This document shows positions 1 to 49,449 of a stretch of DNA of 49,449 bases, piece by piece. A model generated the notes under the pieces. That model had not been told where the DNA came from, did not search any database, and was given only the letters and a program-made list of their open reading frames with translations. Origin of the DNA: a virus; the IMG/VR virus record IMGVR_UViG_3300043331_000530, positions 1 to 49,449 of that record; one strand, given 5' to 3'. A program made the translations under genes and the position numbers. How positions within the stretch are numbered: the stretch's first letter is position 1; every line of letters begins with the position of its first letter.

Positions 1-4
1 CAAT

Positions 5-94
5 ATATATATATAATAAGGTATAGACGCCAAATGAAATGGAAACCATTTAGTTAGAGATTTCAGCGCCTTAATCCTACCTTTGGCTTACAAG
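5..94. repeat. Terminal direct repeat, left copy
   Basis: These 90 bases are identical to 49360-49449. The left copy has one more TA unit in the preceding TA run, so the identity breaks inside that microsatellite. It contains a small inverted repeat, AAATGG-AAA-CCATTT (37-51). The simplest reading is the overlap of a circular assembly or a circularly permuted genome; a real short terminal redundancy cannot be excluded from sequence alone. Confidence 0.95.
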
Positions 95-105
95 GGGGGT
101 CATTC

Positions 106-134
106 TTTGCTGACTCCCTACTCTCTCACTCACC
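106..134. repeat. Inverted repeat arm flanking the genome junction
   Basis: The bases from TTTGCTGACT to CTCACTCACC are an imperfect reverse complement of 49239-49271, which runs from GGTGAGTGAG to GAGTCAGCAAA. The arms sit on either side of the AT-rich terminal repeat when the molecule is circular. This could be part of an origin or of a regulatory region. Confidence 0.6.
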
Positions 135-153
135 AGTGCAACCATTGCATCGG
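133..153. repeat. Dispersed palindrome, copy 1
   Basis: Core TGCAACCATTGCA with flanks CCAG and TCGG. It matches the family core TGCAA-N3-TTGCA and lies in non-coding DNA next to the inverted-repeat arm, downstream of the terminator of the 238-905 unit. Confidence 0.85.
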
Positions 154-214
154 CGTCTGACTGTAATCCGACGTGTGGCGTGTGGCAATAGGGGGAATAG
201 ATAGGTAGGAAGGA

Positions 215-249
215 GAAAAAAGGAAAAAGCCCCTGTACTAGCGGGCTTT
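215..249 (-). terminator. Rho-independent terminator of the 238-905 unit
   Basis: Read on the minus strand, AAAGCCC (249-243) pairs with GGGCTTT (232-226) and is followed by a T-rich run interrupted only by CC. The stem spans the stop codon of the 238-393 gene. Confidence 0.8.
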
Positions 250-393
250 CCTGACGCATTTGGGGCAGAGATCGCGGCCGTACTTGTGCTCCTCGCTGGG
301 TGGCTCATACGCCAAGTCTTGGAACTTGACCCATGCGCCACAGGCATTGCAGTGTTCCCACTGCTGGCCGTTTTTGTCAATGACGCCAGACAT
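238..393 (-). CDS. Small zinc-ribbon-like protein
   Basis: A 51-residue ORF. It carries two Cys pairs, CNAC around residue 15 and CPKC near the C-terminus, spaced as in a small treble-clef or zinc-ribbon fold. It follows the 453-905 gene in the same direction with a 59-bp gap and ends inside a terminator, so it is probably the second and last gene of that transcript. Function is unknown; similar tiny Cys-rich genes are common in the 45-48.6 kb early cluster of this genome. Confidence 0.7.
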   Translation of the reverse strand: MSGVIDKNGQQWEHCNACGAWVKFQDLAYEPPSEEHKYGRDLCPKCVRKAR

Positions 394-452
394 ACACACT
401 CCCTTGCAAGTTGAGGTGAGCGCCCTATTTCGGGGGCACAGTCGAGATGGGA

Positions 453-905
453 CTACTCGACTACTGCCTTCACACCGTACTGGGCGAGAATCGCTTGCAT
501 TCTCGACTTGTCGCCCTTCGCGGCAGCCGCCTCCAACGCGGCGTAGTCGCTTGGCGTGATGACCTTCGGGGCGGTTGCCCGAGCGACGCCCTTCGTCTGT
601 CCCGGGATGCCCGAGTCGAAGGCTGCTTGAATAGCCTCAGCAGACTCTCCCTGCTCGAACATGGGACGTCCGAAGCGGTCCTGTAGCCAGATCGTGTAGC
701 CTCTGTTGAAGAGGGAGGCGACGGCACGTTGGAACGTGTCGAACGCTGAGTCTCCCAGCATCTGGCGCACTAGCTCGACAGCCTCAGCAGGCGCGCCGCA
801 GATAGCTAGACAGTCTGCCACATCCTCGGGGCGCCGATACGTCAGGGTGATCTGCGCGCGAGTCGACTTGGACTTTGCGCCCACCTTGATCGGAGCGGTT
901 TTCAT
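453..905 (-). CDS. Hypothetical early protein, paralogue of the 48043-48429 product
   Basis: 150 residues from an ATG at 905 preceded by AAAGGAG at good spacing; an upstream in-frame ATG at 962 lacks such a site. The start MKTAPIKVG and the core FNRGYTIWLQDRFG resemble MKTESLRVG and FNRGFRIESQERSG of the 48043-48429 product, so the two look like divergent paralogues. The C-terminus (SDYAALEAAAAKGD) also aligns loosely with SPDELAALLQAAG. It is driven by its own leftward promoter at 1011-1039. No known domain recognised; a small nucleic-acid or host-interaction role is only a guess. Confidence 0.75.
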   Translation of the reverse strand: MKTAPIKVGAKSKSTRAQITLTYRRPEDVADCLAICGAPAEAVELVRQMLGDSAFDTFQRAVASLFNRGYTIWLQDRFGRPMFEQGESAEAIQAAFDSGIPGQTKGVARATAPKVITPSDYAALEAAAAKGDKSRMQAILAQYGVKAVVE

Positions 906-1010
906 ACAGTCTCCTTTGCGAGAGAAAACGCATTGTGAGACTGCGCCCCCGAAATAAGACAATTGTCACTGCGCCAGAGTCAGATGCACTCCCTCGTTGA
1001 ATGTACTGCC

Positions 1011-1039
1011 AATATAATGAGGCGACTCTTAGAAGTCAA
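1011..1039 (-). promoter_or_regulatory. Sigma-70 promoter for the leftward 238-905 unit
   Basis: On the minus strand: TTGACT (1039-1034), 17-bp spacer, TATATT (1016-1011). It lies about 105 bases upstream of the ATG at 905. Confidence 0.8.
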
Positions 1040-1110
1040 TAACAGATAGATTACATTTCTTACTCAAAACCATTACAAAGTTTTCCACATTCGCTGCCCA
1101 GGGGGCCAAG

Positions 1111-1199
1111 TGTGAGCACTCACTCCCTCGACTCAGGGGGGAGAATTGTGAGCACTCACTCACGACCAAGCTGATTTGGGACCGTGAGTAGTCGCTCAC
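1111..1199. repeat. Cluster of GTGAG...CTCAC dyads
   Basis: TGTGAGCACTCACTC occurs at 1111-1125 and again at 1147-1161. A variant with a wider gap, GTGAGTAGTCGCTCAC, is at 1184-1199. GTGAG repeats also occur near the genome junction (49240-49264). They look like binding sites for a dimeric regulator or like iterons; neither role is proven. Confidence 0.65.
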
Positions 1200-1319
1200 A
1201 TTCCCCGAGAGTACTAGGGCCCCCCTTGAGTGCTGTGAATCCCCTTAATGGCCTCCCCTATAATCGCCAGGATTTTTTCCTGAATGGCGTTTCACGTGGC
1301 TCCGGTGCACCCCCCTCTC

Positions 1320-1335
1320 TGTGACGTGTATCACA
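1320..1335 (+). promoter_or_regulatory. CRP/FNR-type operator-like dyad
   Basis: TGTGA-CGTGTA-TCACA is a perfect match to the classical CRP consensus halves with a 6-bp spacer. Its centre lies about 84 bp upstream of the expected start of the 1377-1405 promoter, a position compatible with activation. Binding is inferred only from the motif. Confidence 0.5.
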
Positions 1336-1348
1336 GCGGAGGTCTCGC

Positions 1349-1370
1349 CCGCAGAGCTGGTTGCACTACC
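1349..1370. repeat. Degenerate dispersed palindrome beside the late promoter
   Basis: The right half TTGCACTACC matches the palindrome family exactly, and the left half is only partly conserved. It abuts the -35 box of the late promoter, the place expected for an operator. Confidence 0.35.
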
Positions 1371-1376
1371 TTGCCC

Positions 1377-1405
1377 TTGACAAATTCTGACTCCGGTGGT
1401 AGATT
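1377..1405 (+). promoter_or_regulatory. Sigma-70 promoter for the rightward (late) unit
   Basis: TTGACA (1377-1382), 17-bp spacer, TAGATT (1400-1405). It is the only strong rightward promoter seen, about 60 bp upstream of the first gene at 1467, and may serve the closely packed genes up to 31676. Confidence 0.8.
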
Positions 1406-1466
1406 AGATTAGTCGCACTTCGCAATCCCCCCAATCCCATTACCTGAGGGCTGGAGGACCTGAGTC

Positions 1467-1676
1467 ATGAACAGGCGTTCTTTCCTCGTGTGTGCAGCGG
1501 CAGCCGCGGTGCTGCGTAAGCTCCCCCCGGCAGAGCCTGAGTGGATTCGCATAGCTGAGGCTGGCGTTCCGATACCCCCAGCGCCCTACAAGTCTGGATT
1601 TCTAATCTCCAGGGAACTCCTGGAAGATGACCTCTACGGCAGTCTGGACTATGCCTGGAGCCAGTATGTCAAGTGA
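1467..1676 (+). CDS. Small protein with Tat-like start and a capsid-like segment
   Basis: 69 residues, ATG 9 bases after GGAGG. The N-terminus NRRSFLVCAAAAAVL resembles a twin-arginine export signal. The C-terminal segment SRELLEDDLYG matches SKELMDDDLYG of the major capsid protein (9146-10042) in 8 of 11 residues, and a 14-base stretch (GATGACCTCTACGG) is identical at DNA level. It is the first gene of the late unit and overlaps the next gene by 11 bases. It may be a partial duplication of the capsid gene or a short capsid-mimicking peptide. Function unknown. Confidence 0.6.
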   Translation: MNRRSFLVCAAAAAVLRKLPPAEPEWIRIAEAGVPIPPAPYKSGFLISRELLEDDLYGSLDYAWSQYVK

Positions 1677-2241
1677 CCTAGGCGGTCCTGAGAAGCCTCT
1701 CGGCGTGGATTGGTCCGTGCTCATTCGGCAGGACCTGAAGCCGGACACTCCCATTCGCCCCATCTATACCCCCGCGGCGGTGGGCCCTAACGGCAGGGTT
1801 CGTCCTAGGCATCGCATGGTGGTAATGCTCCACGAGGCGGGGTGGAAAGCCAAGGACATTGCCAATGCGACGGGCTACACCCAGAGTCGCGTAGGGATCA
1901 TCCTCAATTCCAGGCACCCAGAGCTCCTCGAGCTACGGGAGAAGTTCGCTTCTCAGGTGGCGGAGAACGCCCTTGACGTCAATTCCCGCCTTCGCCTGTA
2001 CGCGAATGAGATGCTCACCATCATGGTGGGCCACGCCAGGAATGACAAGGAACACCAGCTAAGTAGGCTCGCCGCGAGGGACATCCTCCAGATGGCTGGC
2101 TTCACCCCGGTCAAGAAGATCTTCCAAGCGAATGCTAATATCCCAGTGGAGGATCTCAAGCGCCTTGTTAGCAACATCCAGGATGCGAATGAGGTCGTTC
2201 TGAAGGCGGAGGAATGGCGCGTGAAGGATCCGGCTGCGTGA
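1666..2241 (+). CDS. Terminase small subunit-like DNA-binding protein
   Basis: 191 residues from an ATG at 1666 with GGAG 5 bases upstream. Residues of about 48-75 (VVMLHEAGWKAKDIANATG) form a helix-turn-helix of the type found in small terminase subunits, where it recognises the packaging site. The rest is helical. It lies directly upstream of and overlaps the large terminase gene, the usual order. No stronger family signature is visible by eye, so the assignment rests on fold pattern plus context. Confidence 0.7.
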   Translation: MSSDLGGPEKPLGVDWSVLIRQDLKPDTPIRPIYTPAAVGPNGRVRPRHRMVVMLHEAGWKAKDIANATGYTQSRVGIILNSRHPELLELREKFASQVAENALDVNSRLRLYANEMLTIMVGHARNDKEHQLSRLAARDILQMAGFTPVKKIFQANANIPVEDLKRLVSNIQDANEVVLKAEEWRVKDPAA

Positions 2242-3854
2242 CTCTCCCAGCGTTCAATCCCTTCGACAAGGCCCGCTTCGCGGAGGCCGTGGACGACTAC
2301 GATCGCTCAGGACTTGAGGCTGTCAGGCAGCAGATGCGCCACAGGTTCCTGAATGAGTCCTACTACGCCGCGACCATGGTCCTGGGCTACAACATGCTTC
2401 GCCCTTCTACCCACGGCCCTCTCTGCCTCTTTCTGGACACCTGTAAGTCCAAGAAGCGAATGGAGCAGATGCCCAGGTCTCACTTCAAGACGACCATAGT
2501 GACGGTGACGGAGAGCATCCAGGAGATCATGCGCTGCAACTGGCTACGCAACCTCATAGTTGGGGATACGGACACTAACGCGGAGAAGCATCTCCAGAAG
2601 ATCAAGAGGCATCTGGAAGGAAACCAGCTTCTTCGATGGCTCTTCCCCGAGATGGTCTGGGAGAACCCGGACGCCCAGGCGCCCTCATGGAGCAAGAGGG
2701 AGCTTATGCTCCCGGGTGCGGCGAAGGAGCATGGGGAAATGAGCTTCGACGCCATCGGCGCCGGCTCAGGAGTAGTATCTAGGCACTACGACCGCATCGT
2801 GGCGGACGACCTCATCGGGGATGACGAGCTCTACTCCGAGACTGAGATGTCCAAGACGATCGAGTGGGCCACCGGTCTAGAGAGCCTCTTTGTGCCCCCC
2901 ATTGAGGAGGGGCAGTTGGACATTCCCTGCACCTTCTGGCGCACGGACGACGTGTACGCCTTCTTCGAGACCTTCTTTGGGCACAATGAGGAGGCAATCC
3001 GAACTGGACCCTATTCCTACCAGCGTGGAGAACTGGCAGTCTTCCGCAGGTCAGTGATAGAGGATGGGAAGATTATCTTCCCTGAGGCGATTAATGAGAA
3101 GTTCCTCATCCGACTAAGGGAGGTGAACCCAGAGCGGTATGCTGCCCAATACGCCAACGATCCCTATGCCTCGGACGTGGCGTACTTCCAGAGGCAGTAT
3201 CTCCGCTACTACAACTGGCTCATTCCTGAGCATGTCATTGGCAGACCCCTCCCCTCCGGTCTCGTGGAACGCATTCCAGTTAATTCCCTCCACATCATGT
3301 CCTACTGCGATCCACACGCTGGAGGAAGCGTCGAGAAGAGGATTGGCGGCACACGGGCAGCCGTCATTACGGTGGGAGTCCAGCCCAATACCGGCCAGAT
3401 TTTCATGTTGGACTGTTGGATCAAGAAGGCTCCCACCAACCTCATCATCTCCGAGATCATTCGGCAGAACGAAAAATGGCAGCCACAGTTCTTCTCCATC
3501 GAGGCGAATGGGCTTCAGAAGATGATTAAGCCCTGGCTCGAGGAGAGAGTTGCGAGGGAGAACAGACTGGACGTTCCCTATCGACCCTATATCCCAAAGG
3601 GGCCCAAGGACGGGGATCGGCGCATTCGCGGGCTTCAACCCCTCTTTAGGGCAGGCCAGATCTGGTTGCAGGAGGGCTTCCATGAGTTTGTGGGTGAGTT
3701 TCTGGCTTATCCGCGCGGTACTAAAGATGGTCTTGACTGCTTTGCCCAGGGCCTTCTAGACTGGGGTACCGGGTTCGATGGGGTGACAGAAGCGGAGGTG
3801 GAGGAGTTCGAGGAGAACCTTAGACAGCGATGCTCGGTCGCTACGGGGTACTAA
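2238..3854 (+). CDS. terL: Terminase large subunit
   Basis: 538 residues from a GTG that overlaps the preceding stop (GTGA); an ATG at 2214 is possible, but its GGAGG touches the start codon. The ATPase half has a variant Walker A, PRSHFKTT (79-86), and a Walker B, RIVADDLIGDD (186-196). The RNase H-like nuclease half shows acidic residues in SYCDP (D358), FSIEANG (E422) and KDGLD (D497 or D500). It cuts and translocates genome DNA into the prohead through the portal encoded at 5020-7107. Length is normal for the family. Confidence 0.93.
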   Translation: MTLPAFNPFDKARFAEAVDDYDRSGLEAVRQQMRHRFLNESYYAATMVLGYNMLRPSTHGPLCLFLDTCKSKKRMEQMPRSHFKTTIVTVTESIQEIMRCNWLRNLIVGDTDTNAEKHLQKIKRHLEGNQLLRWLFPEMVWENPDAQAPSWSKRELMLPGAAKEHGEMSFDAIGAGSGVVSRHYDRIVADDLIGDDELYSETEMSKTIEWATGLESLFVPPIEEGQLDIPCTFWRTDDVYAFFETFFGHNEEAIRTGPYSYQRGELAVFRRSVIEDGKIIFPEAINEKFLIRLREVNPERYAAQYANDPYASDVAYFQRQYLRYYNWLIPEHVIGRPLPSGLVERIPVNSLHIMSYCDPHAGGSVEKRIGGTRAAVITVGVQPNTGQIFMLDCWIKKAPTNLIISEIIRQNEKWQPQFFSIEANGLQKMIKPWLEERVARENRLDVPYRPYIPKGPKDGDRRIRGLQPLFRAGQIWLQEGFHEFVGEFLAYPRGTKDGLDCFAQGLLDWGTGFDGVTEAEVEEFEENLRQRCSVATGY

Positions 3855-4063
3855 TGGGCAATAGCGCGAGCCGATTTGATTTCAGCCTCAGTGAAGAAAC
3901 GGAGGCTAGCTGGCTAAGTTTCCTACCGATTTTTGAGGAGGAAATCTGGCCCATTTTCAAGGATAGGGGCTTCTCTAAGGATGCCATCCTTGTGGCCTGG
4001 ACTGTTAACCACTGTGTCAACGAGCTAACCCACATCGTTGACCTTTTGGAGGAGAAACAGTGA
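3854..4063 (+). CDS. Hypothetical protein
   Basis: 69 residues starting at an ATG that overlaps the terminase stop (TAATG). An alternative ATG at 3830 would overlap terminase by 25 bases. The product is acidic and predicted helical with several Trp residues. It overlaps the next gene by one base (TGATG), so translation is probably coupled. No family recognised. Confidence 0.65.
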   Translation: MGNSASRFDFSLSEETEASWLSFLPIFEEEIWPIFKDRGFSKDAILVAWTVNHCVNELTHIVDLLEEKQ

Positions 4064-4206
4064 TGGAAATAGCTCTTTCAGTGGCTCTCCTAATCGTGAG
4101 CCTCATCATAGCCATCATGCGGAACTCGTTCACCGCGGAACTCCTGGCACTGTGGGCCATCGCGGTGGCGATCATCCTCCGCGGAGTGGAGCTGGCGATC
4201 AAATGA
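4063..4206 (+). CDS. Small membrane protein
   Basis: 47 residues beginning at the TGATG junction with the gene before and ending in an ATGA junction with the gene after. Two hydrophobic stretches (about residues 3-18 and 26-41) are split by a short polar segment, MRNSFTAE. The arrangement would suit a small two-pass membrane protein, but lysis or other roles cannot be assigned. Confidence 0.6.
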   Translation: MEIALSVALLIVSLIIAIMRNSFTAELLALWAIAVAIILRGVELAIK

Positions 4207-4367
4207 CAGTTCGAGGAGCGTTTGACAAGGCACTCAAACCGGGGGGAAAGATGCCCAAGGGTAAGCCATACCACGACAAGTCCGCGAGGAAGGCGGAGAA
4301 GAAGGGCGGGAAGAAGGAGATGGTGAAGAAGCCACCTCCGCCTCGTGGCAGGAAGGTCCCAGTTTAG
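4203..4367 (+). CDS. Lys-rich small protein with capsid-like N-terminus
   Basis: 54 residues; ATG overlaps the preceding stop (ATGA). The N-terminus VRGAFDKALKPG resembles VRGAFDKVIAPG at the start of the major capsid protein. The remainder is highly basic (KSARKAEKKGGKK) and Pro-rich at the end. Its next neighbour starts inside its stop codon (TAGTG). A nucleic-acid-binding or capsid-interacting peptide is possible but unproven. Confidence 0.6.
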   Translation: MTVRGAFDKALKPGGKMPKGKPYHDKSARKAEKKGGKKEMVKKPPPPRGRKVPV

Positions 4368-4738
4368 TGGGGTGGGTTGGGGTAGACCTGGATGGGACAC
4401 TTGCCTGTTACTTCCCTGGGGATGAGGTGGAGACCATTGGGCCACCAGTCCCTAAGATGCTGGAGCGGGTAAGGGAATGGCTCTCCAGGGGCGTGGAGGT
4501 AAGGATCGTCACTGCAAGGGTTGCCCGCTGTGGGGAGGCAAATGAGCGGGGAATCTTTGACACGGTGGAATTCGCCGTGAAGCAGGAGCAGCTCATCAAG
4601 GCATGGTGCATCAAGTACCTTGGCCGCTCCTTGGAAGTGACGGCGCAAAAGGACTTTCAGATGATGGAGCTCTGGGATGATCGGGTGGTGCGGGTGGAAA
4701 CCAACACTGGCAGGGTTGCCAGGACGGGGAACGGATAA
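4367..4738 (+). CDS. HAD-superfamily phosphatase-like protein
   Basis: 123 residues from a GTG overlapping the previous stop. The N-terminal VDLDGTLA is the HAD motif I (nucleophile and acid Asp, residues 7 and 9). RIVTAR supplies the motif II Thr, and LWDDRVV supplies the paired Asp of motif IV. Such small phage HAD proteins hydrolyse phosphate esters, possibly nucleotides or DNA 3' phosphates; the substrate cannot be read from sequence. It sits in a string of overlapping small genes between terminase and portal. Confidence 0.75.
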   Translation: MGWVGVDLDGTLACYFPGDEVETIGPPVPKMLERVREWLSRGVEVRIVTARVARCGEANERGIFDTVEFAVKQEQLIKAWCIKYLGRSLEVTAQKDFQMMELWDDRVVRVETNTGRVARTGNG

Positions 4739-4866
4739 TGCTCAAGTCGGGGAAATCAAAGAAGGTGATCTCCGAGAACATCAAGACGGAGATGCGCCAT
4801 GGGAAGGGCCGGAAGCAGGCGGTTGCCATCGCCATGCGGAAGGCAGGAAAGGGGAGGAAGAAGTGA
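4738..4866 (+). CDS. Small Lys-rich phage protein
   Basis: 42 residues; ATG overlaps the HAD stop (TAATG). It is very basic. The segment GRKQAVAIAMRKAGKGRKK resembles the tail of short Lys-rich proteins seen next to portal genes in many phages, whose function is not known. It overlaps the next gene with a GTGA junction. Confidence 0.65.
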   Translation: MLKSGKSKKVISENIKTEMRHGKGRKQAVAIAMRKAGKGRKK

Positions 4867-5027
4867 GCCTTAATTTCGTCCCCGTTGGGGAGCGGGCCCG
4901 GTTCAGGAGGTACTGTAAGAGCCGGGGGATTCGGGGGAAGGAGCGGATGCGGAAACTCTGGATGGAGATTCAAGCCAAGAGAGATGCCAGTGCAATGATT
5001 GCATCGGAGCGTAAAGCTAATGCCTGA
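4863..5027 (+). CDS. Basic small protein; C-terminus carries a palindrome
   Basis: 54 residues from a GTG overlapping the preceding stop. Rich in Arg and Lys, helical. The DNA for its C-terminal ASAMIASE is palindrome copy 2, and the same codons in the same frame (ASAMLASD) end the 48631-49224 product. It overlaps the portal start by 8 bases. Function unknown. Confidence 0.6.
   Translation: MSLNFVPVGERARFRRYCKSRGIRGKERMRKLWMEIQAKRDASAMIASERKANA
4987..5007. repeat. Dispersed palindrome, copy 2
   Basis: Core TGCAATGATTGCA, flanks CCAG and TCGG. The right flank runs into GGAG (5006-5009), the likely ribosome site of the portal gene at 5020. Confidence 0.9.
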
Positions 5028-7107
5028 CATGCCGGTTTCGGTCATTGGGCCAGAGCCGATAGGGACCAGTGGGGCGAGGGTCGTGGTGGATGCTGCGAGC
5101 CACGAGCAATTCACCCCATTCGAGGGGGAAAAGGCTAAGCCCGCTCCGATGATCCCCCCGGAAATCAAAATGTCGGATGAGCAGCTTAAGCGCCTGGCTC
5201 TCTACCTGGACCACGAGTTGACGATTGCCTCGAGCGAACGGTTTGAGTTCATTAACCGCTTGGCGAGGTTTAAGGAGAAATACAGGACGAAGTTCCCGGA
5301 GTTCCCAAAGGACTGGCCCATAGCGAATTCCAGTCAGATTGTGATACCCGTTATTAAGACGGCGGTTCACACCCTGACTGCTAGGATCTACCAGACCATC
5401 ATGGCGGCGGAGCCTCCCGCGAGCATCAGGACGGAGGATCCGGAGTACCAAGACTTCGCCTACGACTACGAGAAGTTTTTCGAGGTGTACGCGGATGAAC
5501 GCCTGGATCTTCCGGAGGTGCTGGACGGCTGGGTTACGGAGCTTATCAAACTTGGGACTGGTGTGCTGGAGGTCACTACCAAGCTGGATAGGCGTGCCGA
5601 GATGGAGTATGACACCCTGGAAGGTAAGTACAAGAAGCGGGTGGCGGAAAGGTTCTCCGGGCCCATTATCTACCACATTCCACTTGAGGATTTCTGGATC
5701 CGACCAGCGTATCAGAATCCCGAGACTGCGCCATGGTGTGGGAAAGAGGTGAGACTGAGCTGGAGTCAGATCAAGGACATGGCCCTCTCTGGGGACCTGA
5801 ATCCAAAGCACCTGGATGACATTTGGAAATACTCCGGCAGTGGGGACCTGGATGTTCCAAAGACGGTCAAGAAGCAGGAGGAAATTGAAAAACTGAGGCC
5901 TACGGATAGGTCCACCTACAGCCTGTTCGAGTTGACGGTAAGGTGGGATGTGGACGGTTGTGGGAATGACGAGGAGTTGATGGTCTATTTCCACAAGCCG
6001 AGCAGGACGATCCTGAGAAGGAAGTTCAGCGGCTTCACCCGCCGTCCGTGGAGAGTAGGAAGATTCATCCCCATTGAGCATTGGTTTTATGCGGAGGGGA
6101 TGTGTGAAATACTGGAGCACTTGCAGGAGGAGATCAGCACAATCCACAACCAGAGGATTGACAATGCCACCATCGCAAACCTTCGGATCATTCTGGTGGC
6201 TCGCCTCCTTAAAGGGCTACGTCCTGGTGACCGCCTATGGTCCGGTAAGGTGGTCCGTGTCCAAAGCGTCAAGGAGGACGTTGGGACGCTCCAACTGGGG
6301 GACGTTTACCCTAGCACGGTGGCGAATGAGAATATCTCCAACCAGTATGTGGAGAGAGTTTCAGGTATCGGGGAAACTGCCACCGGCACAGCCCAGCCTG
6401 TCACTAGAACCACCGCAACCGCCCAGCTAGCCTTGCTGGAGGAGCTTAACAGAAGGTTTGATAAGGTGGTGAAGGGATTAAGAAGGACGCTGCGGGGGGT
6501 TTACCGAGATACGACAGACCTATTCTTCAAGATGGGGACCGGGGGACTAGCGGAGGAGTGGCTAGGCCCGGTGAGGGGCAGGCGGCTTGAGCAGTTCCTA
6601 ATGCTTCCATCGGACCTGCTTAAGAGGAAGGTAAAGATCCAGATTACCTCCACTAGGAGCACCATCAATAGGGAGGTAGAGTTCCAGAGCCAGTTGGCGG
6701 TGTGGAACCTGTTGCAGCAGATGTGGCAACAGGTCTTACAAACGACCCAAATGCTAGGGCCACAGGCGGCAGCGGTGATTCCTCTGCTAGCCCACGAGTT
6801 CGTAAAGGCAGTCCAGCCCGTCATGAAAAAGGTGATGCAATATGCGGATGCCCCTGACCCTGAGCAGGCTATTAGTGTCCTTAGCGTCCTGGAGCGTATC
6901 CTCCCGGCACCCGAGGACATGGGAGGAATGGGTGGTGCGCAGGCCAGCGAGGATGCGAATGCCCTTGTTGCCCAGCTCCAACAGCGAACAGCAGCCGACG
7001 TTGGAGGTGAGCCCGGCGCAGGGGGAGCGACTCCGAGAGCTAACGGAAACCGCGGGGTGGCAACTCCTCAGCCAGTACCAGGAGCGACTGTCCCAGGAGG
7101 CTTCTGA
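5020..7107 (+). CDS. Portal protein
   Basis: 695 residues from an ATG 10 bases after GGAG of palindrome copy 2. The segment SSQIVIPVIKTAVHTLTARI (about 105-125) and the later E-rich helical stem region resemble large portals of short-tailed phages. Portals of this size form the dodecameric vertex through which terminase packs DNA. Position between terminase and scaffold/capsid genes fits. The Gln- and Gly/Pro-rich C-terminus overlaps the next gene. Confidence 0.85.
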   Translation: MPDMPVSVIGPEPIGTSGARVVVDAASHEQFTPFEGEKAKPAPMIPPEIKMSDEQLKRLALYLDHELTIASSERFEFINRLARFKEKYRTKFPEFPKDWPIANSSQIVIPVIKTAVHTLTARIYQTIMAAEPPASIRTEDPEYQDFAYDYEKFFEVYADERLDLPEVLDGWVTELIKLGTGVLEVTTKLDRRAEMEYDTLEGKYKKRVAERFSGPIIYHIPLEDFWIRPAYQNPETAPWCGKEVRLSWSQIKDMALSGDLNPKHLDDIWKYSGSGDLDVPKTVKKQEEIEKLRPTDRSTYSLFELTVRWDVDGCGNDEELMVYFHKPSRTILRRKFSGFTRRPWRVGRFIPIEHWFYAEGMCEILEHLQEEISTIHNQRIDNATIANLRIILVARLLKGLRPGDRLWSGKVVRVQSVKEDVGTLQLGDVYPSTVANENISNQYVERVSGIGETATGTAQPVTRTTATAQLALLEELNRRFDKVVKGLRRTLRGVYRDTTDLFFKMGTGGLAEEWLGPVRGRRLEQFLMLPSDLLKRKVKIQITSTRSTINREVEFQSQLAVWNLLQQMWQQVLQTTQMLGPQAAAVIPLLAHEFVKAVQPVMKKVMQYADAPDPEQAISVLSVLERILPAPEDMGGMGGAQASEDANALVAQLQQRTAADVGGEPGAGGATPRANGNRGVATPQPVPGATVPGGF

Positions 7108-7375
7108 TTACCTCCACGCGGCGGAGACACCGGAAGACTTCCGCTACAGGAAGGGCTTCTGGGATGGACACCTGAGGACGGTAAACTATGTGAAAGTCCT
7201 CATCAACATGGCGGAGAGCACGGAGGAAGAGGAGATGGGCAAGGCCCTTGGAGAGTTGCTCAAGCCGTATCAAGGGATGATACTACCAAGGGGAAGGGAG
7301 GAGCAGGCGCAGGAGGAGAGGTTGGGAAGGGTCCTTAGAAGGGTGAAGGAAGCTAGGAATAACCCCATAGACTGA
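6959..7375 (+). CDS. Small head-region protein overlapping portal
   Basis: 138 residues if started at the ATG 6 bases after GAGG; this overlaps the portal gene by 149 bases in another frame. A shorter start (GTG at 7007) is possible. The conserved-looking part is GWQLLSQYQERLSQEASDYL through AETPEDFRYRKGFWDG, a pattern seen in small phage proteins next to portals. Mostly helical and acidic. Role unknown. Confidence 0.65.
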   Translation: MPLLPSSNSEQQPTLEVSPAQGERLRELTETAGWQLLSQYQERLSQEASDYLHAAETPEDFRYRKGFWDGHLRTVNYVKVLINMAESTEEEEMGKALGELLKPYQGMILPRGREEQAQEERLGRVLRRVKEARNNPID

Positions 7376-7386
7376 GGGAGCGAAAA

Positions 7387-8163
7387 ATGGCAGATCCGAC
7401 AGGGGGAACACCGCCAGCGGAAGGAACTGAGGGACAGCCACCGGCAGCACCTCCGGCTGAGCCGCCCGCGTTCGACAGGAGCAAACTGCATCCCTCACTG
7501 AGGGATATGAGTCCGGAGGAGATCACGGATGTGCTGGAGACCATGTCTACCACCATCCGGACACTCCAGACCAGGGGCACAGGGGCTGACTCGGGGGTGC
7601 CTGCCCACGCTAGGCCGCCAGAGCCACCGAAACGGCCGGAGCCTCCTAGCAAGGACCAGTACAAGGAGCTCCTCGACCCGGCCTCGGAGAGCTTCGACCC
7701 TGAGAGAGCCTTTCGGGCTTTCGCGGAGGCGAACTATGGCCAGCTCGTGGGGGATATCAACGCTAGGACGATCCGAGGTCTGTATGGGACCTTCAGGAGC
7801 GAGTTCCCTGACTTCAAGGATTATGAGGTGGATATCACCACCGCGTTGCAGGGGAGACCGGCAGCGGAGCTGACCGAGCAGGACGTCCTTCACACCTATC
7901 TGGCGGCAAAGGGTCTGAGGATGACCCAGAGGGAGAGGGCGGAGAGGGCGAAGGCGGCAGCGACGACCATGCCTCCCAGCCCGCCGGATGGTGGGAAGCC
8001 CAAGGAAGTGGAGCTCTCCGCGCTGGAGCAGGAGGTGGCCCACAGAATGTTCAAGAGGATCGCTGATCCGCAGGAAAGGCTCAAGAGGTACCGAGCGTTC
8101 GCGGCAAAGGATGAGGAAGGGATGACTCTCTCAGTCCCCATAGGGGGAGGAAAGAAGGAGTAA
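7387..8163 (+). CDS. Scaffold-like protein
   Basis: 258 residues with GGGAG before the ATG. The N-terminus is Pro/Gly/Ala-rich and disordered, the middle is acidic and helical, and the end carries basic helical segments (residues of about 175-190 and 220-240). This charge pattern and the position between portal and major capsid match scaffolding proteins, which guide prohead assembly and leave before packaging. No sequence motif proves it. Confidence 0.6.
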   Translation: MADPTGGTPPAEGTEGQPPAAPPAEPPAFDRSKLHPSLRDMSPEEITDVLETMSTTIRTLQTRGTGADSGVPAHARPPEPPKRPEPPSKDQYKELLDPASESFDPERAFRAFAEANYGQLVGDINARTIRGLYGTFRSEFPDFKDYEVDITTALQGRPAAELTEQDVLHTYLAAKGLRMTQRERAERAKAAATTMPPSPPDGGKPKEVELSALEQEVAHRMFKRIADPQERLKRYRAFAAKDEEGMTLSVPIGGGKKE

Positions 8164-8165
8164 CA

Positions 8166-8669
8166 ATGGCTGAGGAAAAGGAGAAGTCGGTATTTTTCGC
8201 GGCCGTCCGCAAGCGGGGGGTCCTGAACGCGATGCTGGAGGGCCCAGCATTGAAGTTCGAGGCGGAACACCCCGATATGAGGGCCCGCTGGGAATATTGC
8301 CCTCCAGGTGGGGACAAGACGTGGATCGTGGCCCGAGAGGGAATGGGCTTCAAGATCGTGGACGCCAGCGAGCTTGGGGAGGCCACACCGAGTGGTCAGA
8401 CGGAGGGACCGGTGCGGGTGGGGGATATGATCCTGATGGCAGCCCCCAGCCACATCGTGGAGGCGATCGACTTGGAGGATGCAAGGGTTGCGTACGAGGA
8501 TCACCGTACCCCGAAGGCCACCTACGAGGAGAGCATCCGCGGACTGAGGGTGAAACTCAAGGATGGCACGGAGAAAGCAGCGGAACCAGTTGGTGATATC
8601 CGGGTCCACCAAGAGGTGATTCAGACGATCCCGGAGGCAGGTGGGAGCCAATTCCCAGTGGAAAAGTAA
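8166..8669 (+). CDS. Head-region protein of unknown function
   Basis: 167 residues starting 3 bases after the preceding stop. Mixed alpha/beta, acidic. It contains PVRVGDMILMAAPSHIVEAI followed by a charged helical part. No family recognised; it lies in the capsid assembly cluster. Confidence 0.65.
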   Translation: MAEEKEKSVFFAAVRKRGVLNAMLEGPALKFEAEHPDMRARWEYCPPGGDKTWIVAREGMGFKIVDASELGEATPSGQTEGPVRVGDMILMAAPSHIVEAIDLEDARVAYEDHRTPKATYEESIRGLRVKLKDGTEKAAEPVGDIRVHQEVIQTIPEAGGSQFPVEK

Positions 8670-8684
8670 AGGAGGTGAGAAAGG

Positions 8685-9122
8685 GTGCCTAACTATCCAG
8701 CGTTGCCCGCTGTGGCTGCGGACCAGAGCGCTGAGGAGTACACCGAGGCTGCCGCCCAGACGTACAAGATGGGAGCCGCGGTACTGATGGACGCGAACGA
8801 GGATATCGCAGAGTGCGGTGCTGATCCTGCGGCGATCCTCGGATTCGCAGCCCACGACGCCACGAAGCACGCCATCGTTTCCCCAGGAAAGTGCCTCGTA
8901 TGGAAGGCTTCGGAGGGCCAGAAGTTCTGGATGAGTGGAACGTCGAACCCGGTGAAGGCGAACATCAACCAGCTCTTCGGGCTGGTGAAGGGTGGAGATG
9001 GAATCTGGCAGGTGGACATTGCAGAGACCGTCAACACTAGGGTCTACGTCCACAAGATCGACACAGACCGCAACTTGTTCCTGGTCAGCGTACTGGCGGC
9101 GAACAGGCAGGCGTCGCCGTAA
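8685..9122 (+). CDS. Putative head decoration protein
   Basis: 145 residues from a GTG preceded by GGAGG at 9-base spacing. Small-residue-rich N-terminus and beta-strand-rich remainder, located immediately before the major capsid gene. This size, composition and place suit a capsid decoration or stabilising protein. The 10055-10552 product on the other side of the capsid gene has similar character. Confidence 0.55.
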   Translation: MPNYPALPAVAADQSAEEYTEAAAQTYKMGAAVLMDANEDIAECGADPAAILGFAAHDATKHAIVSPGKCLVWKASEGQKFWMSGTSNPVKANINQLFGLVKGGDGIWQVDIAETVNTRVYVHKIDTDRNLFLVSVLAANRQASP

Positions 9123-9145
9123 CATCAACCTGAGGAGAAGGGGAA

Positions 9146-10042
9146 ATGGCCGCAGTAAGGGGGGCATTCGACAAGGTCATCGCGCCAGGGGCATATGCTG
9201 CCTACGCCGATGAATACGAGTCCCTCCCTGCCTATTACTCGGACATTCTCAAGGTGGAAAGCACCGAGAGAGCGTACGAGGACTTCATCATCACGGCTGG
9301 ACTCGGGACGACTCCGATCAAGCCCGAGAGCGTGACGGTGGCTCTCGACAGGCCGTTCCAAGTTGGTAGCGTCCGTCTGACGATCACCAGCTACGGTCTG
9401 GGGTACGAGGTCTCGAAGGAACTGATGGACGATGACCTCTACGGGGTAGTGGCTGATCCGGCGAGTAGGTTCCTGGCGACTAGCCAGCGTGACACTGAGG
9501 AGAGACAGGGAGCGGCGGTTTTCAACCTCGCCTTCACCACGCAGCAGGCGTATGACGGAGTGAGCCTCATCAACGTGGCGCATCCGCTCATCGCCGGTGG
9601 AACGGCCAGTAACAGGCCGGCAACAGCACAGGCTCTGGGCTTCACCAGTCTCCAGGCGTCCATTGAGAGGAGCAGGAACCTGGTGAACGAGCGGGGCTTG
9701 AGGATTCGGGTGCAGCCTCAGAAGCTGATCGTCCCGATTCCTCTGGAATGGCTAGCTGAGGAAATCCTCCTGAGCAGCAAGAAGCCTCACGAGGCGAGCA
9801 ACACGGAGAACGTGCTCTCCGCTTCTCGGATTGGATTGAGCCGCTTCACGTGGCCATATCTGACCAGCCCGACGGCATGGTTCACCCTGGCGGAGAAGCA
9901 CAAGCTCATGTTTTTCTGGCGGGAGAAGCCCAATATGGATCGGGACTTCGACAAGAAGGCCCGCGTGGCGATCTTCATGAACTTCAGCCGTTTTGGCACG
10001 GTCACCCCTGACTGGAGGGGCCTCGACGGCTCCACCGGGTGA
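9146..10042 (+). CDS. Major capsid protein (HK97-fold type)
   Basis: 298 residues. Hallmarks of an HK97/Mu-T-like coat protein are YGLGYEVSKELMDDDLYGV (about 93-111), the NLAFTTQQAYDGVSLINVAH stretch with HPL, a basic LRIRVQPQKLIVP segment, and the C-terminal TSPTAWFTL / FFWREKP / FSRFGTVTPDWRG block. It forms the shell. Two short pieces of its sequence recur in the small genes at 1467-1676 and 4203-4367. Confidence 0.88.
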   Translation: MAAVRGAFDKVIAPGAYAAYADEYESLPAYYSDILKVESTERAYEDFIITAGLGTTPIKPESVTVALDRPFQVGSVRLTITSYGLGYEVSKELMDDDLYGVVADPASRFLATSQRDTEERQGAAVFNLAFTTQQAYDGVSLINVAHPLIAGGTASNRPATAQALGFTSLQASIERSRNLVNERGLRIRVQPQKLIVPIPLEWLAEEILLSSKKPHEASNTENVLSASRIGLSRFTWPYLTSPTAWFTLAEKHKLMFFWREKPNMDRDFDKKARVAIFMNFSRFGTVTPDWRGLDGSTG

Positions 10043-10054
10043 GAGGGGGACACT

Positions 10055-10552
10055 ATGCCAGGCGCTGGATACACTGGGTTTCCCGGCTATGTAGGGGCCC
10101 ATGGGAGCAGTCAGGAGGCGGTAGCAGCGGACGGCTATGGGGGCTTCTGCATCAAGATGCTTGCAGCGGCGGCCCTCGCCGTTGGTGATTCGGTCTATAT
10201 CTCTGCGGCCGATCACGTCAACAAGGGAGCTACTGCCAACCTCGCGGCGGGAATCGGGGTGATCGTCGGAGGGAAAGCGACGAAGGGAAGGTGTTACCCC
10301 GAGGTGAAGTTTGGGGAGACAGCAGCAGCCGCGGCTGAGGATTGGGTCCTCGTCTGCGTGGAGGGGAAGTGCCGAGTCCTGTCTGACGCAGCGGTTGCAG
10401 CTGGTGCGGCTCTGGGATTCGGGGGTACAGCAGGCAGGCTGGATGACCTCACGACTGATGCAACTACCATTGTGGGGACGAGGCTAGGGAAGGCTCTAAC
10501 CGCAGCGGGAGGGGCAGCGGCCGAGTTTGATGCCTGGATTCACCCAACCTGA
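10055..10552 (+). CDS. Putative capsid decoration/stabilising protein
   Basis: 165 residues, 12 bases after the capsid gene. Ala/Gly/Val-rich, beta-strand pattern (VGDSVYISAADHVNKG, GIGVIVGGKATKG, WVLVCVEGKCRVLS) typical of DUF2190-like head stabilising proteins that decorate HK97-type capsids. Family assignment is by pattern only. Confidence 0.6.
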   Translation: MPGAGYTGFPGYVGAHGSSQEAVAADGYGGFCIKMLAAAALAVGDSVYISAADHVNKGATANLAAGIGVIVGGKATKGRCYPEVKFGETAAAAAEDWVLVCVEGKCRVLSDAAVAAGAALGFGGTAGRLDDLTTDATTIVGTRLGKALTAAGGAAAEFDAWIHPT

Positions 10553-10605
10553 GCGTAGACAAGGCAGCTTTGCTTGAGCTGCCCGCAAAACTTGAGGAGG
10601 GAACG

Positions 10606-10869
10606 ATGAATCTTCCATCTGGTGATAAGCAATTTTCCTGGGGTAATATAGGGGTGATTGGTGCCATGCTGGTCCAATTTGGCGCCATGATATGGTGGGG
10701 GGCGACCCTGACGGCTGGACTGTCAGTGGTGAGAACGGCGACACAGGAGTTCCGAGCCTCCATCACCGTCCTAACGTCAATACAATCGGAAATGGCGGCC
10801 AGGCTTACCGTCGTGGAATCCAAGGTGGACGATTTGAGGACGGAAACCAAGGCTAGAGAACTTAGGTAG
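10606..10869 (+). CDS. Membrane-anchored coiled-coil protein (lysis-accessory-like)
   Basis: 87 residues from an ATG 4 bases after GAGGAGGG. One membrane segment (about residues 13-42, GVIGAMLVQFGAMIWWG) is followed by a heptad-like helix (EMAARLTVVESKVDDLRTE). This topology resembles XhlA-like or other holin-accessory proteins. It begins a run of three membrane genes. Palindrome copy 3 follows its stop directly. Confidence 0.6.
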   Translation: MNLPSGDKQFSWGNIGVIGAMLVQFGAMIWWGATLTAGLSVVRTATQEFRASITVLTSIQSEMAARLTVVESKVDDLRTETKARELR

Positions 10870-10886
10870 TGCAAGCATTGCACTGG
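10867..10886. repeat. Dispersed palindrome, copy 3
   Basis: Core TGCAAGCATTGCA with 7-bp arms AGTGCAA/TTGCACT, starting in the stop codon of the gene before. Its right flank CTGGAG gives a GGAG 9 bases before the next ATG (10897). Confidence 0.9.
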
Positions 10887-10896
10887 AGCTTGTGAC

Positions 10897-11463
10897 ATGA
10901 TCCGAGACGGGGTGGTTATCCTAGTGGCGGTGGTCCTGTCTTTTGGCGGTGGCTACCTCATTGGGAAGGATGACTGTGAGGGGGATCCAGCACAGGTAGC
11001 GCCGGTCATCCAGACGGTCACAGATACGGTGGAGGTCCCGTCGAAATGGATGCTCGACTGGATCGAACAGATGGGAAAGGAAATGGAAAAGAAGCCGAGA
11101 CGGGACACCCTGTATTTGGACCAAGAGGTTATGGTGAGGGACAGTTTCCCGTACCCGGTCTTTGTGAAAGACACTACCTCGCGATTCTGGTGGCTGGAGA
11201 GGGCGACTTTTGGGCAAAAACCGGGAGATGCCAGCGTTGTAGTTACCAGAGAGCCCTTTTCTGGGAGAGCCACTGTCTTGCGTTATCGGACGACTGGTCC
11301 CGTGACCTCTTTTGTTATAGACACCGGACCGAGGCCAAGGATAGACTTCGGCACGTTCTCGGTTCCTAAAAAGAAACATGGGTTCTTTACGGACCTATTG
11401 CTTGTGGGAGGGTCGTTAGGGGTAGGGTACTTCACCGGCCAGCTGAGGTGTCCAAATGGATAA
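10897..11463 (+). CDS. Membrane-anchored periplasmic protein, spanin-like
   Basis: 188 residues. An N-terminal membrane anchor (residues 5-24, GVVILVAVVLSFGGGYLIG) is followed by an extracytoplasmic beta-rich stretch with TVTDTVEVP and DTLYLDQEVMVRD. A second hydrophobic part lies near the end (FTDLLLVGGSLGVGYF). The TDTV...DTLYL style is like DUF6808 or spanin-like proteins of some phages, which act in outer membrane disruption. It overlaps the next gene by 8 bases. Assignment tentative. Confidence 0.5.
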   Translation: MIRDGVVILVAVVLSFGGGYLIGKDDCEGDPAQVAPVIQTVTDTVEVPSKWMLDWIEQMGKEMEKKPRRDTLYLDQEVMVRDSFPYPVFVKDTTSRFWWLERATFGQKPGDASVVVTREPFSGRATVLRYRTTGPVTSFVIDTGPRPRIDFGTFSVPKKKHGFFTDLLLVGGSLGVGYFTGQLRCPNG

Positions 11464-11653
11464 GCTCGCAGCGATTGCCAGGCCAATGGGGCTTTACGTC
11501 TTTTATCTGGTCTGCATTATCTTCACCATTGGGCTTATCTTCACGGACAAGCTCGATGCCCTAACCATTGGGGCGGTTCTTGTACCGCTAGGTGGCGTGG
11601 GAGGTACCTACGTCGTAAAGCGGACGGAGGAAAAACTGGAGAATAAGGCATGA
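11456..11653 (+). CDS. Holin-like small membrane protein
   Basis: 65 residues with two membrane segments (about 12-30 and 37-53) and a charged C-terminal tail, VKRTEEKLENKA. This is the topology of class II holins, which permeabilise the inner membrane for endolysin. The neighbouring membrane genes support a lysis cassette, although the endolysin is encoded elsewhere (35681-36085, other strand). Confidence 0.55.
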   Translation: MDKLAAIARPMGLYVFYLVCIIFTIGLIFTDKLDALTIGAVLVPLGGVGGTYVVKRTEEKLENKA

Positions 11654-12012
11654 GCCTACATACGTTTTCCATGCCCGATTTGGTCATTCCTAACGGTCAG
11701 ACTGAGAGCAACGTCCTGACCGCGAGTGGCCTGGCTGCTGGTAGTATGGTATCCAGTGGAGATGGATACAGGGATGCAGATAGCATTACCGTGTTCTCCC
11801 CGGATACCCTCCCAGAGACAGTTACCCTGCACGTGGCAGACGTAGAGGGTGGGAACTTCAACCCTCTAAGCAGAGGGGGAGCGGATGTGACGTTCGCCGC
11901 AGGGAAGGCAAGTACCCTGGAATTGATTTCCTGGAAGGCAATGAAGTTGGTGGCTAGTGGCGCGGTGGGCGCCGAGAGAAGGTTCAAGGTCAACAAGTCC
12001 GTTTGGGTGTAG
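11650..12012 (+). CDS. Virion protein of unknown function
   Basis: 120 residues; ATG overlaps the previous stop (ATGA). Beta-rich with no Cys and no membrane segment. The pattern (TLHVADVEGGNF, GKASTLELISWKAMKLVASG) resembles small head or neck structural proteins, but no family was recognised. Confidence 0.6.
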   Translation: MSLHTFSMPDLVIPNGQTESNVLTASGLAAGSMVSSGDGYRDADSITVFSPDTLPETVTLHVADVEGGNFNPLSRGGADVTFAAGKASTLELISWKAMKLVASGAVGAERRFKVNKSVWV

Positions 12013-12020
12013 GAGGGGAG

Positions 12021-12314
12021 ATGAACTGGCTCAAGAGGCTTTTCCAAGTCAAGACTGGCGGGACTCTAGGGGCCGGTCCTCCTAGACCATTGCACCTGCC
12101 GGTCAAGCCACCTGCGGAGCATCAGACAGCAGGGGACATTCTCGACTACGCCTGCAAAAAGCACGAGGCGAAGTACGAGATTTTCCGGGATCCAGACAGT
12201 GGGACCGTGGTGGTGGACATCAAGCTAAAGGATGGTCATACCGTGGTGAGCGGACAGGGGACCACGACGAAAGAGGCCGTGGAGCGGGCGGTCAGGAAGT
12301 TGGGGTCCACATGA
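12021..12314 (+). CDS. Hypothetical protein, possible dsRBD-like C-terminus
   Basis: 97 residues from an ATG after AGGAGGGG. The basic Pro-rich N-terminus is followed by a compact alpha-beta-beta-beta-alpha pattern: ILDYACKKHEAKYEIF, VVVDIKLKDG, VVSGQGTTTKEAVERAVRKL. The last part resembles the end of double-stranded RNA-binding domains, only weakly. Overlaps the next gene by 4 bases. Confidence 0.55.
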   Translation: MNWLKRLFQVKTGGTLGAGPPRPLHLPVKPPAEHQTAGDILDYACKKHEAKYEIFRDPDSGTVVVDIKLKDGHTVVSGQGTTTKEAVERAVRKLGST

Positions 12315-12829
12315 CGCCATATCAGTGGAAGAACCTAAGGCATAGGATCCGAGGATGGAAGGCAGAACTGTACCACCGTCTGGGTCTTGGGGTGGTTGCC
12401 GAGCTACAGGTCCGAGTCATTCGGAAGGATGGGACGGTAGAGGACCTGGGAGTGGTGAGCAGGAGAGTCGTGACCAACAATGGGGTAGGCTTCCTTACGG
12501 ATGCCTTCCAGAATCTCGTGGAAATCGAGAACATGAATTGGCACGACTGCGGGACGGGAGTCGGCGCCGAGAACCAGACAGATACGGGGTTGGGCACCCC
12601 CTTTGGTGGCAGCAGGGTGAGTGGGACCCAGAGTGAGCCCTCTAGTAATCAGTACAGGACTACGGCGACCATTCCCTTCACAAGCACCCTAGCTATCACA
12701 GAGCACGGTATCTTCAGTGCCTCCTCCGGGGGAACGCTGTGGGACCGCTCGGTCTTTAGCGCGGTGAACGTGGTGAATGGGGAGAGCATTCAGTTCCAGT
12801 ACACCCTGACCAGTAATGCCAACGGTTAA
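12311..12829 (+). CDS. Virion structural protein (appendage type)
   Basis: 172 residues; ATG overlaps the preceding stop. A basic N-terminus (about 25 residues) is followed by a beta-rich body with NNGVGFLTDAFQN and YRTTATIPFTSTLAITEHGI. The latter resembles small tail-associated proteins where ITEHGIF is a recurrent strand. It overlaps the repeat protein gene by one base. Confidence 0.6.
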   Translation: MTPYQWKNLRHRIRGWKAELYHRLGLGVVAELQVRVIRKDGTVEDLGVVSRRVVTNNGVGFLTDAFQNLVEIENMNWHDCGTGVGAENQTDTGLGTPFGGSRVSGTQSEPSSNQYRTTATIPFTSTLAITEHGIFSASSGGTLWDRSVFSAVNVVNGESIQFQYTLTSNANG

Positions 12830-14172
12830 TGGCTGCGCCGACGATCCAGGCATTTGGCACAATTGCCGCGGTTACGTCAGGCAACTGTTCACCCACGATC
12901 CCGACGCATCAGGCCAATGACATTCTGGTCGCATCGGTCATTATTTGGGCGCCGGCTACCGCCAGTGATCTTGCGGCGATTCCAACACCGACAGACTGGA
13001 CGCAGATCGCGGCGTTAGACGATGCCCCGACGATTGATGGACGAATTGCATACTTTTGGCGACGCGCAACCGGCGCTGGTACGACGGTCACATTCACACG
13101 CGGCTCGGGATGGGATACTGGGACTGATACCTGCTTCGCGGCCACCGTAGACGTTATTCGCGGGTGTATTACAACCGGAGATCCGTGGGACGCGGCAGTA
13201 ACGTCGGGACCATACACAGGGTCAAATGGCGCTTATCCGGCTGTTACGGTTTCCGGCAGCGAGCGGTTGGTAATCCAGCGGTTCGCCTCCACTGATAATC
13301 AGGCGGAGACACCTGCCAGTGGATGGACCGATGGCACGCCGACGAACAGCGGGGTAGGCACGGACGCGGGATTCAATTCGCACCGGAAGGATAATGTATC
13401 AAGCAGTACGAGTGCAGATACGCCTACAGTTACGGCTCCGACGCAAGGATTCTACGCCTGGTGTGGCATTAGTTTCAAGCCACCAACCGTCCATTCAGTG
13501 ACCGTTGGTGGAACGGTGTCCTTCTCAGGAGGATTGGTCAAGACTACAACCAAGGTCCTAGCTGGATCCCTTTCCTTTTCGGGGCTGCTAGCTAGGAGCA
13601 CAACCAAGGTCCTTGCGGGAGTCCTTAGCTTTAGTGGTGGACTGTCTAAGGTGACGACCAAGATCCTAGGAGGGGTGTTGAGCTTTAGTGGGGCCGTTAC
13701 GACCTCTAAGACCTACCCCCAGATTCTGGACGGGGCAGTGAGCTTTAGTGGGGCCTTGGTGAAGATTGCCAACAAGGCCCTAGAGGGCGCCGTGACCTTC
13801 AGCGGGGCACTGGTGAAGGATCCTAGAAAGGCGTTGAGTGGGGTCCTTAGCTTTAGTGGAACGGTGCTCAAGACCACTACCAAGATCCTGAGTGGGCAGA
13901 TTAGTCCAGAAGGGGCCCTGGTAAAGCAGGCTACTAAGGTAATGGATGGGGCTGCCTCCTTTGCTGGAGTCCTAATAAAGGTAACGAACAAGGTGCTGGG
14001 TGGGTCTATAACTCCGACTGGGGACCTAACCACGGCTAAGACCTACTTGCAAACCCTGAGCGGGGCGGTGTCATTCCTAGGTGATCTAATAACCACCTTC
14101 ATCCCTGGGAGTGGGGGTGGTGCGCTAGGAAGGCTTATGAGACGCCCATTCCGGAGAAAGGGCCGTGTGTGA
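12829..14172 (+). CDS. Mosaic virion protein with 19-residue tandem repeats
   Basis: 447 residues. The N-terminal part (about 1-218) is a beta-rich globular domain. The C-terminal part (about 222-425) is roughly ten repeats of 19 residues built on VLAGSLSFSGLLARSTTK. The DNA style differs sharply: all eight Arg codons in the first part are CGN, whereas repeats and neighbouring genes favour AGG/AGA. This suggests the N-terminal domain was acquired separately. Probably a surface-exposed appendage; a basic tail (RRPFRRKGR) ends it. Confidence 0.7.
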   Translation: MAAPTIQAFGTIAAVTSGNCSPTIPTHQANDILVASVIIWAPATASDLAAIPTPTDWTQIAALDDAPTIDGRIAYFWRRATGAGTTVTFTRGSGWDTGTDTCFAATVDVIRGCITTGDPWDAAVTSGPYTGSNGAYPAVTVSGSERLVIQRFASTDNQAETPASGWTDGTPTNSGVGTDAGFNSHRKDNVSSSTSADTPTVTAPTQGFYAWCGISFKPPTVHSVTVGGTVSFSGGLVKTTTKVLAGSLSFSGLLARSTTKVLAGVLSFSGGLSKVTTKILGGVLSFSGAVTTSKTYPQILDGAVSFSGALVKIANKALEGAVTFSGALVKDPRKALSGVLSFSGTVLKTTTKILSGQISPEGALVKQATKVMDGAASFAGVLIKVTNKVLGGSITPTGDLTTAKTYLQTLSGAVSFLGDLITTFIPGSGGGALGRLMRRPFRRKGRV

Positions 14173-14438
14173 GTAGACCGCTTCTTCTCGCCTGTCGAAT
14201 TGTGTATGATGGGCCATGGGTGCCAACTGACGGCCTGGAGGGGAAGATTACCGTCCAGGGGATAAGGGAGGGGAAGGATGAGGTGGTGATCCGTATTAGA
14301 GATACCTTGGAAAAGGAGGAGGATACGGTGGTTGAGGTGGATAAGAACATGGAATTTACCATCGACCTGAAACATTCACTGGTTCGAGCGGAAAGAACCA
14401 AATCGAGTGGGAACGAAATCTTCGTGTGGCTTAACTAG
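14169..14438 (+). CDS. Hypothetical small beta-rich protein
   Basis: 89 residues from a GTG overlapping the preceding stop (GTGA). Regular alternating strands (KITVQGIREGKDEVVIRI, TVVEVDKNMEFTIDL) suggest a small beta-barrel or sandwich. No family recognised; lies in the virion module. Confidence 0.6.
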   Translation: MSRPLLLACRIVYDGPWVPTDGLEGKITVQGIREGKDEVVIRIRDTLEKEEDTVVEVDKNMEFTIDLKHSLVRAERTKSSGNEIFVWLN

Positions 14439-14447
14439 GGGAGCCCA

Positions 14448-15128
14448 GTGGGTATCCTGACACTGCAAAACTACCGAGATAGGTTGGATGGGGGGCTTCA
14501 GAGGAGTAGTATCTCTGAGACCTTGAAGGACGAGTGGATCAACCAGGCGTTAAAGGAATTCGCCTACGCCTTTAAATTCCATGAACTAGAGAAGGAACTG
14601 GAATTCAGCACCGCTATTGGGATTAGGGAGTATGCCATAGGTGCTGGACTGGCGATAGACGTGGCTGATTTCAGATATGTGGAGGAAATGACAGGGATAC
14701 GTCCAGAGGGAGGAGATACCTACCTCATTCGGAGAGAAACGAGGAGCAGATACCGGAAGAAGGTAGGGATTGTGGCTGAGTCAGCCGGGACGCCAGAGTG
14801 GTACCATCGTTATGGGAATAAGATTATCCTAAGACCTACACCGGATGATGTTATCCCCATTACTATGGATTACTGCTCCACGGTGGATGCCTTCGAGGAT
14901 TCCGTAGATGTGAGCCCGCTCAATGAGGATTGGGACGAGTGTATCTTCGTAGGAGCCCTCTATAGAGGATTCCGCTATTTCGGTGAGTTTGATAGGTACC
15001 AAAACGTGAGGAATGACTTTCTGGGACTGGTCCGTTCGAGGGCAACAGAGTATGACCTGGAAGAGTTCCCCGAAGGTGGAATTAGCCCACTTGGGCCGAA
15101 CGATACGGAGACGGAGGAGAGTCTCTAA
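14448..15128 (+). CDS. Head-tail adaptor-like protein
   Basis: 226 residues from a GTG with AGGGGAG 4 bases upstream. A helical N-terminus (YRDRLDGGLQRSSISETLKD, then WINQALKEFAYAF) precedes a beta region, WYHRYGNKIILRPTPDD, and a helical end. This order is typical of adaptor proteins that sit under the portal in short-tailed phages. No catalytic motif is present. Confidence 0.6.
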   Translation: MGILTLQNYRDRLDGGLQRSSISETLKDEWINQALKEFAYAFKFHELEKELEFSTAIGIREYAIGAGLAIDVADFRYVEEMTGIRPEGGDTYLIRRETRSRYRKKVGIVAESAGTPEWYHRYGNKIILRPTPDDVIPITMDYCSTVDAFEDSVDVSPLNEDWDECIFVGALYRGFRYFGEFDRYQNVRNDFLGLVRSRATEYDLEEFPEGGISPLGPNDTETEESL

Positions 15129-15541
15129 TGGCCGACATGAGCGACTATATGGAGACGGGGAACTACGACTTCTGGTTTAGACCAGCAGCGACGGCTCCCA
15201 CAAGGCCAACCTCCCATGTCGTGTCCCTTTGGAGTGCTGTGACAAGTGCGGATGCCGGAACGGGGACGGAACTGACTGGAGGGACCGCCCCTGGCTATGT
15301 CAGGACTGGAGGCTCAGCCTTGTTTGGGCCCTCGGTTGATGGAGTTGGCGGCAATGTGGTACAGATTCTTTTCCCTATCAATTCGGGAGGATCAAATTGG
15401 CCGGCTATCACTCATTACGGGATCCATGACCACCTGGGCAATCTGCTCCAGAGGTTGGTCCCGTTACAGTCCCCCTTGATAGTTCCGCCTGGGCAGCGGG
15501 CTGTGATGGAAGTGGGGGACATTCAACTTACCTTCCTCTGA
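15128..15541 (+). CDS. Tail-fibre-associated structural protein
   Basis: 137 residues; ATG overlaps the previous stop (TAATG). The pattern MSDYME..NYDFWFRP, PTRPTSHVVSLWSA, GTELTGGTAPGYVR, ITHYGIHDHLGNLL, PPGQRAVMEVGDIQLTF follows a widespread small phage protein family annotated as putative tail fibre protein. Presumed virion component; exact position unknown. Confidence 0.7.
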   Translation: MADMSDYMETGNYDFWFRPAATAPTRPTSHVVSLWSAVTSADAGTGTELTGGTAPGYVRTGGSALFGPSVDGVGGNVVQILFPINSGGSNWPAITHYGIHDHLGNLLQRLVPLQSPLIVPPGQRAVMEVGDIQLTFL

Positions 15542-15548
15542 GGCGATA

Positions 15549-16010
15549 ATGTCTGGTCATATCTACCATTTGGCAATGGCATCACCCTCAGTGGTAAACA
15601 CTGGGACTCAAACGCTGATCCAGCTCGTTACGCCCTCTACCAGAAGGGCCTGGATCCGAGAGATTGCCGTATCGGGAAAGGACACGGATGGGGCGAAGGT
15701 CCCATCCTATATAGATCTGGTCAGACAGACCAGTGCCGGCAGCGGTGGCACTGGCATTACCCCTAACCCGATTAGGTCAGGAATGCCGGCCTCCCTGTGT
15801 ACGGGGTGCATTGAGCGTCCAACCTCGGAGCCGAGTGGGACGACGATAGTGGGAGGTCCGTGGTATCTGACCACTGTCGGTGGGTTGTTCCACCTCCAGG
15901 AAGTCCTAGGGGAGGAGATAGAACTCCTAGTATCCGAGCGTGTGGGATTGAGGATTATCACCCCAGGATCCATTAGCGGGGTGATCGCGAACATGAGGTT
16001 CCTGGAGTAG
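15549..16010 (+). CDS. Virion structural protein
   Basis: 153 residues, all beta pattern: QTLIQLVTPSTRRAWIREIAV, then VGLRIITPGSISGVIANMRF at the end. This type often occurs beside fibre genes in phages as a small appendage or collar protein. Followed after 3 bases by the next gene. Confidence 0.6.
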   Translation: MSGHIYHLAMASPSVVNTGTQTLIQLVTPSTRRAWIREIAVSGKDTDGAKVPSYIDLVRQTSAGSGGTGITPNPIRSGMPASLCTGCIERPTSEPSGTTIVGGPWYLTTVGGLFHLQEVLGEEIELLVSERVGLRIITPGSISGVIANMRFLE

Positions 16011-16013
16011 AAC

Positions 16014-17102
16014 ATGCCATATCCCTTTCGCAGGTCCAGGATTAGAGGATCGGGGACGGACGTAGTGCTGCCTCCTCCTGGTCCAGCTAATCCCCTCTTT
16101 GCGGGGTTGAACAATATCCCCCTCGCGGATTGGGGAGAGGGACCAGGTCGGGACACTGTGGGGGGTGTTAAGTGGAGGTTCACCTTCATTGCCCCACTCC
16201 CCAGTGATATTCCGACCATCCTTCAAAAGGTGGACCAGCATGGGATGATGGTCGTAGTGAACTTCCCTGGAGGTAGAAATTCCTGGTGCGACCCACACCC
16301 TAGTGGAACTGGGCTACAGTATAATGAGTCCACATTCTTCGCTAGGTACAATAGGTTCAAGCCCACCTCACAGGGGGGTCAGCTTACCCAAGCCACTTTC
16401 GATGCCCTTACGCAGGCGATCAACGACCGAAAGGTCTTTCCATTCACCTGTGATGAGCCACATATTGCCACCTTCAACGACACCATTACTAAACGGCTCT
16501 TGAATCGGATGGGCCTTCACATTAGGAGCATCTGGCCGAATTCCCTGAATGTGACGAGGTCCATAGCAGATAGGATGAATACGCTGCCAAACCCCGGTGG
16601 TGAGTTTAATGGGGTGTGGAATGGACTGGACTATGGCTGGGCCCAATTCAATAAGCCCGCTATTACCAGTCATGCTGGAAGTCCCACTAATAGGGCTGAT
16701 AGAGTGACTAGGAGGAGAGCCTGGTTCAATGAGACGGAGGCAGAGCTCATAGCCCTTGATATGGGGATGTTCGCGTCTTACAACCTCTATAACGCAGGGG
16801 ATGGACGGCTGTGGGATCATGACCTAAACCCTGGTACCGCAGATAGTAGGATAGTAGGCACAGGACTAGGACAGGAGCCTTGGCTCGTGACCCCGGATGA
16901 ATTAAGGGAAATGGCAGATGCCATCTGGGATCATCCGAGGATTCCTGGCTTTGGAGGCTATATCTACGCAGGAGCCACCAGTGAGACCGTTCCTTACGTC
17001 CAGTACGAGACTAGGTCCGACTACGTGTCAGCCCTGGACTACTTCATCACCAAGTGCGCCTCGAGGAATAATTTCACTGGGTATAGGACACCCAAGTCAT
17101 GA
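16014..17102 (+). CDS. Virion protein, possible TIM-barrel glycosidase-like domain
   Basis: 362 residues. After a Pro-rich start the sequence alternates strands and helices in barrel fashion: WRFTFIAPLPSD, GMMVVVNFPGG, KVFPFTCDEPHIA, GLHIRSIWPNS, FNGVWNGLDYGWAQF, ELIALDMGMFASYNLY. The acidic pair in CDEP and the Trp-rich strand would suit a sugar hydrolase of the tail that digests surface glycans. No family-specific motif is certain. It lies among fibre genes and overlaps the next gene by 4 bases. Confidence 0.5.
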   Translation: MPYPFRRSRIRGSGTDVVLPPPGPANPLFAGLNNIPLADWGEGPGRDTVGGVKWRFTFIAPLPSDIPTILQKVDQHGMMVVVNFPGGRNSWCDPHPSGTGLQYNESTFFARYNRFKPTSQGGQLTQATFDALTQAINDRKVFPFTCDEPHIATFNDTITKRLLNRMGLHIRSIWPNSLNVTRSIADRMNTLPNPGGEFNGVWNGLDYGWAQFNKPAITSHAGSPTNRADRVTRRRAWFNETEAELIALDMGMFASYNLYNAGDGRLWDHDLNPGTADSRIVGTGLGQEPWLVTPDELREMADAIWDHPRIPGFGGYIYAGATSETVPYVQYETRSDYVSALDYFITKCASRNNFTGYRTPKS

Positions 17103-18427
17103 GCCTAGACGTTAAGGTAGTGAACCTCAGCATAGGGACCGCTGGGACCCCACTAGCCATCACTGGAGTAGGGTTCCAGCCTAAGGCCGTTATTTTCATT
17201 TCCAGTGGACGGACATCCGGTACTGATGGAGGTGCAGGAGCAGATTCCAGAACGATGTTCGGCTTTGCAGCTGCGACCACTGGTGGTGGGGGAACGAAGC
17301 AGAGGTGCTCTGCCACTATAGACCTGGATGGGGTGACTAGCTTTTCCCATAGTTCGGCTAACAGATCGGATGCCTGCATAGCTGCCCTTACAACCGCGGG
17401 TGCGGTAGATGGCCTAGCGTCGTTGGGTAGTTTCGATGCAGATGGGTTTACCCTGAACAGGGATAATCCCTTTTCCGTCGATATACGAGTAACGGCTATC
17501 TGCTATGGCGGAGCCGATATTACCAATATTGAAATAGGAACCCATAATACTCCAACTGCTGGAACGGAACCTTTCACTGAGGATATCACGGCTGGGTTTA
17601 CCTGTACGGATGACGATGCAATCGGCTTTCTAATTGGGTGCAGAGGCCCGGCTGACAATGGGACTGCAAATGACTCGGACATTTCCATAGGGGCCTTCAC
17701 CAGTCCTACTAGTCAGTTTGCCCTCATGAGTGGGGCGAATAACGCTAATGCCTCCGTAACCCAGGTTATTAGGCATCTCGGTGACACCCAGTGTTATGTA
17801 GGGTGCAATGCCGCAGTTACCAGCCTCATTCGCAGGGCTCAACTGGACAGTTGGATCACGAACGGGTTTAGGCTCCAATGGAATGAGATATTTACCCAAT
17901 CCTCGGTGGTCTACTGGATGGTCATTAAAGGAGGACAGTGGAAGGTCCTATCTGGTACTACGGCCACTAGTCTAACCACCGTTTCAGTGGCAGGAACTGG
18001 ATTTACGGTGAAAGGTGGTATGGTCTTTTCCCATATCAGTACGGAACAAACAGCAGATGCGGTCCAGAGTGGAGGCAATCTTAGCTTAGGGTGTTTCGAT
18101 GGGCCTGCGAGCAGGGCCTGTCATGCCACGTTGAATAGCGATAATGTGGCAACGTCGGAGGTGGCTCATAGGGTGGAGCACGATGAGGTATATGCCAATA
18201 TCAGTAGCTCAGGGGGCATATTGGGCCTTATGGACGTGCAATCCCTAGATGGAGACGGGGTGACGTTTGTGATGGACGACGCCGACCCGAGCGGGAGTTT
18301 CTTCGTAGCCGTGATGGTAGGGGAGACCGGAGGTGGAGGTGGTGGGGGTGGAGGAGGAAGTGGCCCTGTGAAGCCGAATCGGATAAGCATCCCAAGACAG
18401 GCAGCTTTGGAATCCGCTATCGTATGA
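17099..18427 (+). CDS. Adhesin-like virion protein with two related beta domains
   Basis: 442 residues. Two similar halves: the first has VKVVNLSIGTAGTPLAITGV followed by GFQPKAVIFISS, and the second has TATSLTTVSVAGTGFTVKG followed by MVFSH. A run of Gly (about 412-421) ends with a short tail. The repeat of VSVAGxGFxxKxxxxF suggests an internal duplication of a lectin-like or carbohydrate-binding domain. Overlaps the next gene by 4 bases. Likely a host-recognition component. Confidence 0.6.
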   Translation: MSLDVKVVNLSIGTAGTPLAITGVGFQPKAVIFISSGRTSGTDGGAGADSRTMFGFAAATTGGGGTKQRCSATIDLDGVTSFSHSSANRSDACIAALTTAGAVDGLASLGSFDADGFTLNRDNPFSVDIRVTAICYGGADITNIEIGTHNTPTAGTEPFTEDITAGFTCTDDDAIGFLIGCRGPADNGTANDSDISIGAFTSPTSQFALMSGANNANASVTQVIRHLGDTQCYVGCNAAVTSLIRRAQLDSWITNGFRLQWNEIFTQSSVVYWMVIKGGQWKVLSGTTATSLTTVSVAGTGFTVKGGMVFSHISTEQTADAVQSGGNLSLGCFDGPASRACHATLNSDNVATSEVAHRVEHDEVYANISSSGGILGLMDVQSLDGDGVTFVMDDADPSGSFFVAVMVGETGGGGGGGGGGSGPVKPNRISIPRQAALESAIV

Positions 18428-18993
18428 GGTATGGAAGGGTCCACCCCTTTGGGACGCAATTCCTGGCTACACCAACGGTGCCGACCGGAGTGCTTGGGAG
18501 TGCAATCTTCCAGCTGCTGGCATCCGGCCGGCTCAGATTGGGAGGGTTTGTGACACAGTTTGCCCGTCCTAGCACCGATGTGGTCAATGAGAGTTGGGAA
18601 GAGGATGACGGGACAACCATTGCCATCTTCGACCAGATTGATGAGGAGACGAGGGATGATACGGACTTCATCCAATCGGCCCTCGCCCCGAGCAATGATG
18701 TATATACTACTAAGGCGTCTCCGGTAACGGATCCGCAGCAGTCCGCCGGTCATACCTTCAGGTGTACCTATGGAAAGGACTCTGCTGGCGGCTCGAGAAT
18801 TGACTGCCTGATCGAGCTTAGACAAGCCTACGTCAGCGAGGGTAACCAGGGAACTCTGATTGCTACCATGTTGAATGCTCAGGATGTCGGTGTGTTCCCT
18901 CAGCTTCTAGTCTATACCCTATCAGCATCGGAGGCGGACGCCATCACCGACTACACCGATCTTTACTTCCGCTACCGATACAACCAGGTATAG
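18424..18993 (+). CDS. Virion protein, appendage region
   Basis: 189 residues; ATG overlaps the preceding stop. Mid-part WEEDDGTTIAIFDQIDEETR, C-terminal TLSASEADAITDYTDLYFRY. This last pattern is common in fibronectin-like or jelly-roll appendage proteins of metagenomic phages. No enzyme motif. Confidence 0.6.
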   Translation: MRYGRVHPFGTQFLATPTVPTGVLGSAIFQLLASGRLRLGGFVTQFARPSTDVVNESWEEDDGTTIAIFDQIDEETRDDTDFIQSALAPSNDVYTTKASPVTDPQQSAGHTFRCTYGKDSAGGSRIDCLIELRQAYVSEGNQGTLIATMLNAQDVGVFPQLLVYTLSASEADAITDYTDLYFRYRYNQV

Positions 18994-18995
18994 CT

Positions 18996-19904
18996 ATGGC
19001 GAGACGGGGAAGAATAGGCTGGTCTGAGTTGGAGGTACCTCTTGTAGTGGTCCCTCGCCGTGGAATCATTGGCTGGAGTGAGCTAGAGGTACCAGATGAG
19101 CCGAGGAGAGGTAGGGTAGGGTGGGCCGTACTGGAAGTACCGGATGCTACTGGGACACCATCTGCCCCGAGCACCGATTTCGTACAGGGATTCCAAGGTG
19201 TTAGTGAGGCCCTTTCCGCCTGGGCAATGGTTCAGCTACCACAAAGCCCAGATGTGCGGCCCTACATGCACGCTATGGCGGCCGCTCTGAAGGAAATAGC
19301 CACACAGGGAGAGCCCCTCACGGCAGTTGTTCCGGGGACCAGTGGTAGGCTAGCTAAGTTTACTGGGACCACTAGATTGGGGGATTCTCTGGTAGTGGAG
19401 ACGGATACAATGGTGGAGGTAGAGGGGACTCTGATAGCGGTGGATCAAGGAGTGCATGGGACTTTAACAGTAGGGCTGGGAACGAACCAGATCATTATTA
19501 CCCATGCGGGGGGAAGTGGGACCGATCCGACGATTAGCTTTAGGACCGCTCAGAACCTGAGGGCTCTGGTAGGAGTGGCCTCGGCGGTGGATCGCCTTGT
19601 GATTGGGAGCGTAGAGGGGGATCTGGTACTGAGGGTGCAGCCAGGTGGTTCCCTGAAGGTGGCGGTGAATGCTGGGACCCTCGTTCACTTTAAGGTAGAC
19701 GTGACGGGGATCGACCATATAGGGGTCCACAAGATCCATGGGGTTCAGGTACTGACCACTCGTAGGACAGGCTATGTGCAAATGACAGGTACCTCAAATA
19801 GAGGGACAGTGTTTGATACGGCTACCATTACGAACGCCCAACTGGCGCAAAGGGTTAAGGCCATGCAGGATGACCTCATGACGCATGGAGCCTTCGGCGC
19901 TTAG
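18996..19904 (+). CDS. Tail fibre-like protein with triple N-terminal repeat
   Basis: 302 residues. The N-terminus holds three copies of a short unit RRGRIGWSELEVP (about residues 3-15, 21-33 and 37-49). A beta-rich fibre body follows, with GLGTNQIIITHAGGSG and GDLVLRVQPGGSLKV. The C-terminal part (TRRTGYVQMTGTSNRGTVFD) resembles fibre tips near phage fibre stops. Palindrome copy 4 begins two bases after the stop codon. Confidence 0.65.
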   Translation: MARRGRIGWSELEVPLVVVPRRGIIGWSELEVPDEPRRGRVGWAVLEVPDATGTPSAPSTDFVQGFQGVSEALSAWAMVQLPQSPDVRPYMHAMAAALKEIATQGEPLTAVVPGTSGRLAKFTGTTRLGDSLVVETDTMVEVEGTLIAVDQGVHGTLTVGLGTNQIIITHAGGSGTDPTISFRTAQNLRALVGVASAVDRLVIGSVEGDLVLRVQPGGSLKVAVNAGTLVHFKVDVTGIDHIGVHKIHGVQVLTTRRTGYVQMTGTSNRGTVFDTATITNAQLAQRVKAMQDDLMTHGAFGA

Positions 19905-19905
19905 G

Positions 19906-19925
19906 TAGTGCAACGTTTGCACTGG
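19906..19925. repeat. Dispersed palindrome, copy 4
   Basis: Core TGCAACGTTTGCA, arms AGTGCAA/TTGCACT, between two fibre genes. The flank CTGGAG supplies GGAG before the ATG at 19933, as in copy 3. Confidence 0.9.
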
Positions 19926-19932
19926 AGTAGAT

Positions 19933-21003
19933 ATGGCATTCCAAAATGCGTGGGTGGAAACTGACCCTGACGGAAATGTCATTTTTGTCAGCCAGTTGGA
20001 CGATGCGGAGAGGACGACCAAGAAGGCTATTCGGGAGCGCCTTGAGGGTGACCCCGCTGTCCCAGATCTGACAGGGCTTATCGAGGCGGGGAGCTTTACT
20101 AGTGCACCAAAGCCGAGGAAGGGTGCCGCGCGGGTATATGTGGATACTGAGGCGAACATCCTCGCATTTGGGGCAACCAAGCGGGAGGATGGAAGGCTGG
20201 CTGTCTCATCGGATAGCAAGAGGCTATTCCATGTGGCGACCGCAGGGGTGGTAGAGCTGGATTATCTGCCAAAGACGGGAGGGTCGCTGTCGGGGACCCT
20301 CACTATTAACCCTGGTAAGGTAATCGTGAATCAGGGTGGTGCAGACGATGGGATTCTTGAGCTTAGATCCACGGATGTGAATCACGGGATGACAGGAGAG
20401 GCCAATAATCAGTGCTATGGTTTCTTCAAGAAGAATTCCGTCAACGTGGGTGGCCTAGTAATGATTGGGCTGGCTGACGCAGGGGCAACCGTAGGGATTA
20501 ACGTTAGCGGCTATACTACTAGCACCGAGAGCACGAGGTCCATCAATGCTGCTGGCTCAATCATGCTGATTGGCGCCAAGAGAAGTGGGACTACCGCCCA
20601 GGATATGGGGGCCAATCAGAACATCGTGGTGGTTCGAGACTTCCAGACTGCTAGGTTTATCCTAGACTCTGACGGGAGTTCACACCAGGACGTTGGAACG
20701 GCATGGACCAACTTTGACGATCAGGACGACGTGATCCTCCTGAATAAGCTGGCCGCTCATGTCACCAGGCAGAATGACCCCCTAAGGAAAGGATTCAGAG
20801 ATTGGCTTCTTCACAACCGAGGGGAACTGGAGGAAATGAAGCTGGTGACCTTCAATGAGGATGGACACCACTTCGTCAATATGAGCCGTCTTACAATGCT
20901 CCACACGGGGGCGCTGAGGCAACTTGGTGCTAGGGTAGGTCGACTGGAAGAACTCCTCTTGACTGGAGGGAGAGATGAGAATCCTCAACTTCAACGGGGC
21001 TAG
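19933..21003 (+). CDS. Tail fibre or spike-like protein
   Basis: 356 residues. The N-terminus (about 1-110) is globular, then LPKTGGSLSGTLTINPG starts a beta-helical or fibre shaft. Residues near 250-320 are helical (GFRDWLLHNRGELEEMKL) as in trimer-forming tips. It starts right after palindrome copy 4 and overlaps the next gene by 29 bases. Presumed receptor-binding or shaft protein. Confidence 0.65.
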   Translation: MAFQNAWVETDPDGNVIFVSQLDDAERTTKKAIRERLEGDPAVPDLTGLIEAGSFTSAPKPRKGAARVYVDTEANILAFGATKREDGRLAVSSDSKRLFHVATAGVVELDYLPKTGGSLSGTLTINPGKVIVNQGGADDGILELRSTDVNHGMTGEANNQCYGFFKKNSVNVGGLVMIGLADAGATVGINVSGYTTSTESTRSINAAGSIMLIGAKRSGTTAQDMGANQNIVVVRDFQTARFILDSDGSSHQDVGTAWTNFDDQDDVILLNKLAAHVTRQNDPLRKGFRDWLLHNRGELEEMKLVTFNEDGHHFVNMSRLTMLHTGALRQLGARVGRLEELLLTGGRDENPQLQRG

Positions 21004-21295
21004 GGATGAGTATGAGGTCCTATACATGGGGCTTCTAGCTACTAGCAGGGGATTCGAGGCCCCAATAGAGACTAGGCTACATAGTAGGCTGCTTGACAAG
21101 TTTGAGGCTATAGGAGTGCCTACTGACGATGCCTTCACCTTGATGCCGGATGGGGGGAGAGTTACCCTGGAGGAGGTGGAGTATCAGTTGATGGAGGATT
21201 GCCTCAAGCAGGTCAAGTGGAAGGCGAGTGGGACCAGAAGGGCGAATAAAGCAATGGACTTCTTCTACGAGGCGGATAGTGACACTCCCAAGTAG
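20975..21295 (+). CDS. Hypothetical protein of the tail module
   Basis: 106 residues from an ATG with GGAGGGAG upstream, overlapping the fibre gene by 29 bases. Helical, with MGLLATSRGFEAPIETRLHS and RVTLEEVEYQLMEDCL. It resembles a small chaperone or completion protein only by position; no family recognised. Confidence 0.6.
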   Translation: MRILNFNGARDEYEVLYMGLLATSRGFEAPIETRLHSRLLDKFEAIGVPTDDAFTLMPDGGRVTLEEVEYQLMEDCLKQVKWKASGTRRANKAMDFFYEADSDTPK

Positions 21296-22886
21296 GTATG
21301 GGCAGGGGCTTGGAGGCTACAAGGCCATTGAAGGGGACGTAGTAACCCTACGGCTAGTTCATGGTGGGGTGAATATCTCCAAGTCTCCAGCGGAGATCGA
21401 GGAGGGGGAGAGTCCTAACGCCTCGGACGTCCGCTTCGGGGAAGGGGGAATATCAACTGACTATCCAGTGAGCCAACTAGGGAGTGCCTCCGGGGCGGCT
21501 GGGGATAAGACGATCATCGGGCTGGCGGAATTCACCAAGAAGAATCTTCCTGGTAATAATAGGCTCGTTCGGATGCGTCCTGGTGGATGGGATAGGTGGG
21601 ATGGAACGAGTTGGCTTGCCTTGGGAGGGACCCTTTCCGGGCTGGCTACTGATCGAGTCTATTCCGTAGTGATGCAGGACAAGCTGATCGTGGCGAATAG
21701 GGTGAACAAACTGAAGTCCTGGAATGGCCTTGATGGGTCCTCTGTGACGGATCTTTCCGCGGACTCTCCAATCGCCTGGTTCATTACCCCGATTGGGAAT
21801 AGGCTAATGGCAGCCCGCGTGGACATAGGCGGGGAAACGGATCCGTATGGGGTGAAATGGTCCGCTGATGGGAACATAGCGAACTGGACCAGCCAGTCCC
21901 TGGGTGCAGGGGGTGGGACCCTCGAGCCAGAGGTTAGAGGTGCGGGACCTGACTTTATCATGGGCCTTTCAGCGGTAGAGACAGCGGCGGTGATCCTAAG
22001 GCAAAAATCCATCGTGCTAGGGACGAGGACAGGGATAGGGTCACAGCCCTTCAGATTTGCCACTGTTATTATGGGGCTAGGGACAGAGGCTCCCTATACG
22101 GTGGTGAATGCAGGGCAGGCAATCGGGGTGATCTTCCTAGGGAGCGATCTGAATGTCTACCTCTTTGACACAAGGAGCGCACCAATCCCAATTGGGGATC
22201 CGATCCACCTCTTCTTGAAATCCCAGATCCAAAATCCGGAGCTATGTGCCGGGTGTATGGATCTAAAGAGCCTTAAGTATTGGCTCCTGATTAAGAGGGA
22301 GGCAACCCTTCCAGATATGGCGTGGATCTTCGATGTTGGGGAGTATGTGGTGAACAAGCGCCTAAGCTGGGTGAGAAGGGATCTGTCGGACGGGTTCGCC
22401 TCCATTGCCTTCGCCAGAACCGCCTTGCAAACGGCTCCTGTTGTCAACTCGGTGAATGATGTGGTGAACACAGTCGGAATCCGGGTGAACGACTACGGCC
22501 TATCTGTGGCGGAGGAGACTATAGTCCTTGGCGGCAGCCTAGGAGTAGTGAAGTATGTGGACGAGACTCAGTTCCTCGGAACGGGAACATGGGAATCGAA
22601 GATGCTAGGCAAGGCGGAGCGGTCAACGCTCCTGGATAGGACCTTCCTAATTTGCTCCTCCCCTACGGGAGCGGTAGCGGAAATTTCCATTAGCACGGAC
22701 GGGGGAGTGACCTGGGTCCTACCGAAGGCTATAACCATACCCGCCACGGTTCATCCCATTCCCCTTGGAACTTGGTTTAACATAGTGGTGGAGAGGTGGC
22801 AGTACAGGTTGAGGATCCTTTTTGGTAACGTAACCATCTCGGAGATCCGATCCAATGCCAGCGTCCGCGGACCTGTTGGTACCTGA
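21279..22886 (+). CDS. Nozzle/tail-tube-like beta-propeller protein
   Basis: 535 residues from a GTG 7 bases after GAGG; an in-frame ATG at 21228 would overlap the previous gene by 68 bases. Repeated blades such as RMRPGGWDRWDGTSWLALGG, KLKSWNGLDGSSVTDL and GVIFLGSDLNVYLFD are typical of the nozzle or stabilisation proteins that close the short tail. Large size and position before internal virion genes agree. Confidence 0.6.
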   Translation: MTLPSRYGQGLGGYKAIEGDVVTLRLVHGGVNISKSPAEIEEGESPNASDVRFGEGGISTDYPVSQLGSASGAAGDKTIIGLAEFTKKNLPGNNRLVRMRPGGWDRWDGTSWLALGGTLSGLATDRVYSVVMQDKLIVANRVNKLKSWNGLDGSSVTDLSADSPIAWFITPIGNRLMAARVDIGGETDPYGVKWSADGNIANWTSQSLGAGGGTLEPEVRGAGPDFIMGLSAVETAAVILRQKSIVLGTRTGIGSQPFRFATVIMGLGTEAPYTVVNAGQAIGVIFLGSDLNVYLFDTRSAPIPIGDPIHLFLKSQIQNPELCAGCMDLKSLKYWLLIKREATLPDMAWIFDVGEYVVNKRLSWVRRDLSDGFASIAFARTALQTAPVVNSVNDVVNTVGIRVNDYGLSVAEETIVLGGSLGVVKYVDETQFLGTGTWESKMLGKAERSTLLDRTFLICSSPTGAVAEISISTDGGVTWVLPKAITIPATVHPIPLGTWFNIVVERWQYRLRILFGNVTISEIRSNASVRGPVGT

Positions 22887-23409
22887 CCTCTTCCGAGGCG
22901 TGGGGGAGGATGACGTTGAGTATATCATCCGTCCCTTCAAGTGGACGCTAGAGGCGGTGGAAAAATACCTGCAAGAATTCGTGCGGTTCAATATCTTCAC
23001 GGATGATGTGCCTCACACCTCTGATGGATTCCTCGCTACTATGGGGGGTGCCACACTGTGGTTTGAGATGGTCAAGGCAGAGACGGAGGAGAACGTCGCG
23101 TTCCTCTATTTGACGGACTTCATTCCGTCCCTCACAGAAAAACGGTTCATATCAGCGACCTTCCACGCGGTGACGTGGGATGCTAAGGCAGCGCCCCGGA
23201 GGGAACTGGTCCGTAGGTTCCTAAAGGAAATGTTCCGGCGCTTCAAGCTCCACAGGATTCAGGCTGCTGTGCCCTTGAGTAGGGGTGGTGCTATCCGGAC
23301 GCTACATAGGCTGGGATTCCAGGATGAGGGAGTGATGCGGGAGCCTGTCCGCTACGGAGGTAGCTGGTACGGGGTTCTCCTCATGTCCATCCTAGAGAAC
23401 GAGGTGTAA
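22855..23409 (+). CDS. GNAT-fold acetyltransferase-like virion-cluster protein
   Basis: 184 residues, overlapping the nozzle gene by 32 bases. The C-terminal part KLHRIQAAVPLSRGGAIRTL followed by HRLGFQDEGVMR is a GNAT motif A/B pattern: a strand, the R/G-rich acetyl-CoA loop, a helix and LGF. Similar genes occur in structural clusters of many short-tailed phages, where activity is unknown. Acetyl transfer to a host or virion target is possible. Confidence 0.7.
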   Translation: MPASADLLVPDLFRGVGEDDVEYIIRPFKWTLEAVEKYLQEFVRFNIFTDDVPHTSDGFLATMGGATLWFEMVKAETEENVAFLYLTDFIPSLTEKRFISATFHAVTWDAKAAPRRELVRRFLKEMFRRFKLHRIQAAVPLSRGGAIRTLHRLGFQDEGVMREPVRYGGSWYGVLLMSILENEV

Positions 23410-23410
23410 C

Positions 23411-24667
23411 ATGGGTGGTGGACCTAAGAGAATGAACACCCCCAGGACCGGCCTGGAGGACATGGTCTCCCAAATCTTCGAGGGAGCCCTCGGACAGGCC
23501 GCCGCCCCAAGACCTGTCAGCCCGAAGGCAGGTGGAGGAGGACAGCCGGCGGGGGCACCAGGTCCTACAACGGGTATGCGTTCTGCTGGGCCAGGAAACA
23601 TGGCCAGCCTCACTGGTGGATCGCCATGGGCGACCGTTGGACCTGGAACAGCAATATCTGGTCCACCCATTCCTGGTTCACCATGGGCGACCGTAGGTCC
23701 TGAACAGCAGGGTGCTCCCAGACCACAGGCGGGTGGCCCCCTTACGAGGGATCCCACTATCCAGGAGATTTACGAGAGCCTATCCATTCCTCAGTATGGG
23801 GGCCAGCTCTCCGCTGGGTACAATCCGCTCCAGTTGCAAGCTCTGGCCACGGCCTCGCAGGGGATGAATAACCTACCTGGCTTCGCCGATCTAGGAAGGT
23901 CAGTGACCAGTGGACTGCAAGGATTCTCCGGTGCGGACATGGCACCTGAGAGTGTGATTAGCCTTCTCTCCAATCTACCTGGGACCAATGCTCTCCAAAA
24001 GTTAGCTGGGGGTAAGGGAGCCGTGGGCCAACTTCTGGCGCAGGGAGGACAGGGGGATAAGGACTTCGGCGGTATCATGTCCGCCTTGGATGCGGCGAGA
24101 AGGGGGTCATTGGAGGATAGCCTAAGGGATACACAGGAGCGGTTCAGCGCCTCTGGGCTACGGTTCAGCACAGATCTTGCCAATTCTCTCGGGGAGGCAT
24201 CCAAACGCTCGGAGGAAGGATTCCTCGGTCTAGGTGCCCAACTTCTCCCCGAGCTAACTAGGCAGAGGCAGGGTGCCCTCCTTGGGGCGGGCCAGCTACA
24301 GCTTGGGGCTGGCCAAGGACTCCAGCAGGGAGGCCTAGCCGCGGGTGACATTCTTGGCCAGCTCTATCAAGGGCAACAGGGTCGGGCATTATCCGCGTTA
24401 CAGAGTCTCCCAGGTGCGGCGGAACTCTTCGCCACCCTGCCTGGTAGGGTGGCGACTAATGCCTATCAGCTTGGGTCTACTCATAGGGCACAGGGACAAG
24501 AGGACCTCAGCCGACAGTATCAGGAATTCCTCCGAACCCAGGGAGGACTCCTAGCACCGATCCTAAACTTCGCAGCAGGGGCACCGCAGATCACGGGCCC
24601 GGGCAAGGGACAGCAACTGCTCGGTGCGGTGACGCAACTTGGTAGCGCCGGTCTTGGCGCCATCTGA
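23411..24667 (+). CDS. Internal virion protein, Gly/Gln-rich
   Basis: 418 residues. The N-terminal 120 residues are disordered and Pro/Gly-rich with a duplicated GSPWATVGP. The remainder is helical, rich in Ala, Leu and Gln with AGQLQLGAGQGLQQGGLAAG. Such proteins lie inside podovirus heads and are ejected with the DNA. It precedes two further large internal proteins, as in T7-like and P22-like gene orders. Confidence 0.6.
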   Translation: MGGGPKRMNTPRTGLEDMVSQIFEGALGQAAAPRPVSPKAGGGGQPAGAPGPTTGMRSAGPGNMASLTGGSPWATVGPGTAISGPPIPGSPWATVGPEQQGAPRPQAGGPLTRDPTIQEIYESLSIPQYGGQLSAGYNPLQLQALATASQGMNNLPGFADLGRSVTSGLQGFSGADMAPESVISLLSNLPGTNALQKLAGGKGAVGQLLAQGGQGDKDFGGIMSALDAARRGSLEDSLRDTQERFSASGLRFSTDLANSLGEASKRSEEGFLGLGAQLLPELTRQRQGALLGAGQLQLGAGQGLQQGGLAAGDILGQLYQGQQGRALSALQSLPGAAELFATLPGRVATNAYQLGSTHRAQGQEDLSRQYQEFLRTQGGLLAPILNFAAGAPQITGPGKGQQLLGAVTQLGSAGLGAI

Positions 24668-24675
24668 GGTGAACG

Positions 24676-26235
24676 ATGACTAATCCACTGGCTAGTGCTG
24701 GAACAGCAAGTCCCTCGGTTATCAACGTACCTGGGTACCAGCCTGACTTTGGGATGATCATGCAGGCGCTCATCGCATCGAAGGCAAGGAAGCAGAGGCA
24801 GGCGGAAACTGCCCTTGAGCTGGTCCCACAGGATACGCCCTTTGGCGAGTTGGCACCTGAGGCGCAAAAGAGCCTGGAACGGGCGACGGGGAGGAAGTGG
24901 GGTCCAGAGGAAATTGTCAAGCATCGCCCTGTGGGACAGGAACTATCTGATCTGAAGGCCCTAATGAAAGGGTTGCAGATAGATGAAAAGTCCGATCTAG
25001 GGGCTGGACTACTGGCGGCGCAGGCAGCTAGGACCGCTACCGGTAAGCCTAGTGACATTGCAACTCCTGGACAACTGTCGGTAACTCAACAGACAACGGC
25101 CGCACGGGGGAGGACGGAACTAGCGAGGGCAAGGGGGGAGGAAGCTAGACTCCCCACCGAACTGGCTACTGCCGTAGAAAAGGGAGAAGCGGGACTATCC
25201 TTGGCCAGGTCAGCAAAGACAGAGGCAGCCGCCTATGAATCCGCCCTAGGCAAGTTGAGGGCGGGAATCACGGATCTTACCCCTGAGGAAACGGCTGTCT
25301 ATAGGAAGGTGAACGACTTCGTCCCGAGTGAGGCAATTGCCCAGCAACTTGGAGGGCAGGCACGAGGGGAGGCGATGAAGCACGCCATTCGGATACTAGG
25401 GGATCCAGACTCTAGTGCCCTCACCAAGGTGCTGGCTCCTATTGGAGTCAGTGCCGCCGACGGGATCGGCCTGTTCGCCCTTGGCTTCGACAATATGCTT
25501 AACACCGCTCTCAGTAGACAGGCCTCCATAGATGTGGCCAAGATTCAGGGAACGGTGGCGGGACAGGAGTACGCCACTAAAGCCGTCTATGGGATGGCTG
25601 AGGAAGTGAGTAAGGGGCTGAAAGGATTGGTAACCCCGGACTTCATCGTTAAGGTGGCCAGAGGGGACAAGAAGGCTGCGGAGACCCCTAAGGGACAGAT
25701 GGTCCTACGATTCATGCAGTCCGGTTATGATACTGCCCTCACAAAGCAGGGGCAGGAAGGGGATCCTGGTGCTCTGATGGTTAAGCAGCTAATGGAACTT
25801 GCGAGGAACCCTCAGCTTGCTAATAACCCAGATCTGCTGGCTCAGGTTAGCAACCTGGTTCGGGAAAGTGGACTGGCAGGGCAGACTAGGACTCTCACTG
25901 GAATGTGGCGACCGACGCAGCCTGGACCTGAGCAAAAGACCTGGGACGCTATTAACAACGCCCTTAGCCGAGAGCTTGGAGGAATGTTCCAGAAGATGGA
26001 GAAGACCATCCTTGGGGTCCCGCTTGGTTGGGCTGGTCAGACGCACTACAAGCTCACTCCGCCCGGTGGTGCCTCCCAGCCAGAGCAGGCTCTTCCAGCG
26101 GCCAAGCAGAAGGGCCAGGCGGACCAGAAGATCCTCTCTGACGCGATTGATGCCATTTTCGCGGGGCAGGAAGGCGTGTTTGGGAGTGACGTAACCAAGG
26201 TGGCACCGCAGCCTGGTGCAGGGGCCGCGCGATGA
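24676..26235 (+). CDS. Internal virion (ejection) protein
   Basis: 519 residues, helical throughout, with long charged Ala-rich stretches (GRTELARARGEEARLPTELA) that look like coiled coil. No enzyme motif. The combination of helix, position directly upstream of the giant gene and ATGA overlap (26232-26235) suggests a core or ejection protein acting with its neighbours. Confidence 0.6.
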   Translation: MTNPLASAGTASPSVINVPGYQPDFGMIMQALIASKARKQRQAETALELVPQDTPFGELAPEAQKSLERATGRKWGPEEIVKHRPVGQELSDLKALMKGLQIDEKSDLGAGLLAAQAARTATGKPSDIATPGQLSVTQQTTAARGRTELARARGEEARLPTELATAVEKGEAGLSLARSAKTEAAAYESALGKLRAGITDLTPEETAVYRKVNDFVPSEAIAQQLGGQARGEAMKHAIRILGDPDSSALTKVLAPIGVSAADGIGLFALGFDNMLNTALSRQASIDVAKIQGTVAGQEYATKAVYGMAEEVSKGLKGLVTPDFIVKVARGDKKAAETPKGQMVLRFMQSGYDTALTKQGQEGDPGALMVKQLMELARNPQLANNPDLLAQVSNLVRESGLAGQTRTLTGMWRPTQPGPEQKTWDAINNALSRELGGMFQKMEKTILGVPLGWAGQTHYKLTPPGGASQPEQALPAAKQKGQADQKILSDAIDAIFAGQEGVFGSDVTKVAPQPGAGAAR

Positions 26236-29200
26236 GCGATCCACTTGGCGAGTACATCCTTGGTCAGCGCACGGGCCTATCAGCGGAGCCGGATGTACCA
26301 GGGGCAAGAACTCCTAGGTTGGCGATTAGTGGCGCTATCCCTTTCAGGGCAAACCCATTCTTTGCTGATCTAGGAGTTGTCTCTCCCATCCCTGAAGCTC
26401 CCCTACGGTTCGAGCAACTTCCTACTGAACTTCAGGCTCGTCTCGCAGAGGTCCAGCCTGCGGTCCTCAAGCTTGGTCCGAAGTATAATTATGGGCGCTT
26501 AATGGATCTGGCTGAACAGGGAAAGGGGAAGCTGAACCCGGACGTGTATTTCAAACTGGCTGCCACCGCAACCCTCGGCTTGAGTGGGCAAATCAGGTCG
26601 CAGCAGACCAAGGCGATCCAGGCTCCCCTGGTGGCGGCGAATGAGTTTGCCCGACAGACCACCTTTGGGGTCATTCCGGGGGTGAAGGGTGAGAACCTGG
26701 CCCTTGACCCTAGCGGGGTGGCCATCGCTAAGATGGTTGGTGGGATAGCAGGCATCCTCACATCAGGGAAGCTCGTGGTAAGTGCCCTTAGCAAGACAAC
26801 CCTCCTTCCAAAGGTGGGTCCTATTCTCCAACAGATCCCTCAAAGGGTAAAAGAGGTGACGTTGGGGATTGGGACAGGAGCCATCATGGATGCGGCCCGC
26901 CCGGATGGGCTACCGGAGGAGCCGGCGGAAATTGACATTACCGCTAGAATGGCTCACCACATCGCGGACGTCCTTGGTGGAGGGGAAGCAGCGGAAAGGG
27001 CTGCCCTCGGTCTGGCTGGTGGTGTCACCGGAGGTGGAATAGCCGCTGTGCTACTCCCCGTCTTTAGGGGTATCCAGTGGGCGAGGGAGGGTCGTCTAGC
27101 TAACCAGCTAGGGGATGATGGTATTGAGGCGGTGCGCCAAGCCCTACAACGGGCTGGAGTAGTGGTGGAGACCGGAGCGGATAAGCGTGCCGTGGTTGGT
27201 AAGCTGCTGGCTAACATGGACAAGGTAAGCCAGTCGGAGAGGCTGGCGGCGATGAGTGCGGCGGATGAGACGAGGATGGATTATGTCCTGAACCTGCTCT
27301 ATTCGGACCCAGCGTTCAGCGGGCCACCCAAGCTCCCCGATCTGGTTACAGATAATGCTGGTAAGCCGGTCAGATTTTACCATGGATCACCCAGGGCACT
27401 TGAAGGAGCGCCTAGGTTGTCTGAATCCGAATACGGCCATGCCTTCTACCTCTCAAATACTCCAGAAGGGGCCTCGTATTTCGCGGGGCAACCGACCTCC
27501 TACACTCCAGCCCCAAATATAACTCCATTTTATGTTAGGGGTAAAGTGCTGGACACCACTGGGTGGGCTGATGGGTCAGTCAACGCCATTGAATCTAACC
27601 CAGACTTCGTAGAAGCGGCCGTTAAGCTATACTGGAAGGCGCAGGGATCCAAGGGGAAGTTCGAGGAATTCAGACAAACGGCCCTTAGCGACCTAGGCTG
27701 GCTTGGGGTTGACCTCTCTGGGAATCACCTAAGAATGCTAGGGGAGGCAGCGAGGAAAACCGGGTACGTGGCAATCCGAGAACACCAGGTAGTCCCGTCA
27801 GGCGCGGCATACGAGGCAATGGCAGTATTCGACCAGAAGGCACTGGTTCCAGCCTTCGCGTCTCAGGACGCCCAGTACCTCGCCGCCGTGTTCCGCGCCA
27901 ACCCTGGGGGACTCAGCATCGCCAAAGGGGTGAGTGACGTGAGGGCCGCAGAAGGCTTGGTCGACAAGTTGGGCCTGAACGTAGTGTCCATCAAAGCTGG
28001 TGGGGACATGATTATCATGCGCCCTCAGGTACAGTTCCCTGAGGTGGGAGTGATAACCTCCAGGATCCGAAAGGATATGGACGGGTTCGTGGAGCAGGTG
28101 AAGGCCCTCAATAGAGGGAAGCCATCCACTCGCCTTTCCATTCTCCCAGATGGGACCGTTGTGAAAGGGGAATTCAACGCAGCGGAAATGGCCAATAGGT
28201 TCAAGATCAAGACCGGGACGGTAGGGCACGAGGTAGCGGTAAGGGAGCACCTTGGGATGATGGAGGTGAAGATAGGGGAGGGTGGAGTGATAGAAGTCCA
28301 GCTGCCAAGCAGGGTGACCCAGAGGCAGGCTACCGTTCTAGGGAAGATGGCGGATAGAGGCGTCCCGGAAATGAGGATAGTTTCCACCATGAAGGAGAGG
28401 GCGCAGGGACCAGCGCCAGGGGCCTTCACTAGCCATGGCTTCGGGGATCCGGACATTATCTCAGCGATGGACCGGAATGTTACTGGTGGCATGAGAGCCC
28501 TTCCCTCTAGGGAGGCAACCATCGCCTCTATGGCCTCAACCCATGAGGCAATGCTACCAGCTGGGTTCCACTATCGTAAAGTGGGCGATAACCTCTACCA
28601 GGTTTATGAGACCACCGAGAAGGGTACAAGGGTGTGGGGCTCTGGTCGTTCCCCTAACGAGGCTTTCCAAACGGCCGTTGATAGAGGGCTTCGCTTCAAG
28701 GGGATGCGCCCCGTCTACGTTCCCCCTGGTCCAGGAGGTGTTAAGGGCGTAGAGGTACTGGTACCAAAGGAAAAGACCTTGAAGAACCCCTTCGGAATGC
28801 AGGTGGAGGATGCCCTTGCTGACCTAGTGCAAGGGGCGAAGAAGCCTAAGATCACAGCGGACGTGGTGAAGAAGGTGCAGCAGTACCAGCAGCAGGGCGT
28901 CTTTCAGGGTCAGGCTGGGATCCTACCGGATGGGTACCCGGTGGAGATCCTGAGGAAGAGCGGGAAGAAGATCGCCTACAGGGACCCAATCACAGGGAGG
29001 ATCCATCGTATCCCAGAGGAAAACATGACGGTGCTCCCTACCAGTCTGGAAGGGGAGCTTGCGCCAAGTAAGCAGATATTCGAGGCAATGGATGAGGCGG
29101 AACGCCTTGCCTTCGCTAACCTACGTAGGGGTATAAATGAGGGACTGGCGAAGCCTATCAAGACGATCAGGGATCTCGAGAGCCTAGCCGTCACAAGAGG

Positions 29201-31676
29201 GAAGCTGGTCACACCCATTGGCCAGGGACGAGTGAGGGTGTATGATCAGAACACCGGTGAGTCAATGGTGTTCGATAATATCAAGGAGGCTAGTACCTAC
29301 GTCCGGAACTCTCTTGGACCTCTTCCTGACCTAACGCCCCCTGAGATAGAGGCATTGCTAGGGTTCAAGCCGAACCTGGGCTTCATTGGGGGTGGAGGTC
29401 CTCCACATAAATTCCATGAGCAGATGGGCATTCCTGATGGGGAGTTCGCTAAGGCGTTTGAGGAGAATACCCTCGGCAGGCTGCCCCCTGGTGCAATTGG
29501 TCAGTTCTTCACTCCCACCCGTGGATGGGTGGAGGATCTGGCTAAGAAGTATAATATGCCCTTCGACAAGGTGTGGGCTAACTTGCAGGCTGGCACTGTT
29601 CATAAGGAGAACTTCATTGCGGGGTGGGGCTACGGAGAGGGACCCTATCTGCCGAGGGGTGTAAAGTCAGTGAAGGAAATCTATAAGATGGCAGGGAAGC
29701 CGGACGATGGGACCCAGCGGCTGATGATGGCCTGGCTAGAGTCCGAGTCGGATGATGTGGCTAGGAAGGCAATTGAGGCCCAACTCACATCGAGGCAAAT
29801 CGAGGCGGCGAAGGAGGCGAGGAAGTGGTTCGGTCTCTCCAAGGAGGATGGGCTCTTTAAGGTCCTGCAAGTGGAGGCTCCCTACCTTACTGACTACGCC
29901 CCACATCTGAGGCAGCAGGCAGAGGTCTTTGGAGGGAACCTCCGTGAGGCATGGAGGATCAGCAAGGGTACTCCCCTCCCAAAGGCAGTGGATTGGGCGG
30001 CGGACCATGTTAGGGATGGGACCCTCGACATTTATGAGGACCGCATTTTCCACTCCATGATGCAATACCTCCACAGTGGGGCTCGTTCCCGCTACCTGAA
30101 TCAGCCACTCTCGGACGCCCAGCGTCTCATTAGGGGCATCCCAGACAATGCGGTGAAGGGACCTCTGGTCAACTATATTGAGGCCCTCAAGGGGTGGGAG
30201 TTCCAAGCTCAGAGGTCAGCACTGGACGCCAGCTTTTCCAACATGCTCAAGAACCTAGGAATGAGTGCGAAGGTGGCGCAGGATATTGGGGAGCGTATGT
30301 CCCTGGCGATGCTTGGGATGAGCTACCAGGCAACCATGGCATTTCGACCTGGTTTGGCGATTAGGAACGCTGCCCAAATCCTTCAGACAACGTGGCCACT
30401 TCTAGGGAGCGTCACGGATGATGCCTTCCAGGTAGGGCTGGGAAAGGCATTGACTAGGGCTGGTAAGGATGAGGCTATCCTAGCTGGTGCCATTTCCATC
30501 CGACAGCATGGACTATTCGCCCAGACAGAGGTGAGGCAAGCCCTTCCCCAACCGCTACAGAAAATGTCCGATCTTGGATTTGCCATGTACGATGGGGCGG
30601 ATACCTTTGCAAGGGCGGTGACCTTCCATACTGCTAAGGCTAGGAGTGAAAAGGCTATAGCCAAGTTCGCCAAGGCCGTGCAGTCAGGGAGGGGGACTGA
30701 GCAGGCTACCAGGGACTTGGTCAGAGAATCCGGGGCTATGGTCCTAAGCCCGCGCTTCAAGGATGAGTTCCTACGAAAGGTAGCGATCAGCCCGGATGAT
30801 GCGGGGAATTTCCTTGGGAAGAACCTAACGGACATTACCCAATTCCTCTACGGTAGGGGGAACCAGCCTCGGTGGATGAGGAGCGTCCCCGGTCGCTTCT
30901 TCGGGCAGTTCGGAACCTGGCCTCTCTGGTACATTGACTTCGTTCTCCGCTCCACCAAGAACATGGTCAGAAATGGGTACAAGAGAGAGGCAGTGAAGTT
31001 CCTTGGGAAGCTGGCTCTGGTTGACGCAGCCATCTATGAGGGTGGGAGAAGGGCGAATATTGACCTTAGGAGATGGATGTCCACCAATGCGATCTTCGGG
31101 GTTCCTCCGCTGGGGAGGGCTCCGGCGACCTCTATCCTGGTAGGAATTCAGGATCTGAGTAGGGGGACGAGCGAGGCGGTGTTCAGCACCTATGACTCTC
31201 CGGCCAATACTCTGAGGCTGGGACTAACGAAGCAGCTCCTAGCACAGACGGGACTTGCCTTTGTTCCCAACTACTATGCCGTCCGAGACATTGGAAGGCT
31301 CATGAATGCTAGGACGCCAACGGAAATGATGGCGGCTGCCCTTGCTACTAGGCCCACCACCGAGTGGACGGTGCAGCAGAGGATGGACCTTCTCTTTGCA
31401 CCAGGGAGGATGTCCACTGACATAGATCTGGAGGAAATGGGGGATCCCACTCCTACTGCCACTGAAATCATCCTTAGAGGAATGGAGCTTAGTAAGGAAA
31501 GACCTAGGCTGGTTGTGCCTCCTGGATTACTCCCTATGCCGCAGACACCTGCCTCTACTCCGGCTGCCCCTGCCACCCCTCCAGCAGCGAGGTCGGACAC
31601 AGTGGCTGGACCCATCATGGATCGCACTGCCCTGCCCAAGACGATTAGGACCGGTGAGTCGAATCCAGTGCAATAG
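26232..31676 (+). CDS. Giant polyvalent internal virion protein with ART-like domain
   Basis: 1814 residues, the largest gene. At about 373-500 the sequence DNAGKPVRFYHGSPRALEG, then GHAFYLSNTPEGASYFAG, fits the PolyVal-type ADP-ribosyltransferase fold (conserved YHG start, strand with FYLS, Tyr nearby). The rest is helical, with hydrophobic stretches such as MSYQATMAFRPGLAIRNAA, suited to membrane passage during ejection. Multi-domain proteins of this kind enter the cell with DNA and may modify host targets. It ends at palindrome copy 5, facing the leftward operon. ART activity is inferred; the catalytic set was not fully verified. Confidence 0.65.
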   Translation: MSDPLGEYILGQRTGLSAEPDVPGARTPRLAISGAIPFRANPFFADLGVVSPIPEAPLRFEQLPTELQARLAEVQPAVLKLGPKYNYGRLMDLAEQGKGKLNPDVYFKLAATATLGLSGQIRSQQTKAIQAPLVAANEFARQTTFGVIPGVKGENLALDPSGVAIAKMVGGIAGILTSGKLVVSALSKTTLLPKVGPILQQIPQRVKEVTLGIGTGAIMDAARPDGLPEEPAEIDITARMAHHIADVLGGGEAAERAALGLAGGVTGGGIAAVLLPVFRGIQWAREGRLANQLGDDGIEAVRQALQRAGVVVETGADKRAVVGKLLANMDKVSQSERLAAMSAADETRMDYVLNLLYSDPAFSGPPKLPDLVTDNAGKPVRFYHGSPRALEGAPRLSESEYGHAFYLSNTPEGASYFAGQPTSYTPAPNITPFYVRGKVLDTTGWADGSVNAIESNPDFVEAAVKLYWKAQGSKGKFEEFRQTALSDLGWLGVDLSGNHLRMLGEAARKTGYVAIREHQVVPSGAAYEAMAVFDQKALVPAFASQDAQYLAAVFRANPGGLSIAKGVSDVRAAEGLVDKLGLNVVSIKAGGDMIIMRPQVQFPEVGVITSRIRKDMDGFVEQVKALNRGKPSTRLSILPDGTVVKGEFNAAEMANRFKIKTGTVGHEVAVREHLGMMEVKIGEGGVIEVQLPSRVTQRQATVLGKMADRGVPEMRIVSTMKERAQGPAPGAFTSHGFGDPDIISAMDRNVTGGMRALPSREATIASMASTHEAMLPAGFHYRKVGDNLYQVYETTEKGTRVWGSGRSPNEAFQTAVDRGLRFKGMRPVYVPPGPGGVKGVEVLVPKEKTLKNPFGMQVEDALADLVQGAKKPKITADVVKKVQQYQQQGVFQGQAGILPDGYPVEILRKSGKKIAYRDPITGRIHRIPEENMTVLPTSLEGELAPSKQIFEAMDEAERLAFANLRRGINEGLAKPIKTIRDLESLAVTRGKLVTPIGQGRVRVYDQNTGESMVFDNIKEASTYVRNSLGPLPDLTPPEIEALLGFKPNLGFIGGGGPPHKFHEQMGIPDGEFAKAFEENTLGRLPPGAIGQFFTPTRGWVEDLAKKYNMPFDKVWANLQAGTVHKENFIAGWGYGEGPYLPRGVKSVKEIYKMAGKPDDGTQRLMMAWLESESDDVARKAIEAQLTSRQIEAAKEARKWFGLSKEDGLFKVLQVEAPYLTDYAPHLRQQAEVFGGNLREAWRISKGTPLPKAVDWAADHVRDGTLDIYEDRIFHSMMQYLHSGARSRYLNQPLSDAQRLIRGIPDNAVKGPLVNYIEALKGWEFQAQRSALDASFSNMLKNLGMSAKVAQDIGERMSLAMLGMSYQATMAFRPGLAIRNAAQILQTTWPLLGSVTDDAFQVGLGKALTRAGKDEAILAGAISIRQHGLFAQTEVRQALPQPLQKMSDLGFAMYDGADTFARAVTFHTAKARSEKAIAKFAKAVQSGRGTEQATRDLVRESGAMVLSPRFKDEFLRKVAISPDDAGNFLGKNLTDITQFLYGRGNQPRWMRSVPGRFFGQFGTWPLWYIDFVLRSTKNMVRNGYKREAVKFLGKLALVDAAIYEGGRRANIDLRRWMSTNAIFGVPPLGRAPATSILVGIQDLSRGTSEAVFSTYDSPANTLRLGLTKQLLAQTGLAFVPNYYAVRDIGRLMNARTPTEMMAAALATRPTTEWTVQQRMDLLFAPGRMSTDIDLEEMGDPTPTATEIILRGMELSKERPRLVVPPGLLPMPQTPASTPAAPATPPAARSDTVAGPIMDRTALPKTIRTGESNPVQ

Positions 31677-31685
31677 TTGCATCGG
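31665..31685. repeat. Dispersed palindrome, copy 5, at the convergent junction
   Basis: Core TGCAATAGTTGCA, containing the TAG stop of the giant gene and lying 4 bases from the stop of the converging helicase gene (31689). A second small dyad, GTTCATCTGAAC (31688-31699), follows. Neither has a T-run, so neither is a classical terminator. Confidence 0.9.
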
Positions 31686-31688
31686 AGT

Positions 31689-32903
31689 TCATCTGAACCC
31701 CCATGGTAGGTCTTTAGTCATTGCCCTCAGGTACTCCTGTCCCTCCTTCTGCACCATCCTCACGGCACCCATTGAGCAAAGGGCCATAATGATCTGCCTA
31801 AGGTCTTGCTCTGAGCCTACGAAGTAATTCCTCCTGAATACATCGGCCACTGACATTTCCCCAACGGCTATCACCTGGGAACCAATGCGCTCAAGGTCAC
31901 TCGCCCTGTCGTATTTCCCAACTGCGGAAAAGGTGCGATTCATGGAGGGCTCTATCATCTCCAGGAATTGACCAGCCGCTCGGATGATAGGAGCAGTCAG
32001 GATGAGGTCATCCCTCTCAGCGAGGCTTAGGAGCATGGCAACCTTCAGAACGTGGATCTTCTTCCTCCACCAGTAACCTTCCATGCGGTGATCGTCTGGC
32101 GGGCTTGCAAAGAGGCCATGATAGAACTGGTCGTATGCCTTGATCCCGGTATCCCAGTCGCAAGCGCATTTATCCTTGCAGGGACAATCCCAGTGGAACT
32201 CCCCGTATATGGATGAAATCCTCTGGAGGTCCTTAACCAACGCGACGACCAGGTCACGATTAGCTTCCTTAGGACGAGGGTTGATCTGCCTCTCTTTATC
32301 ACCATAAACGAAGATTGTACGGCTGGTAAACCCGTGGCCAATGAGATTGTCGGGCAGGGAATCCGCAATGTAACTGGGCGTCGTACCCACAAGCATGGTG
32401 AGATACGGGTTAATGAGTTCATCTTTACCCTGAGTCTTGGTCTCATAGCGCCAGCCCTTCGGGTTGGAGTAATCACAGTCGAAAATGTCCGTGAGGAACT
32501 GGATCATGAGGATGCCACTAGTGTCCACTATGCTACTGAACTCCGTTGAGTGAATGGTCATACAGCACTGGTTATTCATTTTGGAGCTTGCCATCGCTCG
32601 GATGAGTTGCTCACGGCTGCACGCATCCGGGCCCATAACCACACTGGGTATCTTAGTAATGAGACGGCGACCAAGCCTAATGGCAGTCGACTTGCCCGTA
32701 CGACCAGGCGGACCCACGAGGGCGACGTACAGATTGCCATATAGTAGGTATATGCCCTGATCGAGCCAGACGTTCCGCCGCACGACGGAGGACAGACACG
32801 AAAGGGCGGTCCAGACGTGGTAGGCATCCGGACTCTCCGATTCAGTGGTGTATTCGAAGTAGGCGTTTACCCAGTTCCCAACTTCCCTTGGCTCCTCTGC
32901 CAT
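31689..32903 (-). CDS. DUF3987-type replicative helicase/ATPase
   Basis: 404 residues. The N-terminus WTALSCLSSVVRRNVWLD and Walker A VGPPGRTGKST (63-73) match DUF3987 proteins, SF3-like helicases that many phages use for replication. The central part has MTIHSTEFSSIVD as the likely Walker B region. Last gene of the leftward replication operon. It overlaps the HNH gene by 37 bases. Confidence 0.75.
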   Translation of the reverse strand: MAEEPREVGNWVNAYFEYTTESESPDAYHVWTALSCLSSVVRRNVWLDQGIYLLYGNLYVALVGPPGRTGKSTAIRLGRRLITKIPSVVMGPDACSREQLIRAMASSKMNNQCCMTIHSTEFSSIVDTSGILMIQFLTDIFDCDYSNPKGWRYETKTQGKDELINPYLTMLVGTTPSYIADSLPDNLIGHGFTSRTIFVYGDKERQINPRPKEANRDLVVALVKDLQRISSIYGEFHWDCPCKDKCACDWDTGIKAYDQFYHGLFASPPDDHRMEGYWWRKKIHVLKVAMLLSLAERDDLILTAPIIRAAGQFLEMIEPSMNRTFSAVGKYDRASDLERIGSQVIAVGEMSVADVFRRNYFVGSEQDLRQIIMALCSMGAVRMVQKEGQEYLRAMTKDLPWGFR

Positions 32904-33265
32904 TCCTTGAAGCTCTCCCTAAACTTCTGTAAGTAGGACTTGGGTATCTTGGGCGTGGGGATCTTTTCTGCAAGCCACTTATCACAGACCCCTATGAGGA
33001 CTTTCCGGAAGTGGGCTGCCCCTCGCGGGGTCCTATTGACCCACTGTTCGACGTAGGGTTCATAAATGAAATGGATAGTAGCGTGGCAGTCCAGACAGAG
33101 ATCCACGCAGTCCCGGAATTTGTCATAGGCCCTATTGATGCCAATGTTGTAGATACCCACTAGGGAGTCAAAGCCCTTGTGGTGGCGGCATAGTGGAGGG
33201 GTGAGGGAGCCACACTTGGCGCAGTACCTTACCTGGCTGAGGTCGATGCTAACGGAGCGCATCAT
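32867..33265 (-). CDS. HNH-type nuclease-like protein
   Basis: 132 residues. Zinc ligands C15 and C18 (CAKC), the HH pair at 28-29 (CRHHKG), and CLDCHATIH (C57, C60, H61, H65) form an HNH fold. The C-terminal half is a basic helical tail. Could be a free-standing endonuclease used in recombination or a packaging or defence factor. Placed between helicase and polymerase, with overlaps at both ends. Confidence 0.75.
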   Translation of the reverse strand: MMRSVSIDLSQVRYCAKCGSLTPPLCRHHKGFDSLVGIYNIGINRAYDKFRDCVDLCLDCHATIHFIYEPYVEQWVNRTPRGAAHFRKVLIGVCDKWLAEKIPTPKIPKSYLQKFRESFKEWQRSQGKLGTG

Positions 33266-35681
33266 GCATCCTGGTTAGCATCCGCTCGTACTCGTCCGCT
33301 CCCAATTCAATGGTCTTCCTGGACTTGCCTGCATCCTTCAGACCCTTCCACTCAGGTGGATCATTAGGCTTAAGCTTATACCAGGAATCCCCAACCACCG
33401 CCTCGTACGGAACAGTAAATAGCATCCCGTTAATATGGAAGGGTACCTCGCTGTTGTCAAGGATACATTGAACAGCCCAATCTCTCTGCTCCACTGGGTA
33501 TGTCCACAACGCGGAATCATGTGTCTGGGCCTTCAACTTGAGGGTGAGTCCTTGTTCCATGGCTGCCTCTCTCACCTGCAAAATGCCCACATTAGTGGCG
33601 TCCCCCACCGTACCCTGAGGGAGCCAGGAGTAGGCGTCCCTGAAGGTGGCATCAGTGAGCCGATCCAGGAAGAGACGGGTCCTACCGAAGGGGTTAACGA
33701 GAGTGCGGCTCTCCCTAAGTTGGGCCCTTATCCATTCCCAATAGCTGGCTAGGGCTGGGCGTAGAGCCATATACTTTGCCCTTAGAGCCTGAGCCATGGT
33801 ATAATCCATTCTTAAGCTCTCAGGATCAGTGGGGTCCCAATCCTCGTTCACCGTGTACATAAAGGTGGTGGCATACATCTCATAGTCGAAGGCGTGGTTA
33901 CAGGTCTTCCCTAGTTGCCGGAGCTTGCTATGCTTCGGGATCTCTGCCCACCTCTCTGGGTCTAGACCAGAGAGCATTGCCGCCATGTAACGGTGTACGT
34001 CTTTGCCGGTTCGGAAGCAGTCTAGGAAGATAGGGTCCTGTGCATAGACAGCGGTGAGGATAGCCTCCGCCTGCATACCGTCTGCCTCGCAGAATTCCCA
34101 CCCCTCATCCGGGATTATCATTCGCCGGGCATGGGGAGGGAGAGTCTGCCCATTCAGTCCTGGTCCCCATGTTGGGGCCTGACAGGAAAGCCTTCCCGTC
34201 TTGGTCCCAGCTATCTTATACTCCCACCTCAGCCTCCCATCGGGGCTGAGTATATCCTTGCGGTAGTAGCTGCTTAGGAGCTTCCTAGCCTTTCTTACTT
34301 CTAGGATAGAAATGAGAATGGGATCCCCAGTCTTAGCGGCCAGGTCCATGAGGACGTCTGCCTCAGTGGTGAGCTTCTTGTTCCTTGTCCTAGGTGGGAG
34401 TCCCCGCTCCTCATAGATGAGCTTCTTTACCTGATCTGGGCTATTCACGTTGACCGGGTGACCAACCACTTGGTCCAAGGCTGCCTGCAACCGGGCCCTT
34501 CTTATCTCCGTCTCGTCAATATAGTTTTCAAGTAAAGGCAAATCTACGCGATGGCCTTCGTAGAGAGGCTCTCGGAGGGGATCGAACATGGCCATGCTAC
34601 GTCGGAAGGTCGCCTTGATATTAGGATCAGCCTCGAAGTGCTCCTCCTGATGGATAGCCACCTCTGTGGTGCAGACCACATCCTTACAGTTGTAGCCCAT
34701 TAGCTGGTGGGGATCCTGTCTCTCATTGGCTGTCTTTCCCTCGTCCTTGTAGTAGGGCACGTCCGTATAGATGGATGCTAGGAAATCCAGTCCCTTGGGT
34801 AGGTCAGGGAGAATGGCGTGCTGCGCCAGCATGGTGTCGTGCTGCACGTTCCTCACGTGAACGCCCATCTGATCGAAAACCCCAACGTCGTACATCAGGT
34901 TCTGACCGTACTTTGGGACGTCCGTCTCGAGAAGGCTTCTGAATAGCTCCATCGTCTCAGTGCCGTGGTTCCAGAAGCAGACGGCCCACTCGGGGTCGAA
35001 GTCGGAAAAGCCAACGCACTTTACTCCTATCTTACCATGTGGGCCTTCATTGTCGAAGGTGAGACGCTTGGCATTACGAAGGCGCTCAATGGCAGCCACC
35101 CTCTCCGTACCCTGGGGATCAATGAGGAACTTCCTCTGGCGTAGCCTCAACTCAGGGAACTCCGCCTGTTCCTTCGCCCGCTCGAGATCCCAGATTATGA
35201 CGGGGCGGTACTTCCACATCCCGCTGCCCTCCTGGTCCCAAAGGAGGGCAGCTGGGTGTAGGGTAGGAACGCACTTCACTCCGAAGACTTTGGATGGGAT
35301 GATAGAGCCACGCCACCGCATAATGTCCATATGCTGTCGCATGACCCAGAGGGCGTAGTTCCCCATAGGCACCACAACGCGAGGTTGAATCTCCCGAAGA
35401 TCCTCCACGAGCGCGGCCATTCCCCGTAGAAGGACCTGGCTCGGCGCTCCGTTTGGCTCGAAGAAGAAGTCATCCTTATCCCCCTGCACCGGCTCGAGAC
35501 TGGCATTCGTCCTGTAAATGTCCTTATCCAGATCGAGACCTATAGAAGCGAATAGGTTGGCTAGCTCTTGGCCTGCTCTCCCTACGAATGGTCTTCCCTC
35601 CCGGACCTCGTTCGATGCGGGGGCTTCCCCGAGGACGAGGATCTTTGCTTGTCGGTTCCCGAAGCCTGGGACAATTGGCAT
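33249..35681 (-). CDS. Family A DNA polymerase fused to a UDG-like domain
   Basis: 810 residues. Residues 1-180 resemble uracil-DNA glycosylase family 4/5: GEAPASNE (18-25), GRPFVGRAG (29-37), and HP at 142-143. The usual N-terminal CxxC is missing. Next is a 3'-5' exonuclease with D210/E212, N261..D265 and Y330..D334. The polymerase has motif A with D534 and E539, motif B with K592 and Y600, and motif C HDS (721-723) instead of HDE. It replicates phage DNA; a repair or uracil-sensing role for the front domain is inferred. SPO1-type polymerases have a similar layout. Confidence 0.88.
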   Translation of the reverse strand: MPIVPGFGNRQAKILVLGEAPASNEVREGRPFVGRAGQELANLFASIGLDLDKDIYRTNASLEPVQGDKDDFFFEPNGAPSQVLLRGMAALVEDLREIQPRVVVPMGNYALWVMRQHMDIMRWRGSIIPSKVFGVKCVPTLHPAALLWDQEGSGMWKYRPVIIWDLERAKEQAEFPELRLRQRKFLIDPQGTERVAAIERLRNAKRLTFDNEGPHGKIGVKCVGFSDFDPEWAVCFWNHGTETMELFRSLLETDVPKYGQNLMYDVGVFDQMGVHVRNVQHDTMLAQHAILPDLPKGLDFLASIYTDVPYYKDEGKTANERQDPHQLMGYNCKDVVCTTEVAIHQEEHFEADPNIKATFRRSMAMFDPLREPLYEGHRVDLPLLENYIDETEIRRARLQAALDQVVGHPVNVNSPDQVKKLIYEERGLPPRTRNKKLTTEADVLMDLAAKTGDPILISILEVRKARKLLSSYYRKDILSPDGRLRWEYKIAGTKTGRLSCQAPTWGPGLNGQTLPPHARRMIIPDEGWEFCEADGMQAEAILTAVYAQDPIFLDCFRTGKDVHRYMAAMLSGLDPERWAEIPKHSKLRQLGKTCNHAFDYEMYATTFMYTVNEDWDPTDPESLRMDYTMAQALRAKYMALRPALASYWEWIRAQLRESRTLVNPFGRTRLFLDRLTDATFRDAYSWLPQGTVGDATNVGILQVREAAMEQGLTLKLKAQTHDSALWTYPVEQRDWAVQCILDNSEVPFHINGMLFTVPYEAVVGDSWYKLKPNDPPEWKGLKDAGKSRKTIELGADEYERMLTRMHDALR

Positions 35682-36085
35682 TAGTTAAGTACCAGTTCAA
35701 AGTGACCGTAGTCTCGGTTGCGTTCGTCAGTGGTCCTCCTATCCTGGTCCCAGTCACCTCCCCACCGGATCTTGATCCCTAATCTATGGGCGCAGGTGAA
35801 CATGACACCTGCTAGGACGCAGAACATTTCCTTGTCCTGCCAGTCAATCCCTGTGACATAGGGACCCAGGTCAACGGCGTGGCTAAAGCCATCTGATTGG
35901 ATGAGGTGCTTGCTGTTCTTGGTCCAGCTAACACCACGAGCTACATTGATGGCTTGTTCCTCCTTCGTGCGAACGCCATCCACGACGGAGAAGTCCATGA
36001 TGAGGATGGCCTCTCTGCAAACTTGGACCAGCTTTGGATGCACTCCCTCCAGCATCTTCTCACTGGCCGCGCTGAATTTCGGCAT
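35681..36085 (-). CDS. Endolysin, L-alanyl-D-glutamate peptidase type (M15)
   Basis: 134 residues. SKHLIQSDGFSHAVDL (58-73) with H60 or H69 and D72, WGGDWD (108-113), and DYGHFEL (125-131) with H128 supply the zinc site of M15 peptidases that cut peptidoglycan stems. A four-residue insertion sits in the first motif relative to SxHxxGxAxD. No signal peptide, so a holin is required. It lies in the replication operon, away from the holin-like gene. Confidence 0.85.
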   Translation of the reverse strand: MPKFSAASEKMLEGVHPKLVQVCREAILIMDFSVVDGVRTKEEQAINVARGVSWTKNSKHLIQSDGFSHAVDLGPYVTGIDWQDKEMFCVLAGVMFTCAHRLGIKIRWGGDWDQDRRTTDERNRDYGHFELVLN

Positions 36086-36088
36086 GAT

Positions 36089-36283
36089 CTACTCCGGCGG
36101 GAGAGCGGCACGGACAAAGCAATCTTTCGCCTCAAGTAGTTTTCTTAGGCCAGCTGATTTCTCTGGTCCATCTGGAAGTATCATCTCCATTGTCTCAGCC
36201 AGTTCGCCACACTCTCCACTTACCCTTTGCAGATCTGAGGATAAGTGCGCGTATTGGAAATACCTCATGATCGGACTTGGCAC
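36089..36283 (-). CDS. Helical-hairpin protein, possible Acb2/Tad1-like sponge
   Basis: 64 residues from a GTG with AGGAGG 5 bases upstream (ATG at 36268 is an alternative). Two helices are joined by LPDGPEKSAGLRKLLEAKD. The pattern ELAE..LP..xEKxxALxKLxEAK is shared with small phage hairpin proteins of the Acb2/Tad1 type, which bind cyclic nucleotides to block CBASS or Thoeris defence. Assignment is from a short motif, so moderate. Overlaps neighbours on both sides. Confidence 0.55.
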   Translation of the reverse strand: MPSPIMRYFQYAHLSSDLQRVSGECGELAETMEMILPDGPEKSAGLRKLLEAKDCFVRAALPPE

Positions 36284-36438
36284 TGTTTCCTCCTAGGAGG
36301 CTTCGCCACCTGCTTGAGGTAGAATAGACACTCGGCTGCCAAGTGCTCACCCTTCTTGTTACAGAGGAGATGATGCGGATGCTCTATCCAGTGGACTCCC
36401 TGTGTGTCCACCCGTATCGAGTCGGTGTATCCAGCCAT
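36265..36438 (-). CDS. Small His/Cys-containing protein
   Basis: 57 residues. Contains VHWIEHPHHLLCNKKGEH and later AEC and KQCQ. The His/Cys density hints at metal binding. Basic C-terminus (KPPRRKQC). It overlaps the 36089-36283 start and lies 8 bases after the methyltransferase gene. Function unknown. Confidence 0.55.
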   Translation of the reverse strand: MAGYTDSIRVDTQGVHWIEHPHHLLCNKKGEHLAAECLFYLKQVAKPPRRKQCQVRS

Positions 36439-36446
36439 GGGTATCC

Positions 36447-37778
36447 TCAGGACTTGAAGTTAAGGCCCTGGAACGCTTCCATCAGGTCATTACTGAGAGG
36501 TAGTGCAGAGCTTGCACTGGCGTGCGCAGGTCGGACACCATCCCTAGTCTCTTGGAACCAAGAGTTAGCTCGGTCTGCATACTCTTGGCTAAGCTCGATT
36601 CCTCGATAGTTGCGAGACGCCTCAATACAAGCCACTCCACAAGATCCCGAGCCTGAGAAGGGTTCAAGAACGCTCTCGCCTTCCACACTTCCGATTTCCA
36701 GGATTTCCTTCCAGAGATCAGTAGGCATTTGGAGTGGATGGATCCTATCATCTCGGTCAGGCGTATCATAGACGAAAACATTTCCCAGTCGGAGCTTGTT
36801 AAATCGAGGACTACCCTTCCGACCCCAGAAGAAGGTCTCGTACTGGGAGGGAAAACTCTGGTAAGGATTACTAAGACTGGATAGGATCTTATTGGGTTTG
36901 TACCAGACACACGGTACCTGTTGATACGCAAATCCAGCCCTAGATAGGATCTCTTTCCCCTCTTCCAATCGCATAGTGGGGTAGAAGAAAACGAACCACC
37001 TATCTGGCTTAAGGACACGATACACCTCCTTAGCCACTTGGAACAGTAGTGGGACGATTACCTCCTCGGCATCCTTGTAGATGGTCCTATCCCCGAGGAA
37101 CACGGACTCAATGTCCACTCCGTAGGGAGGGTTAGTCACTGCGAAGTCCACTGAATCAGAGGGTAGTCCTAGAAGGACCTGTAGGGCATCCCCAACCGTA
37201 ACCTCGGCTGAAGTCTTAGGCTTCATACCAGAGGCTTCAGCCATCATCCTGATCTTCGCATCCGTCTTGCGCTGGTCCAGTTGCTTGATCTGGGTCAGTC
37301 GCATCATTGCCCCCACTTGGGTCTCCGCCTTCGCCACCTCCGGCTGTGTATCAATGGCCCTGGATAGTTCCATGGCGTTAAAGACCTTGCGCCTGGAGCA
37401 GAGGAGGAGCTCCGCCGTCTTTTCCGCGGTCCACACCATGTCCTGTTCCATCTTCATCTGGTGGATCTTGGAGATAGCTTTGCTCTCCTCCTGCCAGCTA
37501 AGGTTGTGCCGCCTGACGTTCTCCTCCAGCTCCAAAACTTGAGCCTGCTCAGGGGTTAGGGCCCCCACGTACTCTGCCCTAATCTCGTCCCACCCTAGCA
37601 TGATGGCGGCTGTCAGGCGACGGAACCCATAAACGAGGTTGTTCTCGTTATCGAGGCCAATATTCTCCAGTAAGCCATGCTCCTGGATGCTCTTGGCTAG
37701 AGCTTCAATGTCCCCCAGATCGGTACGCTGCCTTTCCGCTAGGCTGGTTCTGATCGAGGAGATTGCGACCTTTGGCAT
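36447..37778 (-). CDS. ParB-like/DNA methyltransferase fusion
   Basis: 443 residues. The N-terminal 1-110 has the ParB/Srx pattern (IQEHGLLENIGLD, YGFRRLTAA, ALTPEQAQVLELEEN), followed by a helix-turn-helix. The C-terminal part is an amino-methyltransferase with NPPYG (216-220) and the SAM motif LEPFSGSGSCG (371-381) in the beta order. It likely methylates adenine or N4 cytosine. The final coding stretch (ASASSALP) is palindrome copy 6. The fused ParB-like domain may guide target binding. Confidence 0.85.
   Translation of the reverse strand: MPKVAISSIRTSLAERQRTDLGDIEALAKSIQEHGLLENIGLDNENNLVYGFRRLTAAIMLGWDEIRAEYVGALTPEQAQVLELEENVRRHNLSWQEESKAISKIHQMKMEQDMVWTAEKTAELLLCSRRKVFNAMELSRAIDTQPEVAKAETQVGAMMRLTQIKQLDQRKTDAKIRMMAEASGMKPKTSAEVTVGDALQVLLGLPSDSVDFAVTNPPYGVDIESVFLGDRTIYKDAEEVIVPLLFQVAKEVYRVLKPDRWFVFFYPTMRLEEGKEILSRAGFAYQQVPCVWYKPNKILSSLSNPYQSFPSQYETFFWGRKGSPRFNKLRLGNVFVYDTPDRDDRIHPLQMPTDLWKEILEIGSVEGESVLEPFSGSGSCGVACIEASRNYRGIELSQEYADRANSWFQETRDGVRPAHASASSALPLSNDLMEAFQGLNFKS
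36501..36520. repeat. Dispersed palindrome, copy 6
   Basis: Core TGCAGAGCTTGCA: one arm differs at one base (TGCAG). It lies in codons for ASASSALP near the C-terminus of the methyltransferase, in the same reading phase as copies 2, 8 and 9. Confidence 0.8.
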
Positions 37779-38386
37779 TAGCCGTTCCTCCCAACGGCAG
37801 GGGTCATGACCGTTACAGGCAAGGCGGTCGCTAGCACTCCTAGGATCTCCTTCTCTGGTATAGTGTAATACACCTGCCTAAGACCGATCTCATTACCGAC
37901 CTCAGGAGGGAACAGTACCCTATCCCCCACATGGACACTGATGCACTCACAGCCTCTCCTAACTACCCTACCAGTGCATGGGATGGAAGTGTCGAATACC
38001 TGGTTTGGCAGCCAAAGTGGCCCCTTCTTGACCGGTCGTCCTACCTCCTCAAAATCTGGTCGAATGACCAGGTCCCATGGCAGGGGCAGTAAAATGCCTT
38101 CACTGTCCAATTTCCCCACGATGTGCCTAGCGGCGACCATGAGGTATTCCATCCCCTCATGATGGAAGGGATGCTGCACGAATGGATGGTAGAGGATGTG
38201 ATCCCCCGAATGGATAACCTCCTGCCGCGGACCAACCGACTCGACGATGCCCTGCTGGCTCATAGGGTTCCTGCCAGTACCCGGCATGTAAAGGGCTGGT
38301 GCTCCAGGGGAGAGACCCGTTTCCACCTTCTCCGGGTCGTAGAGAGGACGGACAATTACGTTGGTACCTACAGGCTGCAAAGGCAT
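37778..38386 (-). CDS. Double GroES/Cpn10-like co-chaperonin protein
   Basis: 202 residues. Domain 1 (about 1-95): GTNVIVRPLYDPEKVETG, QGIVESVGP, SGDHILYHPF, EYLMVAARHIVGKL. Domain 2 (about 100-195): WDLVIRPDFEE, GRVVRRG, HVGDRVLFPPEVG, YTIPEKEILGVL. Both follow the GroES order of strand, mobile-loop region, beta-barrel core and final ILGxL strand. A fused pair recalls plastid Cpn20. It may cap the host chaperonin so that capsid or other phage proteins fold. Overlaps the methyltransferase gene by one base. Confidence 0.75.
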   Translation of the reverse strand: MPLQPVGTNVIVRPLYDPEKVETGLSPGAPALYMPGTGRNPMSQQGIVESVGPRQEVIHSGDHILYHPFVQHPFHHEGMEYLMVAARHIVGKLDSEGILLPLPWDLVIRPDFEEVGRPVKKGPLWLPNQVFDTSIPCTGRVVRRGCECISVHVGDRVLFPPEVGNEIGLRQVYYTIPEKEILGVLATALPVTVMTPAVGRNG

Positions 38387-38410
38387 AGTATTCCTCCCAT
38401 CCGCACCATC

Positions 38411-38524
38411 TCAGGTCACGAAGGTCTCCTCAGGCAAAGGAGAATCCGGTTCTTCTAGGGGCAAATCACTAAGGGCGAACCGGAGCCCCGAAGGCTGCGT
38501 GGCTGGACTAGGAAGGGCAGACAT
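38411..38524 (-). CDS. Very small acidic ORF
   Basis: 37 residues with GGGTGAAG before the ATG and an acidic C-terminal half (LEEPDSPLPEETF). It fills the gap between the SSB-like and GroES-like genes. No homologue recognised; could be a real short gene or chance. Confidence 0.4.
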   Translation of the reverse strand: MSALPSPATQPSGLRFALSDLPLEEPDSPLPEETFVT

Positions 38525-38569
38525 CTTCACCCTTTACGGCGGTGGAGCCAACCTAGCCAGCCAGCAGGG

Positions 38570-38959
38570 TTACGACTCCGCCACTACCCTGCCCACCTCG
38601 TTCGTCATGCGGCCTTGCCACTCCCCATTGTCGATGTGGACGATCACAGGGCGACTGACCCCATTGTCCAGGTCCACATCAATGGTGGAGCCAGCGGGAA
38701 TATCCTCTCCAGTAGCAGCCTTCCAGAATTCCCGGAAGAAGCCAGCTCCCTTCCCCTGGAGGGTGTAGAACTTGCGGGCCCTACCACACTTCCTCTGTAG
38801 GGCTGGATCCTGGAATCGGAAGTAGACCCAGGTCCCGAACGTGCCCTTATCCTCTGAGGGACCCGGATCCTGAATCTCATCCACGACCATGTGGTAGGGA
38901 CCAGGCTCAGTAGCCTCGAAGCTCTGGGCCTCACTCGTATCAATGGTGGCGCGTCTCAT
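38570..38959 (-). CDS. Putative single-stranded DNA-binding protein
   Basis: 129 residues. Pattern GPYHMVVDEIQDPGPSEDKG, TWVYFRFQDP, FYTLQGKGAGFFREFWKAAT and GSTIDVDLDNG is consistent with an OB-fold DUF669-like phage SSB. It is downstream of the Sak4-like gene, the common partnership in recombination modules. No acidic tail as in bacterial SSB. Confidence 0.65.
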   Translation of the reverse strand: MRRATIDTSEAQSFEATEPGPYHMVVDEIQDPGPSEDKGTFGTWVYFRFQDPALQRKCGRARKFYTLQGKGAGFFREFWKAATGEDIPAGSTIDVDLDNGVSRPVIVHIDNGEWQGRMTNEVGRVVAES

Positions 38960-39029
38960 CGGTTGGCTCCTTTGCTATGTAGGACTACGTGAAACATGAG
39001 GCAGTACAGGTCACCCACTGTCCCTCCCT

Positions 39030-39950
39030 TCACTTGATATTGTGGAACTTCTTCACCTTCTCCAGCATCCGACGGAAGTCAAAGTCATCCTGAATATTGG
39101 GAACCTGACCCCACCTCGTCTTGGTTACCTTGTCGGCGCTGCCGTGCATCTGGACCTTCGGATCCTGACCGTTGAAAAGCTGGGTGTACCACACGTCGTC
39201 GAAGTCCTTCGGTACGCGGGCCCTCAACTGACCAATGAGGAATGGCATATACCGGGAGACCCGGACGTTACCATCCCTATCCTCAGTGGAATCTGTCCAC
39301 TCGTGGCAGATTACGACTAGGTTCTTATTGAACTTGGCGCAATCTACTCGGACGTCTGTGAGGAGACTCATGAATAGACCCTGCGCCGACTTCCAGTCCT
39401 GCTCGCCGGTAAGTAGCAGGGTCATAGCCTTCTCATTGATCTCGTCCGAGTTGGAGAGAGGCCTCTCCCTCTTTGGGAGGAGACCGTTGAGATGTAGGCC
39501 CTTGTACACGCACCACAGATTTATCTCCGTGGCGCTGTCCAGGACCAGCGTCTGCCACTTGTCCACCTCGGCGGGGGTGAACCAGTGGGCGATCATGTCC
39601 GCTGTCTGATCGAGGGCCTTCGGATTACGGGGATAACGCTCATCCTCCAATGGACGGTAAGCCTGAATGCAGTGAGGTCCGAGGCAATGAAGGGAGGTCT
39701 TTCCCACAGCGTAGGCCCATCGTAGGGTCTTGAGCCCATTGTCAGCGTCTATCCACCTAAAGGGTGGAGGGAAGGTAGCAGCAAGGGAAGTTTTGCATCC
39801 TCCTGGTGGTCCATAGATGAGGACCTCTATCCTGCCGATGGGGTCCACATCCTCGAGGGAATAGATCTTATCCACCTCTGCCCGTCCAACAGGGACGGGG
39901 AGTGTGGGATTGGGACCCTTCTGGGTCATGATTGATCCGCCGCCTGTCAT
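39030..39950 (-). CDS. Sak4-like RecA-fold recombination ATPase
   Basis: 306 residues; ATG overlaps the preceding stop. Walker A GPPGGCKTS (47-55) and Walker B TLVLDSATE (134-142) define a RecA-like AAA_24 ATPase of the Sak4 type, with WIDADNG before them. Sak4 proteins help strand annealing with a partner SSB. The neighbours, SSB-like and Cas4-like nuclease, support this. Confidence 0.8.
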   Translation of the reverse strand: MTGGGSIMTQKGPNPTLPVPVGRAEVDKIYSLEDVDPIGRIEVLIYGPPGGCKTSLAATFPPPFRWIDADNGLKTLRWAYAVGKTSLHCLGPHCIQAYRPLEDERYPRNPKALDQTADMIAHWFTPAEVDKWQTLVLDSATEINLWCVYKGLHLNGLLPKRERPLSNSDEINEKAMTLLLTGEQDWKSAQGLFMSLLTDVRVDCAKFNKNLVVICHEWTDSTEDRDGNVRVSRYMPFLIGQLRARVPKDFDDVWYTQLFNGQDPKVQMHGSADKVTKTRWGQVPNIQDDFDFRRMLEKVKKFHNIK

Positions 39951-40135
39951 GATGGGAACATCCTCCTCATAGCTTCCAGGTCGTCCGCCTCGCTCCTGGT
40001 GGTGAAGGTCATGGTCTCAATGGAGTCCCTTAGGCGGAGGCTCAATGAGAGTTCGGACTTGATCCGCTCCACGGCGTCAGCACCATTCTCCGCTTGAAGA
40101 ATGCCATCAATCTCTAGATGGTACCTCACTTGCAT
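39947..40135 (-). CDS. Hypothetical small protein of the recombination operon
   Basis: 62 residues from an ATG 9 bases after AGGAG. Sequence VRYHLEIDGILQAENGADAV, then ERIKSELSLSLRLRDSIETM: a strand-helix-strand pattern. Overlaps both neighbours (Cas4-like and Sak4-like genes). Role unknown. Confidence 0.6.
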   Translation of the reverse strand: MQVRYHLEIDGILQAENGADAVERIKSELSLSLRLRDSIETMTFTTRSEADDLEAMRRMFPS

Positions 40136-41045
40136 TGGGCATCTCCTCTCTGTCCTTGTTCTTGGTACGGAAGTCGAACCTCCTTTCGACGGTATTATCA
40201 CGGAGCCATTTCAGGCGGAAGCCAGCCTCGCGGGGGGAGGTGCATACGTCCCGGTAGCGGCACTTGTAGGGCAGGGCACAACGGGACTTGTTCTGCTTCC
40301 ACACTAGCTCGGTGTAGGGATCATCCGCAAACTTCTTCCGAATCTCGACGTGGAGCAGTCTCTCAGTCTCCGCCCACTCAATGATCTGGTCCTTCCCGTA
40401 GGGAACGGGGAAGCGGTGCACCTTGATCTTGGACTTGTTGATAATGATCCGTTCTACGATGGCGCCCCAACAGTGGTGCCCCGTCAGGTGGGTAGCAAGC
40501 CAGACATAGCCTTCCATCTGGTGGTTGGGCTTGTACTCCGTGACGGGGTCACCAGTGTCTTGGACGGTGGTCTTGAAGTCGAGGGGGCCAATCATCTGGT
40601 TCCACCGGACTATCTCGTCTAACCTACCACCATAAGTGAGGTGGCAGCCGGTGGGGGAATAGGGACAGGGACCATTGCAGACGACCACGGCTGGCTGTTC
40701 CTCCCGGAGGACCTCAATGGGATCCTCACGGCGGAACTTCACCCATTCGATGAAGGCCTCCTGCATTCGGAGCTTGGTCCTACCGTACTTATCCTCAATG
40801 TCGTCTGGGAGGTTCAGGTCAATGATCTGGATTATCTCATTGAGATCCCCTCGTGCGGACCAGGCTTCGGTGAGCTTGTGGAAAACGCCGCCCCACATGA
40901 GGGAAAAATCAACGACGTGGCCAGCCCGCCCCCAGATGCCCTGATAGAGGGCCATTCTCTCGCACTCTAGGTAGGTGCCGGAGAAGGAATGGTCGAACAC
41001 TTCGGGAAGTTTTGCATTTATGCCGTAGAGTGTAGGATCACTCAT
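40107..41045 (-). CDS. Cas4/RecB-like PD-(D/E)XK nuclease
   Basis: 312 residues. H56, D143 in GGRLDEIV, D156 and K158 in LDFKTT, and QxxxY (Q176, Y180) are the RecB-family catalytic set. Four Cys (C28, C256, C262, C268) match a Cas4/AddB-type 4Fe-4S cluster. Likely makes single-stranded ends for recombination with the Sak4-like ATPase and SSB-like protein. No CRISPR array is nearby, so the Cas4 label refers to fold only. Confidence 0.85.
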   Translation of the reverse strand: MSDPTLYGINAKLPEVFDHSFSGTYLECERMALYQGIWGRAGHVVDFSLMWGGVFHKLTEAWSARGDLNEIIQIIDLNLPDDIEDKYGRTKLRMQEAFIEWVKFRREDPIEVLREEQPAVVVCNGPCPYSPTGCHLTYGGRLDEIVRWNQMIGPLDFKTTVQDTGDPVTEYKPNHQMEGYVWLATHLTGHHCWGAIVERIIINKSKIKVHRFPVPYGKDQIIEWAETERLLHVEIRKKFADDPYTELVWKQNKSRCALPYKCRYRDVCTSPREAGFRLKWLRDNTVERRFDFRTKNKDREEMPNASEVPSRD

Positions 41046-41200
41046 TTGCCTACCCTCACTCGAAGCTCGAAGGCGGTTATGTCGGACTCGGTACAGTCCC
41101 GAATGAGAGGGACCACATCAGAGAGCGTGAGGTCCTCAGCGAGACGTGCCCAGCCCTTATAGTAGTGGACCCATAGATCATAGTGCTGTCCTCGCTTCAT
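41042..41200 (-). CDS. Small hypothetical protein
   Basis: 52 residues; ATG overlaps the stop of the previous gene (TGATG), and its stop overlaps the nuclease start (ATGA). Sequence LWVHYYKGWARLAEDLTLSD has several aromatic residues. Tight coupling supports a real gene; function unknown. Confidence 0.6.
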   Translation of the reverse strand: MKRGQHYDLWVHYYKGWARLAEDLTLSDVVPLIRDCTESDITAFELRVRVGK

Positions 41201-41376
41201 CAGAGCCCCCTCGCTAGGTTGACCTTCTGGTGGGTGGCAATGTGCACCATCATCCAGCGGATGCGCCGGTAATGGCCCATCAAGCGATTGGTCCTCAGCT
41301 TCCGGTCATAGTAGAGGGAAGGAGGAAGGGTCGGACAGAACGGGCATTTGATGCCTATGCCCCAATTGTTACCCAC
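41200..41376 (-). CDS. Small C2H2-like zinc-finger protein
   Basis: About 58 residues from a GTG at 41376; the true start is uncertain because the preceding gene overlaps. CPFC and the later GHYRR...HIATH give two Cys and two His in finger-like spacing. Basic between them. Could bind nucleic acid. Confidence 0.55.
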   Translation of the reverse strand: MGNNWGIGIKCPFCPTLPPSLYYDRKLRTNRLMGHYRRIRWMMVHIATHQKVNLARGL

Positions 41377-41668
41377 CCGCTTTGGATCGAAGTAGGGCTG
41401 CCACCCCGGAGGCAAGAGTGGGGAAAGGAAGGCCGTTGCTATGGGAATAATACTCGATGATGGTTTCGACTTTGCCGTAGAGGTACGAGACGTGATCCTT
41501 GTCTGAGACTTCCTGGCTGCCGCGGCCATTAGAGGAGGCCCTCCTAGTTGACCTAGAGTTTTTCCGTTTAGTGGACTTCTCCTTGTTCCGCTTACCTTTG
41601 GCGACCCGCCGCTTCATTTCAGCGGATCGTTCCTCGGGGGTCATGGTTGACCATCCACCCTTCGCCAT
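41369..41668 (-). CDS. Basic phage protein with conserved N-terminal motif
   Basis: 99 residues from an ATG with AAGGAG 6 bases upstream. The start GGWSTMTPEERSAEMKRR is a short motif seen at the head of small phage proteins, followed by a Lys/Arg/Ser-rich linker and a helical end (YLYGKVETIIEYY). A DNA-associated role is possible but unknown. Confidence 0.6.
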   Translation of the reverse strand: MAKGGWSTMTPEERSAEMKRRVAKGKRNKEKSTKRKNSRSTRRASSNGRGSQEVSDKDHVSYLYGKVETIIEYYSHSNGLPFPTLASGVAALLRSKAGG

Positions 41669-41714
41669 TTGTAGCTCCTTATAGGAGAGTAGGGTTGGGT
41701 CATGGATCCTCAGA

Positions 41715-42092
41715 CTAGATTGGGGTTGAGCCATCTGCTAGTGCTAGCCTTTCGACAGAGGCCCGGCTAATGACGAGGTGCTTATACTCCCCGTCACGAT
41801 GGGACCAGAGTAGGACATTGCAGTGGCCGAAGCGACAGAGCCACATAGAGAGGGCGAGGGCATTTAGAATAGGGGAGCCACTCATAGAGAGGTAGTCCTC
41901 TTTGGCGGCTACCTTAAGCCTGTTGCCAACCATGACCATGAGACGGTCAGGGTTGAAGGGATTGACGGAGCCAGTAGAGATAGCCATGACTCGGCCGAAC
42001 CTCTCAGCATCCTTGTAGTCATGGCCGCCTTCATTTACCAACCATACCACTGGTACTCGCTTCACTGGCCACTCTTCGGCAGGAGTTGTCAT
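41715..42092 (-). CDS. Conserved phage hypothetical protein
   Basis: 125 residues. VWLVNEGGHDYKDAERFGR, GSVNPFNPDRL, SGSPILNALALSMWL and CNVLLWSHRDGEY follow a pattern repeatedly seen in phage proteins of unknown function (nucleotide- or Rossmann-like fold). Overlaps the next gene upstream by 4 bases. Confidence 0.65.
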   Translation of the reverse strand: MTTPAEEWPVKRVPVVWLVNEGGHDYKDAERFGRVMAISTGSVNPFNPDRLMVMVGNRLKVAAKEDYLSMSGSPILNALALSMWLCRFGHCNVLLWSHRDGEYKHLVISRASVERLALADGSTPI

Positions 42093-42310
42093 AGAGCCTC
42101 ATACTTGGAGCCAAGCCGCCTGATAGCCCTGGCTACTATCTCATCCGTTGGTTCCCTATCCCCGATCTCCTCTCGAAGGGAGGCAAGGGCGTCATTCAGG
42201 AAACCGGGAAGGGAACCCCTCCAAGGGAAGTGTTTATCAAACCACTCGGCAAGGTCCGCGTTCAGTCGGACACTGCGAAGGACTGAGGTACCGTTGCCCT
42301 CGTCACTCAT
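42089..42310 (-). CDS. Ribbon-helix-helix-like protein
   Basis: 73 residues. The segment VLRSVRLNADLAEWFDKHFP then GSLPGFLNDALASLREEIG is a strand followed by two helices, as in RHH repressors. This makes it a candidate regulator, possibly of the dispersed palindromes, though this is only proximity reasoning. Overlaps the upstream gene. Confidence 0.55.
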   Translation of the reverse strand: MSDEGNGTSVLRSVRLNADLAEWFDKHFPWRGSLPGFLNDALASLREEIGDREPTDEIVARAIRRLGSKYEAL

Positions 42311-42738
42311 GGGGTGGTGGTATCTCCCTCTTGGAGGGTGCGCACTAGGTTGGTCTCACCTGTCGTAAGCCACCATGGCTTGTGCGTGTCGGAGAACTTC
42401 TCCTTACTCTTGGCTCGGTCACAGAGAATGGGGATTGCGCCGTAACCCCATCGCTCTAGCTCCGCCTCGAACTGCTTACCAGGCTGGCGCATTTCCAGTA
42501 TGATGATAACCTTCCCCTGAGTGGTCTGACCAGTCAAGCCACAGACCCGCTCTATCTCCGCTGATCTGCCTAGCTCGGAGAGGAGCCACTCAACCACGGC
42601 GTAGGTGCCCCGTTGGGACTCCAGCTGAAGGCGGCTCATGTCGTGGGGATCCTGAATAGGGATGCGGAGCGTCTCAATGCCCTGATCCAGGGAGGAGACA
42701 GTCTCCTGTCTGATCGAATGGTAGTGCAAGTGTTGCAC
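42307..42738 (-). CDS. Hypothetical protein starting within a palindrome
   Basis: 143 residues if begun at the GTG inside palindrome copy 7; ATG at 42639 is the next option, and the codons before it look coding. The C-terminal part (TTQGKVIIILEMRQPGKQFE, then HKPWWLTTGETNL) is alpha/beta. First gene after the 42788-42816 promoter. Family unknown. Confidence 0.55.
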   Translation of the reverse strand: MQHLHYHSIRQETVSSLDQGIETLRIPIQDPHDMSRLQLESQRGTYAVVEWLLSELGRSAEIERVCGLTGQTTQGKVIIILEMRQPGKQFEAELERWGYGAIPILCDRAKSKEKFSDTHKPWWLTTGETNLVRTLQEGDTTTP

Positions 42739-42741
42739 TGG
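42722..42741. repeat. Dispersed palindrome, copy 7
   Basis: Core TGCAAGTGTTGCA, arms AGTGCAA/TTGCACT. It lies about 45 bases downstream of the leftward promoter (42788-42816), an operator-like position that also covers the likely start codon. Confidence 0.9.
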
Positions 42742-42787
42742 TTTTTCTCTCGAGGTTTGCAGTTAGCACTCTAGCCTATGTGATACA

Positions 42788-42816
42788 AAGATAGTCACGG
42801 ACTCTCATTCTGTCAA
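42788..42816 (-). promoter_or_regulatory. Sigma-70 promoter for the replication operon
   Basis: On minus: TTGACA (42816-42811), 17-bp spacer, TATCTT (42793-42788). TTTGTATCACA overlaps the -10 and reads into the start region, as at 47888-47898. The -35 overlaps the stop codon of the gene upstream. Confidence 0.8.
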
Positions 42817-43046
42817 GGGCTAGGCTCTTGTATCATAGGGCCGACGTATGAGCCTTTCATCATACGCTGGAGGAGAAGTTCCTTCAGATCATCCGCCTCG
42901 TTGCGAGCTGCCTTAGCTGTGATGCGGCTACTCTGGAATTCGTACCGCTCGTAGAAACTGGCAGTCTCCTCAGCCCTACGCCATTCATCAAGTAGGGTGA
43001 GGAGGTCACGACGTTCCTTAAGCCTACCGTGTAGGGTCATTTCCAT
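42813..43046 (-). CDS. Hypothetical helical protein
   Basis: 77 residues from an ATG at 43046 (a longer start at 43079 is possible). Mainly helical: HGRLKERRDLLTLLDEWRRA and ITAKAARNEADDLKELLLQR. Overlaps the zinc-motif gene upstream and ends in the -35 box of the replication promoter. Function unknown. Confidence 0.55.
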   Translation of the reverse strand: MEMTLHGRLKERRDLLTLLDEWRRAEETASFYERYEFQSSRITAKAARNEADDLKELLLQRMMKGSYVGPMIQEPSP

Positions 43047-43242
43047 ATAAGAGGTCGGAGAGATAGGACAGGTTGTCATAGGCCATTTTGGGAAGGGCTA
43101 TGATCCTAACGCCTTCGCCACTCCCCTCCCACCGACCACCACAGACGCAGGAGTGTGGTCCCTCATGTCCGTTAGGTAGTTGACAGAGGCAGCTGTGAAG
43201 TGCCCCGTCGCAGGGGTTCTCCCCATCTTGGATCGGATTCAC
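43024..43242 (-). CDS. Zinc-knuckle-like small phage protein
   Basis: 72 residues from a GTG overlapping the previous stop. The motif CLCQLPNGHEGPHSCVCGG (two Cys pairs and two His) is like the short CxLxxGHxGxHxC proteins found in many phages. Metal binding likely, role unknown. Confidence 0.65.
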   Translation of the reverse strand: MNPIQDGENPCDGALHSCLCQLPNGHEGPHSCVCGGRWEGSGEGVRIIALPKMAYDNLSYLSDLLYGNDPTR

Positions 43243-43685
43243 TCGCCCTCCTGGGCTGGCGTCGGTGGATGCGCGGCAGTTCGATCCACTGCGTATGCCG
43301 CCCGTAGCATCTCGCGGGTCCGTTCCACTCCCGGCGAGTATCCGGGTCCGTAGCGAGTGAAGTTCTCGCCCGCCTGTATCGCCGCCTCGCTCGGTCCTCC
43401 CGGGAGCGCCACGGAACGGAGAGCGGCCCCGCATTCGGTCAAGATCGCCAGCCCTACGTACTCGTCCGTCGCTTCGGGTGGCGGTGCCCAATCGCCCATG
43501 AGGTGCGCGAATCGGCCCACTGCATCCCGCGCTTCGCGCCCGATCTTCCGACAGAGCGCAAAATCAATCGGTGCTGCTGCGCCCCCTGCGGGAGCCGGAC
43601 CGTATACCGCATCGCGCACCATCTCCTCGGTAGGCGGCGGGCCCGGCGGCCACCGTGTCGGCCCGGAGGCGGAAGCGTCAGCCAC
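43239..43685 (-). CDS. GC-rich hypothetical protein
   Basis: 148 residues from a GTG with GGAG upstream. Pro/Gly/Ala-rich start, then IDFALCRKIGREARDAVGRF. High GC and CGN/GCG codons contrast with the rest of the genome, as for its three neighbours upstream. Overlaps them by short junctions. Unknown function. Confidence 0.6.
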   Translation of the reverse strand: MADASASGPTRWPPGPPPTEEMVRDAVYGPAPAGGAAAPIDFALCRKIGREARDAVGRFAHLMGDWAPPPEATDEYVGLAILTECGAALRSVALPGGPSEAAIQAGENFTRYGPGYSPGVERTREMLRAAYAVDRTAAHPPTPAQEGE

Positions 43686-44073
43686 GGCAAGGCTCCAAAT
43701 CTTGAATCTCTGCACCGTAGCCGTGGCGCACTCGCACCGTGCCCTTATCCCAGTCCAGCCACATGGTCGTTTTCCAGGGATAGGCGATGCCAGACACTCC
43801 CGCAGACTCCTCGATCTGTTGTAGCTCCCAGCCGGGGCCATAGTCCACGTCGAGAATCGTCCAGATTCCTACCTTGCCCTGAAGCCAAGCGACCATCGCA
43901 GCGCGGAACTTGTTCAGCTTGTCGGTGCTCGGGGGCGCGGGTGCAGCCAACATAGCCAAGGTCATTGCGATCCCGCCCTCGCGGCTCTTGTCCCCATTGT
44001 CGTACTTCTGCCTCCCGCCCAGCGTCTTGTACCACCAGTCGGCAGCGACCTCAATCATCGGCTCGCTATTCAC
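43678..44073 (-). CDS. GC-rich hypothetical protein
   Basis: 131 residues from a GTG overlapping the upstream stop (GTGA). Segments EPMIEVAADWWYKTLGGRQK and IWTILDVDYGPGWELQQIEE. No Cys motif. Part of the compositionally distinct four-gene block. Function unknown. Confidence 0.6.
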   Translation of the reverse strand: MNSEPMIEVAADWWYKTLGGRQKYDNGDKSREGGIAMTLAMLAAPAPPSTDKLNKFRAAMVAWLQGKVGIWTILDVDYGPGWELQQIEESAGVSGIAYPWKTTMWLDWDKGTVRVRHGYGAEIQDLEPCRG

Positions 44074-44444
44074 CTCGTCCTCCCTTTCTCCCGTTCCTCG
44101 GGGGAGCGCGCGTCGAGATACGCCTCAGCCTGTTCCAGTGTGAGTATGGCTATTTCGCCCTCCTGAACAAGCCACATTCCCTCAGTTCGACCTCTATGCT
44201 TGTACCACGACAACACGATGAAGGCACCGTCCCACGGCAGCAGGGCCGCGTACTGGTCCTCGCTCCACACGGCCCGCGAATCGTCCTCATCTTGCCGAAC
44301 AAGATCGCGGAGGGCGTTCGCTGTTAGGCAATTCCAGTTGTTGCTGGAGAACACACCGTCTCGGAAAGCACAGCCGGGATCGGAAGCGAAATAGTCTGGC
44401 CTCTTGCCACCATACCCCACAGCGCACCTGGAACACACGCTCAC
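44070..44444 (-). CDS. Conserved phage protein with Cys pair
   Basis: 124 residues from a GTG overlapping the preceding stop. CSRC..GYGGKRPDYFASDP and FSSNNWNCLTANALRDL, then IVLSWYKHRGRTEGMWL, are patterns I associate with a widespread uncharacterised phage family. CSRC may bind metal. Its neighbour 44441-44764 belongs to another widespread family often found nearby. Confidence 0.65.
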   Translation of the reverse strand: MSVCSRCAVGYGGKRPDYFASDPGCAFRDGVFSSNNWNCLTANALRDLVRQDEDDSRAVWSEDQYAALLPWDGAFIVLSWYKHRGRTEGMWLVQEGEIAILTLEQAEAYLDARSPEEREKGRTR

Positions 44445-44764
44445 GTCTCGCCCCCTTGCTGGCTCGGCCCTTCCGGGGAGGGCGAGCGCACTAGGTCGCA
44501 CGCACGTTCATGGCCGGCTAGCGCCTCAGCCTCAGTGGTATAACGCTCTTGGTACTCATCGTGCGCGCCGCCGAAGATCATCGTCTCAAAAATCAGCGGC
44601 GGGCCAGCGCCCCAATTGTGATTAATGCCAAGCCACACGGTAGAGATATGGACGTTACCGATCTCCGTTGCCGCCACTCGCTGATAGGTCTTGTCCTCGA
44701 ACAGCCGGGCCCATTCCATGAGGTCGTCTAGGGGGTTGCCCTGTCTGTCGTAGTAGTCAGCCAT
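44441..44764 (-). CDS. Conserved phage protein, YYDRQG family
   Basis: 107 residues from an ATG with AAGGAG upstream. YYDRQGNPLDDLMEW, VAATEIGNVHISTVWLGINH, PLIFETMIFGG and RYTTEAEALAGHERA match a very widespread phage family of unknown function. The 19-bp inverted repeat (44788-44888) sits directly upstream, ending 23 bases before this start. Confidence 0.7.
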   Translation of the reverse strand: MADYYDRQGNPLDDLMEWARLFEDKTYQRVAATEIGNVHISTVWLGINHNWGAGPPLIFETMIFGGAHDEYQERYTTEAEALAGHERACDLVRSPSPEGPSQQGGET

Positions 44765-44787
44765 TGTGATTCTCCTTACATGGGGGA

Positions 44788-44888
44788 GAGGGCTACTAGG
44801 GACAGGTGGCCTCGCTTCCATCCCCGTCATGGTAGGGACCCCGGTGCCTAAAGGAGAAGGCAGAGCGGGACCTGCCCTAGTAGCCCTC
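44788..44888 (-). ncRNA. Candidate structured RNA leader
   Basis: On the minus strand, GAGGGCTACTAGGGCAGGT (44888-44870) pairs with the mirror arm at 44807-44788: a 19-bp stem with a single bulged base. The 62-nt interior can form a CGCU/AGCG helix and two hairpins (GCCU..AGGC and UCCC..GGGA), a multibranch shape. It lies between two genes, just before AAGGAG of the 44441-44764 gene. No T-run follows, so it is not a simple terminator. Confidence 0.5.
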
Positions 44889-44891
44889 AAG

Positions 44892-45032
44892 TTATAGGCC
44901 CAACCTATCCAGTATGCCCATCACGACGAGTGCAAGGAGGCATAGGAGGACCATGATGGTAAGGCAACCAGTAGGGTCCAGTCCAAGATCGGAGTCTCGA
45001 TCAAAGGAGGACCAGCTGAATGGTTCCTTCAT
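44892..45032 (-). CDS. Small single-pass membrane protein
   Basis: 46 residues; ATG overlaps the acidic gene's stop (ATGA). After a polar start, CLTIMVLLCLLALVVMGIL (about 23-41) is a membrane segment with a short C-tail. It ends just before the inverted repeat of the candidate RNA. Role unknown. Confidence 0.6.
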   Translation of the reverse strand: MKEPFSWSSFDRDSDLGLDPTGCLTIMVLLCLLALVVMGILDRLGL

Positions 45033-45265
45033 TCGTACTCCTCCTCTTCCTCATCGAGGTCCTCAAACTCATCCTCATCCTCGAAGTCCTCGTCCTCGTC
45101 GTAGGCTTCCTCCTCGTCCTCATCCTCCCCGAATACGGGGTCCTCATCCCCCTCTGGCTTCCTATCATCCCGGCGCTCATTTGAACGGCGCTCTGGTCCA
45201 GGCGTCTGATCCTGTAGGAAGGCAGGCTCCAGGGGGTAGGGCTGGAAGTTGATGCCTCCGATCAT
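45029..45265 (-). CDS. Highly acidic small protein (possible DNA mimic)
   Basis: 78 residues from an ATG overlapping the preceding stop. The N-terminal 40 residues are mixed, and the C-terminal 35 are almost all Asp/Glu with a few aromatic residues. Such charge resembles DNA-mimic anti-restriction proteins or acidic tails that bind basic proteins. No fold can be assigned. Lies in the early cluster, where anti-defence genes are common. Confidence 0.65.
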   Translation of the reverse strand: MIGGINFQPYPLEPAFLQDQTPGPERRSNERRDDRKPEGDEDPVFGEDEDEEEAYDEDEDFEDEDEFEDLDEEEEEYE

Positions 45266-45429
45266 CGTGGTGCCTCCTCGAGCCATGCTTTTGGAAGGTT
45301 GAAAAGTCCAGGGATACTCATGTCATGGCAGGTGTGGCACAGCACTGGCACGCCGTGAGTCCCATCGAAGGGAATGCCACAGCGGGCACAGGCTGCGCCG
45401 GTTGCCTTGGGATCTAATTGGTCACTCAT
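45262..45429 (-). CDS. Zinc-ribbon-like small protein
   Basis: 55 residues. CARCG (near 14-18) and CHTCH (near 31-35) make a four-ligand zinc site, followed by GLFNLPKAWL. Starts inside the preceding gene (8-base overlap) and ends in an ATGA junction. Function unknown. Confidence 0.65.
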   Translation of the reverse strand: MSDQLDPKATGAACARCGIPFDGTHGVPVLCHTCHDMSIPGLFNLPKAWLEEAPR

Positions 45430-45724
45430 CAGTTTTTCCGAAGTCGTAGGCGTCTAACTCATCCGCGAATGGGTCGTAGTCCAAATCCTCATCTGGCTCT
45501 CCCCGAGCCATGGTTTCCTGATCCATCCGTTCTATGGTGGCGTAGAAGAGGTCATCCGTCTCTAGCAGGGTGCCGCACTTGGGGCACCTCTCGCTGTGCT
45601 GGTACTCTGAGTCCCCATCTGGTGGCTCATAGTAGGAGCCAGGAGTGTACCACCACTTGACGCTCACCTCTATATACTCACCACAGATATGGGGCACTTG
45701 GAGAGTGAAACTCCCCTGGCTCAT
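45422..45724 (-). CDS. Zinc-ribbon-like acidic protein
   Basis: 100 residues. HICGEYIEVSVKWWY, then ERCPKCGTLLETDD, suggest a split zinc site (one Cys early, CPKC later). The C-terminal 35 residues are acidic. Overlaps both neighbours by a few bases. Unknown role. Confidence 0.65.
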   Translation of the reverse strand: MSQGSFTLQVPHICGEYIEVSVKWWYTPGSYYEPPDGDSEYQHSERCPKCGTLLETDDLFYATIERMDQETMARGEPDEDLDYDPFADELDAYDFGKTDE

Positions 45725-45960
45725 AAGCCATTCCTCCTCTCCTTATTCCTGCGTCGGTCATGTGGACCTCGCCTGCGATCAGGACCTCTGGCGGGGGACA
45801 CGAAGGCTGGGTGGCCACAGATGAAGCGAGGCTTGTTGCACTCGGGGCAAATACCACAGTATGCGTGGCTGATACCAGCGAGTGGGCAGTTCGCTCGCTC
45901 CGTCTCGTCGCCAACTGGGACACGTCCGGTCATTGCTTGAAAGTCCGGAGCGGTAATCAT
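45721..45960 (-). CDS. Cys/His-rich small protein
   Basis: 79 residues. CGICPECNKPRFICGHP gives a compact zinc-binding motif (four Cys plus His), and the C-terminus is Arg-rich (DRRRGPHDRRRNKERR), suited to nucleic-acid contact. ATG and stop both overlap neighbours by 4 bases. Confidence 0.65.
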   Translation of the reverse strand: MITAPDFQAMTGRVPVGDETERANCPLAGISHAYCGICPECNKPRFICGHPAFVSPARGPDRRRGPHDRRRNKERRNGL

Positions 45961-46127
45961 CCCAGCCCCGGCGTGATGGTCACGGTCAGGAAGTCCGGCC
46001 GAGTGGGGAGGCTGCGCTTCCTGAGGCAGAGAGCGCCGACCTTGGGGTCATCCTCCCCTGACTGCTCCTGAAAGCGCCAGGTTCCCTTCGTTTCCCGCTC
46101 AAATTGGAAGGTCAGAGTGAGGCTCAT
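45957..46127 (-). CDS. Small beta-rich protein
   Basis: 56 residues with ATGA overlap on each side. TLTFQFERETKGTWRFQEQS and PTRPDFLTVTITPG are strand-like, with a single Cys. The pattern is like small SSB-inhibitor or cold-shock-like phage peptides but not diagnostic. Confidence 0.55.
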   Translation of the reverse strand: MSLTLTFQFERETKGTWRFQEQSGEDDPKVGALCLRKRSLPTRPDFLTVTITPGLG

Positions 46128-46450
46128 TTCTCTACCTCCTCGTTGTTGGTTATGGAACGACAGTGTTGTCGCCAGAGATACTGACCAAGGTATTCCAGTG
46201 CGGCACTAGCCTCGGGCATTGTCAGCTTTCCCTCCTCCATCTCGGAGACAATGGCGCGCAAACGGATAATGAAGGTCTCCTTGGCCAGAGGTTGGGCGTT
46301 GGGGGGGTGACTGCCGTTGAGCCACGCGGTGCGCTCGGCTGCCGCCTCTCTCGTGGAGTGGTCCGAGTCAGGGTGCCACAACCCGTTAGGGTCGTTAAAG
46401 CCTACGGTCCAGAGGTTCTTCTCCGATTGGACGTAGACGTAGCCGCTCAT
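46124..46450 (-). CDS. Hypothetical early protein
   Basis: 108 residues; overlaps both neighbours by 4 bases. The N-terminal GYVYVQSEKNLWTVGF then PDSDHSTREAAAERTAWLNG is a short beta-beta-alpha unit often met in phage proteins. The C-terminal half is helical (IRLRAIVSEMEEGKL). Function unknown. Confidence 0.65.
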   Translation of the reverse strand: MSGYVYVQSEKNLWTVGFNDPNGLWHPDSDHSTREAAAERTAWLNGSHPPNAQPLAKETFIIRLRAIVSEMEEGKLTMPEASAALEYLGQYLWRQHCRSITNNEEVEK

Positions 46451-46602
46451 ATCTCCACCCTCACCTTCTCATTCTCATCCTCGAGGGGGATGACGAGGAT
46501 GAGGACCGTCTCGGCGCTGTCCTCCTGCTCTTGGCGCCAGACCTCGAGGACGTGTACACTCTCTCCGTTCACGTGATGGGTGTTGCGCTGTAGGGTTAGC
46601 AT
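46447..46602 (-). CDS. Small acidic protein
   Basis: 51 residues; ATG overlaps the preceding stop (TGATG). Strand pattern THHVNGESVHVLEVW and ETVLILVIPL, acidic end. Coupled with both neighbours. Unknown. Confidence 0.55.
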   Translation of the reverse strand: MLTLQRNTHHVNGESVHVLEVWRQEQEDSAETVLILVIPLEDENEKVRVEI

Positions 46603-46763
46603 CAGTTCCCCTGAGTTAGGTGATAGGACAACTCCCGCTCCTGCTGCTCGTTCCAGGGCAGGTTCTTATTGCCCTTGCGAGCGAGTAGGAACTCAAGTGC
46701 GCGGGACTTCCGACGCTGCTTGGACTTCCACCCTCGGGTGGCCGTGCGCCTGCGGGTGCTCAT
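46602..46763 (-). CDS. Small basic protein
   Basis: 53 residues, very Arg/Lys-rich at the start (STRRRTATRGWKSKQRRKSR), then LEFLLARKGN and an acidic end. ATG overlaps the previous stop. RNA or DNA binding is likely from charge alone. Confidence 0.55.
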   Translation of the reverse strand: MSTRRRTATRGWKSKQRRKSRALEFLLARKGNKNLPWNEQQERELSYHLTQGN

Positions 46764-47014
46764 GTGAAATCCAGGGAAACAACAACGCCCTTGTGTAGCT
46801 CGGCGGAGTTGTCCTCCACCTTGCCTATGGTGTACTCCCAGTCCTCCGCGAAGATGGTAATGAGAGGCTTGTGCCGCTCCAATAGGAGGGCAAGGAGATG
46901 AAGCTCCTCCGCAAGTTGGGCGTCAGGCAGTGCAACGTCTGCATTGGTGGGAAGGATCACGGGGACCTCAATGTTCCTCCCATCCCGCGCGTGAATGGTG
47001 ATGCTTGTCATCAT
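46760..47014 (-). CDS. Hypothetical protein with internal palindrome
   Basis: 84 residues. TSITIHARDGRNIEVPVIL, AEELHLLALLLERH and ITIFAEDWEYTIG. The DNA for NADVALP is palindrome copy 8, in the same reading phase as the other coding copies. Overlaps neighbours. Unknown function. Confidence 0.6.
   Translation of the reverse strand: MMTSITIHARDGRNIEVPVILPTNADVALPDAQLAEELHLLALLLERHKPLITIFAEDWEYTIGKVEDNSAELHKGVVVSLDFT
46928..46947. repeat. Dispersed palindrome, copy 8 (degenerate)
   Basis: Core TGCAACGTCTGCA: the right arm has one change (CTGCA). Coding for NADVALP in the 46760-47014 gene. Confidence 0.65.
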
Positions 47015-47493
47015 GGGTGGACTCCGTTTCTCCGGGAAATGCCATGCTCAACGCACCAGAAGTTGCGTTGGTGCATTGACTTGGCGGTTAGGTGAGCCAG
47101 CTGACGGGCTCGTTCAAGGGCTGCCCACTCAGTGGGGAACTCTCCGAGGTCCCCTTTGAAATGATCCCCCTCTATGCAGAAGGTCACGTCGTACTTGGAG
47201 GTAACGAAGTCATCCTCAAGGGGGAGAGGCTTCCTTGGTGGGAGAGGTGCCTTCTCAGGGGGCAACTTGAAGATGGCTTCAAGCTGAAGGGCTTTCAGTT
47301 TCTTCGACCATCCACCGGACCAGACGGAGGCGGCGCGAGAGAAGGCGCATTCGGCGCAGAGGAAGACCATCTCATCTCGCGTGGCTTTCTTCCCGTCAAC
47401 GGTGGTTGCGAAGGTGGCTGTGAACGCTCCGAATGCTGGGATGGGACAGAGCGCACAGCGTGGCCGTTTTTCAGTGTAAGCGGTGAGAGCCAT
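47011..47493 (-). CDS. Zinc-ribbon-containing hypothetical protein
   Basis: 160 residues. N-terminal CALCPIPAFGAFTATF and later FLCAEC form a likely zinc ribbon (about residues 13-49). The C-terminal half is alpha/beta with DDFVTSKYDVTFCIEGDHFK. Overlaps both neighbours. Function unknown. Confidence 0.65.
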   Translation of the reverse strand: MALTAYTEKRPRCALCPIPAFGAFTATFATTVDGKKATRDEMVFLCAECAFSRAASVWSGGWSKKLKALQLEAIFKLPPEKAPLPPRKPLPLEDDFVTSKYDVTFCIEGDHFKGDLGEFPTEWAALERARQLAHLTAKSMHQRNFWCVEHGISRRNGVHP

Positions 47494-47702
47494 CAGAAAG
47501 GTCCCCCCTTCTCCTGTGCCTCACGCAGCAGGCGGCGAAGCAGGGACCTACTGATGGGAGGAAGAGGGTGCTTGGGGCGCCGCTTCCTCTGTTTGAACAC
47601 CCGTCCACAGGCCATGCACTTGCGGCGGAAGTAGAAGGGGTTGTCACCGTATGGGACCAGCCGCTGCCCGCAGTGTGAGCCTATCATCAGTTGTTCCCTC
47701 AC
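47493..47702 (-). CDS. Small zinc-ribbon-like basic protein
   Basis: 69 residues from a GTG overlapping the preceding stop; ATG at 47687 has a better-spaced AGGGA and would give 64. HCGQRL and KCMACGRVF supply Cys pairs, and the tail is Arg/Lys/Pro-rich. Probably a nucleic-acid-binding peptide. Confidence 0.6.
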   Translation of the reverse strand: MREQLMIGSHCGQRLVPYGDNPFYFRRKCMACGRVFKQRKRRPKHPLPPISRSLLRRLLREAQEKGGPF

Positions 47703-47833
47703 TTCCCGCCGGGGCGCTTGAGAGTGGCATTCGCTACGTTGGCGTACTTCGCCGCCTCTCGGATGAAGCGGCTTTCGTCAGAGCAGGCGTAGACAGTCTT
47801 ACCGTCTACACGGATCTCGTAGTACTGGGACAT
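47699..47833 (-). CDS. Small hypothetical early protein
   Basis: 44 residues from an ATG after AGGAGAT; a longer frame reaching 47938 crosses the promoter and is not credible. Sequence YYEIRVDGKTVYACSDESRF, then a Lys-rich end. First gene after the 47897-47925 promoter, heading the long early run. Confidence 0.65.
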   Translation of the reverse strand: MSQYYEIRVDGKTVYACSDESRFIREAAKYANVANATLKRPGGK

Positions 47834-47896
47834 TGTGGGATCTCCTATGCGAGGTGGAGAGTGTCGCGCAACTAGCGCGTAGTCCATTGTGATACA

Positions 47897-47925
47897 AATA
47901 TAACGAAGCCGCGTCAAAAAGTCAA
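47897..47925 (-). promoter_or_regulatory. Sigma-70 early promoter
   Basis: On minus: TTGACT (47925-47920), 17-bp spacer, TATATT (47902-47897), followed by TTTGTATCACA that is shared with the 42788 promoter. Drives the genes from 47833 down. Confidence 0.82.
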
Positions 47926-47956
47926 GGGGTCGCCTCACAGATTCGTAAGGCGACCC
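47912..47956 (-). terminator. Rho-independent terminator of the 48043-48429 gene
   Basis: On minus, GGGTCGCCT (47956-47948) and AGGCGACCC (47935-47927) form a 9-bp perfect stem, followed by CTTGACTTTTTG. The T-rich part is the -35 region of the next promoter, so the terminator and promoter overlap. Confidence 0.7.
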
Positions 47957-48042
47957 GCTTGAGGGAGGGGCTACTCACGGCCGGCGCTCGACACAGCCTC
48001 GCTAAGGGTCCGACTACCCCAGCACCGTGAGCAGCGTTGCGG

Positions 48043-48429
48043 TCACTCGGCGGTGACCAGATTGGCCTTGATACCCGCAGCCTGAAGCAGAGCGGCAAGT
48101 TCGTCCGGGGAGTAGGAACGCTTGCCCTTCTGGAGCTTGACCTCGACGGGCTTGCGCGGACCAGCCACGCGGGGACGCACGACGGTCGCGTCGTAATCCG
48201 CCACGAGCTTGGCGATGTTCTCCTCGGGCTGACCTTCGCGGAACGCCTCACGGGCGCCGCTCCGCTCCTGGGACTCGATGCGGAAACCACGGTTGAACAT
48301 ACGCAGGAAGACGGGGAGCTGGCCCTTCGTGAGAACCTGGACATCCTCGAGAGTCTCGGCGATGCGCACAGGGACCTTCACGGCAGGGCGGTCGCCCTTG
48401 ACTCCCACGCGCAGTGATTCGGTTTTCAT
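48043..48429 (-). CDS. Hypothetical early protein, paralogue of the 453-905 product
   Basis: 128 residues, ATG preceded by GGAGGAAC. MKTESLRVG, FNRGFRIESQERSG and SPDELAALLQAAG resemble the 453-905 product. A basic stretch, VVRPRVAGPRKPVEVKLQKG, sits before the C-terminal helix. It has its own strong promoter and terminator, so it may be made early in quantity. Role unknown; nucleic-acid binding possible. Confidence 0.75.
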   Translation of the reverse strand: MKTESLRVGVKGDRPAVKVPVRIAETLEDVQVLTKGQLPVFLRMFNRGFRIESQERSGAREAFREGQPEENIAKLVADYDATVVRPRVAGPRKPVEVKLQKGKRSYSPDELAALLQAAGIKANLVTAE

Positions 48430-48486
48430 TTGTTCCTCCAGCAGGTTGAGTGATAGGGCGCTGTGCGACCCTAGTGAACGTAATGT

Positions 48487-48515
48487 AATCTACATAAGGA
48501 GCGAGAGCTTGTCAA
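48487..48515 (-). promoter_or_regulatory. Sigma-70 promoter for the 48043-48429 gene
   Basis: On minus: TTGACA (48515-48510), 17-bp spacer, TAGATT (48492-48487), about 58 bases upstream of the ATG. CCC precedes TTGACA as at 1374-1376. Confidence 0.82.
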
Positions 48516-48634
48516 GGGCTCGCCTCGCCATTGCGTGAGGCACAGAAGCAGACGAATAGCCAAGCACCTCGCCACTTACGCCAGGGGTACATGAGTCGGT
48601 CGCAGCGGGCGCAGTAGGGCCACCAATCCGTCAT
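48512..48634 (-). CDS. Small Cys/Trp-rich protein
   Basis: 40 residues; ATG overlaps the stop of the 48631-49224 gene (ATGA). WWPYCARCDRLMYPWRKW, then CFCASRNG, gives two Cys pairs. Its stop lies inside the next -35 box. Probably a real short zinc-binding peptide. Confidence 0.5.
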   Translation of the reverse strand: MTDWWPYCARCDRLMYPWRKWRGAWLFVCFCASRNGEASP

Positions 48635-49224
48635 TGTGAATCCGATGCAAGCATTGCACTGGCGGGCTGCGGCTCTGCCTTCTTAATGAGACGGAGATGT
48701 AGATGAGGGCTTGAGGCGAGGATCTCAAAGCCAAGGCCAGTAGCCTGATTGACGTAGCTATCAAGGTATTCGAGGGCTTGAGGCGGTTGGGGAGTGAGAA
48801 TGATTGCCTCAGTCTGGGCCTTGCCTAAGGTAAGCTCAATAAGGCGAAAGAGAGCCTTCTGATCTGGGATACCATCCATGCGGAGAATGTGGCCCTCGGA
48901 GGCACCGACCATAGAGAACCTGGCACCTCTCAGCTTCTTGCCTGACTTAGCAAGCCTGGACTCATGGCCAACTTGTACGATCCAGGTGCCCACCTCGTCT
49001 CGGCTGGTGCTAGTGCGAAGGGTATTGTGGACGAAGGCAAACTCCGGCTCATTGAGGGCGAGGCTACGCTTGAGGTTGAGAACGAGGTTGCGGAAAGCGC
49101 GGGCCTCCGCAGGGGTCTCAAAGTGGGCCTCGAGAAGTCCAGCCGTCTTAGCGGCCTCAATGAGCTGCCGCACGGTCTCGTGGTGGGCTTTGAGGAAGAA
49201 CGGGGAGTAGTTGTATTCGCCCAT
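48631..49224 (-). CDS. Hypothetical early protein
   Basis: 197 residues with AGGAGG before the ATG. Helical N-terminal half (HHETVRQLIEAAKTAG), a basic RLAKSGKKLRGARFSMVG region and alpha/beta C-terminal half. It ends in ASAMLASDSQ, coded by palindrome copy 9, like the end of the 4863-5027 product. First gene after the junction promoter. Function unknown. Confidence 0.7.
   Translation of the reverse strand: MGEYNYSPFFLKAHHETVRQLIEAAKTAGLLEAHFETPAEARAFRNLVLNLKRSLALNEPEFAFVHNTLRTSTSRDEVGTWIVQVGHESRLAKSGKKLRGARFSMVGASEGHILRMDGIPDQKALFRLIELTLGKAQTEAIILTPQPPQALEYLDSYVNQATGLGFEILASSPHLHLRLIKKAEPQPASAMLASDSQ
48642..48662. repeat. Dispersed palindrome, copy 9
   Basis: Core TGCAAGCATTGCA, identical to copy 3. 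It codes for the C-terminal ASAMLASD of the 48631-49224 product on the minus strand. Confidence 0.9.
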
Positions 49225-49238
49225 CGTTCGCCTCCTGG

Positions 49239-49271
49239 GGTGAGTGAGTGAGGGAGGGGTGAGTCAGCAAA
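49239..49271. repeat. Inverted repeat arm, right side of the junction
   Basis: Imperfect reverse complement of 106-134, made of GTGAG repeats and GAGTCAGCAAA. See the left arm. Confidence 0.6.
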
Positions 49272-49282
49272 ATATGACCCTG

Positions 49283-49311
49283 AATCTAGCGAAGTCAGTG
49301 AAAGGAATCAA
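49283..49311 (-). promoter_or_regulatory. Sigma-70 promoter for the leftward early genes
   Basis: On minus: TTGATT (49311-49306), 17-bp spacer, TAGATT (49288-49283), about 59 bases upstream of the ATG at 49224. Confidence 0.75.
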
Positions 49312-49359
49312 GAGCTGGCCTCATTTGATTTGGCTTGGCTCTTTATCCATAATCCTACA

Positions 49360-49449
49360 ATATATATATAATAAGGTATAGACGCCAAATGAAATGGAAA
49401 CCATTTAGTTAGAGATTTCAGCGCCTTAATCCTACCTTTGGCTTACAAG
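49360..49449. repeat. Terminal direct repeat, right copy
   Basis: Identical to 5-94; see the left copy. The TA run is one unit shorter here. Confidence 0.95.

Follow-up and report, generated by a model that had tools for sequence, protein, structure and literature searches.

What reads a palindrome that a phage genome carries nine times, mostly at the ends of its genes? The question is raised by a virus record of 49,449 bases, analysed at its full length and called the window here. The window ends in a direct repeat (1–94 equal 49356–49449). Its rightward genes are structural, including terminase, portal and capsid, and its leftward genes belong to replication, including primase, DNA polymerase, a ParB-methyltransferase and a Sak4-like protein; the two sets meet convergently near 31.68 kb. 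The phage is podovirus-like and probably lytic. No near relative was found by a nucleotide search of phage records, and searching IMG/VR with single window proteins gave no match. Tyrosine integrase (PF00589) is absent from 21 dyad-positive genomes, the window included, so nothing points to a plasmid or prophage stage. ParA (PF13614) is also absent from these 21 genomes, while the controls were positive in 14 of 14 cases.

The nine palindromes of the window

Seven exact copies of TGCAA-N3-TTGCA and two one-mismatch copies with the same flanks are present in the window (Table 1). This confirms the count of the first-pass annotation, against about 0.03 copies expected by chance (0.032 pairs, from 40 TGCAA and 40 TTGCA words). 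The positions it gave are right to within 1 bp, those at 36503 and 42724 each being off by 1 (36504 and 42725). A shuffled-genome control, which it had proposed, sets the window apart, since 58 of 60 third-order Markov genomes contain no exact copy and the other two contain one. No 5-bp dyad, whatever its sequence, exceeds 4 copies in these genomes, the runner-up dyad of the window itself has 4, and the TGCAA/TTGCA pair does not occur in the window at any other gap from 0 to 14. A position matrix 25 bp long, also proposed earlier, returns exactly the nine sites. Further one-mismatch matches at 4513, 8480 and 24965 lack the flanks and are chance matches. The flanks had been described as semi-conserved; they are indeed conserved, yet asymmetric, mostly (CC/GT)AG on the left and (TC/CT)GG on the right. 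In the 25-bp frame, the palindrome of the window reads CCAgTGCAAnnnTTGCAcTGg.

The dyad centre is at most 23 bp from an ORF boundary in seven of the nine sites, and 63 and 77 bp away in the other two; three copies precede gene starts. Copies had been placed at the convergent operon junction and beside a promoter, and both were found there (31669 and 42725), the latter ~45–55 bp downstream of the expected start of a sigma70-like promoter. The earlier reading of the palindrome is supported in so far as it sees a protein-binding site that is dispersed, symmetric for both strands, under selection and placed at gene boundaries.

Table 1. Palindromic sites and the fusion protein in the window
Feature	Position	Strand	Remarks
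Dyad site 1	131..155 (core 137-149)		Class CCAG...TCGG; intergenic, near circular junction
Dyad site 2	4985..5009 (core 4991-5003)		Close upstream of portal gene (5020)
Dyad site 3	10864..10888 (core 10870-10882)		Immediately 3' of stop at 10869
Dyad site 4	19903..19927 (core 19909-19921)		Between stop at 19904 and start at 19933
Dyad site 5	31663..31687 (core 31669-31681)		Convergent junction, adjoins primase stop; N3 forms the TAG stop codon of the 1814-aa gene
Dyad site 6	36498..36522 (core 36504-36516)		One arm change; ~60 bp before end of ParB-methyltransferase gene
Dyad site 7	42719..42743 (core 42725-42737)		Start of leftward gene, downstream of sigma70-like promoter
Dyad site 8	46925..46949 (core 46931-46943)		One arm change; within small leftward gene
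Dyad site 9	48640..48664 (core 48646-48658)		Final codons of leftward gene; class CCAG...TCGG reversed
ParB_N-HTH-DNA methyltransferase fusion, 443 aa	36447..37778	-	PHROGs/Pfam, co-variation, models; probably binds the nine sites
ParB_N (NTP-pocket) domain, residues 13-88	37515..37742	-	GxRR and ENxxR boxes invariant in family
Helix-turn-helix, residues 115-140	37359..37436	-	Recognition helix ~residues 125-135
N6_N4 DNA methyltransferase domain, residues 210-405	36564..37151	-	NPPY and PFSGSG motifs

The fusion protein and the palindromes of related phages

The leftward ParB-methyltransferase is 23–30% identical to other members of its family. PF02195 is matched by 36 of 37 members, the window protein with E=0.0012, below the curated cut-off of PF02195, and PF01555 is present in all 37. 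In profile searches the N-terminal half matches Noc, ParB and KorB, and the C-terminal half matches adenine or N4 methylases. An AlphaFold2 model of residues 1–205 (mean pLDDT 92) has Noc as its first match, and its best 35 PDB matches are all ParB-family proteins; the full-length model (pLDDT 84) matches DNA methylases. Judged from sequence and model, the N-terminal half is a ParB-CTPase fold with HTH in which the NTP-pocket boxes are kept. The C-terminal half is, by its motifs, an N6_N4 DNA methyltransferase with the SAM-binding and catalytic motifs kept. The methylase motifs PPY and GS-type are conserved in the family, with the exception of DFPY for DPPY in Desulfofustis phage LS06-2018-MD01 (OP947158.1; L148).

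L148 is a distant relative of the window, and at the threshold used the two share by sequence only primase, polymerase, ParB-methyltransferase and one small protein. It carries nine dispersed copies of another palindrome, GTCCCAA-N-TTGGGAC with flanks CTAT/ATAG. As in the window, there is a copy upstream of portal and another next to the primase stop. More relatives were collected from IMG/VR with the fusion gene of the window as the starting point (80 loci via a ParB-methyltransferase alignment and ~150 more via two narrower alignments) and searched for palindromes de novo, with no sequence fixed beforehand. Each of about 61 nonredundant phages with the fusion, the window being one point among them, has a dispersed odd palindrome of its own, 25 bp long; in total there are 406 sites and ~30 core versions. 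The cores include GGTAAAT, GGTTAAA, GTTCATA, GTTTAAT, GGTCAAn and GTCCCAA, and they share one 25-bp frame with CCAgTGCAAnnnTTGCAcTGg of the window. Relatives with large contigs have 7–14 sites, compared with nine in the window. The palindromes of L175, L186, L174, L204, L401 and L455 were judged doubtful and left out, L455 being back among the 61 with a different palindrome.

With a sensitive detector, palindromes were detected at 36 of the 42 loci in the L148-like clade, at 20 of 37 in a second group, and at none of the 13 that only the broad first alignment query (A1) had brought in; 7 of 66 unrelated loci were positive, with low-complexity or unrelated repeats. The window itself is not flagged by this detector (score 10, null 10) and passes on its exact copies and the matrix. 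An earlier, stricter detector was positive in 36 of 127 long and 4 of 63 short loci, compared with 4 of 93 controls, which were mostly short. At many loci no palindrome is detectable although a homologous fusion is present.

The word of the window itself occurs in IMG/VR only as scattered chance copies, with no dispersed sets. Relatives with the same genes and no conserved sites had been named as the case that would speak against the earlier reading; the window palindrome is found in 0 of 31 relatives, but most of the clade has its own word, sometimes at homologous junctions. Sites at homologous junctions with differing words imply that position can persist while sequence changes. Dispersed sites resembling those of a host regulator were also seen in Vibrio phage 1.213.O, which has ten TGTGA-N6-TCACA sites.

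Co-variation of the palindrome with the fusion protein

Polymerase, Sak4, ParB-methyltransferase, nuclease and primase are the protein families present in all or nearly all dyad-positive genomes, and the ParB-methyltransferase is the sole family with a site-specific DNA-binding domain common to those tested. A small phrog_5888 protein occurs in 8 of 13 dyad-positive genomes and in none of the 26 negative ones; it was set aside as a partner of the palindrome, being missing from five positives. Palindrome distance correlates with ParB-methyltransferase distance when Sak4, nuclease, polymerase or primase is controlled (partial r 0.28–0.47, p 0.001, by Mantel permutations, which ignore phylogeny). 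None of these four proteins correlates with the palindrome when the ParB-methyltransferase is controlled (partial r -0.04 to 0.08). On these sequence comparisons, the palindrome follows the ParB-methyltransferase and not the four other conserved proteins.

Within the protein, 318 windows of eight variable columns were scanned across 61 phages, again with permutations blind to shared ancestry. The top three windows for the core are all in the HTH, and the best-scoring one is the recognition helix (142–151, L148 numbering). Flank preference maps to residues 120–141, which run from shortly before the HTH into it. For the methylase domain no link to the palindrome was seen (partial 0.01 and 0.00). 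L148 and L424, otherwise different proteins, have the helix SSKS..R and the core GTCCCAA in common. Other pairings are xxH in the helix with GGTxA cores, VI[ED] with AGAAA-GTCAA, and AIKRAEAR with AGATC flanks. The data set was refined between tests (31, 34 and then 61 phages), which is to be weighed: in the first, with 31 phages and spurious dyads such as that of L186 included, the HTH was not singled out, and in the second (n=34, doubtful cases out, 25-bp matrices) the signal was modest, with other regions also high; with 61 phages it was clear.

Proposed role of the sites

Across the family, 125 of 203 sites are outside ORFs, where 9% would be expected. For 65% of sites an ORF boundary is no more than 30 bp away, against 13% at random. 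The primase stop has a site in 29 of 65 loci, usually ~12 bp past the stop (4.1 expected). The ParB and Sak4 stops are also favoured, while the starts of the primase, ParB and Sak4 genes seldom have a site; a site is near the polymerase start in 13 of 67 loci. Sites are spaced more evenly than random in nine large contigs (combined P=2.5e-9), and sixteen partial loci agree (P=6e-4); the nine sites of the window alone do not reach significance (P=0.08). Placement at gene ends may reflect only freedom from coding constraint.

Based on these observations, we propose, with a probability of about 0.75, that the nine palindromes are the cognate nucleation sites, of the parS/NBS/OB type, of the phage's own ParB_N-HTH-DNA-methyltransferase. 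The sequence evidence for it is that the sites are dispersed and lie at gene ends, that their spacing is even across the family, and that their sequence varies in step with the HTH of the fusion in ~60 phages. The same protein and sites could instead serve gene regulation, as a KorB-like repressor or roadblock that insulates transcription units, leaving the methylase with another role. The placement outside ORFs and near their boundaries favours this, as do the window site just downstream of a sigma70-like promoter and the finding that KorB silences promoters after loading at OB sites (PMC11790492). We consider it unlikely, though, in view of the even spacing, the possible effect of coding constraint, and the position of relatives' sites, which mostly lie past stops and, apart from the polymerase start, not before starts of the conserved genes examined. 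The palindrome could also be the methylation target, with the HTH as target-recognition domain and some nine marks labelling phage DNA for replication, packaging or timing. The HTH is fused to a methylase and every site has adenines in its arms, but a 25-bp site and a ParB-type pocket with invariant GxRR and ENxxR go beyond what methylase recognition needs, and so few marks would give no protection from restriction, which makes this improbable.

Less probable still is a different phage or host protein as the binder, such as a replication-module partner, that is merely co-inherited with the ParB-methyltransferase. Dispersed host-regulator-like sites do occur in phages, as in Vibrio phage 1.213.O, and the fusion is conserved together with families of replication and recombination genes; on the other hand, the four other conserved proteins do not track the palindrome once the fusion is controlled, and the association peaks at the recognition helix. 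That the dyads act in RNA as hairpins, whether terminators, processing signals or start-associated signals, is very improbable. A stem-loop could fold and a T run follows the 42725 copy on the plus strand, but this copy alone was called terminator-like (41.0–49.4 kb scanned), Rfam gave no match, the flanks are asymmetric with incomplete complementarity, and the sequence tracks a DNA-binding helix. Hairpin promoters of the N4 type (5-bp stem, 3-base loop) were rejected, as the 1814-aa protein has no RNA polymerase match and the loop bases vary. Recombination sites and ParABS partition were rejected for lack of tyrosine integrase and ParA, respectively, in the 21 genomes. A stoperator does not fit the palindromic core and the lack of PF00589 in the same genomes, nor a start-associated sequence the clustering of relatives' sites past the primase, ParB and Sak4 stops, with few upstream of their starts.

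The assignment as nucleation sites of the fusion has precedents. On sites of this kind Noc, KorB and ParB are known to nucleate, after which they close with CTP and slide (PMC8429893, PMC11790492). Noc, the best PDB match of the N-terminal model, is a CTPase of the ParB fold with an HTH; it nucleates on short genome-scattered sites, the NBS of Bacillus, and then spreads (PMC8429893). It differs in having a membrane-targeting helix and no methylase, and the NBS is 16 bp long, whereas the phage site is a 25-bp odd palindrome whose sequence varies between phages. KorB of plasmid RK2, also among the PDB matches, is a sliding clamp of the ParB family that loads at the OB sites of a small replicon (PMC11790492); it represses together with KorA and, unlike the window protein, has no methylase. 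ParABS shares ParB_N, HTH and palindromic DNA sites, but the window system is without ParA and tyrosine integrase and has its sites over the whole genome. The first-pass annotation had likened the sites to mycobacteriophage stoperators and start-associated sequences, which are also short repeats dispersed over a phage genome. That kinship was not upheld: those are asymmetric 13-mers tied to an immunity repressor or to translation starts (PMC3203893, PMC9283540), whereas the present sites are odd palindromes, in relatives mainly just past stop codons, that co-vary with the ParB-methyltransferase.

The domain combination of the window protein is that of the phage ParB-N6_N4 methyltransferase fusions in a 2025 survey of the ParB fold, which, in the sections drawn on here, describes them as phage-enriched and lists their role as unknown, perhaps anti-defence (PMC12704722). 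Of the fusions assayed, some bound ATP or GTP in place of CTP, according to the same sections, and for this reason we name NTP, not CTP, for the pocket of the window protein. These sections give no DNA sites for the fusions, whereas matched sites are reported here in ~60 phages, and a search of open-licence papers returned no description of DNA sites matched to ParB-methyltransferase fusions.

How the protein might use its sites is a more tentative matter, and an NTP clamp that carries the methylase over the phage genome has somewhat less than an even chance of being correct. The fusion would bind the palindrome as a dimer, and its ParB-type NTP pocket would close it into a clamp, which would then leave the site and slide, like Noc, KorB and ParB. 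The fused methylase would so modify the phage genome along its whole length, most likely for protection from host nucleases, and a loading site every few kilobases would allow whole-genome coverage. Such genome-coating methylation, in which a clamp-methylase loads at self-specific palindromes, slides and methylates with little regard to local sequence, is offered as a possibility that falls short of a favoured conclusion. If it is true, self would be told from non-self by the loading site and not by a methylation motif, and a fast-changing palindrome and recognition helix would let each phage modify its own DNA only. The catalogue of ~60 proteins and ~30 palindrome versions gives likely DNA targets for these puzzling fusions, makes the question of their role directly testable and possibly offers orthogonal protein-site pairs. 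It also suggests that phage DNA modification may go by clamp loading rather than by methylation motif.

Flank asymmetry of the dyad sites

Perfectly palindromic flanks are found in none of the nine window dyad sites, which are dispersed copies of a 25-bp odd palindrome. CCAG occupies one flank in eight of the nine, with CCGA or GTAG on the opposite flank, and these unequal flanks give each site an orientation, which is independent of gene strand. Site 1 adjoins the left arm of a 37-bp inverted repeat (84%) that flanks the circular junction; the right arm is located upstream of a leftward gene.

Palindromes of other phages

Vibrio phage 1.213.O (L154, MG592583.1) has 10 exact copies of the CRP-like TGTGA-N6-TCACA spread across its whole 42-kb record, suggesting from the motif that the phage may exploit a host regulator. 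In L224 (contig G026, IMGVR_UViG_3300030007_000014), a longer palindrome centred on ATTACTAATTAGTAAT and flanked by CCGGGA/TCCCGG recurs ~9 times in 33.7 kb; it is of an even-centred type that differs from the other palindromes of the compared loci.

Other window features

Three TTGACA-containing elements have 27–39 bp stretches in common and, judged by sequence, are possibly the principal sigma70-type promoters of the phage. The 1814-aa putative virion protein weakly matches an ADP-ribosyltransferase domain (ART-PolyVal), at an E-value of 0.002 that falls short of the cut-off. The small phrog_5888 protein, a possible partner, is encoded by 8 of the 13 genomes with their own dispersed palindrome versus 0 of the 26 without a detectable one.

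Window coordinates of the features discussed
Feature	Position	Strand
Inverted repeat, left arm	97-133	
Inverted repeat, right arm	49244-49280	
TTGACA element	1369-1411	+
TTGACA element	42798-42824	-
TTGACA element	48481-48519	-
1814-aa protein	26232-31676	
phrog_5888 protein gene	41715-42092	-

Follow-up and report, generated by a model that had tools for sequence, protein, structure and literature searches.

The window analysed here, a 49,449-nt stretch of viral DNA, carries at 44788-44888 a confirmed inverted-repeat structure whose stem is far beyond chance. Most likely it is a phage mRNA control element of a known type. We tentatively read it as an intercistronic mRNA hairpin that acts in cis and resembles the RNase III sites of phage T7; it may separate the gene of a YYDRQG-family protein from a coupled operon.

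Structure of the element

The element has the architecture that the earlier note described (Table 1), and the interpretation given there is supported in part. The claimed 19-bp stem with one bulge consists of 14 bp that are 100% complementary, the bulge at 44802 and 5 further bp, and the claimed 62-nt interior (44808-44869) is exactly that long, with two hairpins that both fold on the minus strand. The claimed distance of 23 bases between the end of the element and the start of the YYDRQG gene is likewise correct, with the ATG at 44764. The earlier note gave no strand; the sense strand of the element is the minus strand, as for the gene downstream, and transcription would run leftward.

Table 1. 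Positions of the element, its parts and neighbouring features in the window.
Feature	Position	Strand	Remark or basis
Stem-loop RNA element, intercistronic, 101 nt	44788..44888	-	inverted-repeat search, folding, shuffles
Outer closing stem, 5' arm, 14 bp perfect	44875..44888	-	
Outer closing stem, 3' arm	44788..44801	-	
5-bp stem above the single bulge, 5' arm	44870..44874	-	bulge = 44802; folding
5-bp stem above the bulge, 3' arm	44803..44807	-	folding
Inner hairpin 1, 5 bp, 8-nt loop UCUCCUUU	44845..44862	-	pairs 44845-44849/44858-44862
Inner hairpin 2, 6 bp, 8-nt loop	44820..44839	-	pairs 44820-44825/44834-44839
UUCUCCUU, exact complement of the Shine-Dalgarno sequence at 44770..44777	44851..44858	-	mostly unpaired in the predicted ensemble
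Shine-Dalgarno sequence AAGGAGAA of the YYDRQG gene	44770..44777	-	sequence
YYDRQG-family gene, 107 aa, first gene downstream of the element	44441..44764	-	
46-aa gene, likely membrane segment (by eye)	44892..45032	-	stop codon 3 nt before the element
Sigma-70-like promoter match TTGACT-17-TATATT, then TGTATCAC	47889..47925	-	likely source of the transcript
Terminator-like hairpin, 13 bp, T-rich tail	47927..47956	-	overlaps or abuts the start of the promoter match 47889..47925

No other perfect inverted repeat in the window has arms of 13 nt or more and a loop no longer than 130 nt. A comparable 19-bp stem, allowing one bulge or mismatch, appeared in none of 300 block-shuffled windows, where the maximum was 15. 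The perfect 14-bp part alone was found in 3 of 200 shuffled windows (about 1.5%), and the argument therefore rests on the extended stem together with its location. Folding gives a minimum free energy (MFE) of -57.9 kcal/mol on the minus strand (z -5.08) and -56.2 kcal/mol on the plus strand (z -4.55); on neither strand did any of 200 shuffles reach the observed value. Further stable folds occur in the window at 47489, 47902, 40461 and 35176, so the stability of the element is not by itself unique.

The two strands fold with nearly the same stability, so the stem alone does not distinguish a role in RNA from a role in DNA. A feature acting as DNA, either a protein-binding palindrome or a cruciform for replication or packaging, would make use of perfect 14-bp arms that serve both strands equally, and transcription would be unnecessary. 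We consider this highly improbable: a dimer operator would be expected to have a shorter spacer than the 73 nt that part the arms, and a function in mRNA better explains why the element fits the only junction gap, directly ahead of the Shine-Dalgarno (SD) sequence.

The view of the earlier note that this is not a simple terminator is borne out, as no U-tract or T run follows either end on either strand. An intrinsic terminator consists of a GC-rich hairpin with a short loop and then a U-tract, a pattern that the element lacks; the only match of a terminator scan to overlap it was weak, a partial stem of 6 bp within the element. No Rfam family reaches its gathering threshold in the window, in agreement with the earlier note, which recognised no RNA family in the element, and the Rfam comparison yielded only weak, microRNA-like chance matches.

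Setting within the operon

Thirteen small minus-strand genes, running from 47833 down to 44892, overlap by 1 to 25 nt, mostly by 4 nt. The only gap among the junctions examined in this 14-gene run is one of 127 nt, directly before the YYDRQG gene, and the element fills 101 of these 127 nt. Genes were called from open reading frames and their positions, without a gene finder. An N-terminal extension of the YYDRQG gene through the element, from a TTG at 44890 in an open frame, was considered and rejected, since the start with a good SD is 44764 and homologues match from there.

The promoter-like site at 47889-47925 lies about 3 kb upstream of the element. It shares the motif TTGAC-N18-TAnnTTTGTATCAC with a second minus-strand promoter-like site, at 42780-42816, downstream of the element; by chance 0.02 occurrences of this motif would be expected, a figure that applies to a motif defined from one of its two sites. 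The TTTGTATCAC part conserved in both sites may be a phage-specific regulatory motif.

These positions do not support the label of a leader, which the earlier note had offered as one possibility: the element is inside a long operon, 3 nt past a stop codon, and the closest good promoter match upstream is a long way off. Most simply read, the layout of the sequence would place the element inside a polycistronic mRNA and not in a 5' leader.

The suggestion that the element marks the edge of a GC-rich block is rejected. The GC peak lies at 43250-43750, more than 1 kb away, and GC content around the element is ordinary. The block itself (GC 0.68 vs 0.56 for the window) contains an uncertain 200-aa open reading frame that overlaps the gene at 43678-44073, and may be a recent acquisition.

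Proposed roles in processing, insulation and ribosome entry

In the mechanism that we tentatively favour, a long leftward phage mRNA would start near 47.9 kb and transcription would pass through the element. The genes from 47833 to 44892 are linked by overlapping ends, and the hairpin would interrupt this chain immediately ahead of the YYDRQG gene. Its stem of 19 bp may act as an RNase III-type processing site, as a stabilising insulator, or as both, with cleavage being a presumed step. The outcome would be separate mRNA ends and an own translation start for the YYDRQG gene and the genes after it; with a stable stem in the lone gap of an otherwise coupled operon, this gene would be released from its coupling to upstream translation. 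The proposal starts from direct observations: the fold, its position in the single gap between the genes of the run, the lack of a terminator tail, and a promoter match further upstream.

An RNase III site takes a double-stranded stem of about two helical turns in a transcribed mRNA; the element offers 19 bp with one bulge, and the promoter match suggests that it is transcribed. The ideal RNase III substrate has about 20-22 bp, which makes the 19-bp stem slightly short. What weighs against a processing hairpin is that no homologue of the element, in which selection on the pairing could show, turned up in the collections searched.

Known systems provide partial parallels. The RNase III sites of T7 early mRNA (R1.1 and others) are imperfect intergenic hairpins of a long, polycistronic phage message (PMC4858673, PMC8708148). 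The element resembles them as a hairpin between genes of a long phage mRNA, the latter deduced here from sequence, but its stem encloses a 62-nt branched interior whereas the T7 sites have a simple loop. In the case of lambda N, an RNase III hairpin lies between the leader and the gene. This hairpin is part of a genuine 5' leader that carries a nut site; at the element, in contrast, no nut site was recognised. The N mRNA of phage lambda is under RNase III control (PMC8708148), as is proposed for the mRNA considered here.

The same hairpin may also, or instead, control ribosome entry. In the docking model, the loop of inner hairpin 1 (UUCUCCUU) would pair with AAGGAGAA, which sits 10 nt beyond the element, and the resulting pseudoknot would limit access of ribosomes to the YYDRQG gene. 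A complement to the SD of at least 8 nt, as seen here with an exact 8-nt match, arises in about 1% of dinucleotide shuffles, and one of at least 8 nt is present at 3 of the 291 SD-bearing starts in the window, the YYDRQG start included. The loop is predicted to be about 88% unpaired at most positions, as expected of an accessible loop, and the loop-SD duplex has a predicted energy of -9.1 kcal/mol, compared with a cost of 5.6 for opening. However, the complement was noticed after the fact, and pyrimidine-rich anti-SD matches are common. We regard such a pseudoknot as doubtful, though worth serious consideration.

A related form of this control would have the 3' arm pair with the SD while the 5' arm is covered by a ribosome that has reached the upstream stop codon. 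In predictions that mask the 5' arm, the SD core is open to 1-6%, compared with 54-77% otherwise. The alternative pairing of the 3' arm with the SD is nevertheless not beyond chance (0.04-0.25 in shuffles and 0.24 in a synonymous-codon control), and this variant accordingly stays hypothetical.

The preQ1-III riboswitch provides a precedent for docking of a loop on the Shine-Dalgarno sequence, through its loop-SD helix P5 (PMC11625349). As in preQ1-III expression platforms, a hairpin loop of the element complements an SD a short distance away. Unlike preQ1-III, the element has no Rfam riboswitch match, is intercistronic and contains no ligand core that we recognise.

Processing or insulation by the stem and gating of the SD by the loop are compatible. 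One scheme, which we consider very unlikely, would make the intercistronic RNA a phage operon switch of a new kind that senses whether the upstream small gene is translated. A ribosome at the stop codon of the 46-aa gene would open the long stem and so free its 3' arm, which would then compete with the anti-SD loop for the ribosome site of the YYDRQG gene.

If the element acts as an intercistronic processing or insulating hairpin, it would be a phage control point recognisable by genome layout alone, since an operon that is coupled throughout has a single gap and this gap is structured; such gaps could be screened across orphan phages. It would also hint that at least one phage regulates the dose of the widespread YYDRQG family separately.

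Homologues of the gene and relatives of the element

The YYDRQG family is widespread in phages, with at least 571 relatives confirmed among the candidates of one scan, and the 107-aa protein has no match in Pfam, PHROG or NCBIfam. Homologue loci numbered 59 and 80 in two sets (some shared), plus 2 in genomes. About 125 leaders of these homologues were folded and the element is absent from them; most homologues overlap or closely follow their upstream gene. The locus L080, which has one further neighbour gene in common with the window, follows this pattern, with a YYDRQG homologue that overlaps its upstream gene and no element.

Only one of the folded leaders, that of L029, has a comparable hairpin (z about -7 in one folding and about -5 in another). 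This hairpin (L029:2899-2997) has a stem of about 20 bp that ends about 20 nt before the ATG and is followed by a T-run; its sequence is unrelated to that of the element, and the ribosome site lies inside the extended stem. A second long leader hairpin that takes up the SD of a YYDRQG homologue is consistent with a gate on ribosome entry, but nearly all other homologous leaders are without such a hairpin. Taken on its own, the combination of hairpin, T-run and SD in the extended stem makes the L029 leader a possible attenuator. One further locus, listed both as L031 and as L186 (the same contig), gives a leader z of -3.3 in coding sequence that overlaps the upstream reading frame, and the remaining leaders are weaker.

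The earlier note had set against its proposal any homologues that lack the repeat while gene order stays. YYDRQG homologues without the repeat are indeed found, but gene order is not conserved in these homologues either.

For the element itself, a DNA similarity search of phage and plasmid collections found no match. The 14-mer arm occurs 27 times in viral contigs, in no case with a partner arm of at least 12 nt at the match, and the arm-gap-arm pattern was absent from viral and genome contigs. A covariance model that had this one sequence as its sole input was run against 173 sources and recovered no homologue, only the window element itself on both strands; its best outside match, in L217, is a weak simple hairpin that appears unrelated by eye.

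These results bear on two further explanations. A selfish or relic palindromic DNA insertion (MITE-like or REP-like), tolerated between genes, would suit an element that is isolated, nearly symmetrical (70% self-match on the opposite strand) and missing upstream of YYDRQG homologues in other phages. We hold it to be unlikely, as there is no second copy in the window, no copy with the same arms in the viral and genome collections, and no obvious target-site duplication in the sequence. MITE-like or REP-like repeats have multiple copies with common terminal inverted repeats, whereas the element is a single copy. An RNA of an undescribed class, either a riboswitch that senses a ligand or a processed small RNA, would agree with the multi-branched fold, the long closing stem and the missing Rfam match. 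This is quite unlikely in our view: no conserved core was found in any homologue, the location within an operon is unusual for a riboswitch, and the YYDRQG gene suggests no ligand. Neither the ligand sensing nor the small RNA that the earlier note had considered finds support here, and the homologous leaders share no conserved ligand-binding core.

Close relatives of the phage were sought by single-sequence searches with the DNA polymerase and the proteins encoded at 40107-41045 and 47011-47493, and none was found. In a profile search the DNA polymerase was at most 33% identical to anything retrieved. Judged from these sequence comparisons, the phage is an orphan.

Elsewhere in the window, 47890-48020 (-) also folds into a closing stem of 17-18 bp that includes G-U pairs and surrounds inner hairpins (z -5.1), and this fold resembles the 44788-44888 element in outline. 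A strong hairpin at 47484-47557 (-) (z -3.5) lies at the end of the gene 47493-47702; its 3' arm contains GGGGGG, which is SD-like, together with the ATG at which the next gene (47011-47493) starts, and it looks like a translational-coupling structure. The small gene at 45029-45286 (-) encodes a protein whose C-terminal half is highly acidic and rich in Asp and Glu.
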